Position numbers and translations under genes: made by a program. Of a DNA stretch of 64,000 nt, positions 1 through 64,000 are shown piece after piece. Numbering within the stretch: position 1 is the first letter of the stretch; each line of letters opens with the position of its first letter. Source of the DNA: Pseudobutyrivibrio sp. YE44 (GTDB lineage Bacteria; Bacillota; Clostridia; Lachnospirales; Lachnospiraceae); contig NZ_FMXT01000005.1 in NCBI RefSeq assembly GCF_900104335.1, positions 124,001-188,000 of the forward strand, read 5' to 3'. Under the pieces are notes generated by a model, which did no database searches, had not been told where the DNA came from, and saw nothing but the letters and a program-made list of their open reading frames with translations.

Positions 1-1
1 G

Positions 2-2293
2 GACATGACACCTGGTGACTATGTTGCTTGTGTTATGTACGACTTCGACAATCAGCCAGTTTACGCTCCTGTCAGCTATGAGACTGATGTAAACGTAAAG
101 GATAAGGTTGAGCTTAAGGTTCAGAAGGAAATCATCAAGCAGGTTAAGAAGGATGCTCCAAAGGAAGATGGTCAGAAGAAAGAGGCCGTTCCTGTGGAGA
201 ATACTCTTAAGGATACAGTAGAGTTTGTAGAGTCTAAGAAGGTTGAAAACGGCTCAAGCGCCAAGGGAGTTTCTGGTGCTGATATCACAGCTCCAAAGAC
301 TACAGCAAAGGCTAGCAAGGTAGCTGTAAAGGACAAGGGACGAGTTAAGGTTGCGCACAAGCTTCAGGCCGCTGCAGCAACTGAGTTTGTAATCACCTAC
401 AACTATCAGCTTCAGGATGCAGACGGCAAGGCTGTTGGAAATCCAATCAAGGCTAAGGAAGAAAAGCTTAAGAAGGATGCAACTCCAGCCTTTAAGCCAG
501 AGGCTACTTACAAGTCTGGTGATGTTACATACAAGCTCGTTAGCGACAAGCCAAACCCAGCTTATGAAAAGGTTACAGCTGCAAAGACTTACACCTTCAC
601 ATATAAGTCAGATAAAAAGGTAGATCCAGCAAAGTATACCTTTAACGTAAAGTATGTTTGCGGCGACAAGTTACTTGGTTCAGACTCTGTGACAAAGGCT
701 GCGGGAGAATCAGTTTCACCAAAGACAATTGATGGATATAAGTGCTCTGAGGCTGCAGTTACAGTTAAAGCTAATCAGGGTGAAATCACTTTCCACTATG
801 AGGAAGTAAAGAAGCCAGAGCAGAAGCAAGAGCCAGCAAAGTATACTTTCAATGTAAAGTATGTTTGTGGAGACAAGAATCTTGGTTCCGACTCTGTAAC
901 AAAAGCTGCAGGAGAATCAGTTTCACCAAAGACAATCGATGGATATAAGTGCACTGATTCTGCAGTAACAGTTAAGGAAAATCAGGGTGAAATCACTTTC
1001 CATTACGAGGAAGTAAAGAAGCCTGAGCAAACTGAAGAGAAAAAAGAAGAAAAAGTAGAAGAGAAGAAAGATGAAGCAGCTCCTGCAGAGCCAGAAGCTA
1101 GAGCAAAGGCTCATGGCCGTCAGGGCGTTTCAAACTTCGCTATAAAGGATGCTCTTATTGCAGCAAAGATTATGAGAGTCGCAGCTCAGACACCAGCAGC
1201 TGGTACTGAGGAAACAGCAACTCTTGATATGAGCTACAAAGAGGGCGTATTTACCATCGTAGCCAGCAAGAATGTAACTGATGTAAAGGTTAACGGCACA
1301 GCAGTTACTATGAAGGATGGCAAGGGAACCTTCACAGCAACAGCTGATGGAGATTACAAGCTTACAGGTACTCCTGTATGGTCTGACAAGGTAGCAGCAA
1401 CAGACGCTGAAAAGCTTTACGTGGTTTACACAGTTTCAGGCTTCGGTACAGCTTCTACCCAGCGTCTCAAGGATAAGGCAGGAAACGAATTATTCCTTGA
1501 TGAAGGCCTTACAAAGCCAGCTACAGCAGCAGATTATGGCAAGGACAAGACCTTCTATTACAAGGCTGCAACCTACACCTATTACGGTTGGCAGACAATT
1601 GATGGAAACACATATTACTTCGATAAGAATGCAAATAAGGTAACAGGAACTCAGGTAATCCAGGGCGTTCAGTACGACTTTGGAGCAGACGGAGTGCTTG
1701 TTGTTAAGGGAAATGGTATCGACGTTTCTAAGTACCAGGGCAACATCGATTGGAAGTCTGCTAAGTCAGCAGTAAACTTCGCAATCATCCGATGTGGTTA
1801 CCGTGGTATGTATGATGGTCAGCTTCATGAGGACCCATACTTCTACAAGAATATGTCAGGTGCCAAGTCAGCAGGAGTAAACGTTGGTGTTTACATCTAT
1901 TCAACAGCTCTTAACGAAGCCGAGGCAGTTCAGGAAGCTTCAATGGCTGTAGCAATGGCAGCAAAGGCTGGCGGATGTTCATATCCAATCTTCCTTGATA
2001 TGGAGGATACAGTCAGAGGCCAGAGCTCCCTTTCAACAGAACAGAGAATGGCTATTGTAAATGCATTCGTAACAACAGTACAGTCTTCTGGCTACAGAGC
2101 AGGCTTCTACTGCAGCAAGAACTGGATGACAGGTCGAATGAATGCCGGCGCAATCCCAGGCTCATGCAGCATCTGGATTGCACAGTACAACACATCTTGC
2201 ACTTACTCAGGCCGCAAGAACATCTGGCAGTATTCAAGCAAGGGCTCTGTCCCAGGAATCAAGGGCTACGTAGACATGAATAAGGCGTTCTAA
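2..2293 (+). CDS. GH25 family lysozyme with MucBP-like repeats (5' partial)
   Basis: Secreted cell-wall muramidase, cleaving peptidoglycan. The frame is open to the window edge and the visible start lacks a signal peptide, so the true start lies upstream. Seen: a Lys/Glu-rich linker, then a diverged MucBP-like unit (about residues 125-200) and two nearly identical MucBP-like repeats with a 69-residue period (nt about 630-830 and 837-1030, each beginning KYTFNVKYVCGDK and closing with EITFHYEE), another Lys/Glu linker, a cell-wall-binding-type repeat (WQTIDGNTYYF, about residue 530) and a C-terminal GH25 domain (about 570-762) starting NGIDVSKYQG with the acidic motif FLDMED. The GH25 fold and acidic residues match active family members. 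The two near-identical repeats suggest recent duplication. It precedes the polysaccharide genes and may remodel the wall where the polymer is attached; that role is inference. Confidence 0.88.
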   Translation, partial: DMTPGDYVACVMYDFDNQPVYAPVSYETDVNVKDKVELKVQKEIIKQVKKDAPKEDGQKKEAVPVENTLKDTVEFVESKKVENGSSAKGVSGADITAPKTTAKASKVAVKDKGRVKVAHKLQAAAATEFVITYNYQLQDADGKAVGNPIKAKEEKLKKDATPAFKPEATYKSGDVTYKLVSDKPNPAYEKVTAAKTYTFTYKSDKKVDPAKYTFNVKYVCGDKLLGSDSVTKAAGESVSPKTIDGYKCSEAAVTVKANQGEITFHYEEVKKPEQKQEPAKYTFNVKYVCGDKNLGSDSVTKAAGESVSPKTIDGYKCTDSAVTVKENQGEITFHYEEVKKPEQTEEKKEEKVEEKKDEAAPAEPEARAKAHGRQGVSNFAIKDALIAAKIMRVAAQTPAAGTEETATLDMSYKEGVFTIVASKNVTDVKVNGTAVTMKDGKGTFTATADGDYKLTGTPVWSDKVAATDAEKLYVVYTVSGFGTASTQRLKDKAGNELFLDEGLTKPATAADYGKDKTFYYKAATYTYYGWQTIDGNTYYFDKNANKVTGTQVIQGVQYDFGADGVLVVKGNGIDVSKYQGNIDWKSAKSAVNFAIIRCGYRGMYDGQLHEDPYFYKNMSGAKSAGVNVGVYIYSTALNEAEAVQEASMAVAMAAKAGGCSYPIFLDMEDTVRGQSSLSTEQRMAIVNAFVTTVQSSGYRAGFYCSKNWMTGRMNAGAIPGSCSIWIAQYNTSCTYSGRKNIWQYSSKGSVPGIKGYVDMNKAF

Positions 2294-2331
2294 TCGTAGG
2301 CATATAATAATTTGTTAATAAAAGTAAAGAT

Positions 2332-2418
2332 CAAGTGTAATTCACAATCTATTATGTTTCTGAAAGTGACATTCTAAAGTCACTGGAAGAAATATAATGA
2401 TTGTGAATGTAACACTTG
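2332..2418 (+). ncRNA. candidate structured RNA, family A copy 1
   Basis: Intergenic element closed by CAAGTGT (2332-2338) pairing with ACACTTG (2412-2418). Inside, TTCACAATC pairs with GATTGTGAA, ATTAT with ATAAT, TTTCT with AGAAA, and an apical hairpin AGTGAC/GTCACT. The asymmetric internal loop carries TGTAA on the 5' side and TGTAAC on the 3' side, as in copies at 3844 and 5231. It ends 22 nt before the start codon at 2441. Function unknown; no match to a riboswitch class known to me. Confidence 0.7.
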
Positions 2419-2440
2419 CACATAAACTTGGATATAACAT

Positions 2441-3832
2441 ATGAATAAAAATATAAATAATGTTGAGACAAATAAAAAGTTATTCCGCTTTGTAAGTAGC
2501 GTGGTTTTAGTAGCAGTACTAGCCACGCTCTTTGGCGTTATGTGGTATCTGCGCTTGCAGAACCTTATGAATCCATACACAAGATTCATGGGCAAAGGAA
2601 ATTATTTGATGATTGCCCTATATGGAATCCTTACAATTTTGGTGATTAACACCTTCAAGGGGTTCAGTATAGGAAGCGGCAGAATCTCAATTCTTACTAT
2701 GTCACAGGCTATTGCCATGGGGCTTGTAAACGGTCTTGAGTTCATCATCATCATTTTGATGACTCGAATTAAATCTTTAATGTGGATGACACTTGCCTAC
2801 ATCATCGTGCTTACAGTGATTGATGCACTGGCAGTGCTTATTGTTACTTTCCTTTGTACAAAGATTTACCGCATGATCTTCCCACCATTTACAATTCTTA
2901 ACATCTTCGGTCAGTATGAAAACGACCTTGTTATTAAGATGAATCGTCGTGCTGATAAGTACAGAATCACAGGTGAGATGAGCTGCAGAGAGTCTTTGGA
3001 CAAGATTACAAAAGAGCTTCAGAACTACGATGCGGTTCTTATCAACGATGTTCCATCAGAGATTAGAAACGATATTATCAAGGCGTGCTTCGCAACTGAC
3101 AAGCGTGTTTATTTCACACCAAAGATTTCAGACATCCTTATCAAGGGTTCTGACGAGGTGAACCTTTTTGATACACCTCTTTACCTTTGCAAGAATGTTG
3201 GAATGGATGGAATTTCATCAGCTATCAAGCGTGCAGGAGATATTATTATTTCAAGTATTGGAATCATCCTTACATCTCCAATTATGCTTGTGACAGCTAT
3301 ACTTATCCACAATTACGATGGCGGCCCTGTTTTTTATAAACAGACTCGTTGCACCATCGGTGGAAAGGAATACAAAATCATGAAGTTCCGTTCCATGATT
3401 ACTGATGCTGAAAAGGATGGCAAGGCTCGTCTTGCCAGCGTTAACGACGATAGAATCACTCCAATCGGACACTTTATCCGTGCTACACGTATTGATGAGC
3501 TTCCACAGTTCTTCAACATCTTCAAGGGTGAAATGTCTGTGGTTGGTCCTCGTCCAGAGCGTCCAGAAATCATTGCGGAATACGTTAAAGAGGTACCAGA
3601 GTTTGCCTTCCGTACCCACGTAAAGGCTGGCCTTACAGGCTACGCCCAGGTTTACGGCAAGTACAACACCACCTCATACGACAAGCTGAAGCTGGATATG
3701 ATTTATTGTGAGAAATGTTCAGTACTATTGGATATTCAGTTAATTCTAATGACATTGCGCGTAATCTTCACCAAGGATGCCACCGAAGGCGTCGAAGAGG
3801 GTGCAGTCAATGCTAATGTACATAAACAATAA
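2441..3832 (+). CDS. polyprenyl-phosphate glycosylphosphotransferase (initiating enzyme 1)
   Basis: Likely transfers a sugar-1-phosphate from a nucleotide sugar to undecaprenyl phosphate in the membrane, the first step of repeat-unit assembly. Seen: four hydrophobic segments in the first 135 residues, a central soluble CoA-binding-like region, and a C-terminal bacterial sugar transferase domain from about residue 262, with the reentrant helix, FRSM (about 315), TRIDELPQFFN and GPRPERPE (about 369). Length 463 is normal for WbaP/EpsL-type full-length proteins. The start is preceded by only a weak GGA and by structured RNA A1. A second enzyme of the same type lies at 27485, so the window probably serves two polymers or two initiating sugars. 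Sugar specificity cannot be read. Confidence 0.92.
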   Translation: MNKNINNVETNKKLFRFVSSVVLVAVLATLFGVMWYLRLQNLMNPYTRFMGKGNYLMIALYGILTILVINTFKGFSIGSGRISILTMSQAIAMGLVNGLEFIIIILMTRIKSLMWMTLAYIIVLTVIDALAVLIVTFLCTKIYRMIFPPFTILNIFGQYENDLVIKMNRRADKYRITGEMSCRESLDKITKELQNYDAVLINDVPSEIRNDIIKACFATDKRVYFTPKISDILIKGSDEVNLFDTPLYLCKNVGMDGISSAIKRAGDIIISSIGIILTSPIMLVTAILIHNYDGGPVFYKQTRCTIGGKEYKIMKFRSMITDAEKDGKARLASVNDDRITPIGHFIRATRIDELPQFFNIFKGEMSVVGPRPERPEIIAEYVKEVPEFAFRTHVKAGLTGYAQVYGKYNTTSYDKLKLDMIYCEKCSVLLDIQLILMTLRVIFTKDATEGVEEGAVNANVHKQ

Positions 3833-3843
3833 AACTAAAAGTA

Positions 3844-3927
3844 GGTTGTAATTAACAAAATATTACTTCTCTGAAAGCGACATGTTAGGAGCTGTAAGAG
3901 AATGTAATTTTTGTTAATGTAACAACC
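3844..3927 (+). ncRNA. candidate structured RNA, family A copy 2
   Basis: Closed by GGTTGT (3844-3849) with ACAACC (3922-3927). Next helices are TTAACAAAA with TTTTTGTTAA, ATTAC with GTAAT, TCTCT with AGAGA, then a weaker apical hairpin around AGCGAC. The bases differ from copies 1 and 3 in every outer helix yet pairing is kept, while the TGTAA/TGTAAC internal loop and CTGAA are conserved. A ribosome site GAGGG follows at about 3928 and the gene begins at 3946. Confidence 0.7.
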
Positions 3928-3945
3928 GAGGGATAGAATAAGATT

Positions 3946-5154
3946 ATGAAAAAGGCTTTGATGCATGCGCATACTGCGTACATGGTGACACAATTTAATA
4001 TTGATAATATAAAGATTTTGCAGGAGCTTGGCTATACAGTTGACGTGGCTTGCTGTTGGAATGATGATGACAGCGCTTTGAGCCCGGAGGCTATGAAGGA
4101 ACGTCGCAAGAAGCTGGATGAGCTTGGCTGTAGAGTTATTGAGACAGCCAGCCTCAGAAAGTTTTTCAATATCAGCGAGCTTTCAAAGTCTTATAACCAG
4201 CTGAAGACAGAGGTGGAGACAAATCAGTATGAGATTGTCCACACTCAGTCGCCAATCGGCGGTGTTATCTGTAGACTGGCCTGCCGCAAAGCAAGAAAGC
4301 TCTATGGCACAAAGGTTATCTATGCAGCCCACGGCTTCCACTTCTTCAAGGGAGCTCCACTTAAGAACTGGATTGTGTTCTACAATGTGGAAAAGTGGTG
4401 CAGCAAATTCACCGACATGTTGATAACCATTAATAGAGAAGACTACGGTCACGCCAGGAAGTTTAAGGCTAAGAACACTGCCTTGATTCACGGTGCTGGT
4501 GTTGATACCAATAAATTCGTGGCCAGCGATGGGGCCAGAGCCAAGGTTCGTAAGGAGCTTGGTATTGATGATGACACCATCGTGCTCTTATCCGTAGGCG
4601 AGTTGATTCCTAGAAAGAATCACAGCGAGGTTTTAAGAGCGCTGAAGATTATGAAGGAAAACGGCACACTGCTCACACCGGAAAGCGATGAGAGAGTGCA
4701 GCCAAAGTATAAGCTGAAATACTTAATCGCCGGTCGCGGCAAGATTCAAAAGCAGTTGCAGGAAGAAATCAAACATCTTGGACTTGGGGATTATGTTCAG
4801 ATGCTTGGCTTCCGTAGAGACGTGGCTGATGTATTTGCCGCAAGCGATATCTACGTTTTCCCATCTCATCAGGAGGGACTTCCAGTAGCATTAATGGAGG
4901 CGATGTCTGTGGGAATGCCAGTGGTTTGTAGTAAAATCCGTGGAAACACAGATCTTATCACCGATGGAGTGGGTGGATATCTTTTCGATTCCAAAAACGC
5001 TAAAACTCTTGTGGCAGCCTTGGGGAAGGCTTTAGCTGATAGTGATCAGCGCCGCGCAGAGATGGGCGAAACCAACATTGCGACCATGAAGGCGTTTGAT
5101 AAGCAACCTGTCAACGAAGAGATGCGTCAAATTTATAGCAATATAAGTAAGTAG
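3946..5154 (+). CDS. GT4 family glycosyltransferase
   Basis: GT-B fold retaining glycosyltransferase that adds a sugar from a nucleotide donor to the lipid-linked repeat unit on the cytoplasmic face. Seen: N-terminal acceptor domain (about 1-190) and C-terminal donor domain with LLSVGELIPRKNH (about 222) and the EX7E-type motif EGLPVALME at about residue 310, normal for GT4. The 402-residue length is typical. The N-terminal style (MHAHTAYMVTQFNID, then HTQSPIGGVICR) resembles EpsD-like exopolysaccharide transferases. It stands alone between two family A RNA elements, with GAGGG as a ribosome site. Donor and acceptor unknown. Confidence 0.88.
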   Translation: MKKALMHAHTAYMVTQFNIDNIKILQELGYTVDVACCWNDDDSALSPEAMKERRKKLDELGCRVIETASLRKFFNISELSKSYNQLKTEVETNQYEIVHTQSPIGGVICRLACRKARKLYGTKVIYAAHGFHFFKGAPLKNWIVFYNVEKWCSKFTDMLITINREDYGHARKFKAKNTALIHGAGVDTNKFVASDGARAKVRKELGIDDDTIVLLSVGELIPRKNHSEVLRALKIMKENGTLLTPESDERVQPKYKLKYLIAGRGKIQKQLQEEIKHLGLGDYVQMLGFRRDVADVFAASDIYVFPSHQEGLPVALMEAMSVGMPVVCSKIRGNTDLITDGVGGYLFDSKNAKTLVAALGKALADSDQRRAEMGETNIATMKAFDKQPVNEEMRQIYSNISK

Positions 5155-5230
5155 ATTTTGCAGATTATATAAATTCTTTTTGAAAATAATATGTTATGAA
5201 CTTCATAAATTGGGAATTATTTTGAAGAAC

Positions 5231-5315
5231 AGACTGTAACTAACAAGTTAATATGACTCTGAAGGTGACATGTTAGTCACCGTAAGAGAGGTATTGCTTG
5301 TGAGTGTAACAGTCT
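5231..5315 (+). ncRNA. candidate structured RNA, family A copy 3
   Basis: Closed by AGACTGT (5231-5237) with ACAGTCT (5309-5315). CTAACAAG pairs with CTTGTGAG (one mismatch), AATA with TATT, CTCT with AGAG, and the apical hairpin is GGTGAC/GTCACC, which covaries with AGTGAC/GTCACT in copy 1. TGTAA and TGTAAC loop motifs are again present. It ends 22 nt before the start at 5338; a G-rich ribosome site lies between. Confidence 0.7.
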
Positions 5316-5337
5316 GTGGACTGGGGGATTACAGAGA

Positions 5338-6426
5338 ATGAAGGTTTTACATGTTTCAAAGAGTAGTACTTATTCAGGCATGGAAAATGTTGCCATCAAC
5401 ATCATGAAGTCTATGCCGGAGAGTATACAGACCATGTATCTAACGGCTACAGGTTCCATCGAGGCGAAGCTACTTGATAATGACCTGCCTTACATCGGCG
5501 TGGAGAAGGTGGATGAAAAGGCAATCAAGCGAGCTATCGAGGATTTCAAGCCTGATATTATTCATGCCTATGAATATGAATGCAGCCTTATGTGCACCAA
5601 GGTCACAGACGAGATTCCAATTATTAGCCACCTGTATTCGCTTCCAAAGTGGGTCCAGAAGATTGGCCCAAAGTCGGTGGTATACGGCGGGGCCTGCAAA
5701 AGCTTTGCCAAGATTATCCTGCCTGACAAAAAGGTGGAGGAGATGTCTTGGTTCAAGGATAAGATGGAAGACAAGACTGTGGAGCTAGGCGTGCCATTTA
5801 ACGCAGTTGCTGTGTTTGAGCGTGGTTACATGGCTGGTACAGATATGACCAAGGAAAAGCTGGAGGGCTTCAGATCAGATTTGCTTTTCGTGGGATACCT
5901 TACAGATGATAAAAATCCTTACGAGTTTGTAAAGCTCGTGGCAGAAATAAAAAAGACCCATCCTGACATTAAAGCGGTTATGGTGGGAGGTGGAGATTTA
6001 GGCTCAGAATGCCTGAAGCTCATTGGAAAGCTGAAGCTGCAGGACAATGTTAAAATGGTAGGAATGCAGCATAATCCATACATCTACATGAATCAAACTA
6101 AGGTGGTAGTTATCCCATCCAAGTTTGAAGGCTTCGGCATGGTTGCCCCAGAGGCTATGGCCTTTGGCAAGCCGGTTATCGCCAGTTGCGTTGGTGGATT
6201 AAAGGTGACTGTGGATGATAGCTGTGGAAAACTATGCGGCACAGACAAGAAGCCTGTGGATAGAGAGGCTTTCATCGCAAATATAAATGAGCTCTTGGAC
6301 AACAGCGAGATTTATCGCATGAAATCCGAGGGTGCTAGAAGACGTGCCAAGGACCTGAACAATTTTGACACGTATATGGAAGAGATTGTAAAGATTTATG
6401 AGGATATTAAAAACACTGCTAAATAA
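5338..6426 (+). CDS. GT4 family glycosyltransferase
   Basis: GT-B glycosyltransferase of 362 residues, probably elongating the repeat unit. Seen: N-terminal MKVLHVSKSSTYSGMENVA, typical of the glycine-rich acceptor-binding loop of GT4 enzymes; a short linker; C-terminal domain with DLLFVGYLTDDKNP (about 181) and EGFGMVAPEAMAFGKPVI (about 264) containing the EX7E glutamates. The start is fixed by the ATG after a G-rich site behind RNA A3. Its 3' end overlaps the flippase gene by 29 nt, which indicates translational coupling. Specificity unknown. Confidence 0.88.
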   Translation: MKVLHVSKSSTYSGMENVAINIMKSMPESIQTMYLTATGSIEAKLLDNDLPYIGVEKVDEKAIKRAIEDFKPDIIHAYEYECSLMCTKVTDEIPIISHLYSLPKWVQKIGPKSVVYGGACKSFAKIILPDKKVEEMSWFKDKMEDKTVELGVPFNAVAVFERGYMAGTDMTKEKLEGFRSDLLFVGYLTDDKNPYEFVKLVAEIKKTHPDIKAVMVGGGDLGSECLKLIGKLKLQDNVKMVGMQHNPYIYMNQTKVVVIPSKFEGFGMVAPEAMAFGKPVIASCVGGLKVTVDDSCGKLCGTDKKPVDREAFIANINELLDNSEIYRMKSEGARRRAKDLNNFDTYMEEIVKIYEDIKNTAK

Positions 6427-7843
6427 GCTAAAAAGTGCAGATTTTATACTTGTGACATTGTCTACAGTTGCATGCTCGGCAATGTCATTTGTATTTAGCG
6501 TATATTCAAAATCACTGGTGCCAAACAAGCCAATGGGTATTTACAGCACCTGTCTGATTGTCCAGACCTATATGACCTACGCTCAGTTCGGTGTGCTCAA
6601 CGCCTACAATAGGGATTACCCACAGGCCTTGGGTCGAAAGGATTTTGAAGCCGCTAACAAAATGAAAAACACAGCCGTCACATTTATGCTTATGGTGTAT
6701 GCACTGATTTTCCTTTGCTTCGAGGCTTGGGTGCTTTTTAGATATCATGGCTCAATCGGTGTTGACCAGTACCAGACCTTCTTTGCTTTTGGTTACGCCA
6801 TGTGTCCAGTGATGATTCTTTTAAAGAGTTTTGATGATATGTCAAACGCCACCGTGAGAATGAACGGCAAGTACAACAAATCTGCCTACATCGGTTTTGG
6901 CCGTACCTTAGCAGCACTTTTGATTGGCGTTGTTGTTCTTCGATTCGCAGGATATTATGGCCTTTATGCCATGACAATGTCCTCAGCTATTCTTGGAATT
7001 ATTCTTTTCCACAAGGATTCCCTTAAGGGAGTAAAGCTTGATTTTGATTTTTCATATATGAAGCTGATGATTATGGGTGGGTTACCACTTCTTATTAACA
7101 GCTTGATTTGGACTATCGTTCAGAACGTGGACAAGCACGTTATTCTGACCTTTATGGATACAGAAGCGCTGGGTGTCTACACCGTTCCAACCATGGGATT
7201 CACCACAATGGTACTGGTGCCTCAGACAATTTCTCAGGTATTTTACATAAAGATTTCTCATCTCTACGGTGCTCACCAGGATGAGAAGGAGCTTCTTGAT
7301 AAGGCTGGATATTTCACCAGCATTACAGCTCTGGTTTCCGGCGCAGCTTGTCTGTTCGTTTTTTATGTAATGCCAATTTTCGTTCGCTATTTTATGCCAA
7401 TGTACACCGAAGGAACAGCCGCAACTCAGATTCTTGTAATCGGCGTTGCCATTTATTCCACCACAATGATTTTCGGAAACATCTTCAGCGTCCTTAAGCT
7501 GAACAAATCCTTAATCGCCAACTCGGTGGCACTTTGCATTTTCAATATTATTTTTTCAAGTGCGTTAGTAGTGCTGGTGGAGCGCAGCATCAATATGGTA
7601 GCTATAGGAACAGGATTATCCTACGCCCTTTATTCCCTGCTGCTTATTGTAAAGCTGTCACGCCGTTTCAAATACCCAATGCTTAAGCTACTTACCAACA
7701 GCTGGCTTCCACTTATCGCCATCGTAGCACCAGGCGTTGCGTATTATATGCTAATTCGAAATGTCTATATAGCGATTGTGGCGTCTTTGTTTACCGTAAC
7801 TATTGTGTGTGGTATAATACTTAAGTTAATTTTCCGTAAATAG
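6398..7843 (+). CDS. MOP-superfamily polysaccharide flippase (Wzx-like)
   Basis: Membrane protein of 481 residues with about twelve hydrophobic segments, fitting the polysaccharide transporter (Wzx) branch of the MOP family, which flips lipid-linked repeat units outward. The N-terminus (KSADFILVTLSTVACSAMSFVFS) and repeated FGVLNAYNRDYPQALGRKD-type loops fit oligosaccharide flippases. The start inside the upstream gene (29-nt overlap) is the only ATG that keeps the full first membrane helix. It is the only clear flippase in the window, so it may serve both loci. The substrate cannot be inferred. Confidence 0.85.
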   Translation: MRILKTLLNKLKSADFILVTLSTVACSAMSFVFSVYSKSLVPNKPMGIYSTCLIVQTYMTYAQFGVLNAYNRDYPQALGRKDFEAANKMKNTAVTFMLMVYALIFLCFEAWVLFRYHGSIGVDQYQTFFAFGYAMCPVMILLKSFDDMSNATVRMNGKYNKSAYIGFGRTLAALLIGVVVLRFAGYYGLYAMTMSSAILGIILFHKDSLKGVKLDFDFSYMKLMIMGGLPLLINSLIWTIVQNVDKHVILTFMDTEALGVYTVPTMGFTTMVLVPQTISQVFYIKISHLYGAHQDEKELLDKAGYFTSITALVSGAACLFVFYVMPIFVRYFMPMYTEGTAATQILVIGVAIYSTTMIFGNIFSVLKLNKSLIANSVALCIFNIIFSSALVVLVERSINMVAIGTGLSYALYSLLLIVKLSRRFKYPMLKLLTNSWLPLIAIVAPGVAYYMLIRNVYIAIVASLFTVTIVCGIILKLIFRK

Positions 7844-7878
7844 CGGAAATAATATAATTGAGTAAAAAATTAGATGAT

Positions 7879-8021
7879 AAACTATGGATTTGTATATCTA
7901 AACTCCTGACCTTCTTTTTCCATCCCTACTTAGATGGTCCTGAAGGGAGCATCTTATGTAGGGTAATGAGAAAAAGCAGAGCGAAAGCGTGTCAGGAGTT
8001 AGGTATACATAGCCATAGTTT
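7879..8021 (+). ncRNA. candidate structured RNA, family B copy 1
   Basis: Closed by AAACTATGG (7879-7887) with CCATAGTTT (8013-8021), then TGTATA with TATACA and AACTCCTGAC with GTCAGGAGTT. The conserved core holds CTTTTTC/GAAAAAG, CCCTAC/GTAGGG, AGATG/CATCT with a TCCTGAAGGGA hairpin, and a GC-GAAA-GC tetraloop in AGAGCGAAAGCGTGTC. The element ends 15 nt before the start at 8037, separated by TTAGGAG. Not recognised as a known class. Confidence 0.72.
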
Positions 8022-8036
8022 AGGAGTAAATTATTA

Positions 8037-9464
8037 ATGTACACATTATGTTACATGGCCCGTCGCCCTTTTGACGACTTCGCGCCTGCAGTATATAAAA
8101 AGATAAAAGAGAATCACGACAGCGAAACCAAAGGTGTTTTCATCACTTGCGACAGCAAGGAGACCAAATATATCTATGATAAGTTTGGCAAGGATGAGGT
8201 GGTGGTTTGTGAGATTTCAGAGTTCATGAACACTCACTGGGATGAGTTCACTCTTGAGAAGCTTGCAGAGTATGAAAAGAAATACGATGCAGCTCCAATG
8301 TGGAAATACATCTACACTGACAGGTTTTTGATTTACAGAGATTATGATTACTGTGTTCACACAGCCGCTGGTCTCTTCGCATTTTGGGAGCACGTTTTCA
8401 CCACCTACAAAGTAGATTTCTTCTATGACGAGGTTGTGGCTACGCTCCTTACTTACACAGCATATTTAGTTGGTCAGAAGACCGGCACAGGCTATTATTC
8501 ATTAATGTTCATGAGAGCCTGCGGCATGGATTTGACCCATCACTATATTTTGAATGATCCATTCGAGAAGATTTACAACTTCCCAGCGGATTACAAAAAC
8601 GTTCCTGTTACAGAGGAACAGAAGGCAAAGGCCGAGGCTTTCCTTTCAGGTTTTGAGGAAAAGCATTCTAAGCCAGCTTTCATGCAGTTTTCAGGAAAGA
8701 AGCCAAAGTGGAAGGCAAAGTTTTTCGTGCTTCCATTCTTCTATATTAGACAGAAGTACTTCAATCCTTTCACCAGGGACAAGGGCTCATACATTTATTA
8801 CAAGGCCTATGAGCAGACCATGGACGAAATCAAGTGGTACTTCAGATACAAGAAGGCTAAGTCATATTTCAAGAAGGCGGATTTCTCAAAGAAGTTTGTT
8901 TACTTCCCACTTCACCTTCAGCCAGAGGCCACCACAATCGTGTGTGCCCAGAAATATGAAAAGCAGCTGTATTTCATCGACAACTTGGTAAAGTCACTTC
9001 CAGCAGATACAGTGCTTTACGTGAAGGAACATTATTCCTTCCTTGGAATCAGAGACAACAGCTTTTACGAAGCTTTCAGTCAGTATCCAAACGTGGTTCT
9101 TATCGACCCATGGGAGGATTCAATCAAGCTCATTGAAAAGAGTGAGTGCGTTGCCACACTTACAGGCACCGCAGGCCAGGAGGCAATGCTTCTTCGCCAT
9201 CCAGTATTCATGAGCGGCGAGATTGTTTACACCGGCGCCCCAGGCGTAATGAAGCTGGACGAGGTATTTGGAAACTATCAGTCAATGATGGCAAACTACA
9301 AACAGCCAACCCGCGAGGAAATCATCCAGTACCTTGCAGTGTATATGAGTTGCGCCCGGCCAGGCAACACTTACGTAATGAGCGAAGCTCGTCTCGAGGA
9401 CGAAAACATTACGTTGGTTGCTAAGTCAATGTATGATTATTTTGTAGAGCAGAAGACTAAATAA
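8037..9464 (+). CDS. capsule polysaccharide synthesis/export-like protein (KpsS/LipB-like domain)
   Basis: Protein of 475 residues without membrane helices. The C-terminal half (about 285-440) reads like the Capsule_synth family: YFPLHLQPEATT, VLYVKEHYSFLGIRDN, YPNVVLIDPWEDSIKLIEKS and TGTAGQEAMLLRHPV, that is, a Lys-Glu-His donor motif and a TGT-G-EA motif. Families with this domain include KpsS/KpsC-type Kdo transferases and related surface carbohydrate transferases. A glycosyltransferase role is therefore likely but unproven. The N-terminal half is not recognised. The Kdo-like gene trio at 40574-43363 makes a 3-deoxy-ulosonic acid acceptor or donor conceivable. Start fixed by TTAGGAG after RNA B1. 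Confidence 0.65.
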   Translation: MYTLCYMARRPFDDFAPAVYKKIKENHDSETKGVFITCDSKETKYIYDKFGKDEVVVCEISEFMNTHWDEFTLEKLAEYEKKYDAAPMWKYIYTDRFLIYRDYDYCVHTAAGLFAFWEHVFTTYKVDFFYDEVVATLLTYTAYLVGQKTGTGYYSLMFMRACGMDLTHHYILNDPFEKIYNFPADYKNVPVTEEQKAKAEAFLSGFEEKHSKPAFMQFSGKKPKWKAKFFVLPFFYIRQKYFNPFTRDKGSYIYYKAYEQTMDEIKWYFRYKKAKSYFKKADFSKKFVYFPLHLQPEATTIVCAQKYEKQLYFIDNLVKSLPADTVLYVKEHYSFLGIRDNSFYEAFSQYPNVVLIDPWEDSIKLIEKSECVATLTGTAGQEAMLLRHPVFMSGEIVYTGAPGVMKLDEVFGNYQSMMANYKQPTREEIIQYLAVYMSCARPGNTYVMSEARLEDENITLVAKSMYDYFVEQKTK

Positions 9465-9493
9465 GATAATAATTTGGATATTATATAAACTGA

Positions 9494-9709
9494 GGCTTGA
9501 AAAGAAATATATATACTCAATAAAGACCTTCTTTTTCCATCCCTACTTAGATGGTCCTGAAAGGAGCATCTTATGTAGGGGAATATATGACCCAAAAGGC
9601 ATGATTGCTTTAGCAATCAACTTTTGTGGTCTAGTAAGCAAAGCTTACACAAGAAGAAAAAGCAGAGCGAAAGCGTGTCTGTTTGAGTATATATATTTCT
9701 TGAAAAGCC
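9494..9709 (+). ncRNA. candidate structured RNA, family B copy 2, interrupted by a repeat
   Basis: Closed by GGCTT (9494-9498) with AAGCC (9705-9709) and a perfect 19-bp helix between 9502-9520 and 9683-9701. The core motifs of copy 1 recur almost letter for letter (CCATCCCTACTTAGATGG, AGCATCTTATGTAGGG, AGAGCGAAAGCGTGTC). Between the core hairpin and the GAAAAAG strand an extra 62-nt double-hairpin repeat (9587-9648) is inserted, without breaking the pairing. The gene follows at 9733 behind AGAGGAG. Confidence 0.72.
9587..9648 (+). repeat. REP-like double-hairpin repeat, copy 1
   Basis: Contains CAAAAG/CTTTTG, TGATTGC/GCAATCA and GTAAGC/GCTTAC pairings. A copy about 90% identical in the opposite orientation lies at 42282-42343. 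Its position inside RNA B2, absent from B1 and B3, marks it as an insertion. No coding capacity; probably a small non-autonomous palindromic repeat. Confidence 0.75.
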
Positions 9710-9732
9710 GTAGTATTTAGAGGAGATTTAGA

Positions 9733-10710
9733 ATGAGTAAAGTTTTAGTAACAGGTTCTGATGGATTCATCGGTTCTCACTTAGTTGAGGAACTTGTAAA
9801 AAAAGGATATGAAGTAAGAGCATTTGTATATTACAACAGTTTCAATAACTGGGGATGGCTTGACACTCTCCCAAAGGAGATTATGGATCATGTTGAGGTT
9901 TTCGCAGGTGATGTCCGCGACCCTAACGGTGTCCGCGAGTCTATGAAGGGTGTGGATGCAGTGTTCCATCTTGCAGCACTTATTGCAATCCCATTCTCTT
10001 ATCACAGCCCAGATGCTTACGTTGACACAAACATCAAGGGAACTTTGAACGTGCTTCAGGCAGCAAGAGACCTTGGCACACGTGTACTTGTTACATCAAC
10101 TTCAGAGGTTTATGGAACAGCTCAGTACGTGCCAATCGACGAGAAGCACCCATACCAGGGTCAGTCACCATATTCAGCAACAAAGATTGGTGCAGATAGA
10201 CTTGCAGAGTCTTTCTATCGTTCCTTTGATTTGCCTGTTACAATCGTGCGCCCATTCAACACCTTCGGACCACGTCAGTCAGCTCGTGCGGTTATTCCTA
10301 CTATCATCACACAGCTTCTTGCAGGTAAGGAAGAAATCAAGCTTGGTTCACTTACACCAACTCGTGATTTCAACTACGTAAAGGATACTGCTAATGGTTT
10401 CATCGCAATGTACGAAAGCGACAAGACCATCGGCCAGGAAATCAATATTGCAACACAGAAGGAAATCTCTATCGGACAGCTTGCTGAGGAGCTTATCCGC
10501 CAGATTAATCCAAACGCAAAGATTATCTGCGACGAGGATCGTCTCCGTCCAGAGAAGTCTGAGGTAAACCGTCTCCTTGGCTCAAACCAGAAGATTCTCC
10601 AGCTCACAGACTGGAAGCCACAGTACACGTTTGAGGAAGGCCTTGCTGAGACCGTTGAGTTTTTACGTAATAATTTGGATAAATACAAAGTTGATATATA
10701 TAACATTTAA
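9733..10710 (+). CDS. NAD-dependent sugar-nucleotide 4,6-dehydratase (LegB-like SDR)
   Basis: Extended SDR enzyme of 325 residues. Seen: NAD-binding TGSDGFIGSH at residues 7-16, YNSFNNWGWLDTLP, FHLAALIAIPFSYHSP, the catalytic STSEVYG segment and YSATK. This combination is characteristic of LegB, which in Campylobacter converts GDP-GlcNAc to the 4-keto-6-deoxy sugar early in legionaminic acid synthesis. The following gene resembles PtmE, which makes the GDP-GlcN for that route, supporting a GDP-linked substrate. However LegC and LegH partners are not next to it, so the final sugar could be a different 6-deoxy amino sugar. Start is ATG after AGAGGAG. Confidence 0.85.
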   Translation: MSKVLVTGSDGFIGSHLVEELVKKGYEVRAFVYYNSFNNWGWLDTLPKEIMDHVEVFAGDVRDPNGVRESMKGVDAVFHLAALIAIPFSYHSPDAYVDTNIKGTLNVLQAARDLGTRVLVTSTSEVYGTAQYVPIDEKHPYQGQSPYSATKIGADRLAESFYRSFDLPVTIVRPFNTFGPRQSARAVIPTIITQLLAGKEEIKLGSLTPTRDFNYVKDTANGFIAMYESDKTIGQEINIATQKEISIGQLAEELIRQINPNAKIICDEDRLRPEKSEVNRLLGSNQKILQLTDWKPQYTFEEGLAETVEFLRNNLDKYKVDIYNI

Positions 10711-10727
10711 AAATAGCTAAAAAGTAA

Positions 10728-10868
10728 GCATATAAATATAACATAGACAATACATAAGACCTTGATGAGCCATCCCTACTTAGATGGTGCATAGCAGCAT
10801 CTTATGTAGGGCAATGAGCGAATAAGAGCGAAAGCGTGTCGTTGTATGTTTATGTTATATTTAGATGC
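10728..10868 (+). ncRNA. candidate structured RNA, family B copy 3
   Basis: Closed by GCAT (10728-10731) with ATGC (10865-10868) and AAATATAACATA with TATGTTATATTT, none of which resemble the outer helices of B1 or B2. The core again has CCATCCCTACTTAGATGG, AGCATCTTATGTAGGG and AGAGCGAAAGCGTGTC. The flanks AAGTAAGCAT and ATGCGTAGTAT are shared with RNA C1, a member of another family. A longer reading frame with a GTG at 10836 would start inside this structure. Confidence 0.72.
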
Positions 10869-10886
10869 GTAGTATTGAGTAAATTT

Positions 10887-11927
10887 ATGGAAAATGTATT
10901 TATAAGTGAAAATGATACAGTGCTCCAGGCAATGAAGACTTTTGATACTTCTGGCCGACGTACCGTATTCATTGTTGATGAAAATAAAAAATTGTTAGCA
11001 GCATTATCAGAAGGAGATGTGCGCCGTTTTATATTAGCCGGTGGAGATCTTAATGATGCTGCATCTACAATTGCCAATTACAAGCCAAGAAAGCTTAAGG
11101 AGGATGAAAAGGGCGACGCTCGCGATTTCCTCCGTAGTCACAACATCGAAGGTCTCCCAATCGTGGACGACCAGGGCATCGTTGTTGACACCGTTTTCTG
11201 GAGCGAGAACAATCTTACAAAGCACAGCACACTTTCAACACCTGTTGTTATGATGGCTGGCGGCAAGGGCACACGTTTGTATCCTTACACACGTATCCTT
11301 CCAAAGCCACTTATTCCAGTTGGGGAAAAGCCAATTGCTGAGCTTATTTTGGACGGCTTTGCTGAGTACGGCATCAGCCGCATGATTATGATTGTCAACC
11401 ACAAGAAGAATATGATTAAGTCATACTTTGCCGAGGCTGACAGACCATACGAGGTTGAGTACGCTGACGAGGATATTCCTCTTGGCACAGGTGGCGGTCT
11501 TGCTCTCCTTCGTGGAAAGCTTGACGAGACTTTCATCCTTACAAACTGCGATATCCTTATTGAAGAGGATTACTCAAAGATTTACGCTCACCACAAGGCA
11601 GAGGGCAACATCGTAACTATGGTTTGCTCCCTTCGCAATTTCCAGGTGGCTTACGGCGTGGTTGAGTTTGGCGAGCACGGAAATATCATCGATATGAAGG
11701 AAAAGCCAGAGTTCAGCTTCTTTACAAATACAGGAATTTACATTGTTGAGCCTGAGGTTTTCAACTACATCAAGGACAACGAGTTCATCGGATTCCCAGA
11801 CATCATCAACCGTATCAAGGACGACGGTGGCAAGGTCGGCGTTTACCCAATCAACGAGAATTCTTGGATGGACATGGGCCAGTTGGACGAGCTTAACAAG
11901 ATGGAAAATCGCCTTAGGGGCAAATAA
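10887..11927 (+). CDS. CBS-domain nucleotidyltransferase (PtmE-like)
   Basis: Cytosolic enzyme of 346 residues from this start. Seen: two CBS motifs in the first 115 residues (VFISENDTVLQAMKTF; the second around RDFLRSHNIEGLPIVDD), then a nucleotidyltransferase domain with GGKGTRLYPYTRILPKPL, VGEKP, LGTGGGLALL and TNCD. PtmE of Campylobacter has this order and makes GDP-glucosamine from GlcN-1-P; hexose-1-P guanylyl or uridylyl transfer is the expected chemistry here. The LegB-like neighbour strengthens a legionaminic-type precursor route. The ATG at 10887 is preferred because upstream codons fall in RNA B3. Confidence 0.82.
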   Translation: MENVFISENDTVLQAMKTFDTSGRRTVFIVDENKKLLAALSEGDVRRFILAGGDLNDAASTIANYKPRKLKEDEKGDARDFLRSHNIEGLPIVDDQGIVVDTVFWSENNLTKHSTLSTPVVMMAGGKGTRLYPYTRILPKPLIPVGEKPIAELILDGFAEYGISRMIMIVNHKKNMIKSYFAEADRPYEVEYADEDIPLGTGGGLALLRGKLDETFILTNCDILIEEDYSKIYAHHKAEGNIVTMVCSLRNFQVAYGVVEFGEHGNIIDMKEKPEFSFFTNTGIYIVEPEVFNYIKDNEFIGFPDIINRIKDDGGKVGVYPINENSWMDMGQLDELNKMENRLRGK

Positions 11928-11944
11928 GGGCTTAGGAGTAGAAA

Positions 11945-13531
11945 ATGAGTTTTACAACCCTAAAGTTTATTATATTCTTCGGAATTGTATTCTGTTGCTA
12001 CTTTACATTTCCGAAGAAATATCAGCGTTATATATTGCTTGTAGCTAGTTATGTTTTTTATGCATTCACCAGTGTACAGGCTTTTTTGATGTTAATAGCA
12101 ATCACCCTTATCACATATGTGGGTGGCTTAAGGATTGGCAAAATCAATGACCTGGAGTCAGAGTATTTAAAAGCCAACACCTTAGAAAAAGATGAAAAGA
12201 AAAAATATAAAGCCCTTCAGCAGAAGAAAAGAAAGAGAGTAATCACTCTGGTTATCCTTTTACTTCTTGCCATCCTAGGCTTTTTCAAATATTCAAAATT
12301 TATTTTTGCAGATGTACAGTGGGTGCTCAATCTGTTAAACATGGGTGTCCATTTCAAATACGAGTCTATCCTGCTTCCTGCTGGATTATCATTCTATATC
12401 TTCCAGAGTATGGGCTATACCATCGATGTGTACCGAGGAATGGTGGAAGCAGAGCATGACCTTAGCAAGTATGCCCTTTATGTGGCATACTTCCCTCATA
12501 TCATGCAGGGACCTTTAGGAGATTACAGTCGTTTATCTCCTCAGCTTTACGGCCAGCATGATTTTGACAGGCGAAGTGCTGTCTTTGGTTTACAGCGTGT
12601 GGCATGGGGCTTTTTCAAAAAGCTTGTTATTGCTAACAGCTTGCAGATTGCAGTAGACAGAGCTTTTAACGCTTACTACACCTACGAAGGAATCGTTTGG
12701 ATCCTCGTATTGTTTTTCTATAGCATCCAGATGTATGCAGATTTCTCTGGATACATGGATATCGCCAATGGTTGCTCTCAGATGATGGGCATCACCTTGG
12801 ACGAAAACTTTTCAACTCCATACTTCTCAAAGAACATTGCCGAGTATTGGAGAAGATGGCACATTTCACTTGGTGCCTGGTTTAGAAATTACGTTTTCTA
12901 TTCCCTTCTTAGAAGTCCATGGCTTGATGGAATTCGAAAGAAATATAAGAAGCAGAAGAAAACTTATCTTTCACAGACACTTCCAAACGTATTTGCCTTG
13001 CTTATCACCTGGCTTTGTATTGGTATGTGGCACGGAGCTGCCTGGACCTATATCGCCCACGGTATGTTCCACGGCTTCTTTGTAATAATGGATTCAGCAA
13101 TGTCTCCAGTGGTTACAAAGTGGAGAAAGAATCATGCTAAGATTTCTGATTCAGTTTGGTTCAACGGGTTTAGAATCGTTAGAACTTTTATCATTGTAAA
13201 TATTGGTTATGCAATGTTCAGAGCACAGTCTCTCGAGGTGACAGGCTATGTGCTTAAGAGCATTTTCAGTGGCGTTCACAAGAGCGTGCTCGGAGCCTTC
13301 TTGTTCAACCACTACTATTACATTATTTCCGCATTTATCGGCGGCATTGTGCTGCTTTTAGTGGATATCTATCACGAGAAGCACCTTGAGCTTGGCGGTC
13401 TTCGCACAGTCATTTCTCAGAAGAGTGCACCAGTGAGATATGCAATTTATATCATGGGTATCGTTGCTATCATTTTCCTTGGAACTTATGGAGATGCATC
13501 ACTTAATTCCTTTGCATACTTCCAGTTCTAA
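11945..13531 (+). CDS. MBOAT family O-acyltransferase (AlgI/DltB-like)
   Basis: Polytopic membrane protein of 528 residues with about ten hydrophobic segments. Seen: LPAGLSFYIFQSMGYTIDVYRG (first half), FPHIMQGP, FADFSGYMDIA-type segment and the catalytic region GMWHGAAWTYIAHGMFHG with the conserved histidines. Family members move an acyl group, usually acetyl, across the membrane to an exported polymer, with an SGNH-type partner such as AlgJ or DltD. The next gene is such a partner, and a FkbH-like enzyme and an acyl carrier protein follow, suggesting an ACP-bound donor. Ribosome site TTAGGAG. Confidence 0.92.
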   Translation: MSFTTLKFIIFFGIVFCCYFTFPKKYQRYILLVASYVFYAFTSVQAFLMLIAITLITYVGGLRIGKINDLESEYLKANTLEKDEKKKYKALQQKKRKRVITLVILLLLAILGFFKYSKFIFADVQWVLNLLNMGVHFKYESILLPAGLSFYIFQSMGYTIDVYRGMVEAEHDLSKYALYVAYFPHIMQGPLGDYSRLSPQLYGQHDFDRRSAVFGLQRVAWGFFKKLVIANSLQIAVDRAFNAYYTYEGIVWILVLFFYSIQMYADFSGYMDIANGCSQMMGITLDENFSTPYFSKNIAEYWRRWHISLGAWFRNYVFYSLLRSPWLDGIRKKYKKQKKTYLSQTLPNVFALLITWLCIGMWHGAAWTYIAHGMFHGFFVIMDSAMSPVVTKWRKNHAKISDSVWFNGFRIVRTFIIVNIGYAMFRAQSLEVTGYVLKSIFSGVHKSVLGAFLFNHYYYIISAFIGGIVLLLVDIYHEKHLELGGLRTVISQKSAPVRYAIYIMGIVAIIFLGTYGDASLNSFAYFQF

Positions 13532-13556
13532 AGTTACCCATTATTAAGGAGAACTA

Positions 13557-14492
13557 ATGGCAAAGTTTTTAAAGAAGAGCCTTGTAATTTTATTAATTGC
13601 CTTGGTGGCCTGCGGTGTTTTGGGCTATGCCATCACCATCGCCACAAAGGATATTTATAAGGACAATTATCAAAAGGGATATGTCTATCAGTATCGCCGC
13701 TTGCAGCAGGCCGATGCAAACACTCCAAAGATTATTGTTTTCGGCGGCTCTTATCTTACATTTAGTTTAAATACAAAACAGCTTGAGGAAGAGACAGGCA
13801 TGCCTTCCTATGAGTTTGGTGTTCAGTCCAACATGGGCATGTGTTACACCATCGAGCTTATGGAAGACTACATCAACGAGGGTGATATCGTGGTGTTCCC
13901 ATTCCAGGATTTTGCAAAGGAAGATTATGGAATGGATTTGATTTATACCAGTATCGAAAGCGAGCCTGATATGCTTGCTGGCTTTTTGAAGGAGCATCCT
14001 TCGCAGCTTCTCACAGCACTTCCTCATTGCGTAGCAAGAAGAGTTTTTGGATTGTTCAGAAACACCGATGATCCTTACTATACAGCAAAGGCCTTTGATA
14101 AGGACTATGCATATTATGATTTAGACAGACCTGAGCCACTCATGACTCCAGAGGAGCTTGAGGCAGCAGGTTACGCCTTCACTATGCAGGATGTTGACCC
14201 TACCTGCTTGGGGCGTCTCAACGAGCTTAATGCTCTCTGCGAAGAAAAGGGTGCAAAGCTTTTACTTACTTACGCACCTATCTGTGAGCAGTCAGTTTTC
14301 TCAAGACCAGAGCTTAGAGAAGAGTACATGAACGCCCTTGATGAAGCCCTTGATCCTGAGTTTATCTGCAAGCTTGACGATTGCTTCTACGATGCAAGCC
14401 TTGTTTTCAACGGCAACATGCATCTTAACAACGAAGGCATGAAGGCATACACAAGTGATTTGGCTAAAATGTTAAAGCCTTATATTAAATAA
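13557..14492 (+). CDS. membrane-anchored SGNH-like acyl-transfer partner (DltD/AlgJ-like)
   Basis: Protein of 311 residues with a single N-terminal hydrophobic segment (about 8-30), so the rest is probably extracytoplasmic. Seen: FGGSYLTFS (about 61), a serine block resembling SGNH block I, and near the C-terminus DASLVFNGNMHLNNEG, which offers an Asp and a His spaced like SGNH block V. It likely finishes acyl transfer to the polysaccharide outside the membrane after the upstream MBOAT protein passes the group across. Sequence similarity to known DltD is weak, so this rests on motifs and gene order. Ribosome site AAGGAG. Confidence 0.65.
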   Translation: MAKFLKKSLVILLIALVACGVLGYAITIATKDIYKDNYQKGYVYQYRRLQQADANTPKIIVFGGSYLTFSLNTKQLEEETGMPSYEFGVQSNMGMCYTIELMEDYINEGDIVVFPFQDFAKEDYGMDLIYTSIESEPDMLAGFLKEHPSQLLTALPHCVARRVFGLFRNTDDPYYTAKAFDKDYAYYDLDRPEPLMTPEELEAAGYAFTMQDVDPTCLGRLNELNALCEEKGAKLLLTYAPICEQSVFSRPELREEYMNALDEALDPEFICKLDDCFYDASLVFNGNMHLNNEGMKAYTSDLAKMLKPYIK

Positions 14493-14505
14493 TGGTTGGT
14501 GAAAT

Positions 14506-16287
14506 ATGAGAGAATTAGAGTATCCATTTGACTCAGAATTTATTAGAAAAAAAAGAATAAAGCTTCGCAAGCAGCTTTTGGCAGATGAGTCTGTAAAGTT
14601 TATTGAAAAGCGAATAGCAATCCTTGGAGGAAGCACCACTAGCGAAATCAAAAATATGATTGAGTTGTTCCTTTTAAACAACGGAATCAAGCCTTCCTTC
14701 TACGAGTCTGAGTACAACAAATTCTACGAGGATGGAATGTTTGATAATCCTGAGCTTGTAGAGTTTGATCCAGAGATTATTTACATTCATACATCAAATA
14801 GAAATATTACCGATTGGCCAACAGTGGCTGATGGTGAAGATACAGTAAAGGCTCTTTTAGATGCCCAGCTTGGAAAGTTCGTTGGCCTTTGGGAGCATCT
14901 TTTCGAAAAGTATCATTGCCCAATTATACAGAATAACTTCGAGATGCCTTTCTACAGATTGTTGGGTAATCAGGATGCGGTAATGCTTCAGGGCCGCAGC
15001 CGTTTTGTGAACCTTATGAACGAAGGCATCTATGATTACGCAAGAAGTCATGAGAACTTCTTCATTCACGACATCAATTACGAGTCAGCTACTTATGGTT
15101 TGGCTGAGTGGTCAAATCCTTTGTACTGGCATATGTATAAATACGCAGTGGCAGTGCCAGCTATACCATACACAGCCTACGGTGTGGCAACCATCATAAA
15201 GTCCTTCCTTGGAAAGAATAAAAAGGTTCTTGCACTTGATTTGGACAACACTCTCTGGGGTGGCGTAATCGGTGATGATGGCGTTGAGAATATCGAGATA
15301 GGTCAGGAGACCTCCCTCGGTCAGACCTACAGCGAGTTCCAGAACTATGTTAAGGAGCAGAAGCAGATTGGTACACTCCTTACCGTTATTACAAAGAACA
15401 ACGACGACGTGGCACGAACTGGTTTTGAGAGACCAGACTCAGTGCTTAAGATAGACGACTTTGTATCCTTCAAGGCCAACTGGGATCCAAAAGATAGAAA
15501 CTTGGTGGAGGAAGCAAATGAGCTGAATCTTCTTCCAGAATCCTTCGTGTTTGTAGACGACAATCCTGCAGAGCGCGAGATTATCCGTCAGAGCATTCCT
15601 GGTGTGGCAGTGCCAGAAATCGGAAACGTGGAGGAATACATTCAGACCATCGACCGTGCAGGATACTTTGAGGTTACAAAGCTTTCTGCTGACGATATGA
15701 AGCGTAATGAAATGTACGCGGCAAATGCCAAGAGAAACATTGCTCAGGCTAGCTTTACAGATTACGGCGAGTATCTGAAATCTCTTGAGATGATTGGAAC
15801 TATCAAGCCTTTCGAGGATATTTATATGTCTCGAATCGCTCAGCTTTCCAACAAGAGTAATCAGTTCAATCTCACCACACATAGATACACACAGGCTGAA
15901 ATCGAGGAGATTGCTGCCAGCGGCAATCACATCACCCTCTACGGAAAGCTTGAGGATAAGTTCGGTGACAACGGTGTTGTAAGTGTTGTTATCGGTGAAG
16001 TGAAGTCGGATGAGCTTCACATGGATTTGTGGCTTATGAGCTGTCGTGTTCTTAAGCGCGATATGGAATTTGCCATGATGGATGAGCTTGTTAGTGCCTG
16101 CAAGGCTCACGGTATTACAAAGATTTTTGGCTACTATTATCCTACAGCCAAGAATGCTATGGTAAAGGATTTCTACGGAATTCAGGGCTTTGAAAAGATT
16201 GCTGAGGACCAGGAGGGAAACACCACCTGGCAGTTTAATATTCCACAGGCTTATGAAAATAAAAACAAAGCCATAAAGGTAAATTAG
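14506..16287 (+). CDS. FkbH-like HAD-IIIC protein
   Basis: Three-part protein of 593 residues. N-terminal about 200 residues carry IAILGGSTTSEI and an SGNH-like pattern; the HAD domain has LDLDNTLWGGVIGDDG (about 243) with the two catalytic aspartates, and VFVDDNPAERE further on; the last 150 residues look like a GNAT domain ending in YYYPTAKNAMVKDFY. FkbH enzymes dephosphorylate 1,3-bisphosphoglycerate and load the glyceryl group onto an acyl carrier protein. An ACP gene follows directly, so glyceryl-ACP, or another small acyl-ACP, is a plausible donor for the MBOAT pair upstream. The ribosome site is weak (GGTTGGTG). Confidence 0.85.
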   Translation: MRELEYPFDSEFIRKKRIKLRKQLLADESVKFIEKRIAILGGSTTSEIKNMIELFLLNNGIKPSFYESEYNKFYEDGMFDNPELVEFDPEIIYIHTSNRNITDWPTVADGEDTVKALLDAQLGKFVGLWEHLFEKYHCPIIQNNFEMPFYRLLGNQDAVMLQGRSRFVNLMNEGIYDYARSHENFFIHDINYESATYGLAEWSNPLYWHMYKYAVAVPAIPYTAYGVATIIKSFLGKNKKVLALDLDNTLWGGVIGDDGVENIEIGQETSLGQTYSEFQNYVKEQKQIGTLLTVITKNNDDVARTGFERPDSVLKIDDFVSFKANWDPKDRNLVEEANELNLLPESFVFVDDNPAEREIIRQSIPGVAVPEIGNVEEYIQTIDRAGYFEVTKLSADDMKRNEMYAANAKRNIAQASFTDYGEYLKSLEMIGTIKPFEDIYMSRIAQLSNKSNQFNLTTHRYTQAEIEEIAASGNHITLYGKLEDKFGDNGVVSVVIGEVKSDELHMDLWLMSCRVLKRDMEFAMMDELVSACKAHGITKIFGYYYPTAKNAMVKDFYGIQGFEKIAEDQEGNTTWQFNIPQAYENKNKAIKVN

Positions 16288-16321
16288 AAAAGATAAATCA
16301 GTAGATTAGGAGATAAGAATT

Positions 16322-16564
16322 ATGACAAGAGAAGAAGTATTAGCTAAGGTAAATGAAATCATTCAGGAAGTTTTTGACGACGAGGATATCCAGGTTACAG
16401 ATGCAACTGTAGCCAGCGATGTAGATGGTTGGGACAGCCTTATGCACATTACACTCATCGGTACAATCGAGGATGAGTTCGACATCAAGTTCGCTATGAA
16501 GGATGTTGTTGGAATGAAGAATGTAGGCCAGATGGTGGACCTTATTCTTGAGCAGTTGGACTAA
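16322..16564 (+). CDS. acyl carrier protein
   Basis: Acidic 80-residue protein with the phosphopantetheine attachment motif DGWDSLMH; Ser39 is the predicted attachment site. Length and helix pattern match free-standing ACPs. It sits 34 nt after the FkbH-like gene and behind TAGGAG. In this context it probably carries the acyl or glyceryl group for polysaccharide modification and not fatty acids, but that is inferred from neighbours only. Confidence 0.92.
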   Translation: MTREEVLAKVNEIIQEVFDDEDIQVTDATVASDVDGWDSLMHITLIGTIEDEFDIKFAMKDVVGMKNVGQMVDLILEQLD

Positions 16565-16591
16565 TAGGATTAATTGGACTGGAGACTTTAA

Positions 16592-18277
16592 ATGATTAAC
16601 AATTTATCCCTGTATGTAAAAAGCAAAGAAAACTGGCCAAGACTTGTAGCTCTTTTGGCAGGTATGGTGGCCATTGTTTATTCCATATATTTTTATTTTG
16701 CAAATTGCTATGATGCTATCGCTACAAAGAAGACCAACTTCTATTATGCAGCTATCTTTATCGTGATGATTGCCGTGGTGGTTTATCTTCTGACAGTTAT
16801 TATGAAGGGCAAAGAGTGGAACTACCCACGCACCTTCGTGATTATGGCACTGGGATGGACCTTCTGTATGCAGCTTGTAATGCCACCTATCTCAGGTGTA
16901 GATGAGGTGCAGCATTTCTACAGCGCATATCACTGTTCTAACATTATGATGGGCATGAAGGATCACAATCTTAGCATGGACACCAGCCGCCCTATGACTT
17001 GGGTGGAGGGAGAATCCTTCTTCTATATGAGAGGCGAGGATTACAACATGCTTCCATATGTGGATGTTACCTTCCCTTATCAGTATCCAATTCTTGCAAA
17101 TGGAAATTGGATTACACATTATGAGGATCAGGAAGGTCTTGTGGAATGCAAGATTAACCCTACAAGAGCATCACGCTACTTGGTTTCAGGTGTGGGAATC
17201 ACCATCGCCAGACTTTTAGGCTTCGGCTTCTCAGGAGTTGTTTTCCTTGGCCGATTTATGAATTCACTTTCACTTATTATTGCAGGATGGATTGCCTTGA
17301 AGCTTCTTCCTGTTGGTAAATTGCAGTTCGTAACCTTCGCACTTTTCCCAACTGTACTTAGCCTTTGCAGCTCATATTCATATGACAATATGAGTATCCT
17401 GTTTTCACTTGCACTTTTGACCTTGTGTCTATACTACAGTCAGGACCAAGTGAAGCTGCATGCTTGGGATTTGATAATCCTTGCAGGCTGTGTAATTATG
17501 CTGGTTCCAAACAAGACTGTTTACGCACTTTTCGCCGTTTGGATTTTTGCTATTCCAGTTAAGAAATGGTGGAAGGATGTTGTGCTTAGCAAGAAGTGGT
17601 ACGAATACGTTATCCTTGGCATCCTTGGAACGGGTGCAGTTGCTGTAGGTTACAAGGTCATCAGGGTTTACTACTGGTACGTAGTTGCCAATGTGGTTTG
17701 GCGTACACCAGGTGTTGCTATGATTGAGCAGGACCCATCCAAGTCCGCTTACACTATTTACGACATTTATGATAATCCACTGGGCACTTTAAAGTTCGCT
17801 TGGGAAGGCATCAAGGTGGATTTCTGGTATAATATTAAGCATATTGTAGGTAGTGAAATTGGCCATGTTATGCTGAACGCACAGGTTCCAATGTTCTGCG
17901 TAATCACCATGCTTCTTTGCTTGATTGTTGGTCTCTTCATTGTGAAGGGAAAGCGAATCAAGAAGTGGCAGATGGTTATCATCGGCATCGGCTTATTCCT
18001 TTGCGTAGCTGCCATATTTATTGGATGTTTATCTCGCTTCACACCGGCTGAAGGAAGTCAGAGAATTCAGATATCCTTTAGATATTTGATTCCAGTATAT
18101 ATGTGCATGTGCATCGCCCTTGGTTCTGATGCCAAGGAGGACAACAAGCAGTTGGCACTTATCTACATTCAAAATATCGCACTTGTATTCTCAATGTGCG
18201 GACTATTATATTTCTTATTCCATCTGAGAGATGGAATGGAGGCACCAGAGATTCTCAAAGGAATCCTGGGACAATAG
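16592..18277 (+). CDS. DUF2142-like polytopic membrane protein
   Basis: Membrane protein of 561 residues with about eleven hydrophobic segments. Seen: MPPISGVDEVQHFYSAYH (about residue 98), matching the acidic-plus-His motif of DUF2142 proteins just after the second or third helix, then a large extracytoplasmic loop with WVEGESFFYMRGEDYN. DUF2142 members are found in surface polysaccharide loci and are thought to be GT-C-type transferases or to assist polymer assembly; no precise reaction is known to me. It lies in the same run as the acyl cassette (28 nt after the ACP). Confidence 0.75.
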   Translation: MINNLSLYVKSKENWPRLVALLAGMVAIVYSIYFYFANCYDAIATKKTNFYYAAIFIVMIAVVVYLLTVIMKGKEWNYPRTFVIMALGWTFCMQLVMPPISGVDEVQHFYSAYHCSNIMMGMKDHNLSMDTSRPMTWVEGESFFYMRGEDYNMLPYVDVTFPYQYPILANGNWITHYEDQEGLVECKINPTRASRYLVSGVGITIARLLGFGFSGVVFLGRFMNSLSLIIAGWIALKLLPVGKLQFVTFALFPTVLSLCSSYSYDNMSILFSLALLTLCLYYSQDQVKLHAWDLIILAGCVIMLVPNKTVYALFAVWIFAIPVKKWWKDVVLSKKWYEYVILGILGTGAVAVGYKVIRVYYWYVVANVVWRTPGVAMIEQDPSKSAYTIYDIYDNPLGTLKFAWEGIKVDFWYNIKHIVGSEIGHVMLNAQVPMFCVITMLLCLIVGLFIVKGKRIKKWQMVIIGIGLFLCVAAIFIGCLSRFTPAEGSQRIQISFRYLIPVYMCMCIALGSDAKEDNKQLALIYIQNIALVFSMCGLLYFLFHLRDGMEAPEILKGILGQ

Positions 18278-18296
18278 CCTCATTAGGGAGAAACAA

Positions 18297-19496
18297 TTGG
18301 AAAAGAAACATATACTTATTATTTGCCAGTACTTTTACCCTGAGCAATTCCGTATCAACGATATGGCCTTCGAATGGGTGAAACGAGGATACAAGGTGTC
18401 TGTTGTGACCGGACTTCCAAACTATCCTGAGGGCAAGATATATGATGGCTACGGCCTATTCAAAAAGAGAAAAGAGACTATCAATGGGGTGGAGGTTTAC
18501 CGCATCCCATTGATTCCAAGAGGAAATGGAAAGCTGGGATTAGTGATGAACTATTTCAGCTTCCCTTTCTTTGGTTTTTTCTGGAATTTATTTACAAAAA
18601 TTAAGGCGGATGAGGTGTTCATGTTTGAGACCTCACCAATGAATCAGTGTAAGGTTGGCGTGGCATATGCAAAGAAGCATAAGGTGCCATGCTACTTGTA
18701 TGTTCAGGACCTTTGGCCAGAAAACGTGGAAATGATTACAGGCATCCACAGCCCGATTGTCATCAAGCCAATCGAGCGTATGGTGAGAAAGATATACAAG
18801 GGCTGCACTCACATTTGGGGAACCAGCCCAAGCTTCGTTACTGAAATTCGTAAATACGTAGACGAAGCAGAGGCAGACAAGGTCAGCTTCTGGCCACAGT
18901 ATGCAGAGGAATTTTACGAGCCACTTCCAAAGAAGGAGCACAAGGGCTTTAATGTTATCTTCACAGGAAACATTGGTCAGGCTCAGGGCTTAGAGATTCT
19001 TCCAGAGGCAGCAAAGATTATTCGCAGCGAAGGCTACAAGGATATTCGCTTTACCATCGTTGGTGACGGTCGTGCTCGCCATTCCTTTGAAAACAGCATC
19101 ACTGATGCTGGCGTCTGGGATCTTTTCGAGTTTGCTGGAAGAGTCCAGCCAACAGAGGTGCCAGGTTATTTAGCTGGAGGCGACGCAGCTTTCATTTCTT
19201 TTGCAGACGACGAACTTTTCGCAAAGACTATCCCTGCAAAGCTTCAGTCTTACATGGCTTGCGCTATGCCAATCATCGCCTCAGCCAAGGGTGAAACCGC
19301 TCGCGTGATTTCCGAGGCCGACTGCGGCATGTGCTCCGATATCGGAGACGCCAAAGCGTTAGCAGAAAATATCATCGCAATGAGAAAGCAGTCAGATGCT
19401 CGACTTCGTGAGCTGGGCGAGAACGCGTACGCATATAACAAGGAGCATTTCGCGAAGCGCAAATTGATGGATGAGATGGATAATTATTTAAACTAA
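18297..19496 (+). CDS. GT4 glycosyltransferase (WbuB-like)
   Basis: GT-B enzyme of 400 residues. The N-terminus ILIICQYFYPEQFRINDMAF followed by VTGLPNYPEGKIYDGYG is the signature of WbuB-like transferases, many of which add amino sugars such as FucNAc. C-terminal donor domain: VIFTGNIGQAQGLEILPEA and FAKTIPAKLQSYMACAMPII. The start is read as TTG at 18297 because AGGGAG sits 6 nt upstream and the protein then begins at the conserved strand; an ATG at 18231 would overlap the preceding gene by 47 nt and add an unrelated stretch. Confidence 0.85.
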   Translation: MEKKHILIICQYFYPEQFRINDMAFEWVKRGYKVSVVTGLPNYPEGKIYDGYGLFKKRKETINGVEVYRIPLIPRGNGKLGLVMNYFSFPFFGFFWNLFTKIKADEVFMFETSPMNQCKVGVAYAKKHKVPCYLYVQDLWPENVEMITGIHSPIVIKPIERMVRKIYKGCTHIWGTSPSFVTEIRKYVDEAEADKVSFWPQYAEEFYEPLPKKEHKGFNVIFTGNIGQAQGLEILPEAAKIIRSEGYKDIRFTIVGDGRARHSFENSITDAGVWDLFEFAGRVQPTEVPGYLAGGDAAFISFADDELFAKTIPAKLQSYMACAMPIIASAKGETARVISEADCGMCSDIGDAKALAENIIAMRKQSDARLRELGENAYAYNKEHFAKRKLMDEMDNYLN

Positions 19497-19497
19497 A

Positions 19498-19583
19498 AGG
19501 CTTCCCCTTGAGAAGCTGTTATTTAGAAAGACCAAAGGCTTCCCCTTGAGGGGAAGCTGTCACCGCAGGTGACTGATGAGGTG
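19498..19583 (+). repeat. palindromic repeat family R1, partial plus full copy
   Basis: A short decayed copy (19498-19525) is followed by a full copy (19535-19583): GCTTCCCC/GGGGAAGC hairpin, then GTCACC-GCA-GGTGAC, then CTGATGAGGTG. Other copies are at 27442 and 43367. The terminal GAGGTG is placed 5 nt before the start of the next gene and so serves as its ribosome site. Such palindromic repeats are common in Clostridia. Confidence 0.8.
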
Positions 19584-19588
19584 TATAT

Positions 19589-20440
19589 ATGAAAACCTGC
19601 TTTGCAACAGTAATATATAAACAAGCTAAGTCATTTTTTAGTGACTTGGTGAACTCTATAGATTCACAAACTGACAAGGATTTTGATTTCGTTATATTCA
19701 ACGACAACTACACCCATGAAGACCTCCAATCTCTTGGAGTCTTCTCCTCAGAGGGTCAGGTAACCAAAATCACCCCATCACTCACAGGTGAAGTAAGCCT
19801 AGTAGACCTGTCAGATTGGCACTGCAGCATTGCTGGCACAAGAATCGAGTTGCTAAAGATTACAAAGCAATTAGGCTATGAACTGGTCATCATCGGCGAC
19901 GCAGATGACACCTTTGATAGCGCCAGAATTGGTGAGCTAAAAAAGGCTGCAGAATTAGACAAAGACAGCGTATTCTTTTATAATAAATTGGTTAAGGACA
20001 ATGGCGAAGAGGTGTTTGATTATCTTCCGGAATCCTTAACAGATATAGAGCAAATCGCTCAGGAAAACTTCGTTGGAATGTCCACCTCAGCCATTAGAGT
20101 GGACAAGCTTTCAGAGGAGTTTTTAGATAGCCTTTCAGAAGGCGAAAGCAATGTTTTCGACTGGTACCTTTTCTCAAGAATTGTTCTTGATGTAGGGCCT
20201 GGCAAATATGTTCCAACAGCTTCCACTATCTACCGTTTATATGACAACAACGAGGTGGGAACTAACCGAGATTTGGAAAAAGAAAAGTCAGTGAAGCTTG
20301 TGCATTACGCAAATCTTGCAAAGAGATACGAAAGCTTCAAAGAGCTTCATGACAAGCTAGAGCAGCTTGATGTTTCAAAGCTGCAATTATCCGCTCATCA
20401 CCAGGGCTACTGGTGGAGCGATATTAAACTGGAGAATTAG
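19589..20440 (+). CDS. GT-A fold glycosyltransferase (GT2-like)
   Basis: Protein of 283 residues. Seen: an N-terminal nucleotide-binding strand pattern (CFATVIYKQAKSFFSDLVNSI), FDFVIFNDN and an acidic metal-binding motif GDADDTFDS (about 109) in place of the usual DxD. This supports a family 2-like inverting transferase, somewhat diverged and shorter than typical. The ribosome site GAGGTG comes from the palindromic repeat just upstream. The final residues (HHQGYWWSDIKLEN) end 5 nt before the next gene. Confidence 0.7.
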   Translation: MKTCFATVIYKQAKSFFSDLVNSIDSQTDKDFDFVIFNDNYTHEDLQSLGVFSSEGQVTKITPSLTGEVSLVDLSDWHCSIAGTRIELLKITKQLGYELVIIGDADDTFDSARIGELKKAAELDKDSVFFYNKLVKDNGEEVFDYLPESLTDIEQIAQENFVGMSTSAIRVDKLSEEFLDSLSEGESNVFDWYLFSRIVLDVGPGKYVPTASTIYRLYDNNEVGTNRDLEKEKSVKLVHYANLAKRYESFKELHDKLEQLDVSKLQLSAHHQGYWWSDIKLEN

Positions 20441-20445
20441 TTAAA

Positions 20446-21630
20446 TTGACAATAATTAGAGCAATAGCCTTTTTGCTGCATCTCACCTTGGTGCCTGCAG
20501 CTTTCGGCCAACTAATTACATACAGAGTCAAAGACGAATCCTTAAAGACTCCAATCATCGTCTACATCACAGGCTTGCTTGGAAGCTGGGGATTGTTTTA
20601 TGTTTTGTTCGCCGCGCTAGAGTGGCATCAGAACTGGATTACCTTCAACGAAATCGTCACAGGTTGCTTCACAGGCTTGACCTACATCTATTCCGTTGTT
20701 TGTGGAATCGTGGTGGTGATTGCAGGGGTGATTTTCGCTAAGAAGTTTAAGAGCTTCAAGGCAGAGACAGGTGATTATCTGAAGTGTACCAAGGATGATT
20801 ACTTGGCAAACAAATTTACTTTCATTTATTTGGGAATCTTTATCGTAGCTCTTGCAATTCAGTGTTATTTTGCATTTGGCTACGAGATTAACGAATGGTC
20901 TTACGACGATTACGACTATGTGGTGTCCAGCTTGGATACCATCTCAAATGACGTGTTGGCAAACACCAGCGTCATCACCGGAAGTCCTCAGACCATGCTT
21001 GAAAAGCGTGCGGTTGCCTCTTGGACTACCTACATCGCTTACCTTGCAAAGGTGTCAGGCTTCGAGGTTACAACCATTTGCCACACAATCCTTCCAGTAC
21101 TTTTACTTTTGGTGGCATACTCAGTTTACTTTTGGATATCAGGTCTTCTTTTCAAGGAGATTGACAATAGATTGATTTTTATGGATATCTTCGCCGTGGC
21201 ATTAATGTTCGGCCAGTATTCACATTATTCCCTCACCTTCAGAATGCTTTGCACTCTCTGGCAGGGAAAGGCAGTACTTTTCACCATAAGCGTGCCATTT
21301 TTGTTAGCATATTTCATCAAGCTTTACAGCGTAGATATAGACAACGGCAACATCCTTCCGCTGATTGCGGTATCATTGGGCAGCACATCGCTTAGTGCTA
21401 TGTCTATGATGGTGGTTGGCCTTGTGGTGGTGCTCACATGGATTGCCATGAGCATCTACAGCAAAAAGCCACAGAGCCTCAGATACTTAATCGCCGGTAT
21501 GGTTGGACCACTTTTCCAGTACGTGTTCTACAAACTGATAGTTCTCTTGCTGGAGGATATGCAGGGCCATTGGCCACAGCACTTCAATAGAAGCCGCGAG
21601 AAATCATGGTGGTATAGATGGTTTGGTTAA
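20446..21630 (+). CDS. polytopic membrane protein (DUF6077-like), possibly the 5' part of a split gene
   Basis: Membrane protein of 394 residues with about nine hydrophobic segments starting at the N-terminus (IRAIAFLLHLTLVPAAFGQLI). Soluble loop after the fourth helix contains YDDYDYVVSSLDTISNDVLA, like the acidic loop of GT-C-type or DUF6077 proteins. TTG is used as start (GGAG 12 nt upstream). The frame ends abruptly after YRWFG and overlaps by 13 nt the next gene, whose first 120 residues continue the membrane pattern. A single frameshift would join both. Function unknown. Confidence 0.6.
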   Translation: MTIIRAIAFLLHLTLVPAAFGQLITYRVKDESLKTPIIVYITGLLGSWGLFYVLFAALEWHQNWITFNEIVTGCFTGLTYIYSVVCGIVVVIAGVIFAKKFKSFKAETGDYLKCTKDDYLANKFTFIYLGIFIVALAIQCYFAFGYEINEWSYDDYDYVVSSLDTISNDVLANTSVITGSPQTMLEKRAVASWTTYIAYLAKVSGFEVTTICHTILPVLLLLVAYSVYFWISGLLFKEIDNRLIFMDIFAVALMFGQYSHYSLTFRMLCTLWQGKAVLFTISVPFLLAYFIKLYSVDIDNGNILPLIAVSLGSTSLSAMSMMVVGLVVVLTWIAMSIYSKKPQSLRYLIAGMVGPLFQYVFYKLIVLLLEDMQGHWPQHFNRSREKSWWYRWFG

Positions 21631-23171
21631 ATTTCATTAAAGACATGACCCAGCAATACTGGGGTGACTTTGGCTACGTGACATTGTTCTTGCTGGCCTT
21701 GGTCACAATATTTTTCATAAAGCGTGATTCCTTAAAACGCGGTGTGATTTTGCTTTACACCACAGTGGTTTTGATTTTTATTTACAATCCAATCACATAC
21801 TTTGTTTGCCGGTCTTTCATGGAGGAAACCACCTTCATTCAGTACTATCAGAGATTTTTCAGTGTACTGCCGGTGTTTGTGATTATCGCCTTTGGCGCCA
21901 CCCTTTTGGTGGACAAACTCAAAGGCTTCAAGAAGCTGATTGCAGTGATTGGATGCTTGGCACTTCTTGTTGTTTTGGGCGACGCCCTTTACAAGGAGGA
22001 ATGGTTCACAAAGGCCGAGAACCGTAACAAGGTTCCTCAGGATGTGGTTACCATCTGTGATGTTTTTGCAGATTACGAGGGAGATGTGATTCGCATCATG
22101 GCTCCACAGGACATCGCAGTTTACCTGCGCCAGATGGACAGCCGTTTTTCAATGCCTTACAGTAGATACATTCCTGATGAGGCATATCATTTGACAAATG
22201 CCGTTCCTGATCCACAGGTCATCGTGGATTATGCCAAGGAAAACGACGTGGATTTCGTGGTGGTTTCAGCAGTTGACACCACCCTTAACACATATTTGAA
22301 TTACGGTTTCAAGCTCTTTGGCCGCACTCCTTATTACGCAGTGCTTCAGCCAAACGACCCAACCTGGATTGTGACAGAGTACGCTGATGCTTCCGGCGAC
22401 CAGGGTCTGGCTTGGACAGCCAAGAATATGAATGACGGAACCTTCATCGTCATCGATGGAGGCAACGCCGGAAATGAGCAACAGATGCGAGAAGCCATCA
22501 AGGAAAACGGTGGCACCGTTGATGCCTGGATTCTCACCCATTATCACAAGGATCACATAGATACCTTCAACGCCATCTATGAAGATCCAAAGGGAATCAA
22601 GATAAAGGATATTTACGTAACACCTCTTGCTCCAGACACCTTCTACGGATTGAATCTCCAGGAGTGGGACGATGTGGACACATATAAAAAGTTCATGGAA
22701 ATCACCGAGGGTGCAGACAACATCCATGAGCTCAGCCGTGACCAGAAGCTTAGCTTTGGCAAGGCTCAGGACTTAAAGCTTACATGTTTTAACGTAGGCG
22801 ATGATGTGGTTTTAAATAATCCAGAGGACATTCCAAACAATGTTTCCCTGGTGTTTAAATTAGAAACAGAGCAGCGCAGCGCTTTGATTTGCGCCGACGC
22901 TCACAGCAAATATCTTGCAGATTATTTGGTGGAAACCTATGGTGACAAGCTAGATGCAGACATCCTCCAGTGCGGTCACCATGGCAACAATAGCATGCCT
23001 GTTGAGTCTGGCTTCTACAAAATGGTCAGCCCAGAGATTGCAGTTTTCGATGCCCCTGATTGGCTCATGACTGGCCCAGAATACACCGCCGGCCAGCTGG
23101 CAGATTACCTGCAGAAGCTTGGGGCTAGAGTTGTGTGGTTCAACACCGCACCAAATGTTTTTGGATTTTAA
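21618..23171 (+). CDS. membrane protein with C-terminal MBL-fold hydrolase domain
   Basis: Protein of 517 residues: four or five hydrophobic helices in the first 120 residues, an about 110-residue extracytoplasmic-looking part, then a metallo-beta-lactamase fold domain with HYHKDHID (about 309), DAHSKYLADYL and GHHGNNS (about 453), as in the ComEC-type MBL branch. The MBL motifs are intact, so hydrolysis of a phosphodiester or similar bond is plausible. Fusion of such a domain to a polysaccharide-locus membrane protein is unusual. A TAG codon directly precedes the ATG, so it is either translationally coupled to, or was severed from, the preceding frame. Confidence 0.65.
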   Translation: MVWLNFIKDMTQQYWGDFGYVTLFLLALVTIFFIKRDSLKRGVILLYTTVVLIFIYNPITYFVCRSFMEETTFIQYYQRFFSVLPVFVIIAFGATLLVDKLKGFKKLIAVIGCLALLVVLGDALYKEEWFTKAENRNKVPQDVVTICDVFADYEGDVIRIMAPQDIAVYLRQMDSRFSMPYSRYIPDEAYHLTNAVPDPQVIVDYAKENDVDFVVVSAVDTTLNTYLNYGFKLFGRTPYYAVLQPNDPTWIVTEYADASGDQGLAWTAKNMNDGTFIVIDGGNAGNEQQMREAIKENGGTVDAWILTHYHKDHIDTFNAIYEDPKGIKIKDIYVTPLAPDTFYGLNLQEWDDVDTYKKFMEITEGADNIHELSRDQKLSFGKAQDLKLTCFNVGDDVVLNNPEDIPNNVSLVFKLETEQRSALICADAHSKYLADYLVETYGDKLDADILQCGHHGNNSMPVESGFYKMVSPEIAVFDAPDWLMTGPEYTAGQLADYLQKLGARVVWFNTAPNVFGF

Positions 23172-23351
23172 AAAAAAACATTGATAAAAACTATCACAGG
23201 AATATAAAAACATATTCTGAAGACCATTATGATTTAAATCTAAAAAAATACAAATTAAAGAAAATATCTTAAGAATAATTTAGAAGATATAAAGAATAAA
23301 AGAGAATATACTTTAACAAGATTATAGCTAGAATATAACTAGAGTATAGAT

Positions 23352-24593
23352 ATGATTGAAAAGAACAAAACACTAATAACTAAAATTTTATTGATACTTG
23401 TCATCTACTTCAGATGCAACTGGGGTATTGTCACAAAGCCTACACTTGGAATTAACCTTCTGGTGGATGTGATTGCATTTGCTTTTGCAGCAATCCTTTG
23501 CTGGAGCAACAAAAAGGATTTCAAGGAAAGCATTCTGAATCCTGCCATCCTGTGGCTCATTCTTTTCCAGGGATTGCAGTTTGTGTATGGACACTTTGGA
23601 CTTTTCTTCGATGCCAAGATGTACAGCATGCAATACACCATCATGACTGTGCTTCCAGCGTTGCTTGCCTATGAGCTTTTGTGGCATAACCGCGACTGTC
23701 TCATTGAGGTGCTCAGCGATGTGGGAGGAATTGTTATCCTTGCCACCTTCATCACAAACGTGTGCTACGATCGCCTTTGGCTCGATGCTCTTCACGGAGA
23801 GTTTTACCGACTTGGGGAAGTTCCAGGGGGCACCGTTATCGACACCGGAAATCTCTACATCCTTATGCTTATCCCAATGATGTATTCCATCCTTGTGGAG
23901 CGCAAGGTGAAGAGATATATCTTCCAGGCAATTGTAGGTTCCGTTGGAATCCTACTTGCTGGATCAAAATCGTCAGTAGGTCCGCTTATCGTGGTTTTTG
24001 CAATCATGATGATTGGTGCTTCAAAGGATAAAAAGACCATGCGTCGCAACATCGCCATCATCGCCGCAGTGGGCGTGGCAGGTCTTGTGGCAATCATGGT
24101 TGTTCCAATCCTCTATGAGGTAATCGGTTCGAGAATCGTGGAGCTGTTCACTCAGACCGGCACCACCGATTACGATTTACACACCAGCACCGGCCAGCGA
24201 ATGGCAGTGCTTGCAGCCTTCAAGGCTCACTTTCCAGAGTCGCCGATTTTCGGTCACGGTTTTTACGCTTTCAAATCCATGCCTTACTCTCAGCTGGAGG
24301 AATACGTGGAAGATGGAGTGGTAATGTACCGAAACATCCAGACTCACATGAACTTTATGGAGCTGCTGTTCAGCTTCGGATTTGTTGGATTGATTTGCTA
24401 TTACTGGTTCCCTATCTGGGAAACCATTAAAATAACAGTATGCAAAAAGGGAATGTCGAAGTTGTTGGGATTATCTTTCTTAATCACCTTCCTTTCAATC
24501 GACCTTGGACTTGATATGTTTTACAAGTACATGACCCCGATTTATACTTACTTGCTAGTGTATATCTTAATTAAGAAATCATCAGAAAAATAA
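23352..24593 (+). CDS. O-antigen polymerase/ligase-like membrane protein (Wzy-like)
   Basis: Polytopic membrane protein of 413 residues with about eleven helices. A large periplasm-side loop near residue 275-330 contains STGQRMAVLAAFKAHFPESP, FGHGFYAF and TQTHMNF-like residues (actual: NIQTHMNFMELLFSFGF), the layout of the Wzy_C/O-antigen ligase domain. It likely polymerises the repeat units exported by the flippase at 6398. It is the last gene of the first locus. The 180-nt leader before it is AT-rich; TTGATA-N16-TATAAA at 23181-23208 is a weak promoter candidate. Confidence 0.8.
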   Translation: MIEKNKTLITKILLILVIYFRCNWGIVTKPTLGINLLVDVIAFAFAAILCWSNKKDFKESILNPAILWLILFQGLQFVYGHFGLFFDAKMYSMQYTIMTVLPALLAYELLWHNRDCLIEVLSDVGGIVILATFITNVCYDRLWLDALHGEFYRLGEVPGGTVIDTGNLYILMLIPMMYSILVERKVKRYIFQAIVGSVGILLAGSKSSVGPLIVVFAIMMIGASKDKKTMRRNIAIIAAVGVAGLVAIMVVPILYEVIGSRIVELFTQTGTTDYDLHTSTGQRMAVLAAFKAHFPESPIFGHGFYAFKSMPYSQLEEYVEDGVVMYRNIQTHMNFMELLFSFGFVGLICYYWFPIWETIKITVCKKGMSKLLGLSFLITFLSIDLGLDMFYKYMTPIYTYLLVYILIKKSSEK

Positions 24594-24611
24594 TTATAGT
24601 AGAGAAAAGGT

Positions 24612-24685
24612 TACTTAAAGAATATATCAGCAAGAATCCTGATTTACACAGCATTAGCTCAATTCAGAGAATGTTGCTTTAAGTA
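24612..24685 (+). ncRNA. possible structured leader (single copy, three-way junction)
   Basis: TACTTAAAG (24612-24620) pairs with CTTTAAGTA (24677-24685); inside are ATCAG/CTGAT (24625-24642) and CAGCATT/AATGTTG. The layout, a closed stem upstream of a gene, resembles the family A-D elements, but there is no second copy here to show covariation. Confidence 0.35.
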
Positions 24686-24771
24686 TGAATTATAGAGAAA
24701 AAAGAAACATAATTAACCAAGCTTAGTTGTTTCATAAAATAAATACATGTTACTTCACAGGAGGTAGAATA

Positions 24772-25851
24772 ATGAAATATGCAATTATTGGATGTGGACG
24801 AATTTCACCAAACCACGTAGTAGCTTCACAGAAGACAGGTCTTGACCTTGTAGCACTTTGCGATCTTGACCTTAAGAACACAGAGGATAAAATCAAGAAG
24901 TTTGATCTTGATGCAAACTATGTTAAGCAGTACACAGATTACAAGGAGATGCTTGCAAAGGAAAAGCCAGAGCTTGTAGCAATCGCAACAGAGTCTGGCA
25001 AGCATGCTCAGATTGCTCTCGACTGTATCGAGGCTGGCTGCAACGTTATCATCGAAAAGCCAATCGCTCTTTCACTTGCTGATGCTGACAAAATCATCGA
25101 AGCAGGTCACAAGAAGGGGGTTAAGGTGTGCGCTTGCCACCAGAACCGTTTCAACAAGTCAATTCAGATGATTAGAGAAGCTCTTGAAAAGGGCAGATTT
25201 GGTCGTCTTTTATATGGAACAGCTCATATTCGTTGGGCACGTGACCACGAGTACTACGACCGTGCTTCATGGAGAGGCACTTGGGAGCAGGACGGTGGCG
25301 CACTTATGAATCAGTGTATCCACGACATCGACCTTCTTCGTTGGATGATGGGCGACGATGTTGTCCGCGTGGTTGGTATGACTGACAGACTTAAGCATGA
25401 TTACATTCAGGCTGAGGATTTAGGTATCGCCCTTGTGCAGTTTGCCAACGGAAGTTACGGTATCATTGAAGGAACAACAAATGTCTTCCCTAAGAACCTT
25501 GAGGAGACTCTTTACATTTTCGGCGACAAGGGAACAGTTAAGGCTGGCGGCGACGCTGTAAACCTTCTCGAGGAGTGGAACTTCTCAGATTACATCGACG
25601 AGCCAGAGCAGGTTAAGAAGGAATGCTCAGAGCTTCCTCCAAACGTTTACGGCTTCGGTCATTCAAAGCTTTACAAGGATGTTATCGACGCTATCGAGAA
25701 CGACCGCGAGCCATACGTCAACGGTGAGGCTGGCCGCCGCGCCCTTGAGATGGTTCTCGCAATCTACAAGTCAGCTGCAACAGGCGAATCAGTAGAGTTC
25801 CCAATGAAGGACTGCAGCACCATGGATTTCGTAGGTAGATTTGATAAATAA
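24772..25851 (+). CDS. Gfo/Idh/MocA family oxidoreductase
   Basis: NAD(P)-dependent sugar dehydrogenase of 359 residues. Seen: Rossmann motif IIGCGRISPNH at residues 4-14, the family motif EKPIA at about 94, and CHQNRFN plus the later HDIDLLRWMMG, which contains the usual His/Asp pair. In polysaccharide loci these enzymes often oxidise C3 of a UDP-HexNAc(A), with an aminotransferase acting next (WbpB/WbpE-like); the aminotransferase gene follows. AGGAGG stands 8 nt before this ATG, so the longer frame from 24727 is not used. The substrate is not determined. Confidence 0.87.
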   Translation: MKYAIIGCGRISPNHVVASQKTGLDLVALCDLDLKNTEDKIKKFDLDANYVKQYTDYKEMLAKEKPELVAIATESGKHAQIALDCIEAGCNVIIEKPIALSLADADKIIEAGHKKGVKVCACHQNRFNKSIQMIREALEKGRFGRLLYGTAHIRWARDHEYYDRASWRGTWEQDGGALMNQCIHDIDLLRWMMGDDVVRVVGMTDRLKHDYIQAEDLGIALVQFANGSYGIIEGTTNVFPKNLEETLYIFGDKGTVKAGGDAVNLLEEWNFSDYIDEPEQVKKECSELPPNVYGFGHSKLYKDVIDAIENDREPYVNGEAGRRALEMVLAIYKSAATGESVEFPMKDCSTMDFVGRFDK

Positions 25852-26100
25852 AATGAAAATCATATAGAAATGAAATTCTCATCTGATTTATATGCATTTT
25901 CATTAAATCTATGATTTAGATTCATCTAATAAAATTGAGAAATCATATAAAACAAATGATTTTTAATGATTCTATATGACTTTTTTGAAATACTTAATTG
26001 ATAGTAATCAAATGATAAGAAGAAAATGCATATAGAATTAATAAATAATATGCATTCTATATGATTCATAAGAAATCATTAGAATAATCAGAGTATCTGA
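25852..26100. other. gene-free AT-rich stretch with inverted short repeats
   Basis: No gene seen. The motif ATCATATAGAA, or its reverse TTCTATATGAT, recurs at about 25858, 25941 (partial), 25968, 26027 (partial) and 26054, in both orientations, allowing several hairpins (for example AATGAAAA near 25853 with TTTTCATT near 25907). Could be a decayed palindromic element or protein-binding cluster. Confidence 0.5.
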
Positions 26101-26112
26101 TATAGAAAAATA

Positions 26113-26147
26113 CATATAAAAACTACTAAAGTAGGTGTTTTTATATG
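26113..26147 (+). terminator. candidate rho-independent terminator
   Basis: CATATAAAAAC pairs with GTTTTTATATG around an inner TACT/AGTA stem; the T run lies within and at the end of the 3' strand. It would end the Gfo/Idh transcript before the aminotransferase gene. The hairpin is AT-rich, so strength is uncertain. Confidence 0.5.
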
Positions 26148-26243
26148 ACTGTGGGAAAATCATGCTCAACTAGGACAGTATACAGGGCATGCAGATAATT
26201 CAAGAATAAATATAAAATTATAATCATGACTTGGAGGAAATCC

Positions 26244-27212
26244 ATGGCTAGAGAATATGGAGGTTGCTTACCTCTTGAATTAAAAAAAGTAAATATAGAT
26301 TTCTTCCCAGGTTTTGACAGCGTAGCACTTAACTCTGGTCGCAGCGCAATTGCTTATGCAGCACTGGCAGGAGGCTTTAAAAAAGTTTATATTCCTTATT
26401 ACACCTGCAAGACTGTTGAGGCTGGCCTCCTTGAAGCAGGGGTTGAGGTGTGTTGCTACAACATTGATGAAACTTTGATGCCAATTGAGCCAGCTGGAGG
26501 ATTTGATGATAAAGCACTATTCGTATATACGAATTACTTTGGTATAATGACTCATGTGCAGCAGAGGGATATCATCGCTGAGCACAGCCATGTTTTATTT
26601 GATAACACTCAGGGCTTCTTCACAAAGCCGCTTAGAGGAACTTATAGTGCTTACAGCTGCCGCAAGTTCTTCGGTGTGCCAGACGGTGCATTTCTTGTAG
26701 GCGACAAGCTGGAAAGGCTTGATATTAAAACAGGCACCAGCGCAGATGTTGCCCAGTTCCTGCTTCAGGCAATCGAGGGTGGTCCAAACTCAGCCTACGA
26801 TATGTCAAAGGAAAACGAGGAGCACATCAATGGCGAAGGCATGTGCTACATGTCAAAGCTTACTAAGGCTCTGATGGACGGCATCGACCTTCAGTATGTA
26901 AATGAAAAGCGTCTTGAAAACTTCAAGGCACTTCATGAAAAGCTTGGCAAATACAACGAGCTTAAGATAAACTTGGAAAACGGCGCTCCAATGGTTTACC
27001 CACTTTTGGTTGACAAGGATGGCGTCCGCGAATACCTGGTTGAAAACAATATCTTCGTCCCACGCTGGTGGAGATGGATTGCAGAATCAAAAGAAACAAA
27101 TGACTTCGAAAAGCATTTGTCTCGCTTCCTGGTTCCAATCCCAATCACCCAAACCTATGATGTGGAAGATATGGAATACATAGGCAATAAAGTGTTGTCA
27201 TATATAGGATGA
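26244..27212 (+). CDS. DegT/DnrJ-like PLP aminotransferase
   Basis: Enzyme of 322 residues, shorter than the usual 370-390 of DegT sugar aminotransferases. Seen: LNSGRSAIAYA (PLP phosphate-binding region), IPYYTCKTVEAGL, FVYTNYFG, FDNTQGFF with the ring-stacking aspartate region, and SCRKFFGVPDGAFL, where the lysine is the predicted PLP attachment residue (about 142). It probably aminates a keto sugar made by the dehydrogenase upstream. GGAGG lies 7 nt before this ATG, so the ATG at 26226 is not used. Its stop codon is within the first unit of a tandem repeat. Confidence 0.75.
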   Translation: MAREYGGCLPLELKKVNIDFFPGFDSVALNSGRSAIAYAALAGGFKKVYIPYYTCKTVEAGLLEAGVEVCCYNIDETLMPIEPAGGFDDKALFVYTNYFGIMTHVQQRDIIAEHSHVLFDNTQGFFTKPLRGTYSAYSCRKFFGVPDGAFLVGDKLERLDIKTGTSADVAQFLLQAIEGGPNSAYDMSKENEEHINGEGMCYMSKLTKALMDGIDLQYVNEKRLENFKALHEKLGKYNELKINLENGAPMVYPLLVDKDGVREYLVENNIFVPRWWRWIAESKETNDFEKHLSRFLVPIPITQTYDVEDMEYIGNKVLSYIG

Positions 27213-27352
27213 TTTATCGCGGCAAGTGCTATTAAGCCTATAAATAGAACTTTCATTGATAAATAATGAAGAGACTTAGAGGATGATTTATCGCGGGAAG
27301 CAAAATAAAGTCTATAAATGCGATACTCATTGATAAAAAATCAAGAAAATTG
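27207..27352 (+). repeat. two-unit imperfect direct repeat, about 73 bp each
   Basis: GGATGATTTATCGCGG begins both units (27207 and 27281); later blocks CTATAAAT and CATTGATAAA also recur at matching distance. The first unit includes the stop codon of the aminotransferase gene. Suggests a tandem duplication at the gene end. Confidence 0.7.
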
Positions 27353-27404
27353 GAGATTTAAAATTAGTTTTCCATAGAGACAAAATAAACCTTCCTCCAA
27401 TTTT
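27346..27404 (+). other. long-range hairpin in leader
   Basis: AAAATTGGAG (27346-27355) pairs perfectly with CTCCAATTTT (27395-27404) across a 39-nt loop. It lies between the direct repeat and the second initiating-enzyme gene. Role unknown. Confidence 0.4.
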
Positions 27405-27441
27405 GAAGAGTAGCTGATTATAAAAACAGCATCTGCAAGTT

Positions 27442-27476
27442 GGAGAAGCTGTCACCGAAGGTGACTGATGAGGTGG
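27442..27476 (+). repeat. palindromic repeat family R1, short copy
   Basis: GAAGCTGTCACC-GAA-GGTGACTGATGAGGTGG, lacking the first hairpin of the full form. AGGTGG at its end is 8 nt from the start codon at 27485 and acts as the ribosome site, as in the copy before 19589. Confidence 0.75.
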
Positions 27477-27484
27477 AATAATTT

Positions 27485-28849
27485 ATGAAAAATAAAAACA
27501 CAATCAGAAAAATAGAAAGCATAATCGAGCTTCTCATAATGGCCATCGCCTACTACTATGTTTGGAAGCACCACATATTCGACCGAGAATATTTCTACCC
27601 ATTCCTTGGTCGAGGCAAATATGTGTTGATGGGAATTTACTTCCTGATGATGCTGGTCATCATCCATCTGTGCGAGGGCTTCAAGTATGGATACCTGCGA
27701 ATCGCAGATGTGCTGTTCTCACAATGGATAGGAATTTTCATTGTAAACACCATCACCTACCTGCAGCTGTGCTTGATGGCAAACATCCTGATACCAGCTG
27801 GTCCACTGCTTTGGCTCACACTTGGTGATTTTGGTATTTCACTGGTTTGCGTTTATGTTTTCTTTGCTATATACGACAAACACGCCAGAGCCAGCAAGCT
27901 TCTTATGGTTTACGGAAACAAGGAATCCGTTGGACTGAAGGTGAAGATGGATACTCGTTCTGATAGCTACAACGTCAGCAAGATTGTCAGCATTTCTGAG
28001 GGCATGGATTCCATCATCGAGATGCTGAAGGAATATGATGGAATCGTTATTTCCGATGTTAGCGCCAAGGAGCGAAACGATTTGCTGAAGTATTGCTACA
28101 TGCATGACATTCAGACTTATATCACTCCAAAGATTTCTGATGTAATCATCGCTGGCGGCGAGGGGATTCATCAGTTTGATACACCGCTGGTGCACATTAA
28201 CACCATCGGCCTCACTCCTGAGCAGGAGATTGTGAAGAGATTCTTCGACGTTGTTCTTTGCACCGTTGCAGCCGTTGTCTTTTCACCACTTATGTTGATT
28301 ATCGCTCTTGCAATCAAGCTTGAGGACCACGGCCCAGTATTTTACAAGCAGGCCCGTGTCACCAAGGATGGCAAGGTTTTTGATATTTTGAAATTTAGAA
28401 GTATGGTGGAGGATGCCGAGCAGCGTCCAGCCACTGACGATGATGATAGAATCACAAAGGTTGGTCACGTGATTCGTGCCACCCGAGTGGACGAGCTCCC
28501 ACAGCTTTTCAACATCATTAAGGGCGACATGTCCATCGTTGGTCCTCGCCCAGAGCGTATCGAGCACGTAGAAGCCTACACTGCAGCGATTCCAGAATTC
28601 GAATTCCGCAGTAAGGTCAAAGGCGGCCTCACCGGCTACGCCCAAATCTATGGCAAGTACAACACATCCGCTTACGACAAAATCAAGCTGGACCTTATGT
28701 ACATCGAGAAGTACAGCTTCCTCCTTGATGTGAAGCTTGTCCTTATGACCGTCCGCATCCTCTTCAAAAAAGAGAGCACCGAGGGCTTCGATAAAGTCGT
28801 AGACGTTGACGAAATCCTCTCGTCAATAGAGAATCGTGAAAGCGACTAA
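27485..28849 (+). CDS. polyprenyl-phosphate glycosylphosphotransferase (initiating enzyme 2)
   Basis: Full-length WbaP-type enzyme of 454 residues, parallel to the one at 2441. Four N-terminal hydrophobic segments, a soluble middle region, then the sugar transferase domain from about residue 249 with FRSMVEDAEQ, TRVDELPQLFNIIKGDMS and GPRPERIEH. It shares much sequence with the first copy in the C-terminal half but differs in the membrane part. Two initiating enzymes imply a second polymer or alternative first sugar. The ribosome site is provided by a palindromic repeat, so its translation may have been acquired with that repeat. Confidence 0.92.
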   Translation: MKNKNTIRKIESIIELLIMAIAYYYVWKHHIFDREYFYPFLGRGKYVLMGIYFLMMLVIIHLCEGFKYGYLRIADVLFSQWIGIFIVNTITYLQLCLMANILIPAGPLLWLTLGDFGISLVCVYVFFAIYDKHARASKLLMVYGNKESVGLKVKMDTRSDSYNVSKIVSISEGMDSIIEMLKEYDGIVISDVSAKERNDLLKYCYMHDIQTYITPKISDVIIAGGEGIHQFDTPLVHINTIGLTPEQEIVKRFFDVVLCTVAAVVFSPLMLIIALAIKLEDHGPVFYKQARVTKDGKVFDILKFRSMVEDAEQRPATDDDDRITKVGHVIRATRVDELPQLFNIIKGDMSIVGPRPERIEHVEAYTAAIPEFEFRSKVKGGLTGYAQIYGKYNTSAYDKIKLDLMYIEKYSFLLDVKLVLMTVRILFKKESTEGFDKVVDVDEILSSIENRESD

Positions 28850-28874
28850 TTCGAAATTTAATTTGAAAAAGTAA

Positions 28875-29044
28875 TATAGTAAATATAAAAACTAAGCTTG
28901 TAGGCTACAATGCATATGGGTATTTTTAATATTATTGTAGAGTAAGCTGGTAGGGAACAATGCTTGTTGCTCTTTTTTGAGAGTATAGTGAAAACGATGA
29001 GAAAAAGAGCAAGAAGTATTGTACCTGTAACCAGCGTAGTTTAT
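28875..29044 (+). ncRNA. candidate structured RNA, family D copy 0 (diverged)
   Basis: Core GCTGGT (28946-28951) pairs with ACCAGC (29030-29035); inside, ACAATGCTT with AAGTATTGT and TGCTCTTTTT with AAAAAGAGCA. The outer part has ATAAAAACTA/TAGTTTAT and a CTACAAT/ATTGTAG hairpin. GTAACCAGC and GGTAGGGAACAA match the other D copies, while the apical part differs. The tail GCGTAGTTTATAGAAAGAG is shared with RNA C1. The element overlaps an upstream ATG at 28964, which is therefore unlikely to be the gene start. Confidence 0.6.
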
Positions 29045-29062
29045 AGAAAGAGTAAATTACTT

Positions 29063-30220
29063 ATGCCAATTTATGTACCTAAAATTAAAAGAGAATTCCA
29101 GCGCTGTACGCAGTGCGTCATGGACACCACAGATTCCATGATAGTCTTCGATGAGGAAGGCGTCTGCGACCACTGCCGCAACTTCGAAAGAAACATAAAG
29201 CCATACTGGGATCCTACAAAGGAGAATCGCGAGGAACTTGAAAAGGTTGCTGCGCAGATTCGAAAGGATGGAGAGGGCAAGGATTACGATTGCATCCTTG
29301 GTATGTCAGGTGGAGCAGACAGCTCGTACCTTGCTTACATCGCCAAGGAGGTTATGCACCTTCGTCCTCTTATTTACGTTGTAGACACCGGTTGGAATCT
29401 GAACGTTGCCGTTGAAAACATCGAGAAGATTGTTAAGGGCATGGACCTTGATATGTACACCGATGTTATCAATTGGAAGGAGATGAGCGACTTCCAGCTT
29501 TCTATGTTCAAGTCTGGAATCAGCAGCTGCGACGCTCCACAGGATCACGCAATTTTCTCTTCACTTTACAATTACGCAGTGAAGCACAAGATTAAGTGGG
29601 TTCTCACAGGTTCCAACAACAGTACAGAGTTCGTTCGTCCTCCAGTTGAGTGGATTTACATGAACGACCTTCGTATGTATAAGGATATTCACAAGAAGTT
29701 CGGCAAGCGCCCAATGAAGACATATCCAACCTGCGGAATTTTGAAGTACCGTCTGCTTTACAAGTATGTGTACGGCATGAAGCGTTTTTATCCGCTTGAT
29801 TATGTAGTATACGACAAGGCAAAGGCAGAGGAATTCCTTCACGAGAAGTACGGTTGGACTAAATACGAGAATAAGCACTATGAGAACGTATTCACCAGAT
29901 TCTTCGAGGGATATTATTTACCATATAAGTTTGGTTTCGATACTAGAAAGAATGTATTCTCTACTCAGATTCTCGCAGGTACTATGACCCGCGAGGAAGC
30001 TCTTGAGAAGCTTAAGTCTAATCCATACGACACAGATCAGATGGAGCAGGATAAGGAATACATCGCCAAGAAGCTTGGCATCTCTGTGGAAGAGTTTGAC
30101 GAAATCATCAACGCCCCAGCCCACATCCCTGACGACTACAAAAACTCTATGTGGATGATTCGTTTAGGCGTAAAGATTTCTCAGCTTCTCGGCATTGAGA
30201 AACGTAATATGCGATTCTAG
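29063..30220 (+). CDS. N-acetyl sugar amidotransferase (WbpG/PseA-like)
   Basis: Enzyme of 385 residues. Seen: two zinc-ribbon-like pairs CTQC (about 13-16) and CDHC (about 36-39), then the PP-loop ATP-binding motif GMSGGADSSYLA (about 80). This family turns an N-acetyl group of a surface sugar into an acetamidino group, using ammonia supplied by HisH/HisF paralogues; both genes follow. ATG 29063 is chosen because the frame upstream to 28964 encodes the strands of RNA D0, and because the protein then starts just before the first Cys pair, as usual. Ribosome site AGAAAGAG. Confidence 0.88.
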   Translation: MPIYVPKIKREFQRCTQCVMDTTDSMIVFDEEGVCDHCRNFERNIKPYWDPTKENREELEKVAAQIRKDGEGKDYDCILGMSGGADSSYLAYIAKEVMHLRPLIYVVDTGWNLNVAVENIEKIVKGMDLDMYTDVINWKEMSDFQLSMFKSGISSCDAPQDHAIFSSLYNYAVKHKIKWVLTGSNNSTEFVRPPVEWIYMNDLRMYKDIHKKFGKRPMKTYPTCGILKYRLLYKYVYGMKRFYPLDYVVYDKAKAEEFLHEKYGWTKYENKHYENVFTRFFEGYYLPYKFGFDTRKNVFSTQILAGTMTREEALEKLKSNPYDTDQMEQDKEYIAKKLGISVEEFDEIINAPAHIPDDYKNSMWMIRLGVKISQLLGIEKRNMRF

Positions 30221-30255
30221 TGGGATTGCGAGGTAAAGAATTTTAGTATAAGTAA

Positions 30256-30386
30256 GCATTCCAAGTAAACTTGGCAAGCGCGAGGAAGAGGGCCCCATGC
30301 CCTATGGAAGGGACCTACACCGGCGGGAGGGTCCATAGGGCAATGGGAGATGGCTTCCGGGAGCATGATGAACTTGGATGGAATGC
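30256..30386 (+). ncRNA. candidate structured RNA, family C copy 1
   Basis: Closed by GCATTCC (30256-30262) with GGAATGC (30380-30386). GGAAG pairs with CTTCC, CCCAT with ATGGG, and GCCCTATGG with CCATAGGGC at the top. Conserved single-stranded motifs: CTTGGCAAGCGCGAG on the 5' side and CGGGAGCATG plus ACTTGG on the 3' side. The tail GCGTAGTATATAGAAAGAG leads to the hisH-like start at 30410. GC-rich compared with surrounding leaders. Confidence 0.75.
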
Positions 30387-30409
30387 GTAGTATATAGAAA
30401 GAGTAAATT

Positions 30410-31021
30410 ATGATTGCAATAATAAATTATGGCTTAGGCAACTTAGGCAGCATCGCCAACATGTTAAAGGTTATTGGCGAGAAAAGCGTAATCACCGCCG
30501 ACCCAGAGAAAATCAACGCCGCAGACAAAATCATCCTTCCTGGCGTTGGCGCCTTCGACGCCGGCATGGGAAAACTTAATGAAACAGGCCTAATCGACTT
30601 AATCAAAGAGCAGGCGGCAGCTGGCAAGCCAATCCTTGGTATTTGCCTTGGTATGCAGCTCCTTGGAAATGCTTCTGAGGAAGGCGAACTTCCAGGCCTT
30701 GGACTTATTGATTTCGAGTGTAAGAAGTTCAACATTCCTGCTGAGATGAACCTGAAGGTTCCTCACATGGGATGGGACATTGTCGAGTTCAAAAAGGATG
30801 TTCCACTTTTAGATGGAATCGAAGGACGCCAGAGATATTACTTCGTACATACGTATCACGCTGTTTGCAAGAACCCTGAGGACGTGATGATGACTTGCGA
30901 TTATGGCTATGAATTTGCATGCGCTGTAAACAAAGGAAATGTGTACGGCGTGCAGTTCCACCCAGAAAAGAGTCATGATTTCGGAATGAGACTTCTGGAG
31001 AATTTCACCAGGAAGTGCTAG
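30410..31021 (+). CDS. HisH-like glutamine amidotransferase subunit for sugar amidination
   Basis: Class I glutaminase of 203 residues. Seen: IINYGLGNLGSIANMLK, GVGAFDAGM, the nucleophile elbow GICLGMQLLG (Cys about 79) and FHPEKS with the catalytic His-Glu (about 183). All catalytic residues are present, so it should release ammonia from glutamine. It sits between the WbpG-like amidotransferase and a HisF-like gene, and no other histidine genes are near, so it most likely feeds acetamidino-sugar synthesis and not the histidine pathway. Confidence 0.88.
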   Translation: MIAIINYGLGNLGSIANMLKVIGEKSVITADPEKINAADKIILPGVGAFDAGMGKLNETGLIDLIKEQAAAGKPILGICLGMQLLGNASEEGELPGLGLIDFECKKFNIPAEMNLKVPHMGWDIVEFKKDVPLLDGIEGRQRYYFVHTYHAVCKNPEDVMMTCDYGYEFACAVNKGNVYGVQFHPEKSHDFGMRLLENFTRKC

Positions 31022-31105
31022 TAGCAAGAAGAAAGTTTCTAATTATAGAAAAGATGCTAACTAATATTCAACTGGCAGGACTTGAACCTGCAGGGAAAGG
31101 TAGCT

Positions 31106-31876
31106 ATGTTTAATAGACCAAGAATTATCCCAGTTCTCTTGATTGATGACAGAGACCTGATAAAGACAATAAATTTCAAAAAGCCAACTTACCTTGGTGA
31201 CCCAGTCAATGCCTTGAAGATTTTCAACCGTAAGGGAATCGACGAGATGGCAGTCCTTGATATTTCTGCCAGCAAGAAGGGGTTGGAGCCAGACTTCGAG
31301 CTTCTTACAGATATGGCGTCTGAGGCCTTTATGCCACTTTCATACGGCGGCGGAATCAAGACCTTGGACCAGGTGAGAAAGCTTCTTGCCATCGGCTACG
31401 AGAAGGTGGTTTTGAACACCAGCCTTGTGGAGGATGAGCAGCTTGTAAAGGACGCGGTTGCACTAGCTGGATCCCAGTCAGTGGTGGCATCCATCGATGC
31501 AAAGCTTGTAAAGGGTCAGTACAAATGTGTCATCTGCGACGGAACAAAGGTTATCGATATGACACCAGTGGAGCTTGCAAAGCATGCTGAGGAGCTTGGC
31601 GTTGGCGAAATCTTCCTGAACAGCATTGACCGAGATGGTATGATGACAGGCTACGACACAAAGCTTATCAACGAAGTTGTGGAGGCTGTCAGCATCCCTG
31701 TTACAGCATGCGGTGGCGCAGGCGGAATCAACGACCTTAAGGATGCTCTCCAGAATGGCCACGCCCACGCAGCAGCGGGCGGCAGCATGTTCGTATACTA
31801 CGGCCGTTTAAAAGCTGTACTCATCACCGCCCCAACTGAAGCCGAGTTGACAGAAGCTGGTATCTACACAGAATAG
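31106..31876 (+). CDS. HisF-like ammonia-channel subunit for sugar amidination
   Basis: TIM-barrel protein of 256 residues. The first strand reads RIIPVLLID where true HisF has an Asp at the equivalent of the fourth residue after II (the catalytic Asp11); here it is Leu. The second catalytic Asp is present in ASIDAK, and SIDRDGMMTGYD and CGGAGG are intact. Loss of one cyclase aspartate fits a protein kept as a HisH partner and ammonia tunnel for WbpG. The ATG follows GGGAAAGG by 5 nt; a TTG at 31082 is less likely. Confidence 0.87.
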   Translation: MFNRPRIIPVLLIDDRDLIKTINFKKPTYLGDPVNALKIFNRKGIDEMAVLDISASKKGLEPDFELLTDMASEAFMPLSYGGGIKTLDQVRKLLAIGYEKVVLNTSLVEDEQLVKDAVALAGSQSVVASIDAKLVKGQYKCVICDGTKVIDMTPVELAKHAEELGVGEIFLNSIDRDGMMTGYDTKLINEVVEAVSIPVTACGGAGGINDLKDALQNGHAHAAAGGSMFVYYGRLKAVLITAPTEAELTEAGIYTE

Positions 31877-31880
31877 AGGA

Positions 31881-32014
31881 ACAGCCCCTTGACATAGTTG
31901 GAAAGCGTGAGCAAGAGGGCCCCATGCCTAGCTAGGAAGGAAACCGAAGGGGAGGTTGCCTAGCGTAGTATGGGAGATGGCTTGCGGGAGCATGTGAACC
32001 TTGGAGGGGGCTGT
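31881..32014 (+). ncRNA. candidate structured RNA, family C copy 2
   Basis: Closed by ACAGCCCC (31881-31888) with GGGGCTGT (32007-32014). GCAAG pairs with CTTGC, replacing GGAAG/CTTCC of copy 1, a clear compensatory change. CCCAT/ATGGG and GCTAGG/CCTAGC form the upper stem. TTGGAAAGCGTGAG and GCGGGAGCATG are conserved. It ends 11 nt before the start at 32026, the shortest spacing seen, with little room for a ribosome site. Confidence 0.75.
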
Positions 32015-32025
32015 GGTATATATTA

Positions 32026-33264
32026 ATGAAAATACTTTTAATAGATGTAAATTGCAAATACAGCTCCACAGGCAAAATAGTCTACGACCTTTATCGTCGC
32101 CTTCGCGCGGATGGCCACGAGGCCAGCGTAGCCTACGGCCGTGGAGATGTCATAGATGAACCAGGAATTTACAAATTTGGTATAGACTCAGAGACAAAAA
32201 AGCATGCCCTCCTTGCGCGAATCACCGGCAAGAACGGCTGCTACTCTCCAAAGTCTACAAAGAATTTGATTAATTATATAAAGGAATACAAGCCAGATTT
32301 GATTCACATCCACGAGCTTCACGCTTACTTTGTGAATATTGCTGAGCTTCTTGAATTCCTTAAGCAGGAGCAAATTCCTGTAGTGTGGACCTTCCACTGC
32401 GAGTACATGTACACCGGTAAGTGCGGCTTCGCCTACGAGTGCGAAAAGTACAAAAACGGCTGCGGCCAGTGCCCATATCTTCACGAGTATATCAGCTCCT
32501 TTGGAATCGATAAATCTGCCCAGCTTCTTGCTGAGAAAAAGCAGAGCATGGCAGGATTGAATTTGAAAGCAATAGTCACTCCTTCAAAGTGGCTTGCAGA
32601 TAAAACTAGGGAAACCTATCTTGGGGACAACAGCATCCAGGTGATTCACAACGGAATCGACACTGACGGGATCTTCTATCCAAGAGACCTAGCATCAGAA
32701 ACTGGCAAGATTTCTGAGCAGGAGGGCTCAACAGACAATAATCTTCGTCAGGAGTATGGAATCCCAGCCGATGCAAGATTAGTTCTTGCGGTAGCGCCGA
32801 ACATCATGGATGTGCGCAAGGGCGGCCAGATGGTTCTCGACCTGGCGGCAACAATGCCAGACACCCAGTTTGTGCTGGTGGGAGCCGACGAAACCAAGCG
32901 TCATTCTGAAAACGTGCAGCTCATTGCTCGCACCAAGAATCAGGATGAGTTAGCAAGATGGTATTCCGAAGCGGATTTGTTTATAATATGCTCTAAGGCG
33001 GAAAACTTCCCAACCACCTGCATCGAAGCACTTTGCTGCGGCACACCCGTGGTAGGCCTCGACGCATGCGGCACCAAGGAAACCGCACCAGAGCCTTACG
33101 GCACCTTCGTCCCAAACGACGACCACGCGCTAGCGTCCCTTCGCGACGCCATCGCCACCCAACTCGCCCGTAACCTAACGGTAGAGCAGGTGCGTAACTT
33201 CGCCGTGGAAAACTATGATAACAGCGTAATGTACGCTGAATATTTAAAACTATATAGAATGTAA
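32026..33264 (+). CDS. GT4 family glycosyltransferase
   Basis: GT-B enzyme of 412 residues. Seen: KILLIDVNCKYSSTGKIVYDL (acceptor-domain glycine loop), IHIHELHAYF, VVWTFHCEYMYTGKC, and a Cys-rich insert CGFAYECEKYKNGCGQCP, which resembles a metal- or disulfide-stabilised loop seen in some colanic-acid type transferases. Donor domain: VLAVAPNIMDVRKGG and AENFPTTCIEALCCGTPVVG with the EX7E-type glutamates. It lacks a good ribosome site, so expression may depend on RNA C2 just upstream. Specificity unknown. Confidence 0.88.
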   Translation: MKILLIDVNCKYSSTGKIVYDLYRRLRADGHEASVAYGRGDVIDEPGIYKFGIDSETKKHALLARITGKNGCYSPKSTKNLINYIKEYKPDLIHIHELHAYFVNIAELLEFLKQEQIPVVWTFHCEYMYTGKCGFAYECEKYKNGCGQCPYLHEYISSFGIDKSAQLLAEKKQSMAGLNLKAIVTPSKWLADKTRETYLGDNSIQVIHNGIDTDGIFYPRDLASETGKISEQEGSTDNNLRQEYGIPADARLVLAVAPNIMDVRKGGQMVLDLAATMPDTQFVLVGADETKRHSENVQLIARTKNQDELARWYSEADLFIICSKAENFPTTCIEALCCGTPVVGLDACGTKETAPEPYGTFVPNDDHALASLRDAIATQLARNLTVEQVRNFAVENYDNSVMYAEYLKLYRM

Positions 33265-33275
33265 ATTGCTTATAT

Positions 33276-33414
33276 GCTAGACAGCGCATAACCTTGGTAA
33301 GCGCGAGCAGGGAAGTATCATATCATGCTAGGAGGGAGCCGCGAAGCGGAAAGTTGCCTAGCTTGAATATGAGGGGTGCCCTGCGGGAGCACGGAATACT
33401 TGGGACTGTCTAGC
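33276..33414 (+). ncRNA. candidate structured RNA, family C copy 3
   Basis: Closed by GCTAGACAG (33276-33284) with CTGTCTAGC (33406-33414). GCAGG pairs with CCTGC at the place of GGAAG/CTTCC and GCAAG/CTTGC; CATAT/ATATG replaces CCCAT/ATGGG; CTAGG/CCTAG and CCGC-GAA-GCGG form the top. CTTGGTAAGCGCGAG and GCGGGAGCACG are conserved. It begins just after the stop codon of the preceding gene and ends 20 nt before the next start. Confidence 0.77.
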
Positions 33415-33434
33415 AGAAAAGCGAGAGGGAAAAT

Positions 33435-34595
33435 ATGAAAGTTTTACATATAGGCATGCCATCGCATTTTACCGAGGGTATGCTCTACCAAGAAAATATG
33501 CTTATTGCCATGAACGTCAAGGATGGCCACGACACCACCATCATCACCGACGTATACCACTACGAGGGTAGCAACCTGGTGGAAGGTCCAGAGGAGGACC
33601 GCATAATGGATAACGGCGCCCGTCTCATCCGTTTGAAGTATGACCGCGTCTTCTTCAGCGATTTGTGGACCGAGAAAATCCAGAAGTGTCGCAAGCTGAA
33701 GAAATATTTGAACGAGATTCAGCCAGACACCATCCTTTATCACGGTGTGTGCGGATTCGAGATGATGGATGTGGCAGACTATTGCAAGCACCATCCAGAG
33801 TGCCTGTTTTTCATGGATAGCCACGAGGATTATACAAATTCAGCAATGACTCCACTGAGCAAGGCCTTCTATAAAATCATCCATGGTCACTTCGTGCACA
33901 AGGCTTTGCCGGAGGTGGACAAGGTCCTTTATCTGGGCGTGCAGATGCGCGATTGGCTGAAGGATATTTACAACATTCCTGAGAGCAAGATGGAATTTAT
34001 GGCCATCGGCGGCATCATCTATACACAGGAGCAGCAGGCCGAGGCCCGTCAGGACATCATCAATAGATACGCCCTTCCAAAGGATGCAATCATCTTGGCT
34101 CACTCAGGAAAGCTTTCAGCAGGAAAGCGTACAGCCGAGCTTCTTACAGCCTTCAAGCAGATTAATGACCCAAGAATGGCTCTGTTCGTATTCGGCTCAA
34201 TCCCTGAGGAGATGGAAAGCACAATCCGTCCTCTTTTGGATTCCGACAGCAGAATCCATTTCATGGGCTGGAAGGTTAATAAGGAAATTGAGGAGTTCCT
34301 TGCCGGCGTGGATCTTTACTGTCAGCCAGGTGGCCAGTCGTCAACCTTCGAGACTGCTATGTGCTGCGGTTGCGCCAACATGACCTATCCTCATGAGACC
34401 TACAAGGATAAGACTTATTCAGATTGTGACGGAGAGAACTATTTCTTCGTGGATTCTGTGGAGGACATGGTGAAGGTGTTCAAGCAGGTTTCTGAGAACC
34501 CTATGATTCTGGACCAGACAAAGGCAAAATCTTTTGCTTTCGCAAAGCTTCAGTTTGATTATGAGGTTATCGCCAGAAGAATTTACAGCAAGTAA
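33435..34595 (+). CDS. glycosyltransferase, GT4-like
   Basis: Protein of 386 residues with a GT-B layout. N-terminus MKVLHIGMPSHFTEGMLYQE, then YHGVCGFEMMDVADY; donor domain begins near IILAHSGKLSAGKRTAELL (about 218), and CQPGGQSSTFETAMCCGC carries the acidic residue expected in the donor loop. The usual EX7E motif is less clear than in neighbouring enzymes, so it may be a diverged subfamily. Ribosome site GAGAGGG between RNA C3 and the ATG. Confidence 0.78.
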   Translation: MKVLHIGMPSHFTEGMLYQENMLIAMNVKDGHDTTIITDVYHYEGSNLVEGPEEDRIMDNGARLIRLKYDRVFFSDLWTEKIQKCRKLKKYLNEIQPDTILYHGVCGFEMMDVADYCKHHPECLFFMDSHEDYTNSAMTPLSKAFYKIIHGHFVHKALPEVDKVLYLGVQMRDWLKDIYNIPESKMEFMAIGGIIYTQEQQAEARQDIINRYALPKDAIILAHSGKLSAGKRTAELLTAFKQINDPRMALFVFGSIPEEMESTIRPLLDSDSRIHFMGWKVNKEIEEFLAGVDLYCQPGGQSSTFETAMCCGCANMTYPHETYKDKTYSDCDGENYFFVDSVEDMVKVFKQVSENPMILDQTKAKSFAFAKLQFDYEVIARRIYSK

Positions 34596-34629
34596 GAAGC
34601 AAAAAAGAAATGCTATAACCCAAAAGAAG

Positions 34630-34700
34630 ACTGCTAAAAAAGCAATAGTTAAAGAATGCTAATATGAAAAAAAGATTTCTATTAGCAAAAAAATAGCAGT
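34630..34700 (+). ncRNA. possible structured leader (single copy)
   Basis: ACTGCTA (34630-34636) pairs with TAGCAGT (34694-34700) and encloses TGCTAATA/TATTAGCA (34657-34687). A-rich loops. The stem-in-stem layout upstream of a gene resembles families A-D but no related copy was found here, so it rests on pairing alone. Confidence 0.35.
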
Positions 34701-34768
34701 AAATAAATGAGTAATTAACTCACTAGAAAAGCTGTCAAGAAATAAAAGATAGCAAATGAGGAATACAA

Positions 34769-35731
34769 ATGACTAACAAAGAGTTATTTAATAAATTTTG
34801 TGAAGATAATTATGTGTGCATATATTCCAAGCCTTGGTGGCTAGATGCCATCGTAGGTCCTGAGAATTGGGATGTATGGATTTACGAAAAGGGTGGACGC
34901 ATCTGGGCTGCCATGCCTTATTATCTGGAGGATAAAAACGGCGTGAAGCGCATCACAAAGCCACCACTCACTCAGACCAATGGCCTTGTGGTTAGCTACC
35001 CAAAGGACCCACAGTCCTTGGCAAAGCGCGCCAGCTATGAAGAAGAAATTTGCGATGCTGCCATTGAGTTCATCGAGAGCATGGGTCTCGATATCTACGA
35101 GCAGCAGTTTCAATATAAATACACCAACTTCCTGCCTTTTTTCTGGCACCGCTATAGCGTGATTCCTCGCTACACCTATGTCATCGAGGACACCAGCGAC
35201 ATGGAAAAGGTGGATGCTGGAATCAGCAGCAAGTACAAGAACATGATCCGCAAGGGTGAGAAGAACGTGCATCATTTTGGCACTATCGATGCAGACACCT
35301 TCTACACCGAGCATGAAAAGATTTTCGCTCGTCAGGATTTGCCAGTGCCTTTCACACGTGAGCAGTGGATTCGTATATACGAAGCAGCTTACGCTCACAA
35401 CGCAGGTGAGGTTTTCGCAGCACTTGGTGAGAACGACGAAGTTCTTTCACTTAGCTTTTTAGTATGGGATGAGGAGAGCCTCTACCTCGATGCAGGCGGC
35501 CCAATCCCAGAACATTCAAGACTACAGACCTACGATGCATTGGTTCACAAGTCAATCGAAAAGGCTCACGAAAAGGGCTTGAAGTTCGACTTCGAAGGCA
35601 GCGTAGTTAAACAGATAAATCACAGCTTCAGAGAATACGGCGGTCTCCCAGTAGAATACTACCGCTTCCGCAAAGTATTCAATCCAGAGATTATCCGCAA
35701 AGAAGCTGAGGAGACTATAGCAAGACTATGA
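34769..35731 (+). CDS. FemAB/GNAT-type acyltransferase (acetyltransf_6-like)
   Basis: Cytosolic protein of 320 residues. Seen: a first GNAT-like half with KPWWLDAIVGPENWDVWIYE, a basic hinge SSKYKNMIRKGEKNVHHFG, and a second half with VFAALGENDEVLSLSFLVWDEESLYLDAGG and KFDFEGSVVKQINHSFREYG, the pattern of the FemAB/BioF2-like acyltransferases. Members transfer an acyl or aminoacyl group to an amine; here the amine is plausibly on a sugar nucleotide made by the aminotransferase at 26244. Overlaps the next gene by 4 nt (ATGA), indicating coupling. Donor unknown. Confidence 0.72.
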   Translation: MTNKELFNKFCEDNYVCIYSKPWWLDAIVGPENWDVWIYEKGGRIWAAMPYYLEDKNGVKRITKPPLTQTNGLVVSYPKDPQSLAKRASYEEEICDAAIEFIESMGLDIYEQQFQYKYTNFLPFFWHRYSVIPRYTYVIEDTSDMEKVDAGISSKYKNMIRKGEKNVHHFGTIDADTFYTEHEKIFARQDLPVPFTREQWIRIYEAAYAHNAGEVFAALGENDEVLSLSFLVWDEESLYLDAGGPIPEHSRLQTYDALVHKSIEKAHEKGLKFDFEGSVVKQINHSFREYGGLPVEYYRFRKVFNPEIIRKEAEETIARL

Positions 35732-36783
35732 TCGATTTAAAAAACAAAAATATATTAATAATCATGCCCAAATTCTACGCCTACCAGGCGAAGATGAAGG
35801 AGGACCTCCTAGACCGAGGCGCCAACCCTCACTTCTACGATGAGGAGCCAGAGAAGACAAAGTTTCTTATTCTGAAGAACCTTGAGAGCATCTTCCATAA
35901 GAAGAACGTCTTCGATAAGTTCAATCGCCAGCTCACACAGCAGATTTTGGCAGAGGCTCCAGCAGGGGGCTATGATTATTTCCTTGTAATCCGAGGAAAC
36001 GTGCTTACAGAGCAGACCATCACAGAGATTAAGGAAAAGGCACTCAAGCCTACAGGAAAGTCCATCTATTATTCTTGGGATTCCTTTGAAAACATGCGCC
36101 ACAAGGGCGAGATTGGAGAGCTTTTCGACTGGCGTGGAACCTTTGATTCCGTGGATGCAAAGAACAGCGATATGGGTTACGAGCTCCTTCCTCTTTTCTA
36201 TTCAGATGAGTTCGATGCAGAAAAGCTTGAGCCAGTGGAAGAATACAAGTATGATTACGTCAGCGTGTCAGCCTTCTTCCCATTTAGATACAGACAGTTC
36301 AAGGCCTTCAAGGAGGCCAATCCTGATAAAAAGCTTTGCTTGAAGATATACCTGAACCCTAGCGTGTATCGCGGTAAAAAGCTGAAGGACCCAAAGCTTG
36401 TAAAGAACCTGGACATGGATATCATCAGCTTTGAGCCTTTTACTCCAGAGCAGATTCGCGACATGGTGAGAAACTCCAAGGCGGTTCTGGATTTGGCACA
36501 CATCAAGCAGCAAGGCTTGACAATGCGCACAATGGAAACTCTTGGAATCAAGAGAAAACTAGTCACAAACAACATTTATTTACGTGACTACGAGTTTTAT
36601 AATGAGACTAACGATTTAATCCTCGAGGACTTGGAAACCAAGGCCGACGAAGCCGAACGCTCCGGCGACTACAGCGCGTTCACGTTACCAGGCGCCGAGT
36701 GGCTCGACCAACCGTATGCCGAGGACGAGGATATTCGTCGCAAGTATAGCATCCACTCATGGATCGACAACTTGTTCAAGTAG
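35728..36783 (+). CDS. CgeB-like putative glycosyltransferase
   Basis: Protein of 351 residues. The N-terminal half has NILIIMPKFYAYQAKMKEDLL and DYFLVIRGNVLTEQTI; SIYYSWDSFENM follows, where related eps proteins carry the same WDS motif. The C-terminal half has DIISFEPFTPEQIRDMVRNSKAVLDLAHIKQQGLTMRTMETLG-type sequence (split here for length: the acidic residue lies in TMRTMETLG), consistent with a donor-binding GT-B domain of the CgeB/spore-coat polysaccharide family. Annotated by pattern only. Start overlaps the upstream stop, so it is co-translated with the acyltransferase. Confidence 0.6.
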   Translation: MIDLKNKNILIIMPKFYAYQAKMKEDLLDRGANPHFYDEEPEKTKFLILKNLESIFHKKNVFDKFNRQLTQQILAEAPAGGYDYFLVIRGNVLTEQTITEIKEKALKPTGKSIYYSWDSFENMRHKGEIGELFDWRGTFDSVDAKNSDMGYELLPLFYSDEFDAEKLEPVEEYKYDYVSVSAFFPFRYRQFKAFKEANPDKKLCLKIYLNPSVYRGKKLKDPKLVKNLDMDIISFEPFTPEQIRDMVRNSKAVLDLAHIKQQGLTMRTMETLGIKRKLVTNNIYLRDYEFYNETNDLILEDLETKADEAERSGDYSAFTLPGAEWLDQPYAEDEDIRRKYSIHSWIDNLFK

Positions 36784-36812
36784 AATTATTAGATATTTAG
36801 ATTTTTATATGA

Positions 36813-36958
36813 GCATATGGGTCTTACTCATTAATTAACTAAGCTGGTAGGAAACAAGCTCTTAGATGTCTCAAGCGAAGCTTTCTATAGCTGAGCGGAG
36901 ATATCTATGGCTTGTTGCCGTAACCAGCATTGAGAAGTAAAGGTAAGACCCAATATGC
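36813..36958 (+). ncRNA. candidate structured RNA, family D copy 1
   Basis: Outer stem GCATAT-GGGTCTTAC (36813-36827) with GTAAGACCC-ATATGC (one bulged A, to 36958). Core GCTGGT/ACCAGC, ACAAGC/GCTTGT, TCTC/GGAGA with AGAT/ATCT, and an apical AGCT/AGCT hairpin in AAGCTTTCTATAGCTGAGC. The ATG at 36955 lies in the outer stem, so the gene start is placed at 36985. Confidence 0.75.
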
Positions 36959-36984
36959 GGATTAAAACTAGGAGAATTGAGTAT

Positions 36985-37815
36985 ATGAAATACTTAGTAA
37001 CTGGTGCAAATGGATACATAGGCCAAGGCGTCGTCAAGACCATGCTGGACCTGGGCGCTGATGTCATCGCCACAGACTTCCACACAGACGAAGTGGACAG
37101 CAGAGCCAAGCGCATCGACGCAGACCTATTCACATTGGATGACCCATACGGCTATTTCGAAAAGCCGGACGTGGTAATCCACCTGGCATGGCGCGACGGC
37201 TTCCGCCACGCATCACAAAACCACATGCTGGACCTTCCAAAGCACTATGATTTTATTGAAAAGATGTGCCGCGCAGGCATCCGTAAGATGTGCGTCATGG
37301 GAACCATGCACGAGATAGGCTTTATGGAAGGCTGCATCAAGGCAGACACTCCTTGTGCGCCACAGTCCCTTTACGGTATCGCAAAGAACGCACTTCGCCA
37401 AGCAACAATACTTATTTGTAAGGAAACAGGCGTGAAGCTTCAGTGGCTTCGCGGTTATTATATCGTGGGCAACACCCACAGAGGCTGCAGCATTTTCTCA
37501 AAGCTGACAGCAGCTGCCGAGGCAGGAGATGAGACCTTCCCATTCACCACAGGCCAGAACCAGTTTGATTTCACAGACTACGATTTGTTCTGTGAGCAGG
37601 TAGCGAAAGCCAGCATGCAGGATGATGTTCTTGGAATCATCGAGTGCTGCACCGGCAAGCCTATGAAGCTTGCAGACCGCGTGGAGAAGTTCATAACCGA
37701 CAACGGCTACAACATCAGCTTAGCCTACGGCACCTTCCCAGACCGCCCATACGACTCCAAAGCCGTTTGGGGCGACTCACGTAAAATTGACAAGATACTT
37801 ATGGATTGGCATTAG
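36985..37815 (+). CDS. SDR-type NAD-dependent epimerase/dehydratase
   Basis: Sugar-nucleotide enzyme of 276 residues, slightly short for extended SDRs. Seen: TGANGYIGQG at residues 6-15, VVIHLAWRDGF, a catalytic-region segment GTMHEIGFMEG, and YGIAKNAL with the Tyr-x3-Lys pair (about 132). The usual Ser/Thr of the triad may be the Thr in GTMHE. The exact reaction, epimerisation, dehydration or reduction, cannot be told. AGGAG lies 12 nt upstream; a start at 36955 would fall inside RNA D1. Confidence 0.8.
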   Translation: MKYLVTGANGYIGQGVVKTMLDLGADVIATDFHTDEVDSRAKRIDADLFTLDDPYGYFEKPDVVIHLAWRDGFRHASQNHMLDLPKHYDFIEKMCRAGIRKMCVMGTMHEIGFMEGCIKADTPCAPQSLYGIAKNALRQATILICKETGVKLQWLRGYYIVGNTHRGCSIFSKLTAAAEAGDETFPFTTGQNQFDFTDYDLFCEQVAKASMQDDVLGIIECCTGKPMKLADRVEKFITDNGYNISLAYGTFPDRPYDSKAVWGDSRKIDKILMDWH

Positions 37816-37826
37816 TATTTAGATGA

Positions 37827-37975
37827 GCTGGTAGCTATCAAGTACTTAGTTTAAATTGCTAGTAAGCATCAAGCTCTTATATCTCTCAAGTGAAGCTTTC
37901 TATAGCTGAATGGAGAGATATAAGGCTTGTAGCCGTAACTAGCATTGTAGTGTAGATTACTTAATAGATAACAGC
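37827..37975 (+). ncRNA. candidate structured RNA, family D copy 2
   Basis: Core TGCTAGT (37857-37863) with ACTAGCA (37938-37944), CAAGC/GCTTG and a perfect 12-bp helix CTTATATCTCTC/GAGAGATATAAG, capped by AGCTTTCTATAGCT. GCTAGT/ACTAGC replaces GCTGGT/ACCAGC of other copies, a compensatory pair change. Outer pairings (GCTG/CAGC, AGTA/TACT) are weaker. The gene at 37998 follows GGAGG. Confidence 0.75.
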
Positions 37976-37997
37976 GGATTTAGATAATGGAGGATTT

Positions 37998-38951
37998 ATG
38001 AAACCAGTATTATATATTGTTATCCCATGTTACAACGAAGAAGAAGTATTACCAATTACAGCCCCTTTATTCTTAGACAAAATCAAGGAGCTCGTAAGCT
38101 TAGACAAAATTGATGACAAGTCTCGCGTAATGTTCGTAAACGATGGTTCAAAGGACAAGACCTGGGAAATCATCAAGGACCTTGCATCAAAGGAAGAGCA
38201 TTTCGTAGGAATCACACAGAGCCGCAACCGTGGCCACCAGAACGCAGTTCTCGCTGGCCTTATGGAAGCAAAGGAATTGTGCGATATCACAATCTCAATC
38301 GACTGCGATGGTCAGGATGATATCAACGCAATGAACGAGATGGTAGATGCTTACGCAGATGGATGCGAGGTTGTTTACGGCGTCCGCAGCAAGCGTGACA
38401 CAGATACCTTCTTCAAGAGATTCACAGCTGAGAGCTTCTACAAGCTCCTCAACAGCATGGGCGCAGAGGTTGTTTATAACCATGCAGATTATCGTCTTGT
38501 TTCTAGTCGCGTTCTTAACGAGTTCGCAAACTACAAGGAGGTCAACATCTTCCTTAGAGGTATGTTCCCACTTGTTGGTTTCAAGAGCACCAGCGTTTAC
38601 TATGAGAGAAACGAGCGTATCGCCGGCGAGAGCCATTATCCACTTTCAAAGATGCTCAGTCTTGCCTTCGACGGTATCACATCCCTCAGCGTTAAGCCTA
38701 TCAGAATGATTACAGGCTTCGGTGTGTTTGTAGCTTTTGTCAGCCTTGTGCTTCTTGTTTACTCAATCGTTCAGCATATCCTTGGCAACACAAACGATGG
38801 CTGGTCTAGTATCATGGTGGCTATCTGCTTCCTTGGTGGTGTTCAGCTTATCTCCATTGGTGTCATCGGAGAGTATGTGGGCAAGACCTATATGGAAACT
38901 AAAGCAAGACCACGATATATCATTAGTGAGAGAACTTACGATGAGAAATAA
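37998..38951 (+). CDS. GT2 glycosyltransferase, dolichol-phosphate-mannose synthase/GtrB-like
   Basis: Membrane-anchored inverting transferase of 317 residues. Seen: IVIPCYNEEEVLP at the N-terminus, FVNDGSKDKTW, SRNRGHQNAVLAGL, ISIDCDGQDD with the metal-binding acidic motif (about 97-104), and two C-terminal hydrophobic helices (about 235-255 and 270-290). This matches enzymes that load a sugar onto undecaprenyl phosphate for use outside the membrane by GT-C transferases; several GT-C-like proteins lie downstream. Ribosome site GGAGG. Overlaps the next gene by 11 nt. Confidence 0.9.
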   Translation: MKPVLYIVIPCYNEEEVLPITAPLFLDKIKELVSLDKIDDKSRVMFVNDGSKDKTWEIIKDLASKEEHFVGITQSRNRGHQNAVLAGLMEAKELCDITISIDCDGQDDINAMNEMVDAYADGCEVVYGVRSKRDTDTFFKRFTAESFYKLLNSMGAEVVYNHADYRLVSSRVLNEFANYKEVNIFLRGMFPLVGFKSTSVYYERNERIAGESHYPLSKMLSLAFDGITSLSVKPIRMITGFGVFVAFVSLVLLVYSIVQHILGNTNDGWSSIMVAICFLGGVQLISIGVIGEYVGKTYMETKARPRYIISERTYDEK

Positions 38952-40371
38952 AATGGAACCAACCATAGAAAACTTTCTAGCTTTCGAAAGAGAGCACAAC
39001 TGCAACAGCATAGAGATAGAAGGCCTCCACGTATGGGCCCTGTACCGCTATGAAATCCACAACGCCATCAAAAAAGCAGTTGATGGCTGGGGTGGGGCAG
39101 CAAGCAGCGGTGATGAGCAGGCCTACACAAAGAGCGAGCTCATCGCCATGGCTAAGAATGCCTTGAAGCCTTTTACCTATAGAAATGTGGATGTCCTTTT
39201 TATCGGAAACGGCCGCCGCACAAAGAATGTGGACACAGGTGTTTTCGAGGATATCTACTGCGACGAAGTTGCAAAGAAATATAATAGCGTAATACTTGAG
39301 CACCCTGAGAATCACGGACATTGCCAGCCAAATGGTATGGACAATGTCTATTTTACTGACAGGGTAGCTTTTCAGACAAATATAGCGGTGAAGCTGTCGC
39401 GAAAGTTCAACACAAAGACTAGACAGCGCAGAACTAAAGCAGTGACAGAGGTATTCACTCCACTGTTTGAGGCAATCAAGGAAGAGTTTGGCCCAGACCT
39501 TAAAGAAAAGATGATTCCAGAAATCGTAGATAGAATGTACTATGTGGACATCACCAAGAAATTCTGCGGCAAGATTTTGGACAAGGCAAAGCCAAAGCTC
39601 ATCATCGAGATTTGCTATTATACCATGGAAAGTTATGCCATGAGTATCCTAGGGCATGATCGAGGAATTCCAACAGCTGAGTACAGCCACGGATTTGCAT
39701 TCCCAACTCACACTCCTATGCAGTACAACCCAGAGGATCATATCACAGAGCTTCCAGATTACGAGTTGATTTATTCAAAGACACAGCTTCCAATCGTGCA
39801 CTTGCCAGATAATGTGCAGATGCTTACAGTGGGCTTCCCATTTTTTGAAAAGCAGCGTGAGCATTATCAAGCCCTCAATCCAAAGGAAGAAAAGACTATA
39901 TGCTTCATTTCCACCCTTCACGAGGGAGAGGAAATCAGCAAGGTGGCTGCAGCAGTTGCCGAGGCCATCGGCGATGAATATCGAGTTATTTACAAGCTGC
40001 ATCCATTTGAGTTTGCTACTTATAAAGAAAAATATCCATGGACCAACACAGATAAGCTGGAGGTCATTGCCAACAATGGCGAGCACATCTTCAAGTACCT
40101 GGCTGCCAGCTCTGTAGTTGTCAGCGCCCGCACTGCTTCAGTGTGGGAGGGCATCGGCTTCGGCTGTAAGACCATCCTTTTAAATTTTGGTGACACAGCC
40201 GTAAATATGGAGTATTTTATTAAAGAGAAAAACGTACCGCTAGCCGACACCGCCGATGAGGTCGTAGACCTCATCCGTACCGACCGCGCCGGCTTCGTCG
40301 AACCTGATGGCATGTTTGAACCCGACGCTATGCGTAACATCTGTGGGTTTATTGATAGATTCGTAAAGTAA
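38941..40371 (+). CDS. capsule synthesis-like protein, putative glycosyl/polyol-phosphate transferase
   Basis: Soluble protein of 476 residues. The C-terminal half has TICFISTLHEGEEISK, YRVIYKLHPFEFATYK (Lys-x-His-Pro motif), and a later run VVSARTASVWEGIGFGCKTI, the layout of the capsule-synthesis and CDP-glycerol transferase-like group that binds a nucleotide donor. N-terminal half unrecognised. Start taken as the ATG at 38941 inside the upstream stop region; the ATG at 38953 is an equally possible start. The open frame extends back to 38737 but that part overlaps the GT2 gene and is not coding in this frame. Confidence 0.65.
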   Translation: MRNKMEPTIENFLAFEREHNCNSIEIEGLHVWALYRYEIHNAIKKAVDGWGGAASSGDEQAYTKSELIAMAKNALKPFTYRNVDVLFIGNGRRTKNVDTGVFEDIYCDEVAKKYNSVILEHPENHGHCQPNGMDNVYFTDRVAFQTNIAVKLSRKFNTKTRQRRTKAVTEVFTPLFEAIKEEFGPDLKEKMIPEIVDRMYYVDITKKFCGKILDKAKPKLIIEICYYTMESYAMSILGHDRGIPTAEYSHGFAFPTHTPMQYNPEDHITELPDYELIYSKTQLPIVHLPDNVQMLTVGFPFFEKQREHYQALNPKEEKTICFISTLHEGEEISKVAAAVAEAIGDEYRVIYKLHPFEFATYKEKYPWTNTDKLEVIANNGEHIFKYLAASSVVVSARTASVWEGIGFGCKTILLNFGDTAVNMEYFIKEKNVPLADTADEVVDLIRTDRAGFVEPDGMFEPDAMRNICGFIDRFVK

Positions 40372-40379
40372 ATAAATGA

Positions 40380-40558
40380 GCTGGTAATTAAAGTATAAAT
40401 AGCTTGTGCTTAATAATGTAAATAGCTGGTAGACATCAAGCTCATATATGTCTCAAGCGATGCTTTCTATAGCAGAGCGGAGACATATATGGCTTGTAGT
40501 CGTAACCAGCTGTATTAAGAGTAAAGAACACAAGCGGGTGATAGAGTAAAGAACCAGC
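40380..40558 (+). ncRNA. candidate structured RNA, family D copy 3
   Basis: Two nested GCTGGT/ACCAGC stems: outer 40380-40385 with 40553-40558, inner 40425-40430 with 40505-40510. GCTTGTG pairs with CACAAGC and TTAATA with TATTAA between them. Core CAAGC/GCTTG, ATATATGTCTC with GAGACATATAT, capped by TGCTTTCTATAGCA, where TGCT/AGCA replaces AGCT/AGCT, keeping pairing. Followed by TTAGGAG and the start at 40574. Confidence 0.77.
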
Positions 40559-40573
40559 GGATTAGGAGTATAT

Positions 40574-41242
40574 ATGAAAACAGTAGCATTTGTACCAATC
40601 AAGCTCAACAACGAGCGTTTGCCAGGAAAGAACATTAAAGAGTTCGGCGATGGCACCCCTCTAATTAACGTAGTCCTCAAGAAGCTTGTCCAGCTCAAGG
40701 AAGACAACACACTTGATGAAATCTATGTTTATTGTTCAGATGAAGCCATCATCCCATATCTTCCAGAGGGCGTGCAGTTCCTTCAGCGTCCAAAGTTTTT
40801 GGATGAGAAGACCACAAAGGGCCGTGTAATCTATGAGGAGTTTGTAAAGACCATCGACGCAGATGTATATCTTCTCGAGCACGTAACTACTCCACTTGTT
40901 ACTGTGGAGCACATCAAGGATTGCGTGGATCACGTAAAGAGCGGTGAGTACGAGTCAGCTTTCACAGCAAAGAAGATGCAGACCTTCTTCTGGAAGGGTG
41001 GCAAGCCTCTCAACTTCGACCTTTACAACCCACCACGTACACAGGATATGGAGCCATTCTACATCGAGACAACATCCACATTCGTGTTTAATAAAGAGTC
41101 ATTTATGCGCAATCATTCCCGCACATCTGAGAATCCTTACATGTGTGAGGTAGAGGAAATCGAGGCAGTTGACATCGACTACGCCGAGGATTTCGAGATT
41201 GCAAATGCTATATATATGAATCAGTTAAAGAAAGGTAATTAG
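40574..41242 (+). CDS. acylneuraminate/Kdo-type cytidylyltransferase-like protein
   Basis: Protein of 222 residues, the length of CMP-sugar synthetases. Seen: AFVPIKLNNERLPGKNIKEF near the N-terminus, equivalent to the CTP-binding RxxSxRLPGKN loop, IYVYCSDEAI, LLEHVTTPLVTVEHI and EAVDIDYAEDFEIA at the end, where sialic acid and Kdo synthetases carry catalytic acidic residues. It should activate an ulosonic acid with CMP. The next two genes can supply such an acid, so this is treated as one pathway. Whether the product is Kdo-like or sialic-acid-like is open; NeuB/NeuC lie 20 kb away. Confidence 0.78.
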   Translation: MKTVAFVPIKLNNERLPGKNIKEFGDGTPLINVVLKKLVQLKEDNTLDEIYVYCSDEAIIPYLPEGVQFLQRPKFLDEKTTKGRVIYEEFVKTIDADVYLLEHVTTPLVTVEHIKDCVDHVKSGEYESAFTAKKMQTFFWKGGKPLNFDLYNPPRTQDMEPFYIETTSTFVFNKESFMRNHSRTSENPYMCEVEEIEAVDIDYAEDFEIANAIYMNQLKKGN

Positions 41243-41243
41243 A

Positions 41244-42254
41244 ATGAACAAGCAGTATCGTTTATTAGATTGTACACTCCGTGACGGCGGCCACATTACA
41301 GGCGGCAACTACGGCGAAAAGACCATCACAGGCACAATCGAAAAGTTAGTTGAGGCCAAGGTAGACATCATCGAAGTTGGATTTATGTGGGACAAGCCAC
41401 TTTCAACTGACTACACCAGATTCTATTCCATGGAGGATGTTAAGCGTATCCTTCCAAAGGATCTTGGCCAGTCAATCATCTCTGTAATGGTGGAGAAGCC
41501 TGACCTTCTCGGTCACATCGAGGAATGCGACGGCACAATCAAGTATGTCCGTGTCATCTTCAAGAGACACCTTCTTGATTGGGCTTGCGAGACAGCGACA
41601 GAGCTTTTGAAGAAGGGTTACCAGGTTTCAATGAACCCTGTAAACTGCACAGTTTACACAGACGAGGAATACATCAACGTTATCAAGCGAGTAAACGAGG
41701 TTCATCCTACTGTTTTCTCTATGGTTGATACTTTCGGAAATATGAGACTAGAGGATTTCGAAAAGAGATTCATCCTTGTAAACGAGCATCTTGATAAGGA
41801 TATCCAGATGGGTATCCACCTTCACGAGAACCTTGGCCTTGCTTTTGCAATGGCTCAGCGTGCCATCGAGAAGAGCTATCCAGATCGTAAATACGTAATC
41901 GACGGTTCCCTTATTGGAATGGGCCGCGATCCAGGAAACCTTAAGATTGAGCAGATTGCCGAGTACATGAACTACAAGTTCGACCAGGGCTACGACATTC
42001 CTGCCATCTACGATGCAATCAGCGAATACATCCAGCCACTCCACGAGAAGTACGGCTGGGGCTTCAAGCTTCCATACGCTATGAGCGCATACTACGACCT
42101 TCATCGTACATACCCAGAGTTTTTAATGAACAAGGGCGACCTTACAATGCGCGACATCGATGTAATCCTTTCTCGCGTAGAACGCAGTGAAGCTGAATAC
42201 TACAACGAAGAATATATTGAGAAGCTTTATCAGGAGTATAAGGCAAATAAATAG
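41244..42254 (+). CDS. DRE-TIM metallolyase family aldolase (HMG-CoA lyase-like fold)
   Basis: TIM-barrel enzyme of 336 residues beginning one base after the upstream stop. Seen: LLDCTLRDGGHITGG, with the Arg-Asp of the DRE-TIM motif, IIEVGFM, MVDTFGNM and GIHLHENLGLAFA, containing the His-x-His metal ligands. Family members include 4-hydroxy-2-oxovalerate aldolase, isopropylmalate synthase and HMG-CoA lyase; the closest type by eye is the pyruvate-aldolase branch. Such chemistry could join pyruvate to a sugar aldehyde to give a 3-deoxy-2-ulosonic acid. That role is inference from the flanking cytidylyltransferase and KpsF genes. Confidence 0.8.
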   Translation: MNKQYRLLDCTLRDGGHITGGNYGEKTITGTIEKLVEAKVDIIEVGFMWDKPLSTDYTRFYSMEDVKRILPKDLGQSIISVMVEKPDLLGHIEECDGTIKYVRVIFKRHLLDWACETATELLKKGYQVSMNPVNCTVYTDEEYINVIKRVNEVHPTVFSMVDTFGNMRLEDFEKRFILVNEHLDKDIQMGIHLHENLGLAFAMAQRAIEKSYPDRKYVIDGSLIGMGRDPGNLKIEQIAEYMNYKFDQGYDIPAIYDAISEYIQPLHEKYGWGFKLPYAMSAYYDLHRTYPEFLMNKGDLTMRDIDVILSRVERSEAEYYNEEYIEKLYQEYKANK

Positions 42255-42281
42255 GAAAGCTTTTCTTAGAGAAAAGCTAGA

Positions 42282-42343
42282 TGTAAGCTTCGCTTACTAG
42301 GCCACAAAAGTTGATTGCAAAAGCAATCATCCTTTTGGACCAT
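42282..42343 (-). repeat. REP-like double-hairpin repeat, copy 2
   Basis: Reverse-complement copy of the element at 9587-9648, about 90% identical, with the same GTAAGC/GCTTAC and TGATTGC/GCAATCA stems. Preceded by a separate hairpin AGCTTTTCT/AGAAAAGCT (42258-42278) after the aldolase stop codon. Confidence 0.75.
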
Positions 42344-42394
42344 GTGACACAACTGTGATAATAAAGATAGTATTATACAAAGGAATTCAAATCC

Positions 42395-43363
42395 ATGGAA
42401 CGATTAGACGTTATCAAAGAAGCAAAAAGAGTTTTCGACATCGAAATAGCCGCCCTTGAAAAAACAAGGGACGCCCTTGATGGCGAGTTTGAGGAAATCC
42501 TCAAGGCTGTTATCAGCTGCACAGGAAAGGTTATCATCACTGGTATGGGCAAGCCAGGACACATTGGAGAGAAGCTTGCTGCAACCTTCTCCAGCCTGGG
42601 TACACCATCCTTCTTCCTGCATCCTGCAGAGGCAATGCACGGAGACCTTGGAATGGTGGCAAAGGATGATGTGGTTATCGCTATTTCCTTCAGCGGCGAA
42701 AGCGACGAGATTGTAAAGATTCTTCCAACAATCAAGCTTATAGGTGCAAAGCTTATTGGAATTACAGGCAATCCGAACTCTACTCTTGCTGAAGCGTCAG
42801 ATATCCTTCAGGTGCTTCCTGATTTCGAGGAGGCATGTTACCTTGGGTTAGCTCCAACCAGCAGCACCACAGTGGCCCTTTGCTACGGCGATGCCCTTGC
42901 AGTAGTGGCCAGCGGTGTGTACGGTTTCAAGGATGCGGACTTCGGAAAGTTCCATCCAGCAGGAGCCCTTGGAAAGAAGCTTATCTATCGTGTAAACGAT
43001 TTGATGGATGCAGAGGATAAGAACGCAGTGATTTCTGTGGACGTTTCCCTGAAGGAAGCTATCATCGAGCTTTCAGATAAGGGCCTTGGCCTTGTATCCC
43101 TAGTGGATAACAATGGTGAGCTAAAGGGCGTCATCACAGAAGGTGACCTTCGCCGTATGCTTAAGAACGAGGCAAAGGTTTACGAGATGTCTGCCAAGGA
43201 GGCTATGACAGCAAATCCAAAGACTATCGAAAGCGGAAAACTTGCATATGAGGCACTCTCTATTATGAGAGACAAGAACATCGCCAGCCTACCAGTTATG
43301 GAAAACGGAAAAGTTGTCGGTACCATCCGCATGCAAGCAATTTTAGGCGCCGGAATAGTGTAA
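42395..43363 (+). CDS. KpsF/KdsD-type sugar-phosphate isomerase (SIS plus two CBS)
   Basis: Enzyme of 322 residues, the normal length for arabinose-5-phosphate isomerases. Seen: SIS domain with ITGMGKPGHIGEKLAATFSS and PAEAMHGDLGMV, SFSGESDEIVKI, TGNPNSTLA and FHPAGALGKKL; then a CBS pair (about 205-322) with GVITEGDLRRML and the last IASLPVMENGKVVG. KdsD/KpsF converts ribulose-5-P to arabinose-5-P, the precursor of Kdo. In Gram-positive bacteria Kdo is not expected in a lipid A core, so a Kdo-like residue in the surface polymer is the simplest reading. Ribosome site AAAGGA. Confidence 0.88.
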   Translation: MERLDVIKEAKRVFDIEIAALEKTRDALDGEFEEILKAVISCTGKVIITGMGKPGHIGEKLAATFSSLGTPSFFLHPAEAMHGDLGMVAKDDVVIAISFSGESDEIVKILPTIKLIGAKLIGITGNPNSTLAEASDILQVLPDFEEACYLGLAPTSSTTVALCYGDALAVVASGVYGFKDADFGKFHPAGALGKKLIYRVNDLMDAEDKNAVISVDVSLKEAIIELSDKGLGLVSLVDNNGELKGVITEGDLRRMLKNEAKVYEMSAKEAMTANPKTIESGKLAYEALSIMRDKNIASLPVMENGKVVGTIRMQAILGAGIV

Positions 43364-43366
43364 AGG

Positions 43367-43416
43367 AGGCTTCCCCCCTGGGGGGAAGCTGTCAGCGCAG
43401 CTGACTGATGAGGGGT
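43367..43416 (+). repeat. palindromic repeat family R1, full copy
   Basis: GCTTCCCCCC/GGGGGGAAGC hairpin, then GTCAGC-GCA-GCTGAC, then CTGATGAGGGG. Both stems differ from the copy at 19535 by paired changes. It follows the KpsF stop codon by a few bases and has no gene start directly behind it. Confidence 0.8.
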
Positions 43417-43464
43417 AAGTATTCCCCGTCTCTCTGCCGATATATTATATGTGGAGCACCCCCC

Positions 43465-43514
43465 TCGTGACAGGTCACGAATTAGACACGATTTGTTCAA
43501 GAAAAATGCTTGAA
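43465..43514. promoter_or_regulatory. two inverted repeats upstream of a promoter, possible operators
   Basis: TCGTGAC-AG-GTCACGA (43465-43480) is a perfect 7-bp inverted repeat, and TTCAAG-N7-CTTGAA (43496-43514) overlaps the -35 box of the promoter at 43510. Either could be a repressor site for the secreted-protein gene; direct evidence is only the symmetry. Confidence 0.4.
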
Positions 43515-43538
43515 ACAAAGCCCCTAAAGGTCTATATT
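43510..43538 (+). promoter_or_regulatory. sigma-A type promoter
   Basis: TTGAAA (43510-43515), 17-nt spacer, TATATT (43533-43538). Predicted transcription start about 43545, giving a leader of about 60 nt before the start codon at 43606. Confidence 0.7.
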
Positions 43539-43605
43539 TAAGCTAGGTTAATCCACATTGTTATTCATTAAAAGAAACAAATTATATTAAGGAAAGGTGA
43601 ATGCT

Positions 43606-44190
43606 ATGAAGATGTTAAAAGTATCAAAAATCTTGTCTCTAGCACTTGCAACTGTTGTTGCTATTTCGTTCTTTTCAGTAAACAGTTTCGCAGCTAGTCG
43701 TGCAGAGACACACAAGAGAGCTCTTACTGCGGAGGAGATTTCTGTAATCACACCACTTGTGGATTGGGAGTATTATCAGAAGGTTAATCCAGACCTTGTA
43801 AAGGCCTTCGGTCGCGACAATCAGGCAGCTCTTGTTAATCACTTCCTTGAGTGGGGTATCTGGGAAGAGAGACAGCCACGCGCTGATTTCAATGTAGACG
43901 CTTACGCTACAAGAAACTTAGATCTTAGAAGTGCTTTCGGTGATGACATCATCGCATACTATATGCACTATGGACAGGCTTCTCAGACAGACAAGTATTA
44001 CAGACCAACACCAACACTTGAGGATTGCTACTACAAGAACACAAATGTTTACTCTGTTTACGATTTCGTAAAGGGTCAGACAGCTCCTCGTGCTGGCGCA
44101 CTTCCAATTCAGACTTACAACTTCCATCCAAAGCTTCACTTCGCTTGGGAGGATGAGCAGAAGGCTGAGAACGAGAAGAACAATAAGTAA
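43606..44190 (+). CDS. small secreted protein with two PDL-type repeats
   Basis: Protein of 194 residues with a clear signal peptide (KILSLALATVVAISFF, cleavage likely after SFAA). The mature part has two related units: DWEYYQKVNPDLVKAFGRDN followed by HFLEWGIWEERQP, and NVDAYATRNLDLRSAFGDD followed by YYMHYGQ. Such D-x-x-Y...PDL...AFG...HF...G units occur in secreted proteins of Lachnospiraceae; I know of no proven function. It has its own promoter and terminator and so forms a one-gene unit. ATG 43606 follows GGAAAGG; the in-frame GTG at 43597 overlaps that site. Confidence 0.8.
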   Translation: MKMLKVSKILSLALATVVAISFFSVNSFAASRAETHKRALTAEEISVITPLVDWEYYQKVNPDLVKAFGRDNQAALVNHFLEWGIWEERQPRADFNVDAYATRNLDLRSAFGDDIIAYYMHYGQASQTDKYYRPTPTLEDCYYKNTNVYSVYDFVKGQTAPRAGALPIQTYNFHPKLHFAWEDEQKAENEKNNK

Positions 44191-44202
44191 TAATGATATT
44201 CC

Positions 44203-44239
44203 AAAGACTTGGGTTCGTGAAACGGCCCAAGTCTTTTTC
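44203..44239 (+). terminator. rho-independent terminator
   Basis: AAAGACTTGGG pairs with CCCAAGTCTTT around a 12-nt loop and runs into TTTTTCTG. It closes the secreted-protein unit. A second hairpin, GCAACACC-TACC-GGTGTTGC (44267-44286), follows and could act on the other strand. Confidence 0.85.
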
Positions 44240-44644
44240 TGTTGTGAGGCATAAATAGAAAAGGAAGCAACACCTACCGGTGTTGCCTTGAATGAAGTGC
44301 TTCGCACAATAGTAACATAAAAAAATGATGGTTACATTAGGAATTTTACTTTGTAAAAAATATGTCATTTAAAAAATGATATAAGTAGTTATTTGTTTTT
44401 ATATATTGTATTTTTATTTAAACGGGAAAAATGTTTAAATGTAGATAATCGAGGCGTATAATGTGAAATGAGGAGAATTAGAGCTTAAATTAAAAGTATA
44501 CTCAAAGAATTATAAAATTTTTCAAAAGATGCGCATATAAATTTTGTTGCTAAATATAGAAAAAACAATTGAGAACAAGGAATACTAACTATCGGGATTT
44601 GCAGTAAACGATGAAGAATTGATAGAGATTAAGAAGGCGTTAAG
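44240..44644. other. gene-free AT-rich stretch
   Basis: Contains a promoter-like pair at 44434-44462 and no convincing gene. At 44594-44647 a short frame reads SGFAVNDEELIEIKKALR and stops across the next ATG (ATGA), which looks like the tail of a decayed antitoxin-like gene whose beginning is lost. Confidence 0.5.
44434..44462 (+). promoter_or_regulatory. sigma-A type promoter candidate
   Basis: TTTAAA (44434-44439), 17-nt spacer, perfect TATAAT (44457-44462). GAGGAG follows at 44470 but no intact frame begins there. May drive the small gene at 44645. Confidence 0.5.
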
Positions 44645-44827
44645 ATGAAAATAGTACACAATAATGATTTAAAAGAGGTGCCATTCAAGAATACTGATTT
44701 TAATGACTATGCCGAATCAATGGAAAATGCTCAGAAGTGGGCTAGGATTGTTGGAATCAAGGGATCTGATATTGAGGATGCCATAAAGGCTGTGAGACTA
44801 GGTGAAAATAGAAAGAAAAATCATTGA
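44645..44827 (+). CDS. small protein, antitoxin-like (uncertain)
   Basis: Protein of 60 residues, charged, with ESMENAQKWARIVGIKGSDI and a helical C-terminus EDAIKAVRLGENRKKN. No family recognised with confidence; its size, charge and the decayed upstream frame that overlaps it by ATGA resemble an orphan half of a toxin-antitoxin pair. Ribosome site GAAGGCG is weak. Its end overlaps the -35 box of the promoter at 44824. It could be a non-expressed remnant. Confidence 0.45.
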   Translation: MKIVHNNDLKEVPFKNTDFNDYAESMENAQKWARIVGIKGSDIEDAIKAVRLGENRKKNH

Positions 44828-44852
44828 CAGTCTGGCAAAGTAGAACTATTAT
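44824..44852 (+). promoter_or_regulatory. strong sigma-A type promoter
   Basis: Perfect TTGACA (44824-44829), 17-nt spacer, TATTAT (44847-44852). Transcription should begin near 44859, only about 26 nt before a strong terminator. Confidence 0.8.
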
Positions 44853-44858
44853 ATTAAC

Positions 44859-44927
44859 ATAATTGAAAAGTTGAACGACTTTTGTCGAGGGTGGAAGCAC
44901 GAATGTGCATCCGCTCTCGATTTTTTT
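44859..44927 (+). ncRNA. candidate short RNA or leader attenuator
   Basis: A near-consensus promoter and a strong terminator bracket about 69 nt with no reading frame. The product would fold as AAAAGT/ACTTTT (44866-44883) followed by the terminator hairpin. It could be a free small RNA, or an attenuated leader for the 45007-61988 gene run in which antitermination decides expression. Confidence 0.55.
44885..44927 (+). terminator. strong rho-independent terminator
   Basis: TCGAGGGTGGAAGCAC pairs with GTGCATCCGCTCTCGA (15 of 16 positions, including two G-U pairs) around a GAAT loop and is followed by seven T. It stands 80 nt before the gene at 45007. Confidence 0.9.
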
Positions 44928-45006
44928 GCTTATACAGTTACGTTGTGATAGAATACAAGCGTATATGTATAAATAATTAAATTGGAGAAAAAGGGTTTTA
45001 CTAGAA

Positions 45007-46698
45007 ATGACGAAGCTATTTAATTCCACACCTTTTAAGATTATATTGGCGGTTGTGTTGGGGGCGGCAGTGTTTGTCAACCTGGTGCAGGGTATGTATC
45101 TGGATGAAAACGGGCTTCTCACCCTATACAGAGGTATTTATCAGGGCGAGAGAGTGTTCGTGGATTCCTGGTCAGAGTACAACATGGCGGGAGTGCTGAT
45201 GTATCCAATCTTCGCACTGTACTATCAGGTACTGGAGCCAAGCCTCACTTCCATCGGCGTTGGAATGGTGCTTTACACCAGAATCGTATACATGATTCTC
45301 AGACTTCTGATTGCGGTATACCTTTACTTCACACTTAAGAAGACAGAGTTTGAGGAAGGAGCGTTTTACACAGCTCTTTTCTATTTCCTATTTATTGTTG
45401 GCTGGAGGAATTTTTCTTACAAATCCATCTGTGATTTTGGGCTGATTCTTCTCATCTGTTTCATTTTCAGATATTGCCAGCATAACCACGGCTTTTATTT
45501 CGTGCTTATGGGCATCGCAAGCTGCATCTGCATCCTTGCATACCCTACCATGATTATCCTTCCATTTGCATTTGTTATTGGAGGATTGATTCTCAGCTAT
45601 CAGGGCTATGAGATGATAAAGAACTTGACAATCTACGGTATTACCTGCCTGGTGTGCGGGGCACTGTACCTTGTATATATGCAGTTTACCTGCGGTATCC
45701 TTCAGGGTATTAACAGCTTTATGCTGTTTTTGAATTCATCAAACGATTATGATGATTCTTTTGTAGTACGCCTTGGAATGATGGTGCTCAGCTACGTGGT
45801 AACCGCTGCCATCGCATATTTCCCAGTGGTTTGCATCGAGCTTTATAAGAAGTTCAGAGCTATGTCAGAGGTTGCGGCAGAAGTTATCCTTGGCGTATAC
45901 TGGATCGCTTTCATGGTGGCTGTGTGCGTGGTCAAAGTGGACAGCATCAGCTACTCTAGATATATTTACGGCATTTTGATTTTATTCTGGTGGTTCCCAT
46001 ATTTTGCCAGAGAGGCAAAGTCTAGCTACACAGTGGTTGGCTCTTACAAGCAGGCAGACATTTCTGCCACCTTGGTTTGCTGGGTAGTGTTTGCTATCAC
46101 CTGCGTATCACAGGGGGTGTGGGCTATTTCTACAAATCAGGATATTACCGTGCCAGGGCACATGGCATATTACATCGTCCTTGCCATGATTGCTATGCTC
46201 ATTTCTAACGAGCAGTATCATCACTTGGTGACAGGGCTTTTCCTTGCAGAGATTTTCTTCACTTGCATTTGGATGCCTGATAAGAACGGTGGCTTCCACC
46301 ATGTGTTTGAACAGAGATTTTATGTGACAGAGGGGGCTCTTCAGGGGGTTGCCTTGTCACAGGAGGATTATGATAAAAATCAGCAGGTTATGGAGCTGAT
46401 GAACGACTATGTGACACCAGAGGACAAGCTTTTGGTGACATTTGCCTTCAACTCTACTGCTTATTTAAATACAGATGCCATTATGGCAACAGGTTCGCCT
46501 TACACCAGACCTCAGATTGACACTCAGCTTTTAAGCTTCTGGGAGTCAAACCCTGACTATGTGGCAAACCTTGTTTTGATTGATAAAGGAATAGACAAAT
46601 ACCAGGAGTTGCTGGAGTCTGAGTGCGGCCAGTACCTGCTTTCAGAGTATGCTAATGAGGTTGCAACAAATGGGGATTTTGTCTTGTTGTCGAAATAA
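45007..46698 (+). CDS. GT-C-like polytopic membrane protein
   Basis: Membrane protein of 563 residues with about twelve hydrophobic segments. After the first helix comes MYLDENGLLTLYRGIYQGE, an acidic extracytoplasmic loop like that of GT-C glycosyltransferases using polyprenyl-phosphate sugars. The last 110 residues are soluble (NQQVMELMNDYVTPEDKLLV and later). No specific family recognised. The donor may come from the GtrB-like GT2 at 37998. It is the first of a run of similar proteins and its stop codon touches the next ATG, so they are co-translated. Confidence 0.7.
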   Translation: MTKLFNSTPFKIILAVVLGAAVFVNLVQGMYLDENGLLTLYRGIYQGERVFVDSWSEYNMAGVLMYPIFALYYQVLEPSLTSIGVGMVLYTRIVYMILRLLIAVYLYFTLKKTEFEEGAFYTALFYFLFIVGWRNFSYKSICDFGLILLICFIFRYCQHNHGFYFVLMGIASCICILAYPTMIILPFAFVIGGLILSYQGYEMIKNLTIYGITCLVCGALYLVYMQFTCGILQGINSFMLFLNSSNDYDDSFVVRLGMMVLSYVVTAAIAYFPVVCIELYKKFRAMSEVAAEVILGVYWIAFMVAVCVVKVDSISYSRYIYGILILFWWFPYFAREAKSSYTVVGSYKQADISATLVCWVVFAITCVSQGVWAISTNQDITVPGHMAYYIVLAMIAMLISNEQYHHLVTGLFLAEIFFTCIWMPDKNGGFHHVFEQRFYVTEGALQGVALSQEDYDKNQQVMELMNDYVTPEDKLLVTFAFNSTAYLNTDAIMATGSPYTRPQIDTQLLSFWESNPDYVANLVLIDKGIDKYQELLESECGQYLLSEYANEVATNGDFVLLSK

Positions 46699-48063
46699 AT
46701 GTTTGATAATAATAGTTCAGCAAAATTAAATAAGATATTATCTAGCAAGTATTATAAGGCTCTGGATTGGGCTAGCTTTGCGGTAGCTCTGATAGGCAGC
46801 TGTGCTGCTATGTACTATCTGTTTTCCAGACAGGTACACACCGATGGCGAGACATATATGTCAGACATACTGCCATATATATCAGAGATGATGGGTAGGG
46901 AAACTCAGTTTGATTTCCCATACCCTGTGTTGTTTAAAACAGGCCATCTGATAGCTGTTCTTATATATAATCCAGAGATTGCCATGGCAATCACAGTGAT
47001 GCTTTTTCAGGCACTTGGCATGATTATCACAAAGGTGGTTTTGAACAAGCAGACAGGTGCCAGACTTTTATCCACCTTCTGTACCTTGGGATTGTTCTTT
47101 GATTCCATGATCTTCTCAGACTTCTTTAAGCAGTTTGGTATTAGATATCATTACGAAGGTGTAATGTCTTCAAACCCTTGGCACAATGCCACCTATATGG
47201 CAGCAAGGCCATTTATGATATTGGCCTTCGTGCTTGGCGCGGCCACTTTGGTTAGATATGAGAAGGAACTTGTAAAAAAGGTCAATACAGAGCCTTATCA
47301 TGTGATAGAAGATGGAAAGATTGATTTAGTAGAAGCTCCAGCAGCTTTGAAACGATTTTTGTCAGAATATGGCTTGTATGTAGGCTTCACAGCATCGCTA
47401 CTTCTTGCAACAATGTCAAAGCCAAGCTACACCATTATCCACATGGCTGCAGCAGGCATTATTATGGTATGGCGATTTGTGGCATGCCACTTCAAAAACT
47501 TCAGACAAACCCTCCTTATGGGAGTTTGTTATATACCTACAATTATCGCTCTTTTATATCAGTATTCTGGCGTGTTCACAGGCCAGGGTGCAGATTCGGT
47601 GGAGCGCGGAATTGGCTTTGGAATCGGAAGAGTGTGGGGCCAGTACACCACAAACATTCCACTTGCTTTGTTACTTGGTGCAGCCTTCCCATTTGTGGCA
47701 TTGCTGTTCCATTTAAAAGACCTTAAAACCGACGCCCAGTATCGCTTCGGCTGGCAAGTATACCTTGCAGCTACAGTGATGGCCCTTGTGCTTTATGAAA
47801 AGGGCTTTAGAGAGTGGCACTTTAACTTTGGTTGGGGCTATATCTGTGGGCTGTTTATAGTGTTTATGATTTCGGCAGTTGTGGTATTGCGAGATACCTT
47901 GGCACTATTTGGACTGAAGACATGCCAGGAATCACCAACAATACAAACTAATAAAATACTATTTGCTTTAAAACTTATACTCCAGTGGTCAGTGTTCGGA
48001 GTCCATATCTTGATGGGACTCAGATACTTCCAGCTTCTTTGCTGGGGTGCAAACTATATGTAA
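46699..48063 (+). CDS. polytopic membrane protein, GT-C-like
   Basis: Membrane protein of 454 residues with about nine hydrophobic segments. The first loop, RQVHTDGETYMSDILPYIS, contains acidic residues in the place expected for GT-C enzymes, and a second loop has RYHYEGVMSSNPWHNATYM. Not assigned to a named family. Begins directly after the stop of the previous gene. Role in polymer glycosylation is inferred from topology and position only. Confidence 0.6.
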   Translation: MFDNNSSAKLNKILSSKYYKALDWASFAVALIGSCAAMYYLFSRQVHTDGETYMSDILPYISEMMGRETQFDFPYPVLFKTGHLIAVLIYNPEIAMAITVMLFQALGMIITKVVLNKQTGARLLSTFCTLGLFFDSMIFSDFFKQFGIRYHYEGVMSSNPWHNATYMAARPFMILAFVLGAATLVRYEKELVKKVNTEPYHVIEDGKIDLVEAPAALKRFLSEYGLYVGFTASLLLATMSKPSYTIIHMAAAGIIMVWRFVACHFKNFRQTLLMGVCYIPTIIALLYQYSGVFTGQGADSVERGIGFGIGRVWGQYTTNIPLALLLGAAFPFVALLFHLKDLKTDAQYRFGWQVYLAATVMALVLYEKGFREWHFNFGWGYICGLFIVFMISAVVVLRDTLALFGLKTCQESPTIQTNKILFALKLILQWSVFGVHILMGLRYFQLLCWGANYM

Positions 48064-48075
48064 AAAGGATTCCAA

Positions 48076-49302
48076 ATGAAAAAATTACCTTTGGGAATTC
48101 AGTCATTTGAGAAGTTAAGACAAGAGAATTTCCTATACATTGATAAAACTAAATATGTATTTGATTTGGCCTCAAACAATATCCCTTATTTCCTTAGCAG
48201 ACCAAGACGATTTGGAAAGAGCTTGCTACTCTCTACCATGCGTGCCTACTTCGAGGGAAAGAAGGAACTATTTACTGGACTTGATATTGAAAAGCTAGAG
48301 GAACAAAAAGAGAATCCTTGGGCGCAGTACCCAGTATTTTATTTTGATTTTAATGGGAAAAATTACCAATCTAAGGGGGCTCTTGAGCAAAAGATCGATG
48401 GCTTGCTCAATAAATGGGAACCTCAGTATGGAATAACATGCCAAGGTATACCACTAGAAGAGAGATTTGCAACCCTATTAAGAGTTGCTTCAGAACAAAC
48501 TGGCAAACGCTGTGTTGTTCTTATCGATGAATATGACAAGCCTCTTCTTGAGGTAATAGAAGACCCTGAGCTACAGCAGCATAACAAAGATGTTTTTAAG
48601 GGCTTTTTCAGTACCCTTAAAAGCGAAGATGAGTTTATTCATTTTATATTCATCACAGGTGTCACAAAGTTTCATAAGGTCAGCATATTCAGTGATTTGA
48701 ATCAGTTGGTGGATATATCTCTGAATAGAGATTATGCAGGAATATGCGGTATCACAGAAGACGAAATCAAAGATTATTTCAAGGATGAGACTGATGCTTT
48801 AGCAAAGACACAGAGCCTTAAGCTGGAAGAATGCCAGGCTATCTTAAAGAAGAAATACGATGGCTACAAATTCCACCAGGATGGTGTGAATATATATAAT
48901 CCTTACAGTGTGATGAATGTGTTCTTCTCCAAGGAGTTTGGCTCTTACTGGTTTGAAACAGGTACACCAAGCTTTTTGGTACAGAGGATATCAAAGAGTG
49001 ATTTTGATGTTAGAAAATTCACAGACAAAACTCTTTATGCAAGCGAAAGCTCGCTGAAGGATTACACTGGTGATTCCTTGGATTTGATACCATTATTGTA
49101 TCAGACTGGTTACATTACAATAAATGACTATGATAGAAGACTTGGTAGATACACTCTGACCTTTCCTAATGAGGAAGTGAAGATTGCTTTTGAAGAAAGT
49201 TTAATACCGCAGTATGTGATGCCATATATAGTAGATAACAGAAAGATATTCAACTTCAGTTCTGAAAGTAGAATGCTTGAAGAATGGAAGGTGGAAGAGT
49301 AG
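48076..49302 (+). CDS. AAA-ATPase_like protein lacking its C-terminal nuclease domain
   Basis: Protein of 408 residues. Starts LPLGIQSFEKLRQENFLYID; Walker A region RPRRFGKSLLLST (about 43), Walker B CVVLIDEYDKP (about 155), and FIFITGVTKFHKVSIFSDLN are all typical of the AAA-ATPase_like family. Full members have 520-590 residues and end in a PD-(D/E)XK domain; this one stops just after LTFPNEEVKIAF, where that domain would begin, and the next gene starts at the following base. It is unrelated to polysaccharide synthesis, so it is probably an inserted and then truncated gene. The family is often multicopy in gut anaerobes. Confidence 0.85.
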   Translation: MKKLPLGIQSFEKLRQENFLYIDKTKYVFDLASNNIPYFLSRPRRFGKSLLLSTMRAYFEGKKELFTGLDIEKLEEQKENPWAQYPVFYFDFNGKNYQSKGALEQKIDGLLNKWEPQYGITCQGIPLEERFATLLRVASEQTGKRCVVLIDEYDKPLLEVIEDPELQQHNKDVFKGFFSTLKSEDEFIHFIFITGVTKFHKVSIFSDLNQLVDISLNRDYAGICGITEDEIKDYFKDETDALAKTQSLKLEECQAILKKKYDGYKFHQDGVNIYNPYSVMNVFFSKEFGSYWFETGTPSFLVQRISKSDFDVRKFTDKTLYASESSLKDYTGDSLDLIPLLYQTGYITINDYDRRLGRYTLTFPNEEVKIAFEESLIPQYVMPYIVDNRKIFNFSSESRMLEEWKVEE

Positions 49303-50934
49303 ATGACGGCTAGAATAAATAGGTTTTTCCAGAAGACATGGGTTAAAGTGATAGTTGCTGTGCTTATACCGCTTGTTGGATGTGGATTATATATGATAAA
49401 AAATGGTGTCGGTATCGGCCAATACTCCATCTTCTGTTCCGGCTGGAATGACGAGCTTAGCTACTACAAGCACGTAGAAGGAATGCTAAAGTACGGTGTG
49501 CCTCAAGGTTATTTCGGCTTCAACGAGAGCACAGCCAGGATAGGAACCTTTGGAGCATGGAATCCTGCTAGCATGATTCCTTTTTATGTAGTAGGAAAAG
49601 TATTTGGGTGGAATTACAACACACCTATGATTTTTAACATGGTTTTAAACTGCTTGATATTTGCTGTGTTTGCATTAGTACTGAAACCAAACTATAAGCA
49701 GTTAATTATATCAGGTGTCATTTGGACAGCCTTTTCATGTAATTCCAGATATATATTTTCTGGAACACCAGAATCATATATTACATTTTTAGTATTTCTG
49801 TTTTTCGTTTGCTTAATAAAATATATAAGAGAACAATCAAAAGCCTCTATCATTGTTTGTAATATAGCAATGATATTTTTAACCTTAATCAGAGGATACT
49901 ATGTTGCTTTTGGACTGATTCTATTGTATGTTTTGACAAGCAACAGAATGCAAAAGGATGGATTGCTAGAAAATGCAGAAGCTAAAGAAACACAAAAGAG
50001 CTTTAAGAATGCAATGAAGGCTCTGACCTACAAAGATGCAATTATGCAAATAATTGTAATGATTGCATCAGCCATAGCCTTTGCACTGCAAAAGCATTTC
50101 TTTGCAGCAGAATACTTTACAGATATTGTAAACACAGAGAGCTTACTCAATCCAAAGCACGCTATAAAGCTTATATTATTAAGCGGTAAAGAGACACTTG
50201 AGTATATGGTCAGTGCACTGACGAGAGATAGCATGCGTGGAACCTGGTATATAGTGTTTTTCTTTGTAATTGGTATGCTGTTATACTTGCACAAAGAAAG
50301 CAAAAACAAAAAGCAAGACCTAAGACAAGATATAAAGGAAAACCAAAGGAACAGTATACATAACAATGCTGCAGGCGCAACCCTAAGTGGATTAGAACGC
50401 ATCTACCTAGTCATCATAGCTGTAGGCATAATGCTTGTCACAGCCATGTGGCTTTTATACAACGCCAAAGAAGGTTCAAGACACCTTATGGCTTGCGCAA
50501 TCGTAGGCATAATGCTAGTAAATTATCTGATAGACAAGCGAACTGTAGCAATCATATCTATATTGATAGTGCTATACTTGTCTTGGTTTTCAAAGGATGA
50601 TTTCTACAACAAGATTTATCCATTGAACGAAGATCAGGTAGCAAGCTACGAAGTGGAGCAAAAGCGCCTAACAGAGCTTATGCCTATCTCAGAAAATAAA
50701 TGGGATAACACAGCTATCTACACCCTTTCAATGGCTTTTGATGATCTCTATGCTTTGCCAGCTGGAATGGGTATCAGCGATTGTGATGATAGCTATGTTA
50801 TGGAAAACCTAGATGGTCTTAAATCAAAGTATGTATGCACCAGAATTGGTGAAGAAGTTGATGACTTCATGATGAACAGTGACGCAGAGTTGATAGAGAC
50901 TTTTGCTAATACTAGAATTTATAAGTTAAGATAA
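49303..50934 (+). CDS. GT-C-like polytopic membrane protein
   Basis: Membrane protein of 543 residues with about eleven helices. The loop after the first helix reads FCSGWNDELSYYKHVEGML, with the adjacent Asp-Glu typical of GT-C donor sites; FGFNESTARIGTFGAWNP follows. A charged cytoplasmic stretch near 320-350 is Lys/Gln/Asn-rich. No named family. It begins at the base after the stop of the truncated AAA gene, an unusual junction without its own ribosome site apart from GGAAGG inside that gene. Confidence 0.65.
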   Translation: MTARINRFFQKTWVKVIVAVLIPLVGCGLYMIKNGVGIGQYSIFCSGWNDELSYYKHVEGMLKYGVPQGYFGFNESTARIGTFGAWNPASMIPFYVVGKVFGWNYNTPMIFNMVLNCLIFAVFALVLKPNYKQLIISGVIWTAFSCNSRYIFSGTPESYITFLVFLFFVCLIKYIREQSKASIIVCNIAMIFLTLIRGYYVAFGLILLYVLTSNRMQKDGLLENAEAKETQKSFKNAMKALTYKDAIMQIIVMIASAIAFALQKHFFAAEYFTDIVNTESLLNPKHAIKLILLSGKETLEYMVSALTRDSMRGTWYIVFFFVIGMLLYLHKESKNKKQDLRQDIKENQRNSIHNNAAGATLSGLERIYLVIIAVGIMLVTAMWLLYNAKEGSRHLMACAIVGIMLVNYLIDKRTVAIISILIVLYLSWFSKDDFYNKIYPLNEDQVASYEVEQKRLTELMPISENKWDNTAIYTLSMAFDDLYALPAGMGISDCDDSYVMENLDGLKSKYVCTRIGEEVDDFMMNSDAELIETFANTRIYKLR

Positions 50935-50954
50935 ATTCATAATAGATAAACAAG

Positions 50955-50990
50955 CCTTCTGATAGCAATCTAAGATTTATCTTCAGAAGG
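50955..50990 (+). other. leader hairpin
   Basis: CCTTCTGA (50955-50962) pairs with TCAGAAGG (50983-50990); the loop can form AATCT/AGATT. No T run, so not a typical terminator. It lies just before the DUF6056-like gene. Confidence 0.4.
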
Positions 50991-51015
50991 TAACATAGAC
51001 TAATATAGAGGAATA

Positions 51016-52476
51016 ATGGAAAAGAAAAAACTATCTATAAATCTTATACTTGGAATTTTATATACAGCCATATTTCTTCCAATTGCATTTGCGATAATGA
51101 ATTCGGTGCCAGCCTCAGATGATTTTGCTTTTGGTAGCAACACCATATCAGACAATCTGCTGGTAAATGCAGCAGGATATAGCTGGTGGAACTGGAAATA
51201 TCACAGCGGAAGATGGCTTACATTCTTCTTCCAGAAGATGATTAATCCGCTTAACAGCCATACACATCTTGGAAGAACTTATGGAGTGTGGATGATGGCA
51301 GTGTTTGCATTGACCTTCATCATGCTTCATTATTCGCTCAACACAATATACAAGAAGATGATGAGTGAAGAGCACTCTAAGATTGCGGTGTTTTTAAGCT
51401 TAGCAGTATTCTATACCACATATTATTATTCAGAGACTTATAACTGGTATGTGGGAGCTACAGCATATGCCATTCCTTTGGGATTATTACTTCTTACTGT
51501 AGCCTTTACAATTAAGTATTATGACACAGAAAATAATAAGTACTACGTGCTTGCAATTTTAGCAGGATTAATACCTGCTACAAATGAGTTTATGGATGTG
51601 GCAATTGGTCTGCTATATATTTATACGGTAGGATTCATCTCAAAGGTAAATTTGAGAGATAAGAGCAAGTTAATCAAAGCAATTATTCCACTTGTAATAT
51701 TCATCATTGGTGGTATCACAGTAGTATTTGCTCCAGGAAACTTTGCTAGACAGCAGGTATATGAAATCCAGCCTGATGTTGTTCTCGCAACTAGACAGAT
51801 TATCTACGACATGCTAATTCGTATTTACGATATACTTCGCAATCACCCATTAGCACTTGTATTCTTTGCACTACTATTTATACTAGGACTAAAAGCAGGA
51901 ACAGATAATAACATTGGAAAAATAGTTTTAAGAGTAGTATTATTATTCCTTGTGGCCTTTGGTACATTGTTCCCATATGTGTATGGACGTGCAATGACCA
52001 CAAGTTATCTTGATATTAGAATGCAGTATTTGTTGGATTTCATTATCGAGATTGGAATCGCAATTACATTCCTTGGCTTAGGTGGATGGATTTCAAACAA
52101 TTTGAACCTTAGCCTAAACAACAAAATAGCTATCACAGTATCTTCAGCTATCGTTGTATTAGGTTCAGCAGCCTTAATCATTATTGGTAGATATCAGACA
52201 GTCATCCAGTATGACATCTACGCAAAGCGACAGCTCATTAAAGATAGCTACGCCTTCTGGGACGGAGTAATTACAGAAATTGAAAACTCGCCAGAAGATG
52301 ATGTTGTCATCCACAGACCAGCAGAAATCACATGGTCTCCATACTTCTTGTATACCGGACTGACAGATGGTGATGTGTATGCTGTGAAGTTTGACACAGT
52401 ATATGACAAAGAATTCATTATGCCAAATGTTTACTATGGCAAGAAATCAATTCAGTTAAATTATGATGCTGAGTAA
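51016..52476 (+). CDS. DUF6056-like membrane protein
   Basis: Membrane protein of 486 residues with about eleven helices. The first external loop holds NSVPASDDFAFGSN and later WNWKYHSGRWLTFFFQ; the Ser-Asp-Asp and the W...GRW motifs are the marks of DUF6056 proteins, thought to be GT-C-type transferases acting on surface glycans. A loop TYYYSETYNWYVGATAY is also typical. Ribosome site AGAGGA. Reaction unknown. Confidence 0.75.
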   Translation: MEKKKLSINLILGILYTAIFLPIAFAIMNSVPASDDFAFGSNTISDNLLVNAAGYSWWNWKYHSGRWLTFFFQKMINPLNSHTHLGRTYGVWMMAVFALTFIMLHYSLNTIYKKMMSEEHSKIAVFLSLAVFYTTYYYSETYNWYVGATAYAIPLGLLLLTVAFTIKYYDTENNKYYVLAILAGLIPATNEFMDVAIGLLYIYTVGFISKVNLRDKSKLIKAIIPLVIFIIGGITVVFAPGNFARQQVYEIQPDVVLATRQIIYDMLIRIYDILRNHPLALVFFALLFILGLKAGTDNNIGKIVLRVVLLFLVAFGTLFPYVYGRAMTTSYLDIRMQYLLDFIIEIGIAITFLGLGGWISNNLNLSLNNKIAITVSSAIVVLGSAALIIIGRYQTVIQYDIYAKRQLIKDSYAFWDGVITEIENSPEDDVVIHRPAEITWSPYFLYTGLTDGDVYAVKFDTVYDKEFIMPNVYYGKKSIQLNYDAE

Positions 52477-52499
52477 AAGATAAAGAATCAATATGAACA

Positions 52500-54224
52500 A
52501 TGAGCCACAAAAGCAAAAGTAGCTCAAAAAGTCATATTACCAACAAAAGGATAAGAATAATGCATACAGAAAAAAGAGTCATAGCTATATCCACAGTGGT
52601 AGTGGCAGTGATGTTGGCAGTAATATGGTGGAAATGCCCTATCTGCTTTCAAAACAATGATGATAGAACTTTGATGTATTTTACAGCTGGATATATGACA
52701 GGCCATAAAGAAATCGGCTCAGTGTTTGGTGGATTTCTTTGGTATGGCCTTATAGCTTTTTTTTACAAGATTTATGATGGAATAGCATGGTACACAGTAC
52801 TTCAGCTTGCGGCCATAGCAGTCAGCCTAATATGCATTTGTTCAGCATACATGAAGGCAGCAAAGAAGCAGTGGTATTTAGGAATTGTCACATTTGCTAT
52901 TATCCTAATCACCATAATGTTTCATTTTGTTACAGCCTTGCAGTACACTGTATCTGCAGGAATAATAGGAGCAGCAGCGGTTTGCCTGTATTACCTATCC
53001 CTAAAGGAAGATGATGTTTACAACATCTGGATAGTACTATCAGCAGTAGCCTTAGTGCTATCATACGAAATGCGTAAGCAAATGGGCTTTGTAGCCCTCA
53101 GCGGATTGTGCATCGTAGCATTCACTCATTTCTGGAGCAACAGAAAGCGCGTTATCAAAACAGGCATAGCCTTAATACTATTATTTGCAGCTGCCTTCGT
53201 CTCAAACACTGTATATGAAAACATAACAGGCGTTGCAGATTTCAATAAGTATTATAAAAGTGCTGGCACCTGGAATGATTACCCACACCTATCATACGAA
53301 GGCAATGAAGATGTCTATGAAGCGGTTGGTTGGGATGACACATTATTTGACTTAGCAGAAGATTGGTACTTCATGGATGAAAATGTCACCATAGAAAACT
53401 TCGATAAGCTTAACGAGACCTATGGCGATGGTGGAGTAACATTTAATGACAGAGTTCAAAAGGCAAAGGATATAATCAAATCAAACATGATGTCAAATAT
53501 TCAGACTGGTATGTTGATTTTTGTAATCTTTGTTGGAAATATATTAGTTATAATTAAAAAGAAGGCAGACAAGAGATTAGCATGTGCTGATTTACTAACA
53601 GCCATGTTCATAGTTGCATCTGCATACTTCTTGCTGAAGGGAAGATTCCCACTTAGAGTTTATCAGGCGCTGATTTATGTGTATCTAATACCAGCAGTGA
53701 TGATGCTGCTGGATGCGTTAGCAGACATGGAACAACTCCCATTCAAGCTAGCATACCCAGTGCTCCTTGCAATTATGCCATTTTTGCTATGCAACAAATT
53801 TCCAGAAGCAAACGTGGTGAAGTACACTTATGCAGTTTGCAATGATGTAAATCGAGCAAAGGACATCAGTCAGGCAAAGAGCCTGGATAGATACGCAATA
53901 GCTAATCACAAGAACTTTTATGTTTATGATTTTGATTTATCTCTTCCAGTAGATCCATTTTTAACATACACAGATGTAATGCCAAATAACTTGGCGTTGT
54001 GGGGTGGCTGGCAGTACAACACTCCAGAGTATTGGAATCAATTGGAAGAAAACGATTTTTCAGACGGATTCTACAGCAAGGATTTTTTGCAGGATAATGT
54101 ATGTTTCTGCACAAGAGAATTGCCAGAGAAGTTTGTGAATTATATTACAAAACGTCATCCTGGTGCTGAGTTCAAGCAGGTGGATGAATGCGACGGAATT
54201 AAGATTTATTCGATTAGAGAATAG
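52500..54224 (+). CDS. GT-C-like polytopic membrane protein
   Basis: Membrane protein of up to 574 residues. The first external loop has CFQNNDDRTLMYFTAGYMTG, resembling the acidic loop of the DUF6056-like neighbour; about ten helices follow and the last 110 residues are soluble with FVYDFDLSLPVDPFL. The ATG at 52560 is a possible alternative start with a better ribosome site (AAGGA); the 20 residues before it are Ser/Lys-rich and may not be translated. Function unrecognised beyond a probable GT-C layout. Confidence 0.65.
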   Translation: MSHKSKSSSKSHITNKRIRIMHTEKRVIAISTVVVAVMLAVIWWKCPICFQNNDDRTLMYFTAGYMTGHKEIGSVFGGFLWYGLIAFFYKIYDGIAWYTVLQLAAIAVSLICICSAYMKAAKKQWYLGIVTFAIILITIMFHFVTALQYTVSAGIIGAAAVCLYYLSLKEDDVYNIWIVLSAVALVLSYEMRKQMGFVALSGLCIVAFTHFWSNRKRVIKTGIALILLFAAAFVSNTVYENITGVADFNKYYKSAGTWNDYPHLSYEGNEDVYEAVGWDDTLFDLAEDWYFMDENVTIENFDKLNETYGDGGVTFNDRVQKAKDIIKSNMMSNIQTGMLIFVIFVGNILVIIKKKADKRLACADLLTAMFIVASAYFLLKGRFPLRVYQALIYVYLIPAVMMLLDALADMEQLPFKLAYPVLLAIMPFLLCNKFPEANVVKYTYAVCNDVNRAKDISQAKSLDRYAIANHKNFYVYDFDLSLPVDPFLTYTDVMPNNLALWGGWQYNTPEYWNQLEENDFSDGFYSKDFLQDNVCFCTRELPEKFVNYITKRHPGAEFKQVDECDGIKIYSIRE

Positions 54225-54234
54225 GATTTAGTTT

Positions 54235-55485
54235 ATGAAGATTAGAGAAAAGCTGTATGATTATTGGTTTATAGTGCTGATGGCATCAGTATTTACATTT
54301 TCATTTGTTCTTACAGCTATTACATATGAGCAGTGGTTTGCTACAGGAATGGTGATGGCCATTGTGCTTGTGGCAGGTGTGGCAATAACTGGTCATATAG
54401 AGTTTGACTTAAAACTACTTTTTTTATTTGAAGCATTTTTGCTTGTAGCAGTAAAAGATAATATTAACTATGCTAAATATGATGTGGCTTTTGCGTGGAT
54501 ATTGGTTATTCCATACTTGCTGGGAAAGCTCGTAGTTGGAAAGAAAGAGGGCTCCGATAAAAGACTTTTCTATGCGTATAATGTTTTAGGTTTTGCAATG
54601 GCTTTTCTTTGTCTTGGAGATATTCTTTACACACATATCCGAGGGAGCATGTGGATTACACTGTTTTATCGCTTTTGGAATGATGAAAACTATTCTAGAA
54701 GTAGTGCTGAAATGTTTTTCACATTGGTACAGGGAGCACTTGCATACGCTTTTTTATACAGACAAAAGAAAAAGGCTTACTTTGCTCTGATTAGCTTACT
54801 AAATATTACGATATTTGGTTTAATGATATATCATGAGGGGAGATTCAGCTTAGTAGCTGTTTTTGCTGGCATAATAATTGTAGTGGCAATGTATTACATT
54901 GATAATTTCAGCCACGAAAAGATGAAGCAGCTTCTTAAGATTGTTGGTGTCATATCTGCTATGGCTGTATTGGTTATCTTATTAGTAAAGATTAATCTCT
55001 TTGGATTAGGAGATATTTATAACAACTCTTTCCTATCTAGAGATGGAGGTTTACTTAAAAATGTTCGTATAGCCTCAACGCTAACAATTCTATCTAACCT
55101 TAAGAACTATCCATTAGGTGGCTATAACGAGCTGTCAGAAATAGGTAGCCATGATATGTGGCTTGACTATGGTAATCACTATGGCTTGCCGGTTCTAGCA
55201 TGCCTGGTATGTTATTTATTACTGACATTTATAGATGCCGCTAGGCTTTGCTTTATAAAAGAAAAAGACTTCGGAATAAAATATTTATTAATTCCAGGTT
55301 TTATACTATTAAACCTGAACTATATTATTGAAGGTGCAGCATTTTCTATTAGATTATATTTGTGCTATGGACTCTTCCTCGCAGGAATGATTAGAGCTAA
55401 GCTGGAACAGGAAAAACAAAGTGGTCCAGTTATAACACACATGGCACAATGTGAAGGGATTAAATACGTAAATGAAGAATCCTAG
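54235..55485 (+). CDS. Wzy-like O-antigen polymerase
   Basis: Polytopic protein of 416 residues with about eleven helices and a larger external loop (about 265-310) containing FLSRDGGLLKNVRIAST and DMWLDYGNHYGLPV, which resembles the GHNxxL/WLD motifs of O-antigen ligase/polymerase proteins. The protein before and after are also membrane proteins, and the next gene encodes a similar but distinct copy, so two related polymerases are encoded side by side. Overlaps the next gene by 14 nt. Confidence 0.7.
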   Translation: MKIREKLYDYWFIVLMASVFTFSFVLTAITYEQWFATGMVMAIVLVAGVAITGHIEFDLKLLFLFEAFLLVAVKDNINYAKYDVAFAWILVIPYLLGKLVVGKKEGSDKRLFYAYNVLGFAMAFLCLGDILYTHIRGSMWITLFYRFWNDENYSRSSAEMFFTLVQGALAYAFLYRQKKKAYFALISLLNITIFGLMIYHEGRFSLVAVFAGIIIVVAMYYIDNFSHEKMKQLLKIVGVISAMAVLVILLVKINLFGLGDIYNNSFLSRDGGLLKNVRIASTLTILSNLKNYPLGGYNELSEIGSHDMWLDYGNHYGLPVLACLVCYLLLTFIDAARLCFIKEKDFGIKYLLIPGFILLNLNYIIEGAAFSIRLYLCYGLFLAGMIRAKLEQEKQSGPVITHMAQCEGIKYVNEES

Positions 55486-56686
55486 TAATGAAATAATAAA
55501 TAAGGGATATACGATTATTGGTGCTTTACTATTATTGCTATACGGAACGTTCTGTGAAAACATATCTCTGAAAGCGTTTATAATAGTGAGTATAGTTTTA
55601 ATTGCAGGTGGCATTATAATAAATAAAAGAATCTGTTATGATACGGCGCTTTTAATATTAGCTCAAGCGCTAATATTAGTTGTTTATTCAAACTTCTTTC
55701 TTAGGGGTTTAGTGGATACGCACGCCACTGAAATAATGGCACCTGTATTGGCATATATTGTAGGCCTATCGTTGGTAAGAAAAAGTGAGGGTAGAAACAA
55801 CACTACTCTTCTTTATTTTGCGTTATTCATAGGTTTAGGAATATATGGTATTATGTCTATAGCACTGACAAAGAAAACTGGTGCTATAGGTACATACTTT
55901 GGAATAAAACAAGCTAATCCGGAGCTTATGAATTTGCAGCTAGTTGAGTTTTTCTTTTTAGGAATTAGCGCATCTCTTATCTGGGCTGTTATAACATTCA
56001 AAAATCATAAAGCGATTTCAACAATTCTTATCTTGGCAGCAATTGTAATTCAGCCTGTAATGATAAAATTACATGGAAGATACAATGCTTATATTTTTGT
56101 AGTAGAACTAATTGTATTGTTAGCATTGCTAATAAACAAATTAGTAAGTTCAAAGATAGATAATCAAGTAAAAGCAAGAGTAATATCAGCGACTATAATC
56201 ACAGCCATAATTGCTCTAAGCCTACTTATTTTTAACCTAGACATAGTAAATATAAAATCAAAGTATTACACCAGCTTTTGGGGCATCGACGGAGGCTTAT
56301 TAAAAAGTGCAAAGTTTTTGAACATGAAAGAAATGTTCAAACTTCTCTTTATCAATTGGCACAATCCGTCATACATTACTTCAAACGGAATAAATACCAG
56401 CTTTAACTTATGGTTAGACTTTGGTAGAGACTATGGCATTGTTTGTTTCGCTGTGATATATGCATTTAAAATATGCACAGTAATTAATGCTATTAGACTT
56501 GTAATCAGCAAAAAAGTGACAGCCGAAATAAAGGTATTATTGTTACCAGCTTTTGTTATTTTAAATATTTTTTATAGTTATGAATATATTGCCAAGACAA
56601 ACACATATCTTTTGAATGCAGGCCTTGTTGTAGCAACAATGATAAGTGTTAATCTAAAAGGGAATAATTGGGGAGAATCTAAATAG
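55472..56686 (+). CDS. Wzy-like O-antigen polymerase (second)
   Basis: Polytopic protein of 404 residues. The external loop has YTSFWGIDGGLLKSAKFL and TSFNLWLDFGRDYGIV, aligned with SRDGGLLKNVRIAS and DMWLDYGNHYGLPV of the preceding protein, showing that the two are paralogues. The gene is much AT-richer than those at the start of the window. Start overlaps the upstream stop (14 nt). Whether both are active, or one is a ligase, cannot be told. Confidence 0.68.
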   Translation: MKNPSNEIINKGYTIIGALLLLLYGTFCENISLKAFIIVSIVLIAGGIIINKRICYDTALLILAQALILVVYSNFFLRGLVDTHATEIMAPVLAYIVGLSLVRKSEGRNNTTLLYFALFIGLGIYGIMSIALTKKTGAIGTYFGIKQANPELMNLQLVEFFFLGISASLIWAVITFKNHKAISTILILAAIVIQPVMIKLHGRYNAYIFVVELIVLLALLINKLVSSKIDNQVKARVISATIITAIIALSLLIFNLDIVNIKSKYYTSFWGIDGGLLKSAKFLNMKEMFKLLFINWHNPSYITSNGINTSFNLWLDFGRDYGIVCFAVIYAFKICTVINAIRLVISKKVTAEIKVLLLPAFVILNIFYSYEYIAKTNTYLLNAGLVVATMISVNLKGNNWGESK

Positions 56687-56715
56687 AAATCCTATAAAGG
56701 GGAGTATATTAGTTA

Positions 56716-59013
56716 ATGGGAAAATTGTTTACTATTGAAAACAAAAAAGAATTCAATGAAAAGATATTCACATTTCTTATTTGCTTTGGAATAGCTTTAT
56801 TATCATTTATATACTTCATATGGAAAGGTGATGGCTTCCTTGTCATCACCAATGATTTTAATGATCAACAAATACCTTTTACTATTTCAGCCCACAAAGC
56901 AATTTTAAATGGAGGAATTAGTGGCTTTAGTTGGGATGTGGATTTGGGAACATCAACACTTAATGCCTACAGCTTTTACTGCCTGGGAAGCCCTTTCTTT
57001 TGGCTCACAATGCTCTTCCCGGCAAATGCATTTCCTTACATTGCTGGCTGGATATATATGCTAAAGTATGCCTGTGCAGGATTATTTGCATATATATATT
57101 TAAAGCGATTTGTAAAAGATACCAGATGGGCAATGGTAGGAGCTATTCTTTATGCATTTTCAGGTTATTCTTCTATAAATCTTATTTTTTATCATTTTCA
57201 TGATGTAATAGCGCTATTTCCGTTGTTGCTAATTGGAATAGAGATTATCCATGAGAAGAAAGACTATAGATTATTTATTTTTGCCGTATTTTTAAATTGT
57301 TTCCTGAATTACTTCTTCTTTATAGGAGAGGTTATTTTCTGTATTATATATTTTATCTTCAGATTTGTTGGAATTGTATCGGTTCAAGAATTTTTAGTAA
57401 GAACAGGTAAGTGTATTATATCAGGTGTGCTTGGTGTAGGAATGGCAGCGGTGTTGTTCATTCCAAGTATCATTTTTATTACAGACAATCCAAGAGCAAG
57501 AACTTCCATTTATCTTGAAAAGATTCTTGAATGGCAGCCTAGGTTCTTACTTTATCTGTTTAAGTCCATGCTTCTTCCAGGAGAAGCAATGACTTCTTTA
57601 AGTAGTGTTTATTTACAGAAGTTTTATAGCTCTGGTATGTATCTTCCGATGGTTGGATTTGTACTTGTTTTTGCCTACATGCTAAAAAACAAAGATTGGC
57701 TGTTTAAGCTACTAATAGCTTTAATATGTACATGCTTTTTCCCATTTTTTAGTGAGGCCTTTTATTTATACAACGAATCCCAAATGAGATGGTGGTACAT
57801 GCTAGTGTTGATGATGGCATTGGCATCCATCAAGGTTCTTGAAAATTTGGAAGAAAACAAGATCACAATTCTTGGAGGAGCCATCGGTTATGGTGCCCTA
57901 ATTGCGTTTTTGTATGTCTTATTAGAATTTGTAAATTATTCGGAAGCAGAGCCAGATTTAATATATAGTCATTTTAAGCTATACACACTAATCATGATAG
58001 CTGGCTTAGGGTTGCTGATTACATATTTTTTATGTACTAGATTTGATAATCCTTTTAAGGTGATTCTTGCTACAGTTTCGCTGTTCGCTTTTGGAACGAC
58101 TTTTTTAACACTATATATCTATACAAAGCATGGTGTGCCTGTAGAACAATATAAGGCAAATTTCCAAAGTGCTGCACAGTATCAGCTTCCAAATAATCAA
58201 TATCGACTTAATGATACTTACAATTTGGATTCTATGGTAAATAATCTGGCGGGATTTAATAATCAATGCTCAACAGATTCTAACAGTATAAGAGAATTTG
58301 AAGCATTGTTTGATTATTATGACCCGGTTTGTGCTATTAACAAAAATGAGTATAAGGGGCTAGCCGAGTTACTTGGTGGAAAGTATTATATAACGCCGGA
58401 TTATACAGTTGTTAATGGACAGTTGATAGCAGAATATCCTAATGATTTGGGATCGACATATATGGTTGAGGTGTGCGCGAATCCAATAGGCTACGCTGTT
58501 GATTCATACATCACAATGGAAAGATTAAAAGAAATAAACGTTGTTGACAGAGGTCTTGCACTTTTAATTGCACCAGTAATTGAGGAAAACAATTCAACTG
58601 CTCTTATGAGGAAGGAATTGGCTGAGGACACAGTAAATGTTTCAATTCCTGTTTCAGATTATGTTGAAAAGAATGCCAGCAAAGCGGTAGAAAATTTTGT
58701 AAGAAACAATCGAGGCTTTACATGTAGAACAGATTATGACAAGGATCAATATGTATATTTCGCCGTTCCAAATGATGATGGATGGAGCGCATATGTAGAT
58801 GATACACAAGTGGATATTATAAATTCTGGCGGAATGATGATTATAAAAGTGCCAGAAGGAGAACATTCAGTAGCCTTCGAATATGTGACTCCAGGCTATA
58901 AAGTAGGCTTGGTTATATCAATATTCTCATGGGGGTTATTTGTGTTGTACTTATTATTTTATAAGAAGCTGGTTCTTGATTATTCCATGCAAAAAACAGA
59001 AGGAATTGATTAA
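56716..59013 (+). CDS. YfhO-family membrane protein
   Basis: Large membrane protein of 765 residues with about thirteen helices. The first external loop reads TNDFNDQQIPFTISAHKAIL, then GFSWDVDLGTSTLNAYSFY, the pattern of YfhO proteins, GT-C-like enzymes that glycosylate teichoic acids or other wall polymers from lipid donors. A soluble C-terminal section (about 560-735) holds FAVPNDDGWSAYVDD and EGEHSVAFEYVTPGYKVG, typical of the family, before the last helix. Ribosome site GGGGAG. Overlaps the next gene by one base. Confidence 0.85.
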   Translation: MGKLFTIENKKEFNEKIFTFLICFGIALLSFIYFIWKGDGFLVITNDFNDQQIPFTISAHKAILNGGISGFSWDVDLGTSTLNAYSFYCLGSPFFWLTMLFPANAFPYIAGWIYMLKYACAGLFAYIYLKRFVKDTRWAMVGAILYAFSGYSSINLIFYHFHDVIALFPLLLIGIEIIHEKKDYRLFIFAVFLNCFLNYFFFIGEVIFCIIYFIFRFVGIVSVQEFLVRTGKCIISGVLGVGMAAVLFIPSIIFITDNPRARTSIYLEKILEWQPRFLLYLFKSMLLPGEAMTSLSSVYLQKFYSSGMYLPMVGFVLVFAYMLKNKDWLFKLLIALICTCFFPFFSEAFYLYNESQMRWWYMLVLMMALASIKVLENLEENKITILGGAIGYGALIAFLYVLLEFVNYSEAEPDLIYSHFKLYTLIMIAGLGLLITYFLCTRFDNPFKVILATVSLFAFGTTFLTLYIYTKHGVPVEQYKANFQSAAQYQLPNNQYRLNDTYNLDSMVNNLAGFNNQCSTDSNSIREFEALFDYYDPVCAINKNEYKGLAELLGGKYYITPDYTVVNGQLIAEYPNDLGSTYMVEVCANPIGYAVDSYITMERLKEINVVDRGLALLIAPVIEENNSTALMRKELAEDTVNVSIPVSDYVEKNASKAVENFVRNNRGFTCRTDYDKDQYVYFAVPNDDGWSAYVDDTQVDIINSGGMMIIKVPEGEHSVAFEYVTPGYKVGLVISIFSWGLFVLYLLFYKKLVLDYSMQKTEGID

Positions 59014-59933
59014 TGGCTAAAGATAAACTAATTACTATATATACTTCCACATATAACAGAGCAACACTGTTGCCAAGAGTATACGAGTCTTTAAAAAGGC
59101 AGACTTCGTACAATTTTATATGGCAAGTAATAGATGACGGATCAACAGATGACACCAAAATCGTTGTAGAAAAATGGAAATCTGAAACAAAAGAATTCGA
59201 GATTAGATATTACTACAAAGAAAACGGTGGAATCCATACGGCTAGAGACGCGGCATATAAACTGTGTGATACTGAGCTTATCTTAGGAGTAGACTCTGAT
59301 GATTGGCTTATGGATGATGCGGTAGAAAAAATAGAAAATATCTGGAATGAAAATGATGATAAAAACGTCATAGGTATATTTGCAAAAACCACACTAGAAA
59401 GTGGGAAGATCGCATGTGAATCATTTCCAGAATCATTAAAAAAGGCTACCTGCCAAGATTTCTTGTATAAGTATAAACTTCAAAGTGATACGGTGAATGT
59501 TTTTAAAACTGATGAAATGAAAAAACTGGTAGATGCTCCAAAGTTTGATGGTGAGAACCTGATAGGGGAAGGCTATAAAATGATTCAGCTGCCAGAGAAA
59601 CCGTTTTTGGTAAGAGATATTCCTATAGTTGTTGTAGAGTATCAAGAAAATGGATATTCTATGGGGGCGCATGAAGCCGTTTTTAGAAACCCAAAAGGGT
59701 TCAGAGAAGATTATAAAATGCATATGGTAAAAGCCAGATATTTCAAGCCTAAGATGAGAGGATACTTGGGGTATATTTCCTGTAGTTTCATTCTTCATGA
59801 TTATAAATATATTAAAAAATCACCAAAAAAAATAATGACAGTGTTATTAACGCCATTAGGTGTATTATCTTATTTATATCTTTTATCAAGAACACACAAG
59901 AAAACAAAAGCTGCCCGTATTTCAGAAAAATAG
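59013..59933 (+). CDS. GT2 family glycosyltransferase
   Basis: GT-A inverting transferase of 306 residues. Seen: ITIYTSTYNRATLLPRVYES, WQVIDDGSTDDTK, KENGGIHTARDAAY and the metal-binding LGVDSDDWLMDD (about 95). Near the C-terminus GYSMGAHEAVFRNPKGFRED appears, as in some capsular GT2 enzymes. No membrane helix apart from a weak one near 275. Translated together with the upstream gene (TAATG). Specificity unknown. Confidence 0.88.
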   Translation: MAKDKLITIYTSTYNRATLLPRVYESLKRQTSYNFIWQVIDDGSTDDTKIVVEKWKSETKEFEIRYYYKENGGIHTARDAAYKLCDTELILGVDSDDWLMDDAVEKIENIWNENDDKNVIGIFAKTTLESGKIACESFPESLKKATCQDFLYKYKLQSDTVNVFKTDEMKKLVDAPKFDGENLIGEGYKMIQLPEKPFLVRDIPIVVVEYQENGYSMGAHEAVFRNPKGFREDYKMHMVKARYFKPKMRGYLGYISCSFILHDYKYIKKSPKKIMTVLLTPLGVLSYLYLLSRTHKKTKAARISEK

Positions 59934-59945
59934 TTAGGAAACAAA

Positions 59946-60905
59946 ATGAGATTTAGTGTAATAATTCCAGTATATAACATAAAAGAATATATAGAATATG
60001 CTGTGGAAAGTGTGATTGACCAGTCTTATAAGAATTATGAGATAATACTGGTTGATGACGGTTCATCTGATGGCAGTGAAAGGATATGTGATGAATTAGA
60101 GGCTAAATATCAAACAGTTAGGGTTATTCATAAAGAAAATGGTGGATTGAGTAGTGCTAGAAATGCTGGAATCAAAGCTGCAGAAGGTGAGTATATCTTG
60201 TTCCTTGATGGAGATGATTATTGGCAGTATGATAATGGACTCTATGAGATAGATAAAGTGATTAGTGAGACTGAAACAGAAATTGTTGAGTTCTTGATGG
60301 CCAAGAGTTATCCGGATACAGGTGTTATTCACAACCACCTAAACAACACAATTCCAGAAGGTTTAAGTGTGGAAGAAACCTACAGATACATGATTAAAAA
60401 TCAGATTATAAGTGGTTCTGCTTGTGATAAGGCATATAAAAGAACGTTTTTGGTAAATAACAGTTTATTATTTAAAAAAGGTATAAAAAGCGAAGATATT
60501 GAATTCTTTTTTAGACTTCTACTATACAAGCCAAAGATTCAAACAATTGATATGGATTTATATGTGTATCGACAGAATCGAGTAGGGTCAATAACAAATA
60601 ATGTTACTGAAAAACATTGCGAGGACTTGTTGGATACAATAGAATCAGTTTGTTCCATAAAAGAAACAAATATGCGAGAAATCCTTTTACACTATGCGGG
60701 ATTTCAATATGTTGTATTATACGGTAATATTTTTTCATTAAAAGATGGGGAAACAAAAGACAATCTAATTGCTAGATTAAAAGAAAAGAACTGGGTATTG
60801 AAATATAACAGTAACAAGAAAGTTTTTACAATTTATTTGATAGAGAAAATGATTGGTTTTAAATTAACAGGATTATTATTATCAAAATACTTGACGAGGA
60901 AATAA
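59946..60905 (+). CDS. GT2 family glycosyltransferase
   Basis: GT-A transferase of 319 residues. Seen: FSVIIPVYNIKEYIEYAVES, ILVDDGSSDGSE, KENGGLSSARNAGI and the DxD motif in LFLDGDDYW (about 90). Typical of EpsJ/CpsJ-like capsule transferases. AGGAAA serves as ribosome site, 12 nt after the preceding stop. The gene is AT-rich (near 35% GC by eye), in contrast to GT genes in the first half of the window, supporting a different origin. Confidence 0.9.
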   Translation: MRFSVIIPVYNIKEYIEYAVESVIDQSYKNYEIILVDDGSSDGSERICDELEAKYQTVRVIHKENGGLSSARNAGIKAAEGEYILFLDGDDYWQYDNGLYEIDKVISETETEIVEFLMAKSYPDTGVIHNHLNNTIPEGLSVEETYRYMIKNQIISGSACDKAYKRTFLVNNSLLFKKGIKSEDIEFFFRLLLYKPKIQTIDMDLYVYRQNRVGSITNNVTEKHCEDLLDTIESVCSIKETNMREILLHYAGFQYVVLYGNIFSLKDGETKDNLIARLKEKNWVLKYNSNKKVFTIYLIEKMIGFKLTGLLLSKYLTRK

Positions 60906-60914
60906 TAAATATAG

Positions 60915-61988
60915 ATGGTTAATGATTTTATAAAAGAAGTAAATTCCAACTCGAATATTGATTTTATTGGGTATGCAGAAACGCCATTTCATCTATTGGG
61001 AGTAAAGGCGTTTATATTACATTTAAGTGAGCAATTGCAGAGAAATGTTAATGGAATAATAATAGAAGGAAAACACAGCACTGCGGGTTACTTGCTTAAT
61101 GATGATGTGATAAATTTTCCAGTTTGTGATTATATAAAAGTATTTAGATTTAGCTTAACAGAACTAAATCATCGATGTTTTAAAAGTGAGTCGGCAATTA
61201 ATGAAAGTAGAAATCCGTTAGTTATTATCTCTCCAGTTTCGCCTTGGATACGTTTAGCGGTTGAATATAAAAAAGCATTTCATGTAAAGGTTGATACAGC
61301 TTGTATTGATGATGGAACAGGTGCATATTTATCAAGACATGAGTTTATAAAGATAACACAACAGGGAAAAACGGCATTATATGTAGAATTAAAATCGATA
61401 ATACGTGATTGCGCTAAAGTAATTGTGCGAGAATGTAATAAAATTGGTGAAGTTGAGTTTTCAATATTCAAAAAACGTAGTTTTATGAATGATAAGGTTG
61501 TTGATTACTATCGAAGGGTAATTGAACAAGATGTTGAGAAAAACAACGATTTGGGGAATAAATATATTATATATCTTGGAACTGTCGACGAGATAAAAGA
61601 TGTACAAACTGCTCATAATACAAGAGTGATTTGTTTGCTAAAAGAGTTTTATAATAAAGGATATAAGGTATATATTAAAATGCATCCAAGAGATACTGAT
61701 GGTTTGGGTGAAGTGGATTTTCCAGTGGTTTCATTGCCTCAAGAAAAATCAATTGAAGAAATAATAGCTTCAGTTACAAATAAACCAGACGTAGTGATTG
61801 GGCATGGTAGCACAGCATTGTTGACGTTAGCTGTATTTTGGGGTATAGAAACATGGTCGCTTTCAGACTCGAAATTGAACTATGATAGTGTAAATGGTTT
61901 CAACAAGATGGTTACAGATAATCCGCAAAAGACAGGGAAGATAAAACTCTATGATATAAATGCAAATATAGAAGTTAATATACACTAA
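60915..61988 (+). CDS. sialyltransferase-like glycosyltransferase (GT52/polysialyltransferase type)
   Basis: Protein of 357 residues. The three short motifs shared by bacterial GT38/GT52/GT80-type sialyltransferases can be seen in order: an acidic-acidic-Gly motif in IDDGTGAYL (about 132), the His-Pro motif in IKMHPRD (about 254-260) and a Ser/Thr motif in GHGSTALLTL (about 296). The N-terminus DFIGYAETPFHLLGVKAF also matches the acceptor part of such enzymes (start QxPxH-like). Next genes are NeuB and NeuC, so transfer of a sialic acid from CMP is a consistent role. Highly AT-rich; weak ribosome site. Confidence 0.7.
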   Translation: MVNDFIKEVNSNSNIDFIGYAETPFHLLGVKAFILHLSEQLQRNVNGIIIEGKHSTAGYLLNDDVINFPVCDYIKVFRFSLTELNHRCFKSESAINESRNPLVIISPVSPWIRLAVEYKKAFHVKVDTACIDDGTGAYLSRHEFIKITQQGKTALYVELKSIIRDCAKVIVRECNKIGEVEFSIFKKRSFMNDKVVDYYRRVIEQDVEKNNDLGNKYIIYLGTVDEIKDVQTAHNTRVICLLKEFYNKGYKVYIKMHPRDTDGLGEVDFPVVSLPQEKSIEEIIASVTNKPDVVIGHGSTALLTLAVFWGIETWSLSDSKLNYDSVNGFNKMVTDNPQKTGKIKLYDINANIEVNIH

Positions 61989-62051
61989 AAAGAGATAGAT
62001 TAATATTTTTATGAGAGGAGTGTACAGTTAAAAAACGGTACAATCAATATT

Positions 62052-63095
62052 ATGATAATTCAAAATGGTAATAAAACAATAGAAATCGGAGAAAATGCAC
62101 CAGCTCTGGTTATACCAGAGATTGGTATCAACCATAATGGCTCTCTTCAGGTGGCTAAGGAAATGGTGGATGCTGCATATCGTGCAGGAGCTAGATTGAT
62201 TAAGCATCAGACACATGTTTGTTCTGATGAGATGGCAGGCGCTGCCAAGAAGGTAATCCCTGGAAACGCTGATATTTCTATTTATGACATCATGGAACAA
62301 GCAGCTTTATCTGAAGAGGAAGAATTAGAATTAAAGGATTATGTTGAGTCTAAGGGGATGTTGTTCCTTAGTACTCCATTCTCGCGTGCAGCAGCTGACC
62401 GCTTAGAGAAGTTTGGTGTTAATGCATACAAGATTGGATCAGGAGAACTTAACAACTATCCACTCATCGAACACATTGCGGAGTTCGGTAAGCCTATGAT
62501 TGTATCCACAGGTATGAACGACCTGAAGAGCATTGAGAAAACTGTCAACATTATGGAAAAATACGGTGTCCAGTATGCCCTTATGCATACAACCAATTTG
62601 TACCCAACCAAGCCGGAATGGGTTCGTCTTGGCGCAATGCAGGAGATGATGCATGCATTTCCAGGTGTACCGGTTGGTCTTTCTGATCATACATTGAATA
62701 ACAATGCTTGTATCGCGGCCATTGCACTTGGCGCAAGCTTGGTAGAACGTCACTTTACCGATCATATGGACCGTATTGGACCGGATATCGTATGCTCAAT
62801 GGATGAGCACGCGCTTGGCGAACTTTTACAGGCAGCTAGAGAAGTACCGCTTATGCGAGGTGGTCACAAGGGGGCTATCCCAGAAGAGCAAGTTACCATT
62901 GATTTTGCCTTTGCAACGTGTGTTACAATCAAGCCTGTGAAGGTCGGAGAAGTATTCACAAAAGAGAATCTTTGGGTGAAACGTCCGGGCACTGGAGAAA
63001 TTCCAGCAGAAGAGTATGAGAATATCCTTGGAAAGAAAGCTACTTGCGATATCGAAAACGATATACAGTTAACACGGAGTATGGTAGAAAACTAA
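62052..63095 (+). CDS. neuB: N-acetylneuraminate synthase
   Basis: Enzyme of 347 residues that condenses ManNAc with phosphoenolpyruvate to sialic acid. Seen: [86 protein letters not shown] and [11 protein letters not shown], followed by a C-terminal SAF domain (about 285-347, [15 protein letters not shown]). The pattern is closest to Campylobacter NeuB1 and not to LegI or PseI. Start codon lacks a near ribosome site: GAGAGGAG lies 32 nt upstream, beyond a short GTAC/GTAC hairpin. Codon use shifts back to higher GC here. Confidence 0.92.
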
Positions 63096-64000
63096 TGAAG
63101 AAGATTTTATTTATCACCGGAACACGCGCTGATTATGGTAAGATTAAGTCTCTAATTAAGGGCGTGGAAGAAGATTCAAATCTAGAGGCTTATGTATATG
63201 TATCTGGTATGCATCTAATTGAAAAATTTGGAAACACTTATCAAGAAGTTTTGAAGGATAAGTATAAGAATATTTATGTGGATTTTTCACAGAATAATAC
63301 AGGCGACATGAGCTATGATCTCGGTAATGTCATTTGCAACCTGACAGGTTATGCAAAGCATGTACAGCCAGATATGATTGTGGTTCACGGAGATCGTATC
63401 GATGCGTTGGCAGGCGCTATCGTAGGAGCGCTTAATAATTATCGTGTAGCTCATATTGAAGGCGGTGAGTTATCTGGTACCATCGATGAGTCTATTCGAC
63501 ATGCTATATCTAAGTTCTCTCACTTGCACTTTGTTTGCAACGAAGAGGCGAAGACAAGACTTCTTCAGATGGGTGAGCACGAAGAAGATATCTATATCAT
63601 TGGTTCTCCAGATATCGACATTATGTTATCCGATGAACTTCCATCATTAAAGGCTGCCAAGGAACGCTACGAAATCCCGTATGACAAGTACGGAATTCTT
63701 ATGTATCATCCTGTAACTACTGAGTTTGATATTTTGGAAGGTCATGTGAAAGAGTTGATAGATGCATTGGTTGCATCTGAGAAGAACTATATCGTAGTAT
63801 ATCCAAACAACGACTACGGTTCTGAAATCATCATGAGCGCATTTAAGAAGTTGAGCGATAATCAGCATTTTAAGATGTTCCCATCTATTCGTTTAGAATA
63901 CTTCTTAACACTGCTTAAGAATGCTGACTTTATGATTGGAAATTCTAGTGCTGGTGTACGTGAGACCAGCGTATATGGTATTCCTGCTATCGATGTGGGA
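63095..64000 (+). CDS. neuC: UDP-N-acetylglucosamine 2-epimerase, hydrolysing (3' partial)
   Basis: First 302 residues of a protein that continues past the window. Seen: ILFITGTRADYGKIKSLI, VVHGDRIDALAGAIVGALNN, AHIEGGELSGTIDESIRHAISK, LMYHPVTTE and MIGNSSAGVRETSVYG, all features of NeuC, which makes ManNAc from UDP-GlcNAc. Start overlaps the NeuB stop by one base (TAATG). The usual next gene, neuA for CMP-sialic acid, may lie beyond the edge. Close to Campylobacter NeuC1 in pattern; LegG-type specificity for a legionaminic precursor is less likely given the NeuB type. Confidence 0.9.
   Translation, partial: MKKILFITGTRADYGKIKSLIKGVEEDSNLEAYVYVSGMHLIEKFGNTYQEVLKDKYKNIYVDFSQNNTGDMSYDLGNVICNLTGYAKHVQPDMIVVHGDRIDALAGAIVGALNNYRVAHIEGGELSGTIDESIRHAISKFSHLHFVCNEEAKTRLLQMGEHEEDIYIIGSPDIDIMLSDELPSLKAAKERYEIPYDKYGILMYHPVTTEFDILEGHVKELIDALVASEKNYIVVYPNNDYGSEIIMSAFKKLSDNQHFKMFPSIRLEYFLTLLKNADFMIGNSSAGVRETSVYGIPAIDVG

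What the first reader, a model, noticed from the sequence alone, without database searches (positions are those of the whole stretch)
2332..40558. Thirteen stem-closed RNA elements in four families, spaced between genes of one polysaccharide region
Seen directly: families A, B, C and D, each of 3-4 copies, sit only in intergenic gaps and end 10-40 nt before a start codon. Family members cluster in neighbouring gaps (A 2332-5315, B 7879-10868, C 30256-33414, D 28875-40558). Helices covary within families. I do not recognise any as EAR, ops/JUMPstart, a riboswitch or a T-box. Hypotheses: repeated processive antitermination or transcription-support sites in a long operon (compare EAR RNA and LoaP-dependent hairpins); mRNA processing or stability sites that set the level of each gene; or recombination joints for cassette exchange.
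Basis: partly seen in the sequence, partly recalled or inferred. Interest (0 to 1): 0.92.

Follow-up and report, generated by a model that had tools for sequence, protein, structure and literature searches.

The report
Swappable RNA hairpins between operon genes
A rumen bacterium and its close relatives carry well over a hundred folded RNA inserts, mostly in the gaps between neighbouring genes; they come and go quickly and swap with one another, yet the RNA fold of at least one family is kept by natural selection, which makes them a new, testable kind of gene-gap element.

Summary
All thirteen elements are present, with covariation in all three models built; double changes in paired columns were reached by 0 of 500 shuffles. 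Rfam has no family for them. Family A is a divergent branch of D, leaving three superfamilies. They are not tied to the polysaccharide region. The genome, a Pseudobutyrivibrio, gives 95 D (of 102 matches), 12 B and 28 C copies, many in housekeeping gene gaps that read as pgk/tpiA, fabH/fabK, thyA/folA, argJ/argB.

Copies with similar cores sit in closing stems whose sequence is private to the locus (strongest in B). In B, transition mismatches inside the stem are 58 G.U to 1 A.C, so selection acts on the sense RNA. At fabH/fabK in 28 loci of the genus the gap is empty, a bare hairpin, or B, C or D. Between two species about 94% alike, 9 of 11 comparable junctions differ.

Best reading: BOX-like, fast-turnover repeats adapted to the stop-to-Shine-Dalgarno gap, folding most of it into one closed hairpin before the next gene's ribosome site. 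How they spread and what they do to translation are inferred.

The parts
2333..2417 (+). element A1 (divergent D superfamily), GH25/sugar-transferase gap
   Evidence: R1 48.5 bits, E 8e-12; fold
3840..3921 (+). element A2, sugar-transferase/GT4 gap; a counterpart in the same gap of G002 with different but paired stem letters
   Evidence: below R1 threshold
5232..5314 (+). element A3, GT4/GT4 gap
   Evidence: R1 41.9 bits
7870..8020 (+). element B1 with its locus-specific closing stem; core 7904-7993
   Evidence: R2 90.7 bits; fold
9490..9720 (+). element B2; core pieces 9521-9583 and 9655-9679 around an inserted palindromic repeat (about 9584-9654); closing stem intact
10735..10870 (+). element B3; core 10754-10840; overlaps the GTG-started ORF call, so the true start is probably downstream
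   Evidence: R2 111.2 bits; fold
28870..29045 (+). element D1 (divergent); best match 28946-29035; overlaps the TTG start of ORF 28964, so the true start is probably downstream
   Evidence: R1 41.5 bits; fold
30250..30400 (+). element C1; core 30271-30368, upstream of a class I glutamine amidotransferase ORF (Pfam; hisH-like by my reading)
   Evidence: R3 72.6 bits; fold
31878..32022 (+). element C2; core 31898-31995
   Evidence: R3 100.8 bits
33275..33425 (+). element C3; core 33294-33394
   Evidence: R3 104.2 bits
36812..36955 (+). element D2; core 36843-36928; base motif ATGAGC...GCGGATT
   Evidence: R1 104.4 bits; fold
37826..37975 (+). element D3; core 37858-37943
   Evidence: R1 104 bits
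40376..40570 (+). element D4; core 40425-40510 inside an outer framed hairpin GAGCTGGT...ACCAGCGGATTAGGAG
   Evidence: R1 110.2 bits; fold

Best explanation
These are small, dispersed, fast-turnover genetic elements of the genus Pseudobutyrivibrio that live mainly in the gaps between co-directional operon genes and act as RNA. Each has a conserved apical core (superfamily D/A, B or C) on a closing helix whose sequence is private to the locus (long and near-perfect in B, shorter in C, short in many D). A minority also keep a base motif: 5' TTARRTGAGC, at or near the upstream stop codon, and 3' GCGGAYTAG running into the Shine-Dalgarno of the next gene. Shown: structure, dispersal, locus-specific stems, RNA-strand selection on the B stems, interchange of cores and presence/absence at orthologous junctions. 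Inferred: the helix folds out most of a roughly 190-nt insert so that its foot stands just upstream of the Shine-Dalgarno. This keeps the next gene translatable, either by a fresh ribosome or by one that has just finished the upstream gene. Also inferred: cores spread and replace one another by recombination, gene conversion or an unidentified mobilising enzyme. The elements may be parasites tamed by selection rather than regulators.
For: Own-genome counts, lower bounds because only 138-150 candidates were scored: D 102 matches (95 kept by me, 38 bits or more), B 12, C 28. B in 24 of 29 and C in 27 of 29 genomes of the genus, own included. D and C in 0 of 149 other genomes of the family, with stricter filters; exact B pattern in 31 stretches of the GTDB collection, all Pseudobutyrivibrio or B. 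fibrisolvens 16/4. Closing arms: B own partner best in 11 of 11, mean -30.3 against -9.4 kcal/mol for swapped arms; C 11 of 17, D 6 of 30; 0 of 5000 permutations in each. B inner-stem transition mismatches 58 G.U to 1 A.C over 69 loci, 32 to 1 by distinct context; whole arms 66 to 3. Sense orientation between co-directional genes: B 31 of 34, C 27 of 38 distinct, D 13 of 30. Among the 63 such rows with a scorable helix, it encloses a median 73-87% of the gap by set, foot a median 10-17 nt before the start codon. fabH/fabK junction states. Bare hairpin in G023 with nearly the same outer stem that carries a B-type core in G006. D to C swap, core-deleted mini-D, and a D element at a stop/start junction that is an overlapping TAATG in the sister species. 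9 of 11 comparable junctions differ.
Against: The strand-asymmetry test fails for C in the larger set (13 G.U to 19 A.C); I judge it to have little power there, because C stems are short and the aligner ran into the base motif, but RNA selection is not shown for C. D flanks give 7 to 6. Besides the transitions, the B inner stems hold 67 other mismatches. D sits antisense or between convergent genes in 16 of 30 own loci, where bridging to a Shine-Dalgarno cannot apply. The base motif, which I read off these same copies, reaches my threshold in only 26 of 60 copies on the 5' side and 22 of 60 on the 3' side. No mobilising enzyme was found: Y1 transposase hits occur in 10 of 29 genomes and are absent from element-rich ones; other transposases were not surveyed. 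No target-site duplication was evident, and none was searched for systematically. Direction of change (gain or loss) was not polarised. No expression data.
Confidence: 0.55

Rival explanations
1. Host-useful mRNA processing or stability sites: the intergenic hairpins are cut by a double-strand-specific RNase, or block exonucleases, and so set the relative level of each gene in an operon.
For: Long near-perfect helices private to each locus, kept at RNA level in B, in the sense strand of operon gaps; bare hairpins without a core exist.
Against: The same junction is short and empty in 12 of 28 loci at fabH/fabK, and 9 of 11 junctions differ between close species; this does not look like a needed dosage setting. 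It does not explain why the cores are conserved.
Confidence: 0.2
2. Purely DNA-level repeats (MITE- or REP-like); RNA structure is a by-product of palindromic DNA.
For: Dispersal, presence/absence and rapid turnover, nesting of D in D; C and D flanks show no strand asymmetry.
Against: B stems: 58 G.U to 1 A.C on the sense strand. Closing arms are unique to each locus, unlike conserved terminal inverted repeats. Strong orientation bias of B and C.
Confidence: 0.13
3. Processive antitermination or transcription-support sites (as proposed for LoaP or EAR systems) repeated along long operons.
For: Repeated along the same strand of long gene clusters in the window; structured.
Against: Rarely between divergent genes (5 of 102 distinct contexts); not restricted to long or polysaccharide operons; orthologous operons do without them; no EAR match in Rfam.
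Confidence: 0.06
4. Recombination joints for exchange of gene cassettes (attC-like folded sites: conserved ends, private stem).
For: Conserved end motifs with private stems resemble attC architecture (recalled, not tested); clustering by family; the polysaccharide block carries A at different gaps in different species.
Against: Gene order around the elements is conserved (fabH before fabK in 27 of 28 loci and fabD after it in 27 of 28, by eye, the rest cut by contig ends) while only the elements change.
Confidence: 0.06

Closest known systems
BOX, RUP and SPRITE repeats of Streptococcus pneumoniae (PMC3049150; abstract and found passages seen)
   Same: Dispersed small intergenic repeats with extensive predicted RNA structure, largely confined to a species and its close kin, probably parasitic, co-transcribed with genes and thought likely to affect their expression.
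   Different: Here the outer stem is private to each locus and, in B, kept by RNA-strand selection; cores of different families swap at one junction; where the base motif is kept, the ends run into a stop codon and a Shine-Dalgarno; turnover between close species is fast, whereas the paper reports a slow current rate of new insertion.
MITEs and REP/BIME elements (PMC10969869, PMC2817692: search listings and starts of abstracts only)
   Same: High copy number, short, palindromic, non-coding, intergenic.
   Different: No conserved terminal inverted repeats; the RAYT-type Y1 transposase family is absent from element-rich genomes.
Intercistronic structure and translational coupling in operons (review PMC12548453, found passages only)
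   Same: Structure between neighbouring genes that can influence translation of the downstream gene.
   Different: The cases in the passages seen are individual junctions; the review reports coupling falling with distance, which is the problem a fold-out helix would solve.
EAR and LoaP antitermination RNAs (recalled)
   Same: Structured RNA in polysaccharide operons.
   Different: No Rfam match; rarely in leader-like position; not operon-specific.

Membership tests
BOX/MITE-type small interspersed repeat | many dispersed non-coding intergenic copies in one genome | tested here: met
BOX/MITE-type small interspersed repeat | confined to one species or genus | tested here: met
   Searches (B, exact pattern; D; C), the last two on 150 genomes with stricter filters; the D model was not run over the whole genus
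BOX/MITE-type small interspersed repeat | conserved terminal inverted repeats | tested here: not met
   closing arms pair within, not between, copies; the base motif is short and present in a minority
BOX/MITE-type small interspersed repeat | target-site duplication | tested here: inconclusive
   none evident by eye in the presence/absence pairs; gap sequences too diverged
BOX/MITE-type small interspersed repeat | mobilised by a transposase with matching ends | not tested
   only Y1 transposases surveyed
REP/RAYT | Y1 (RAYT) transposase in the genome | tested here: not met
   19 of 29 genomes lack PF01797, including G002, G003, G004 and G011, which carry elements; the four own-genome hits are partial and at or near contig ends
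EAR/LoaP or other Rfam family | match to a curated RNA family | tested here: not met
   no match at gathering in the window, none overlapping A-D up to E 10; in 10 further loci one chance-level match, mir-586 at 25 bits (cut-off 89, E 0.33), overlaps the D copy of L145
intrinsic terminator | G+C-rich hairpin followed by a U-tract | tested here: not met
   T-tract after B 0 of 10 and C 2 of 10 copies (7 of 8 T), D between co-directional genes 1 of 13 (6 of 8 T); met for 5 of 8 D copies between convergent genes
integron attC site | conserved R boxes and an integron integrase | not tested
   no search made; gene order at element junctions is conserved

The most novel reading that the evidence does not exclude
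A genus-wide system of modular intercistronic RNA cassettes: a resident locus-specific hairpin, anchored at the upstream stop codon and the downstream Shine-Dalgarno, receives and swaps apical RNA modules (B, C, D/A) by recombination at the hairpin. Inserts can carry their own stop codon and ribosome site, so they can enter an overlapping gene pair without silencing the second gene; the helix then works as a translation bridge. That would be a class of mobile element selected to be operon-compatible at the RNA level.
Probability: 0.25. Interest if true: 0.9.

Novelty: new variant of a known kind. Interest (0 to 1): 0.74.

Why it matters
Operon gaps are usually thought too constrained to host repeats. 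Here well over a hundred structured inserts turn over quickly, many in housekeeping operons, and in one family the paired arms evolve freely in sequence while pairing is kept on the sense strand only. That gives an unusually clean natural experiment on how RNA folding in an intercistronic gap affects translation coupling, mRNA decay and the tolerance of mobile DNA. The orthologous empty, bare and filled junctions are ready-made constructs. It also warns that covariation alone does not imply a regulatory RNA family.

Tried and rejected
Rejected: (1) a known Rfam family. (2) Polysaccharide-specific control: the elements are genome-wide. (3) A hammerhead-like reading of the separate GGCTTCCCC...CTGATGAGG repeat: resemblance from memory only, no Rfam match. 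(4) The base motif alone as a genome finder: with a 6-bp helix it gave 19 hits against 3-20 for ten altered motifs, so it is not specific (an 11-bp version found 1). (5) Y1 transposase as the mobiliser. (6) Strand asymmetry for C: small sets gave 4 to 1 and 9 to 2, the larger set 13 to 19; I make no claim for C. For D it is 7 to 6 on flanks and 10 to 3 in cores of co-directional copies (alignment fitted to the model and row filter imperfect, so weak).

Rows dropped: one search left out one B copy (interrupted B2) and one C copy (no anchor). One search skipped loci under 3000 bases and counted two own C copies twice (L224, L251); I corrected C from 29 of 40 to 27 of 38; 63 of 73 co-directional rows had a scorable helix. 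One search used 95 of 102 D matches (dropped 3 antisense duplicates and 4 matches of 31-33 bits), 12 of 12 B and 20 of 28 C. In one search, 4 of 13 G003 elements had no flank in the G002 stretches and were not counted; one further junction with an odd span was rechecked and does lack the element in G002. In the D alignment 10 of 67 rows are matches on the opposite strand of the near-palindrome. At fabH/fabK the D in L152 is by eye only, below the model's threshold. The shuffles kept base composition only.

Literature: (open-access library only) listed no paper that I recognised as describing these elements; subscription journals are not held.
Full report
WHAT IS THERE. The window is G000:C12:124001-188000 of a 3.24-Mb genome. 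All thirteen elements are found. Rfam has no match on them. Core covariation on larger alignments is strong: B 79 distinct rows, 13 of 21 pairs with a change on both sides; C 43 rows, 12 of 25; D 63 rows (10 of the 67 matches lie on the opposite strand of near-palindromic copies), 29 of 32. No shuffle of 500 reached the number of double changes, and sliding the partners by 1-3 columns destroys the signal (in C the count of further pair types was reached by 4 of 500). These alignments were fitted to the models and lean towards the structures; the first MAFFT alignments already showed compensatory changes in 10 of 32 (D), 9 of 25 (C) and 6 of 21 (B) pairs. Family A is a branch of D: the D model finds two of the three A copies, and A-type relatives in other species fold the same way.

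NOT A POLYSACCHARIDE SYSTEM. The own genome has 102 D matches at E up to 0.01 (95 kept), 12 B and 28 C (lower bounds, as only part of the first-look candidates was scored). Neighbouring proteins read as FabH/FabK, FabF/FabZ, Pgk/TpiA, ArgJ/ArgB, ThyA/FolA, LeuC/LeuD-like and LivG/LivF (names by my reading of the translations, not by a database search). B occurs in 24 of 29 and C in 27 of 29 genomes of the genus, own included. Of 150 genomes spread over the family, only the own genome has D or C at the thresholds used, with filters that lose weak matches.

LOCUS-SPECIFIC STEMS. B copies whose matched stretches are 80-97% identical sit inside helices of unrelated sequence. With 35-nt flanks, each B 5' arm pairs best with its own 3' arm in 11 of 11 copies (mean -30.3 against -9.4 kcal/mol for other copies' arms), C in 11 of 17, D in 6 of 30; 0 of 5000 permutations reach the observed sum in any family. 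In a second count B own arms score 10 or more in 69 of 71 and swapped arms in 51 of 568; C 48 of 68 and 33 of 544.

RNA OR DNA? A palindrome kept as DNA should collect G.T and A.C mismatches alike on the sense strand; a helix kept as RNA should tolerate G.U and purge A.C. Using an aligner blind to that difference, the inner helix of 69 B loci (of 71) shows 58 G.U to 1 A.C, 32 to 1 by distinct context, against 58% expected from composition (p about 5e-7); whole arms give 66 to 3. There are also 67 mismatches of other kinds. Three contexts make up 21 of the 58 and may be one conserved wobble; the remainder stand at 37 to 1. Some loci are orthologs, so contexts, not loci, are the safer count. For C the test is uninformative or negative (13 to 19; stems short), and for D flanks it is 7 to 6. 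So RNA-level selection is shown for B only.

PLACE IN THE OPERON. Sense between two co-directional genes: B 31 of 34, C 27 of 38 distinct, D 13 of 30; divergent pairs are rare (1, 3 and 1) (simple ORF calling). In the 63 co-directional rows with a scorable helix, the helix encloses a median 73-87% of the gap by set, and its foot is a median 10-17 nt from the start codon. A base motif that I read off these copies, TTARRTGAG on the 5' side (8 or more of 9) and CGGAYTAG on the 3' side (7 or more of 8), is found in 6 and 4 of 12 B, 6 and 8 of 18 C, and 14 and 10 of 30 D copies, against 1.0 and 0.8, 1.4 and 1.2, 2.2 and 1.7 in composition shuffles. D between convergent genes often has a T-rich tail (5 of 8) and an A-rich head (5 of 8), as in bidirectional terminators, against 1 and 2 of 13 between co-directional genes.

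SWAPPING AND TURNOVER. fabK with its flanks was retrieved from 28 of 29 genomes. By my reading the fabH/fabK gap is short and empty in 12, a bare framed hairpin in 2, D in 4 (one of them, L152, by eye only), B in 5, C in 1, a B remnant followed by D in 1, a short remnant in 1, an interrupted D-like form in 1, and cut by a contig end in 1. At fabK/fabD, G006 carries a B-type core inside nearly the same outer stem that in G023 is a bare hairpin; G004, G011 and G014 share another outer stem there; in G004 the fabH/fabK and fabK/fabD elements share core and inner stem but not outer stem. What look like scars remain: a GCGGATTAGGAG ribosome site without an element in G005, and a TTTAGATGAG fragment in G012 and G022. 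Between G002 and G003 (94.5% identical over 34 kb; about 183 kb of BLAST pieces), 2 of 11 element-bearing junctions with both flanks are shared and 9 differ. One is a D to C swap, two hold a core-deleted mini-D on one side, and one has D where the sister has overlapping TAATG. In the polysaccharide block GH25-sugar transferase-GT4-GT4 the own genome has A in all three gaps, G002 only in the second, G001 in the first but not the second (third not seen). Same-family neighbours within 6 kb exceed chance (36 of 49 against 29.0; p 0.016; B below 5e-5, C 0.003). The window's clustering is therefore best read as local spread or gene conversion, which is inference.

MECHANISM. Shown: the architecture, the strand-specific constraint in B, the interchange and the turnover. 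Inferred: the helix collapses the gap and presents the ribosome site; the elements are parasites made operon-compatible rather than regulators; cores move between stems by recombination or gene conversion. I found no mobilising enzyme; Y1 transposases are in 10 of 29 genomes and missing from element-rich ones, and no other transposase was surveyed. Whether insertion or loss dominates at each junction was not polarised by a tree.

COMPARISON. BOX, RUP and SPRITE of pneumococcus (PMC3049150: abstract and found passages) are the nearest kind: small repeats with extensive structure, confined to close relatives, likely parasitic, co-transcribed. The present elements lack conserved terminal repeats, have private stems and swap cores, and a minority end in a recognisable stop-codon and ribosome-site frame. 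The review on translational coupling (PMC12548453, found passages) states that coupling falls with distance, which is why a fold-out helix in a 190-nt gap would matter.

Noticed in passing
window 19542-19590, 27434-27482, 43374-43422: Another palindromic repeat (GGCTTCCCC..GGGGAAGCTGTCACCGCAGGTGACTGATGAGG) in three gaps; superficially hammerhead-like (from memory) but no Rfam match.
   Followed up: no
window about 9584-9654 and 42283-42344; L128 fabK/fabD gap: A further short palindromic insert (..AAAAGG.TGATTGC..GCAATCAACTTTTGTGGTCTAGTAAGC..GCTTAC) found inside B copy 2, alone in another gap (inverted), and in place of the apex of a B element in G028.
   Followed up: partly
window 605-1018; 27203-27350: Tandem 207-nt duplication inside the GH25 ORF, and a 74-nt tandem repeat in an intergenic gap.
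   Followed up: no
window about 44884-44930: Strong hairpin followed by T7 upstream of the ORF at 45007; looks like a terminator.
   Followed up: no
L082 2938-3087: Rfam TwoAYGGAY RNA just above its gathering score (44.3 against 43), outside the D element of that locus.
   Followed up: no
G002:C11 about 32900-33235 and the G003 counterpart: Array of short palindromes (ACTACTGCCTGA..AACTAGGCAGTAGT) that differs between the two species.
   Followed up: no
window 10836 and 28964: The longest-ORF starts (GTG, TTG) of two genes overlap elements B3 and D1; the real starts are probably downstream.
   Followed up: partly
G010:C48:73928/74091, G028:C1:368870/369029, G022:C11:313885/314044, G026:C28:3140/3298, G012:C16:75691/75844: Pairs of B elements in opposite orientation within about 165 nt of each other, in five genomes.
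   Followed up: no
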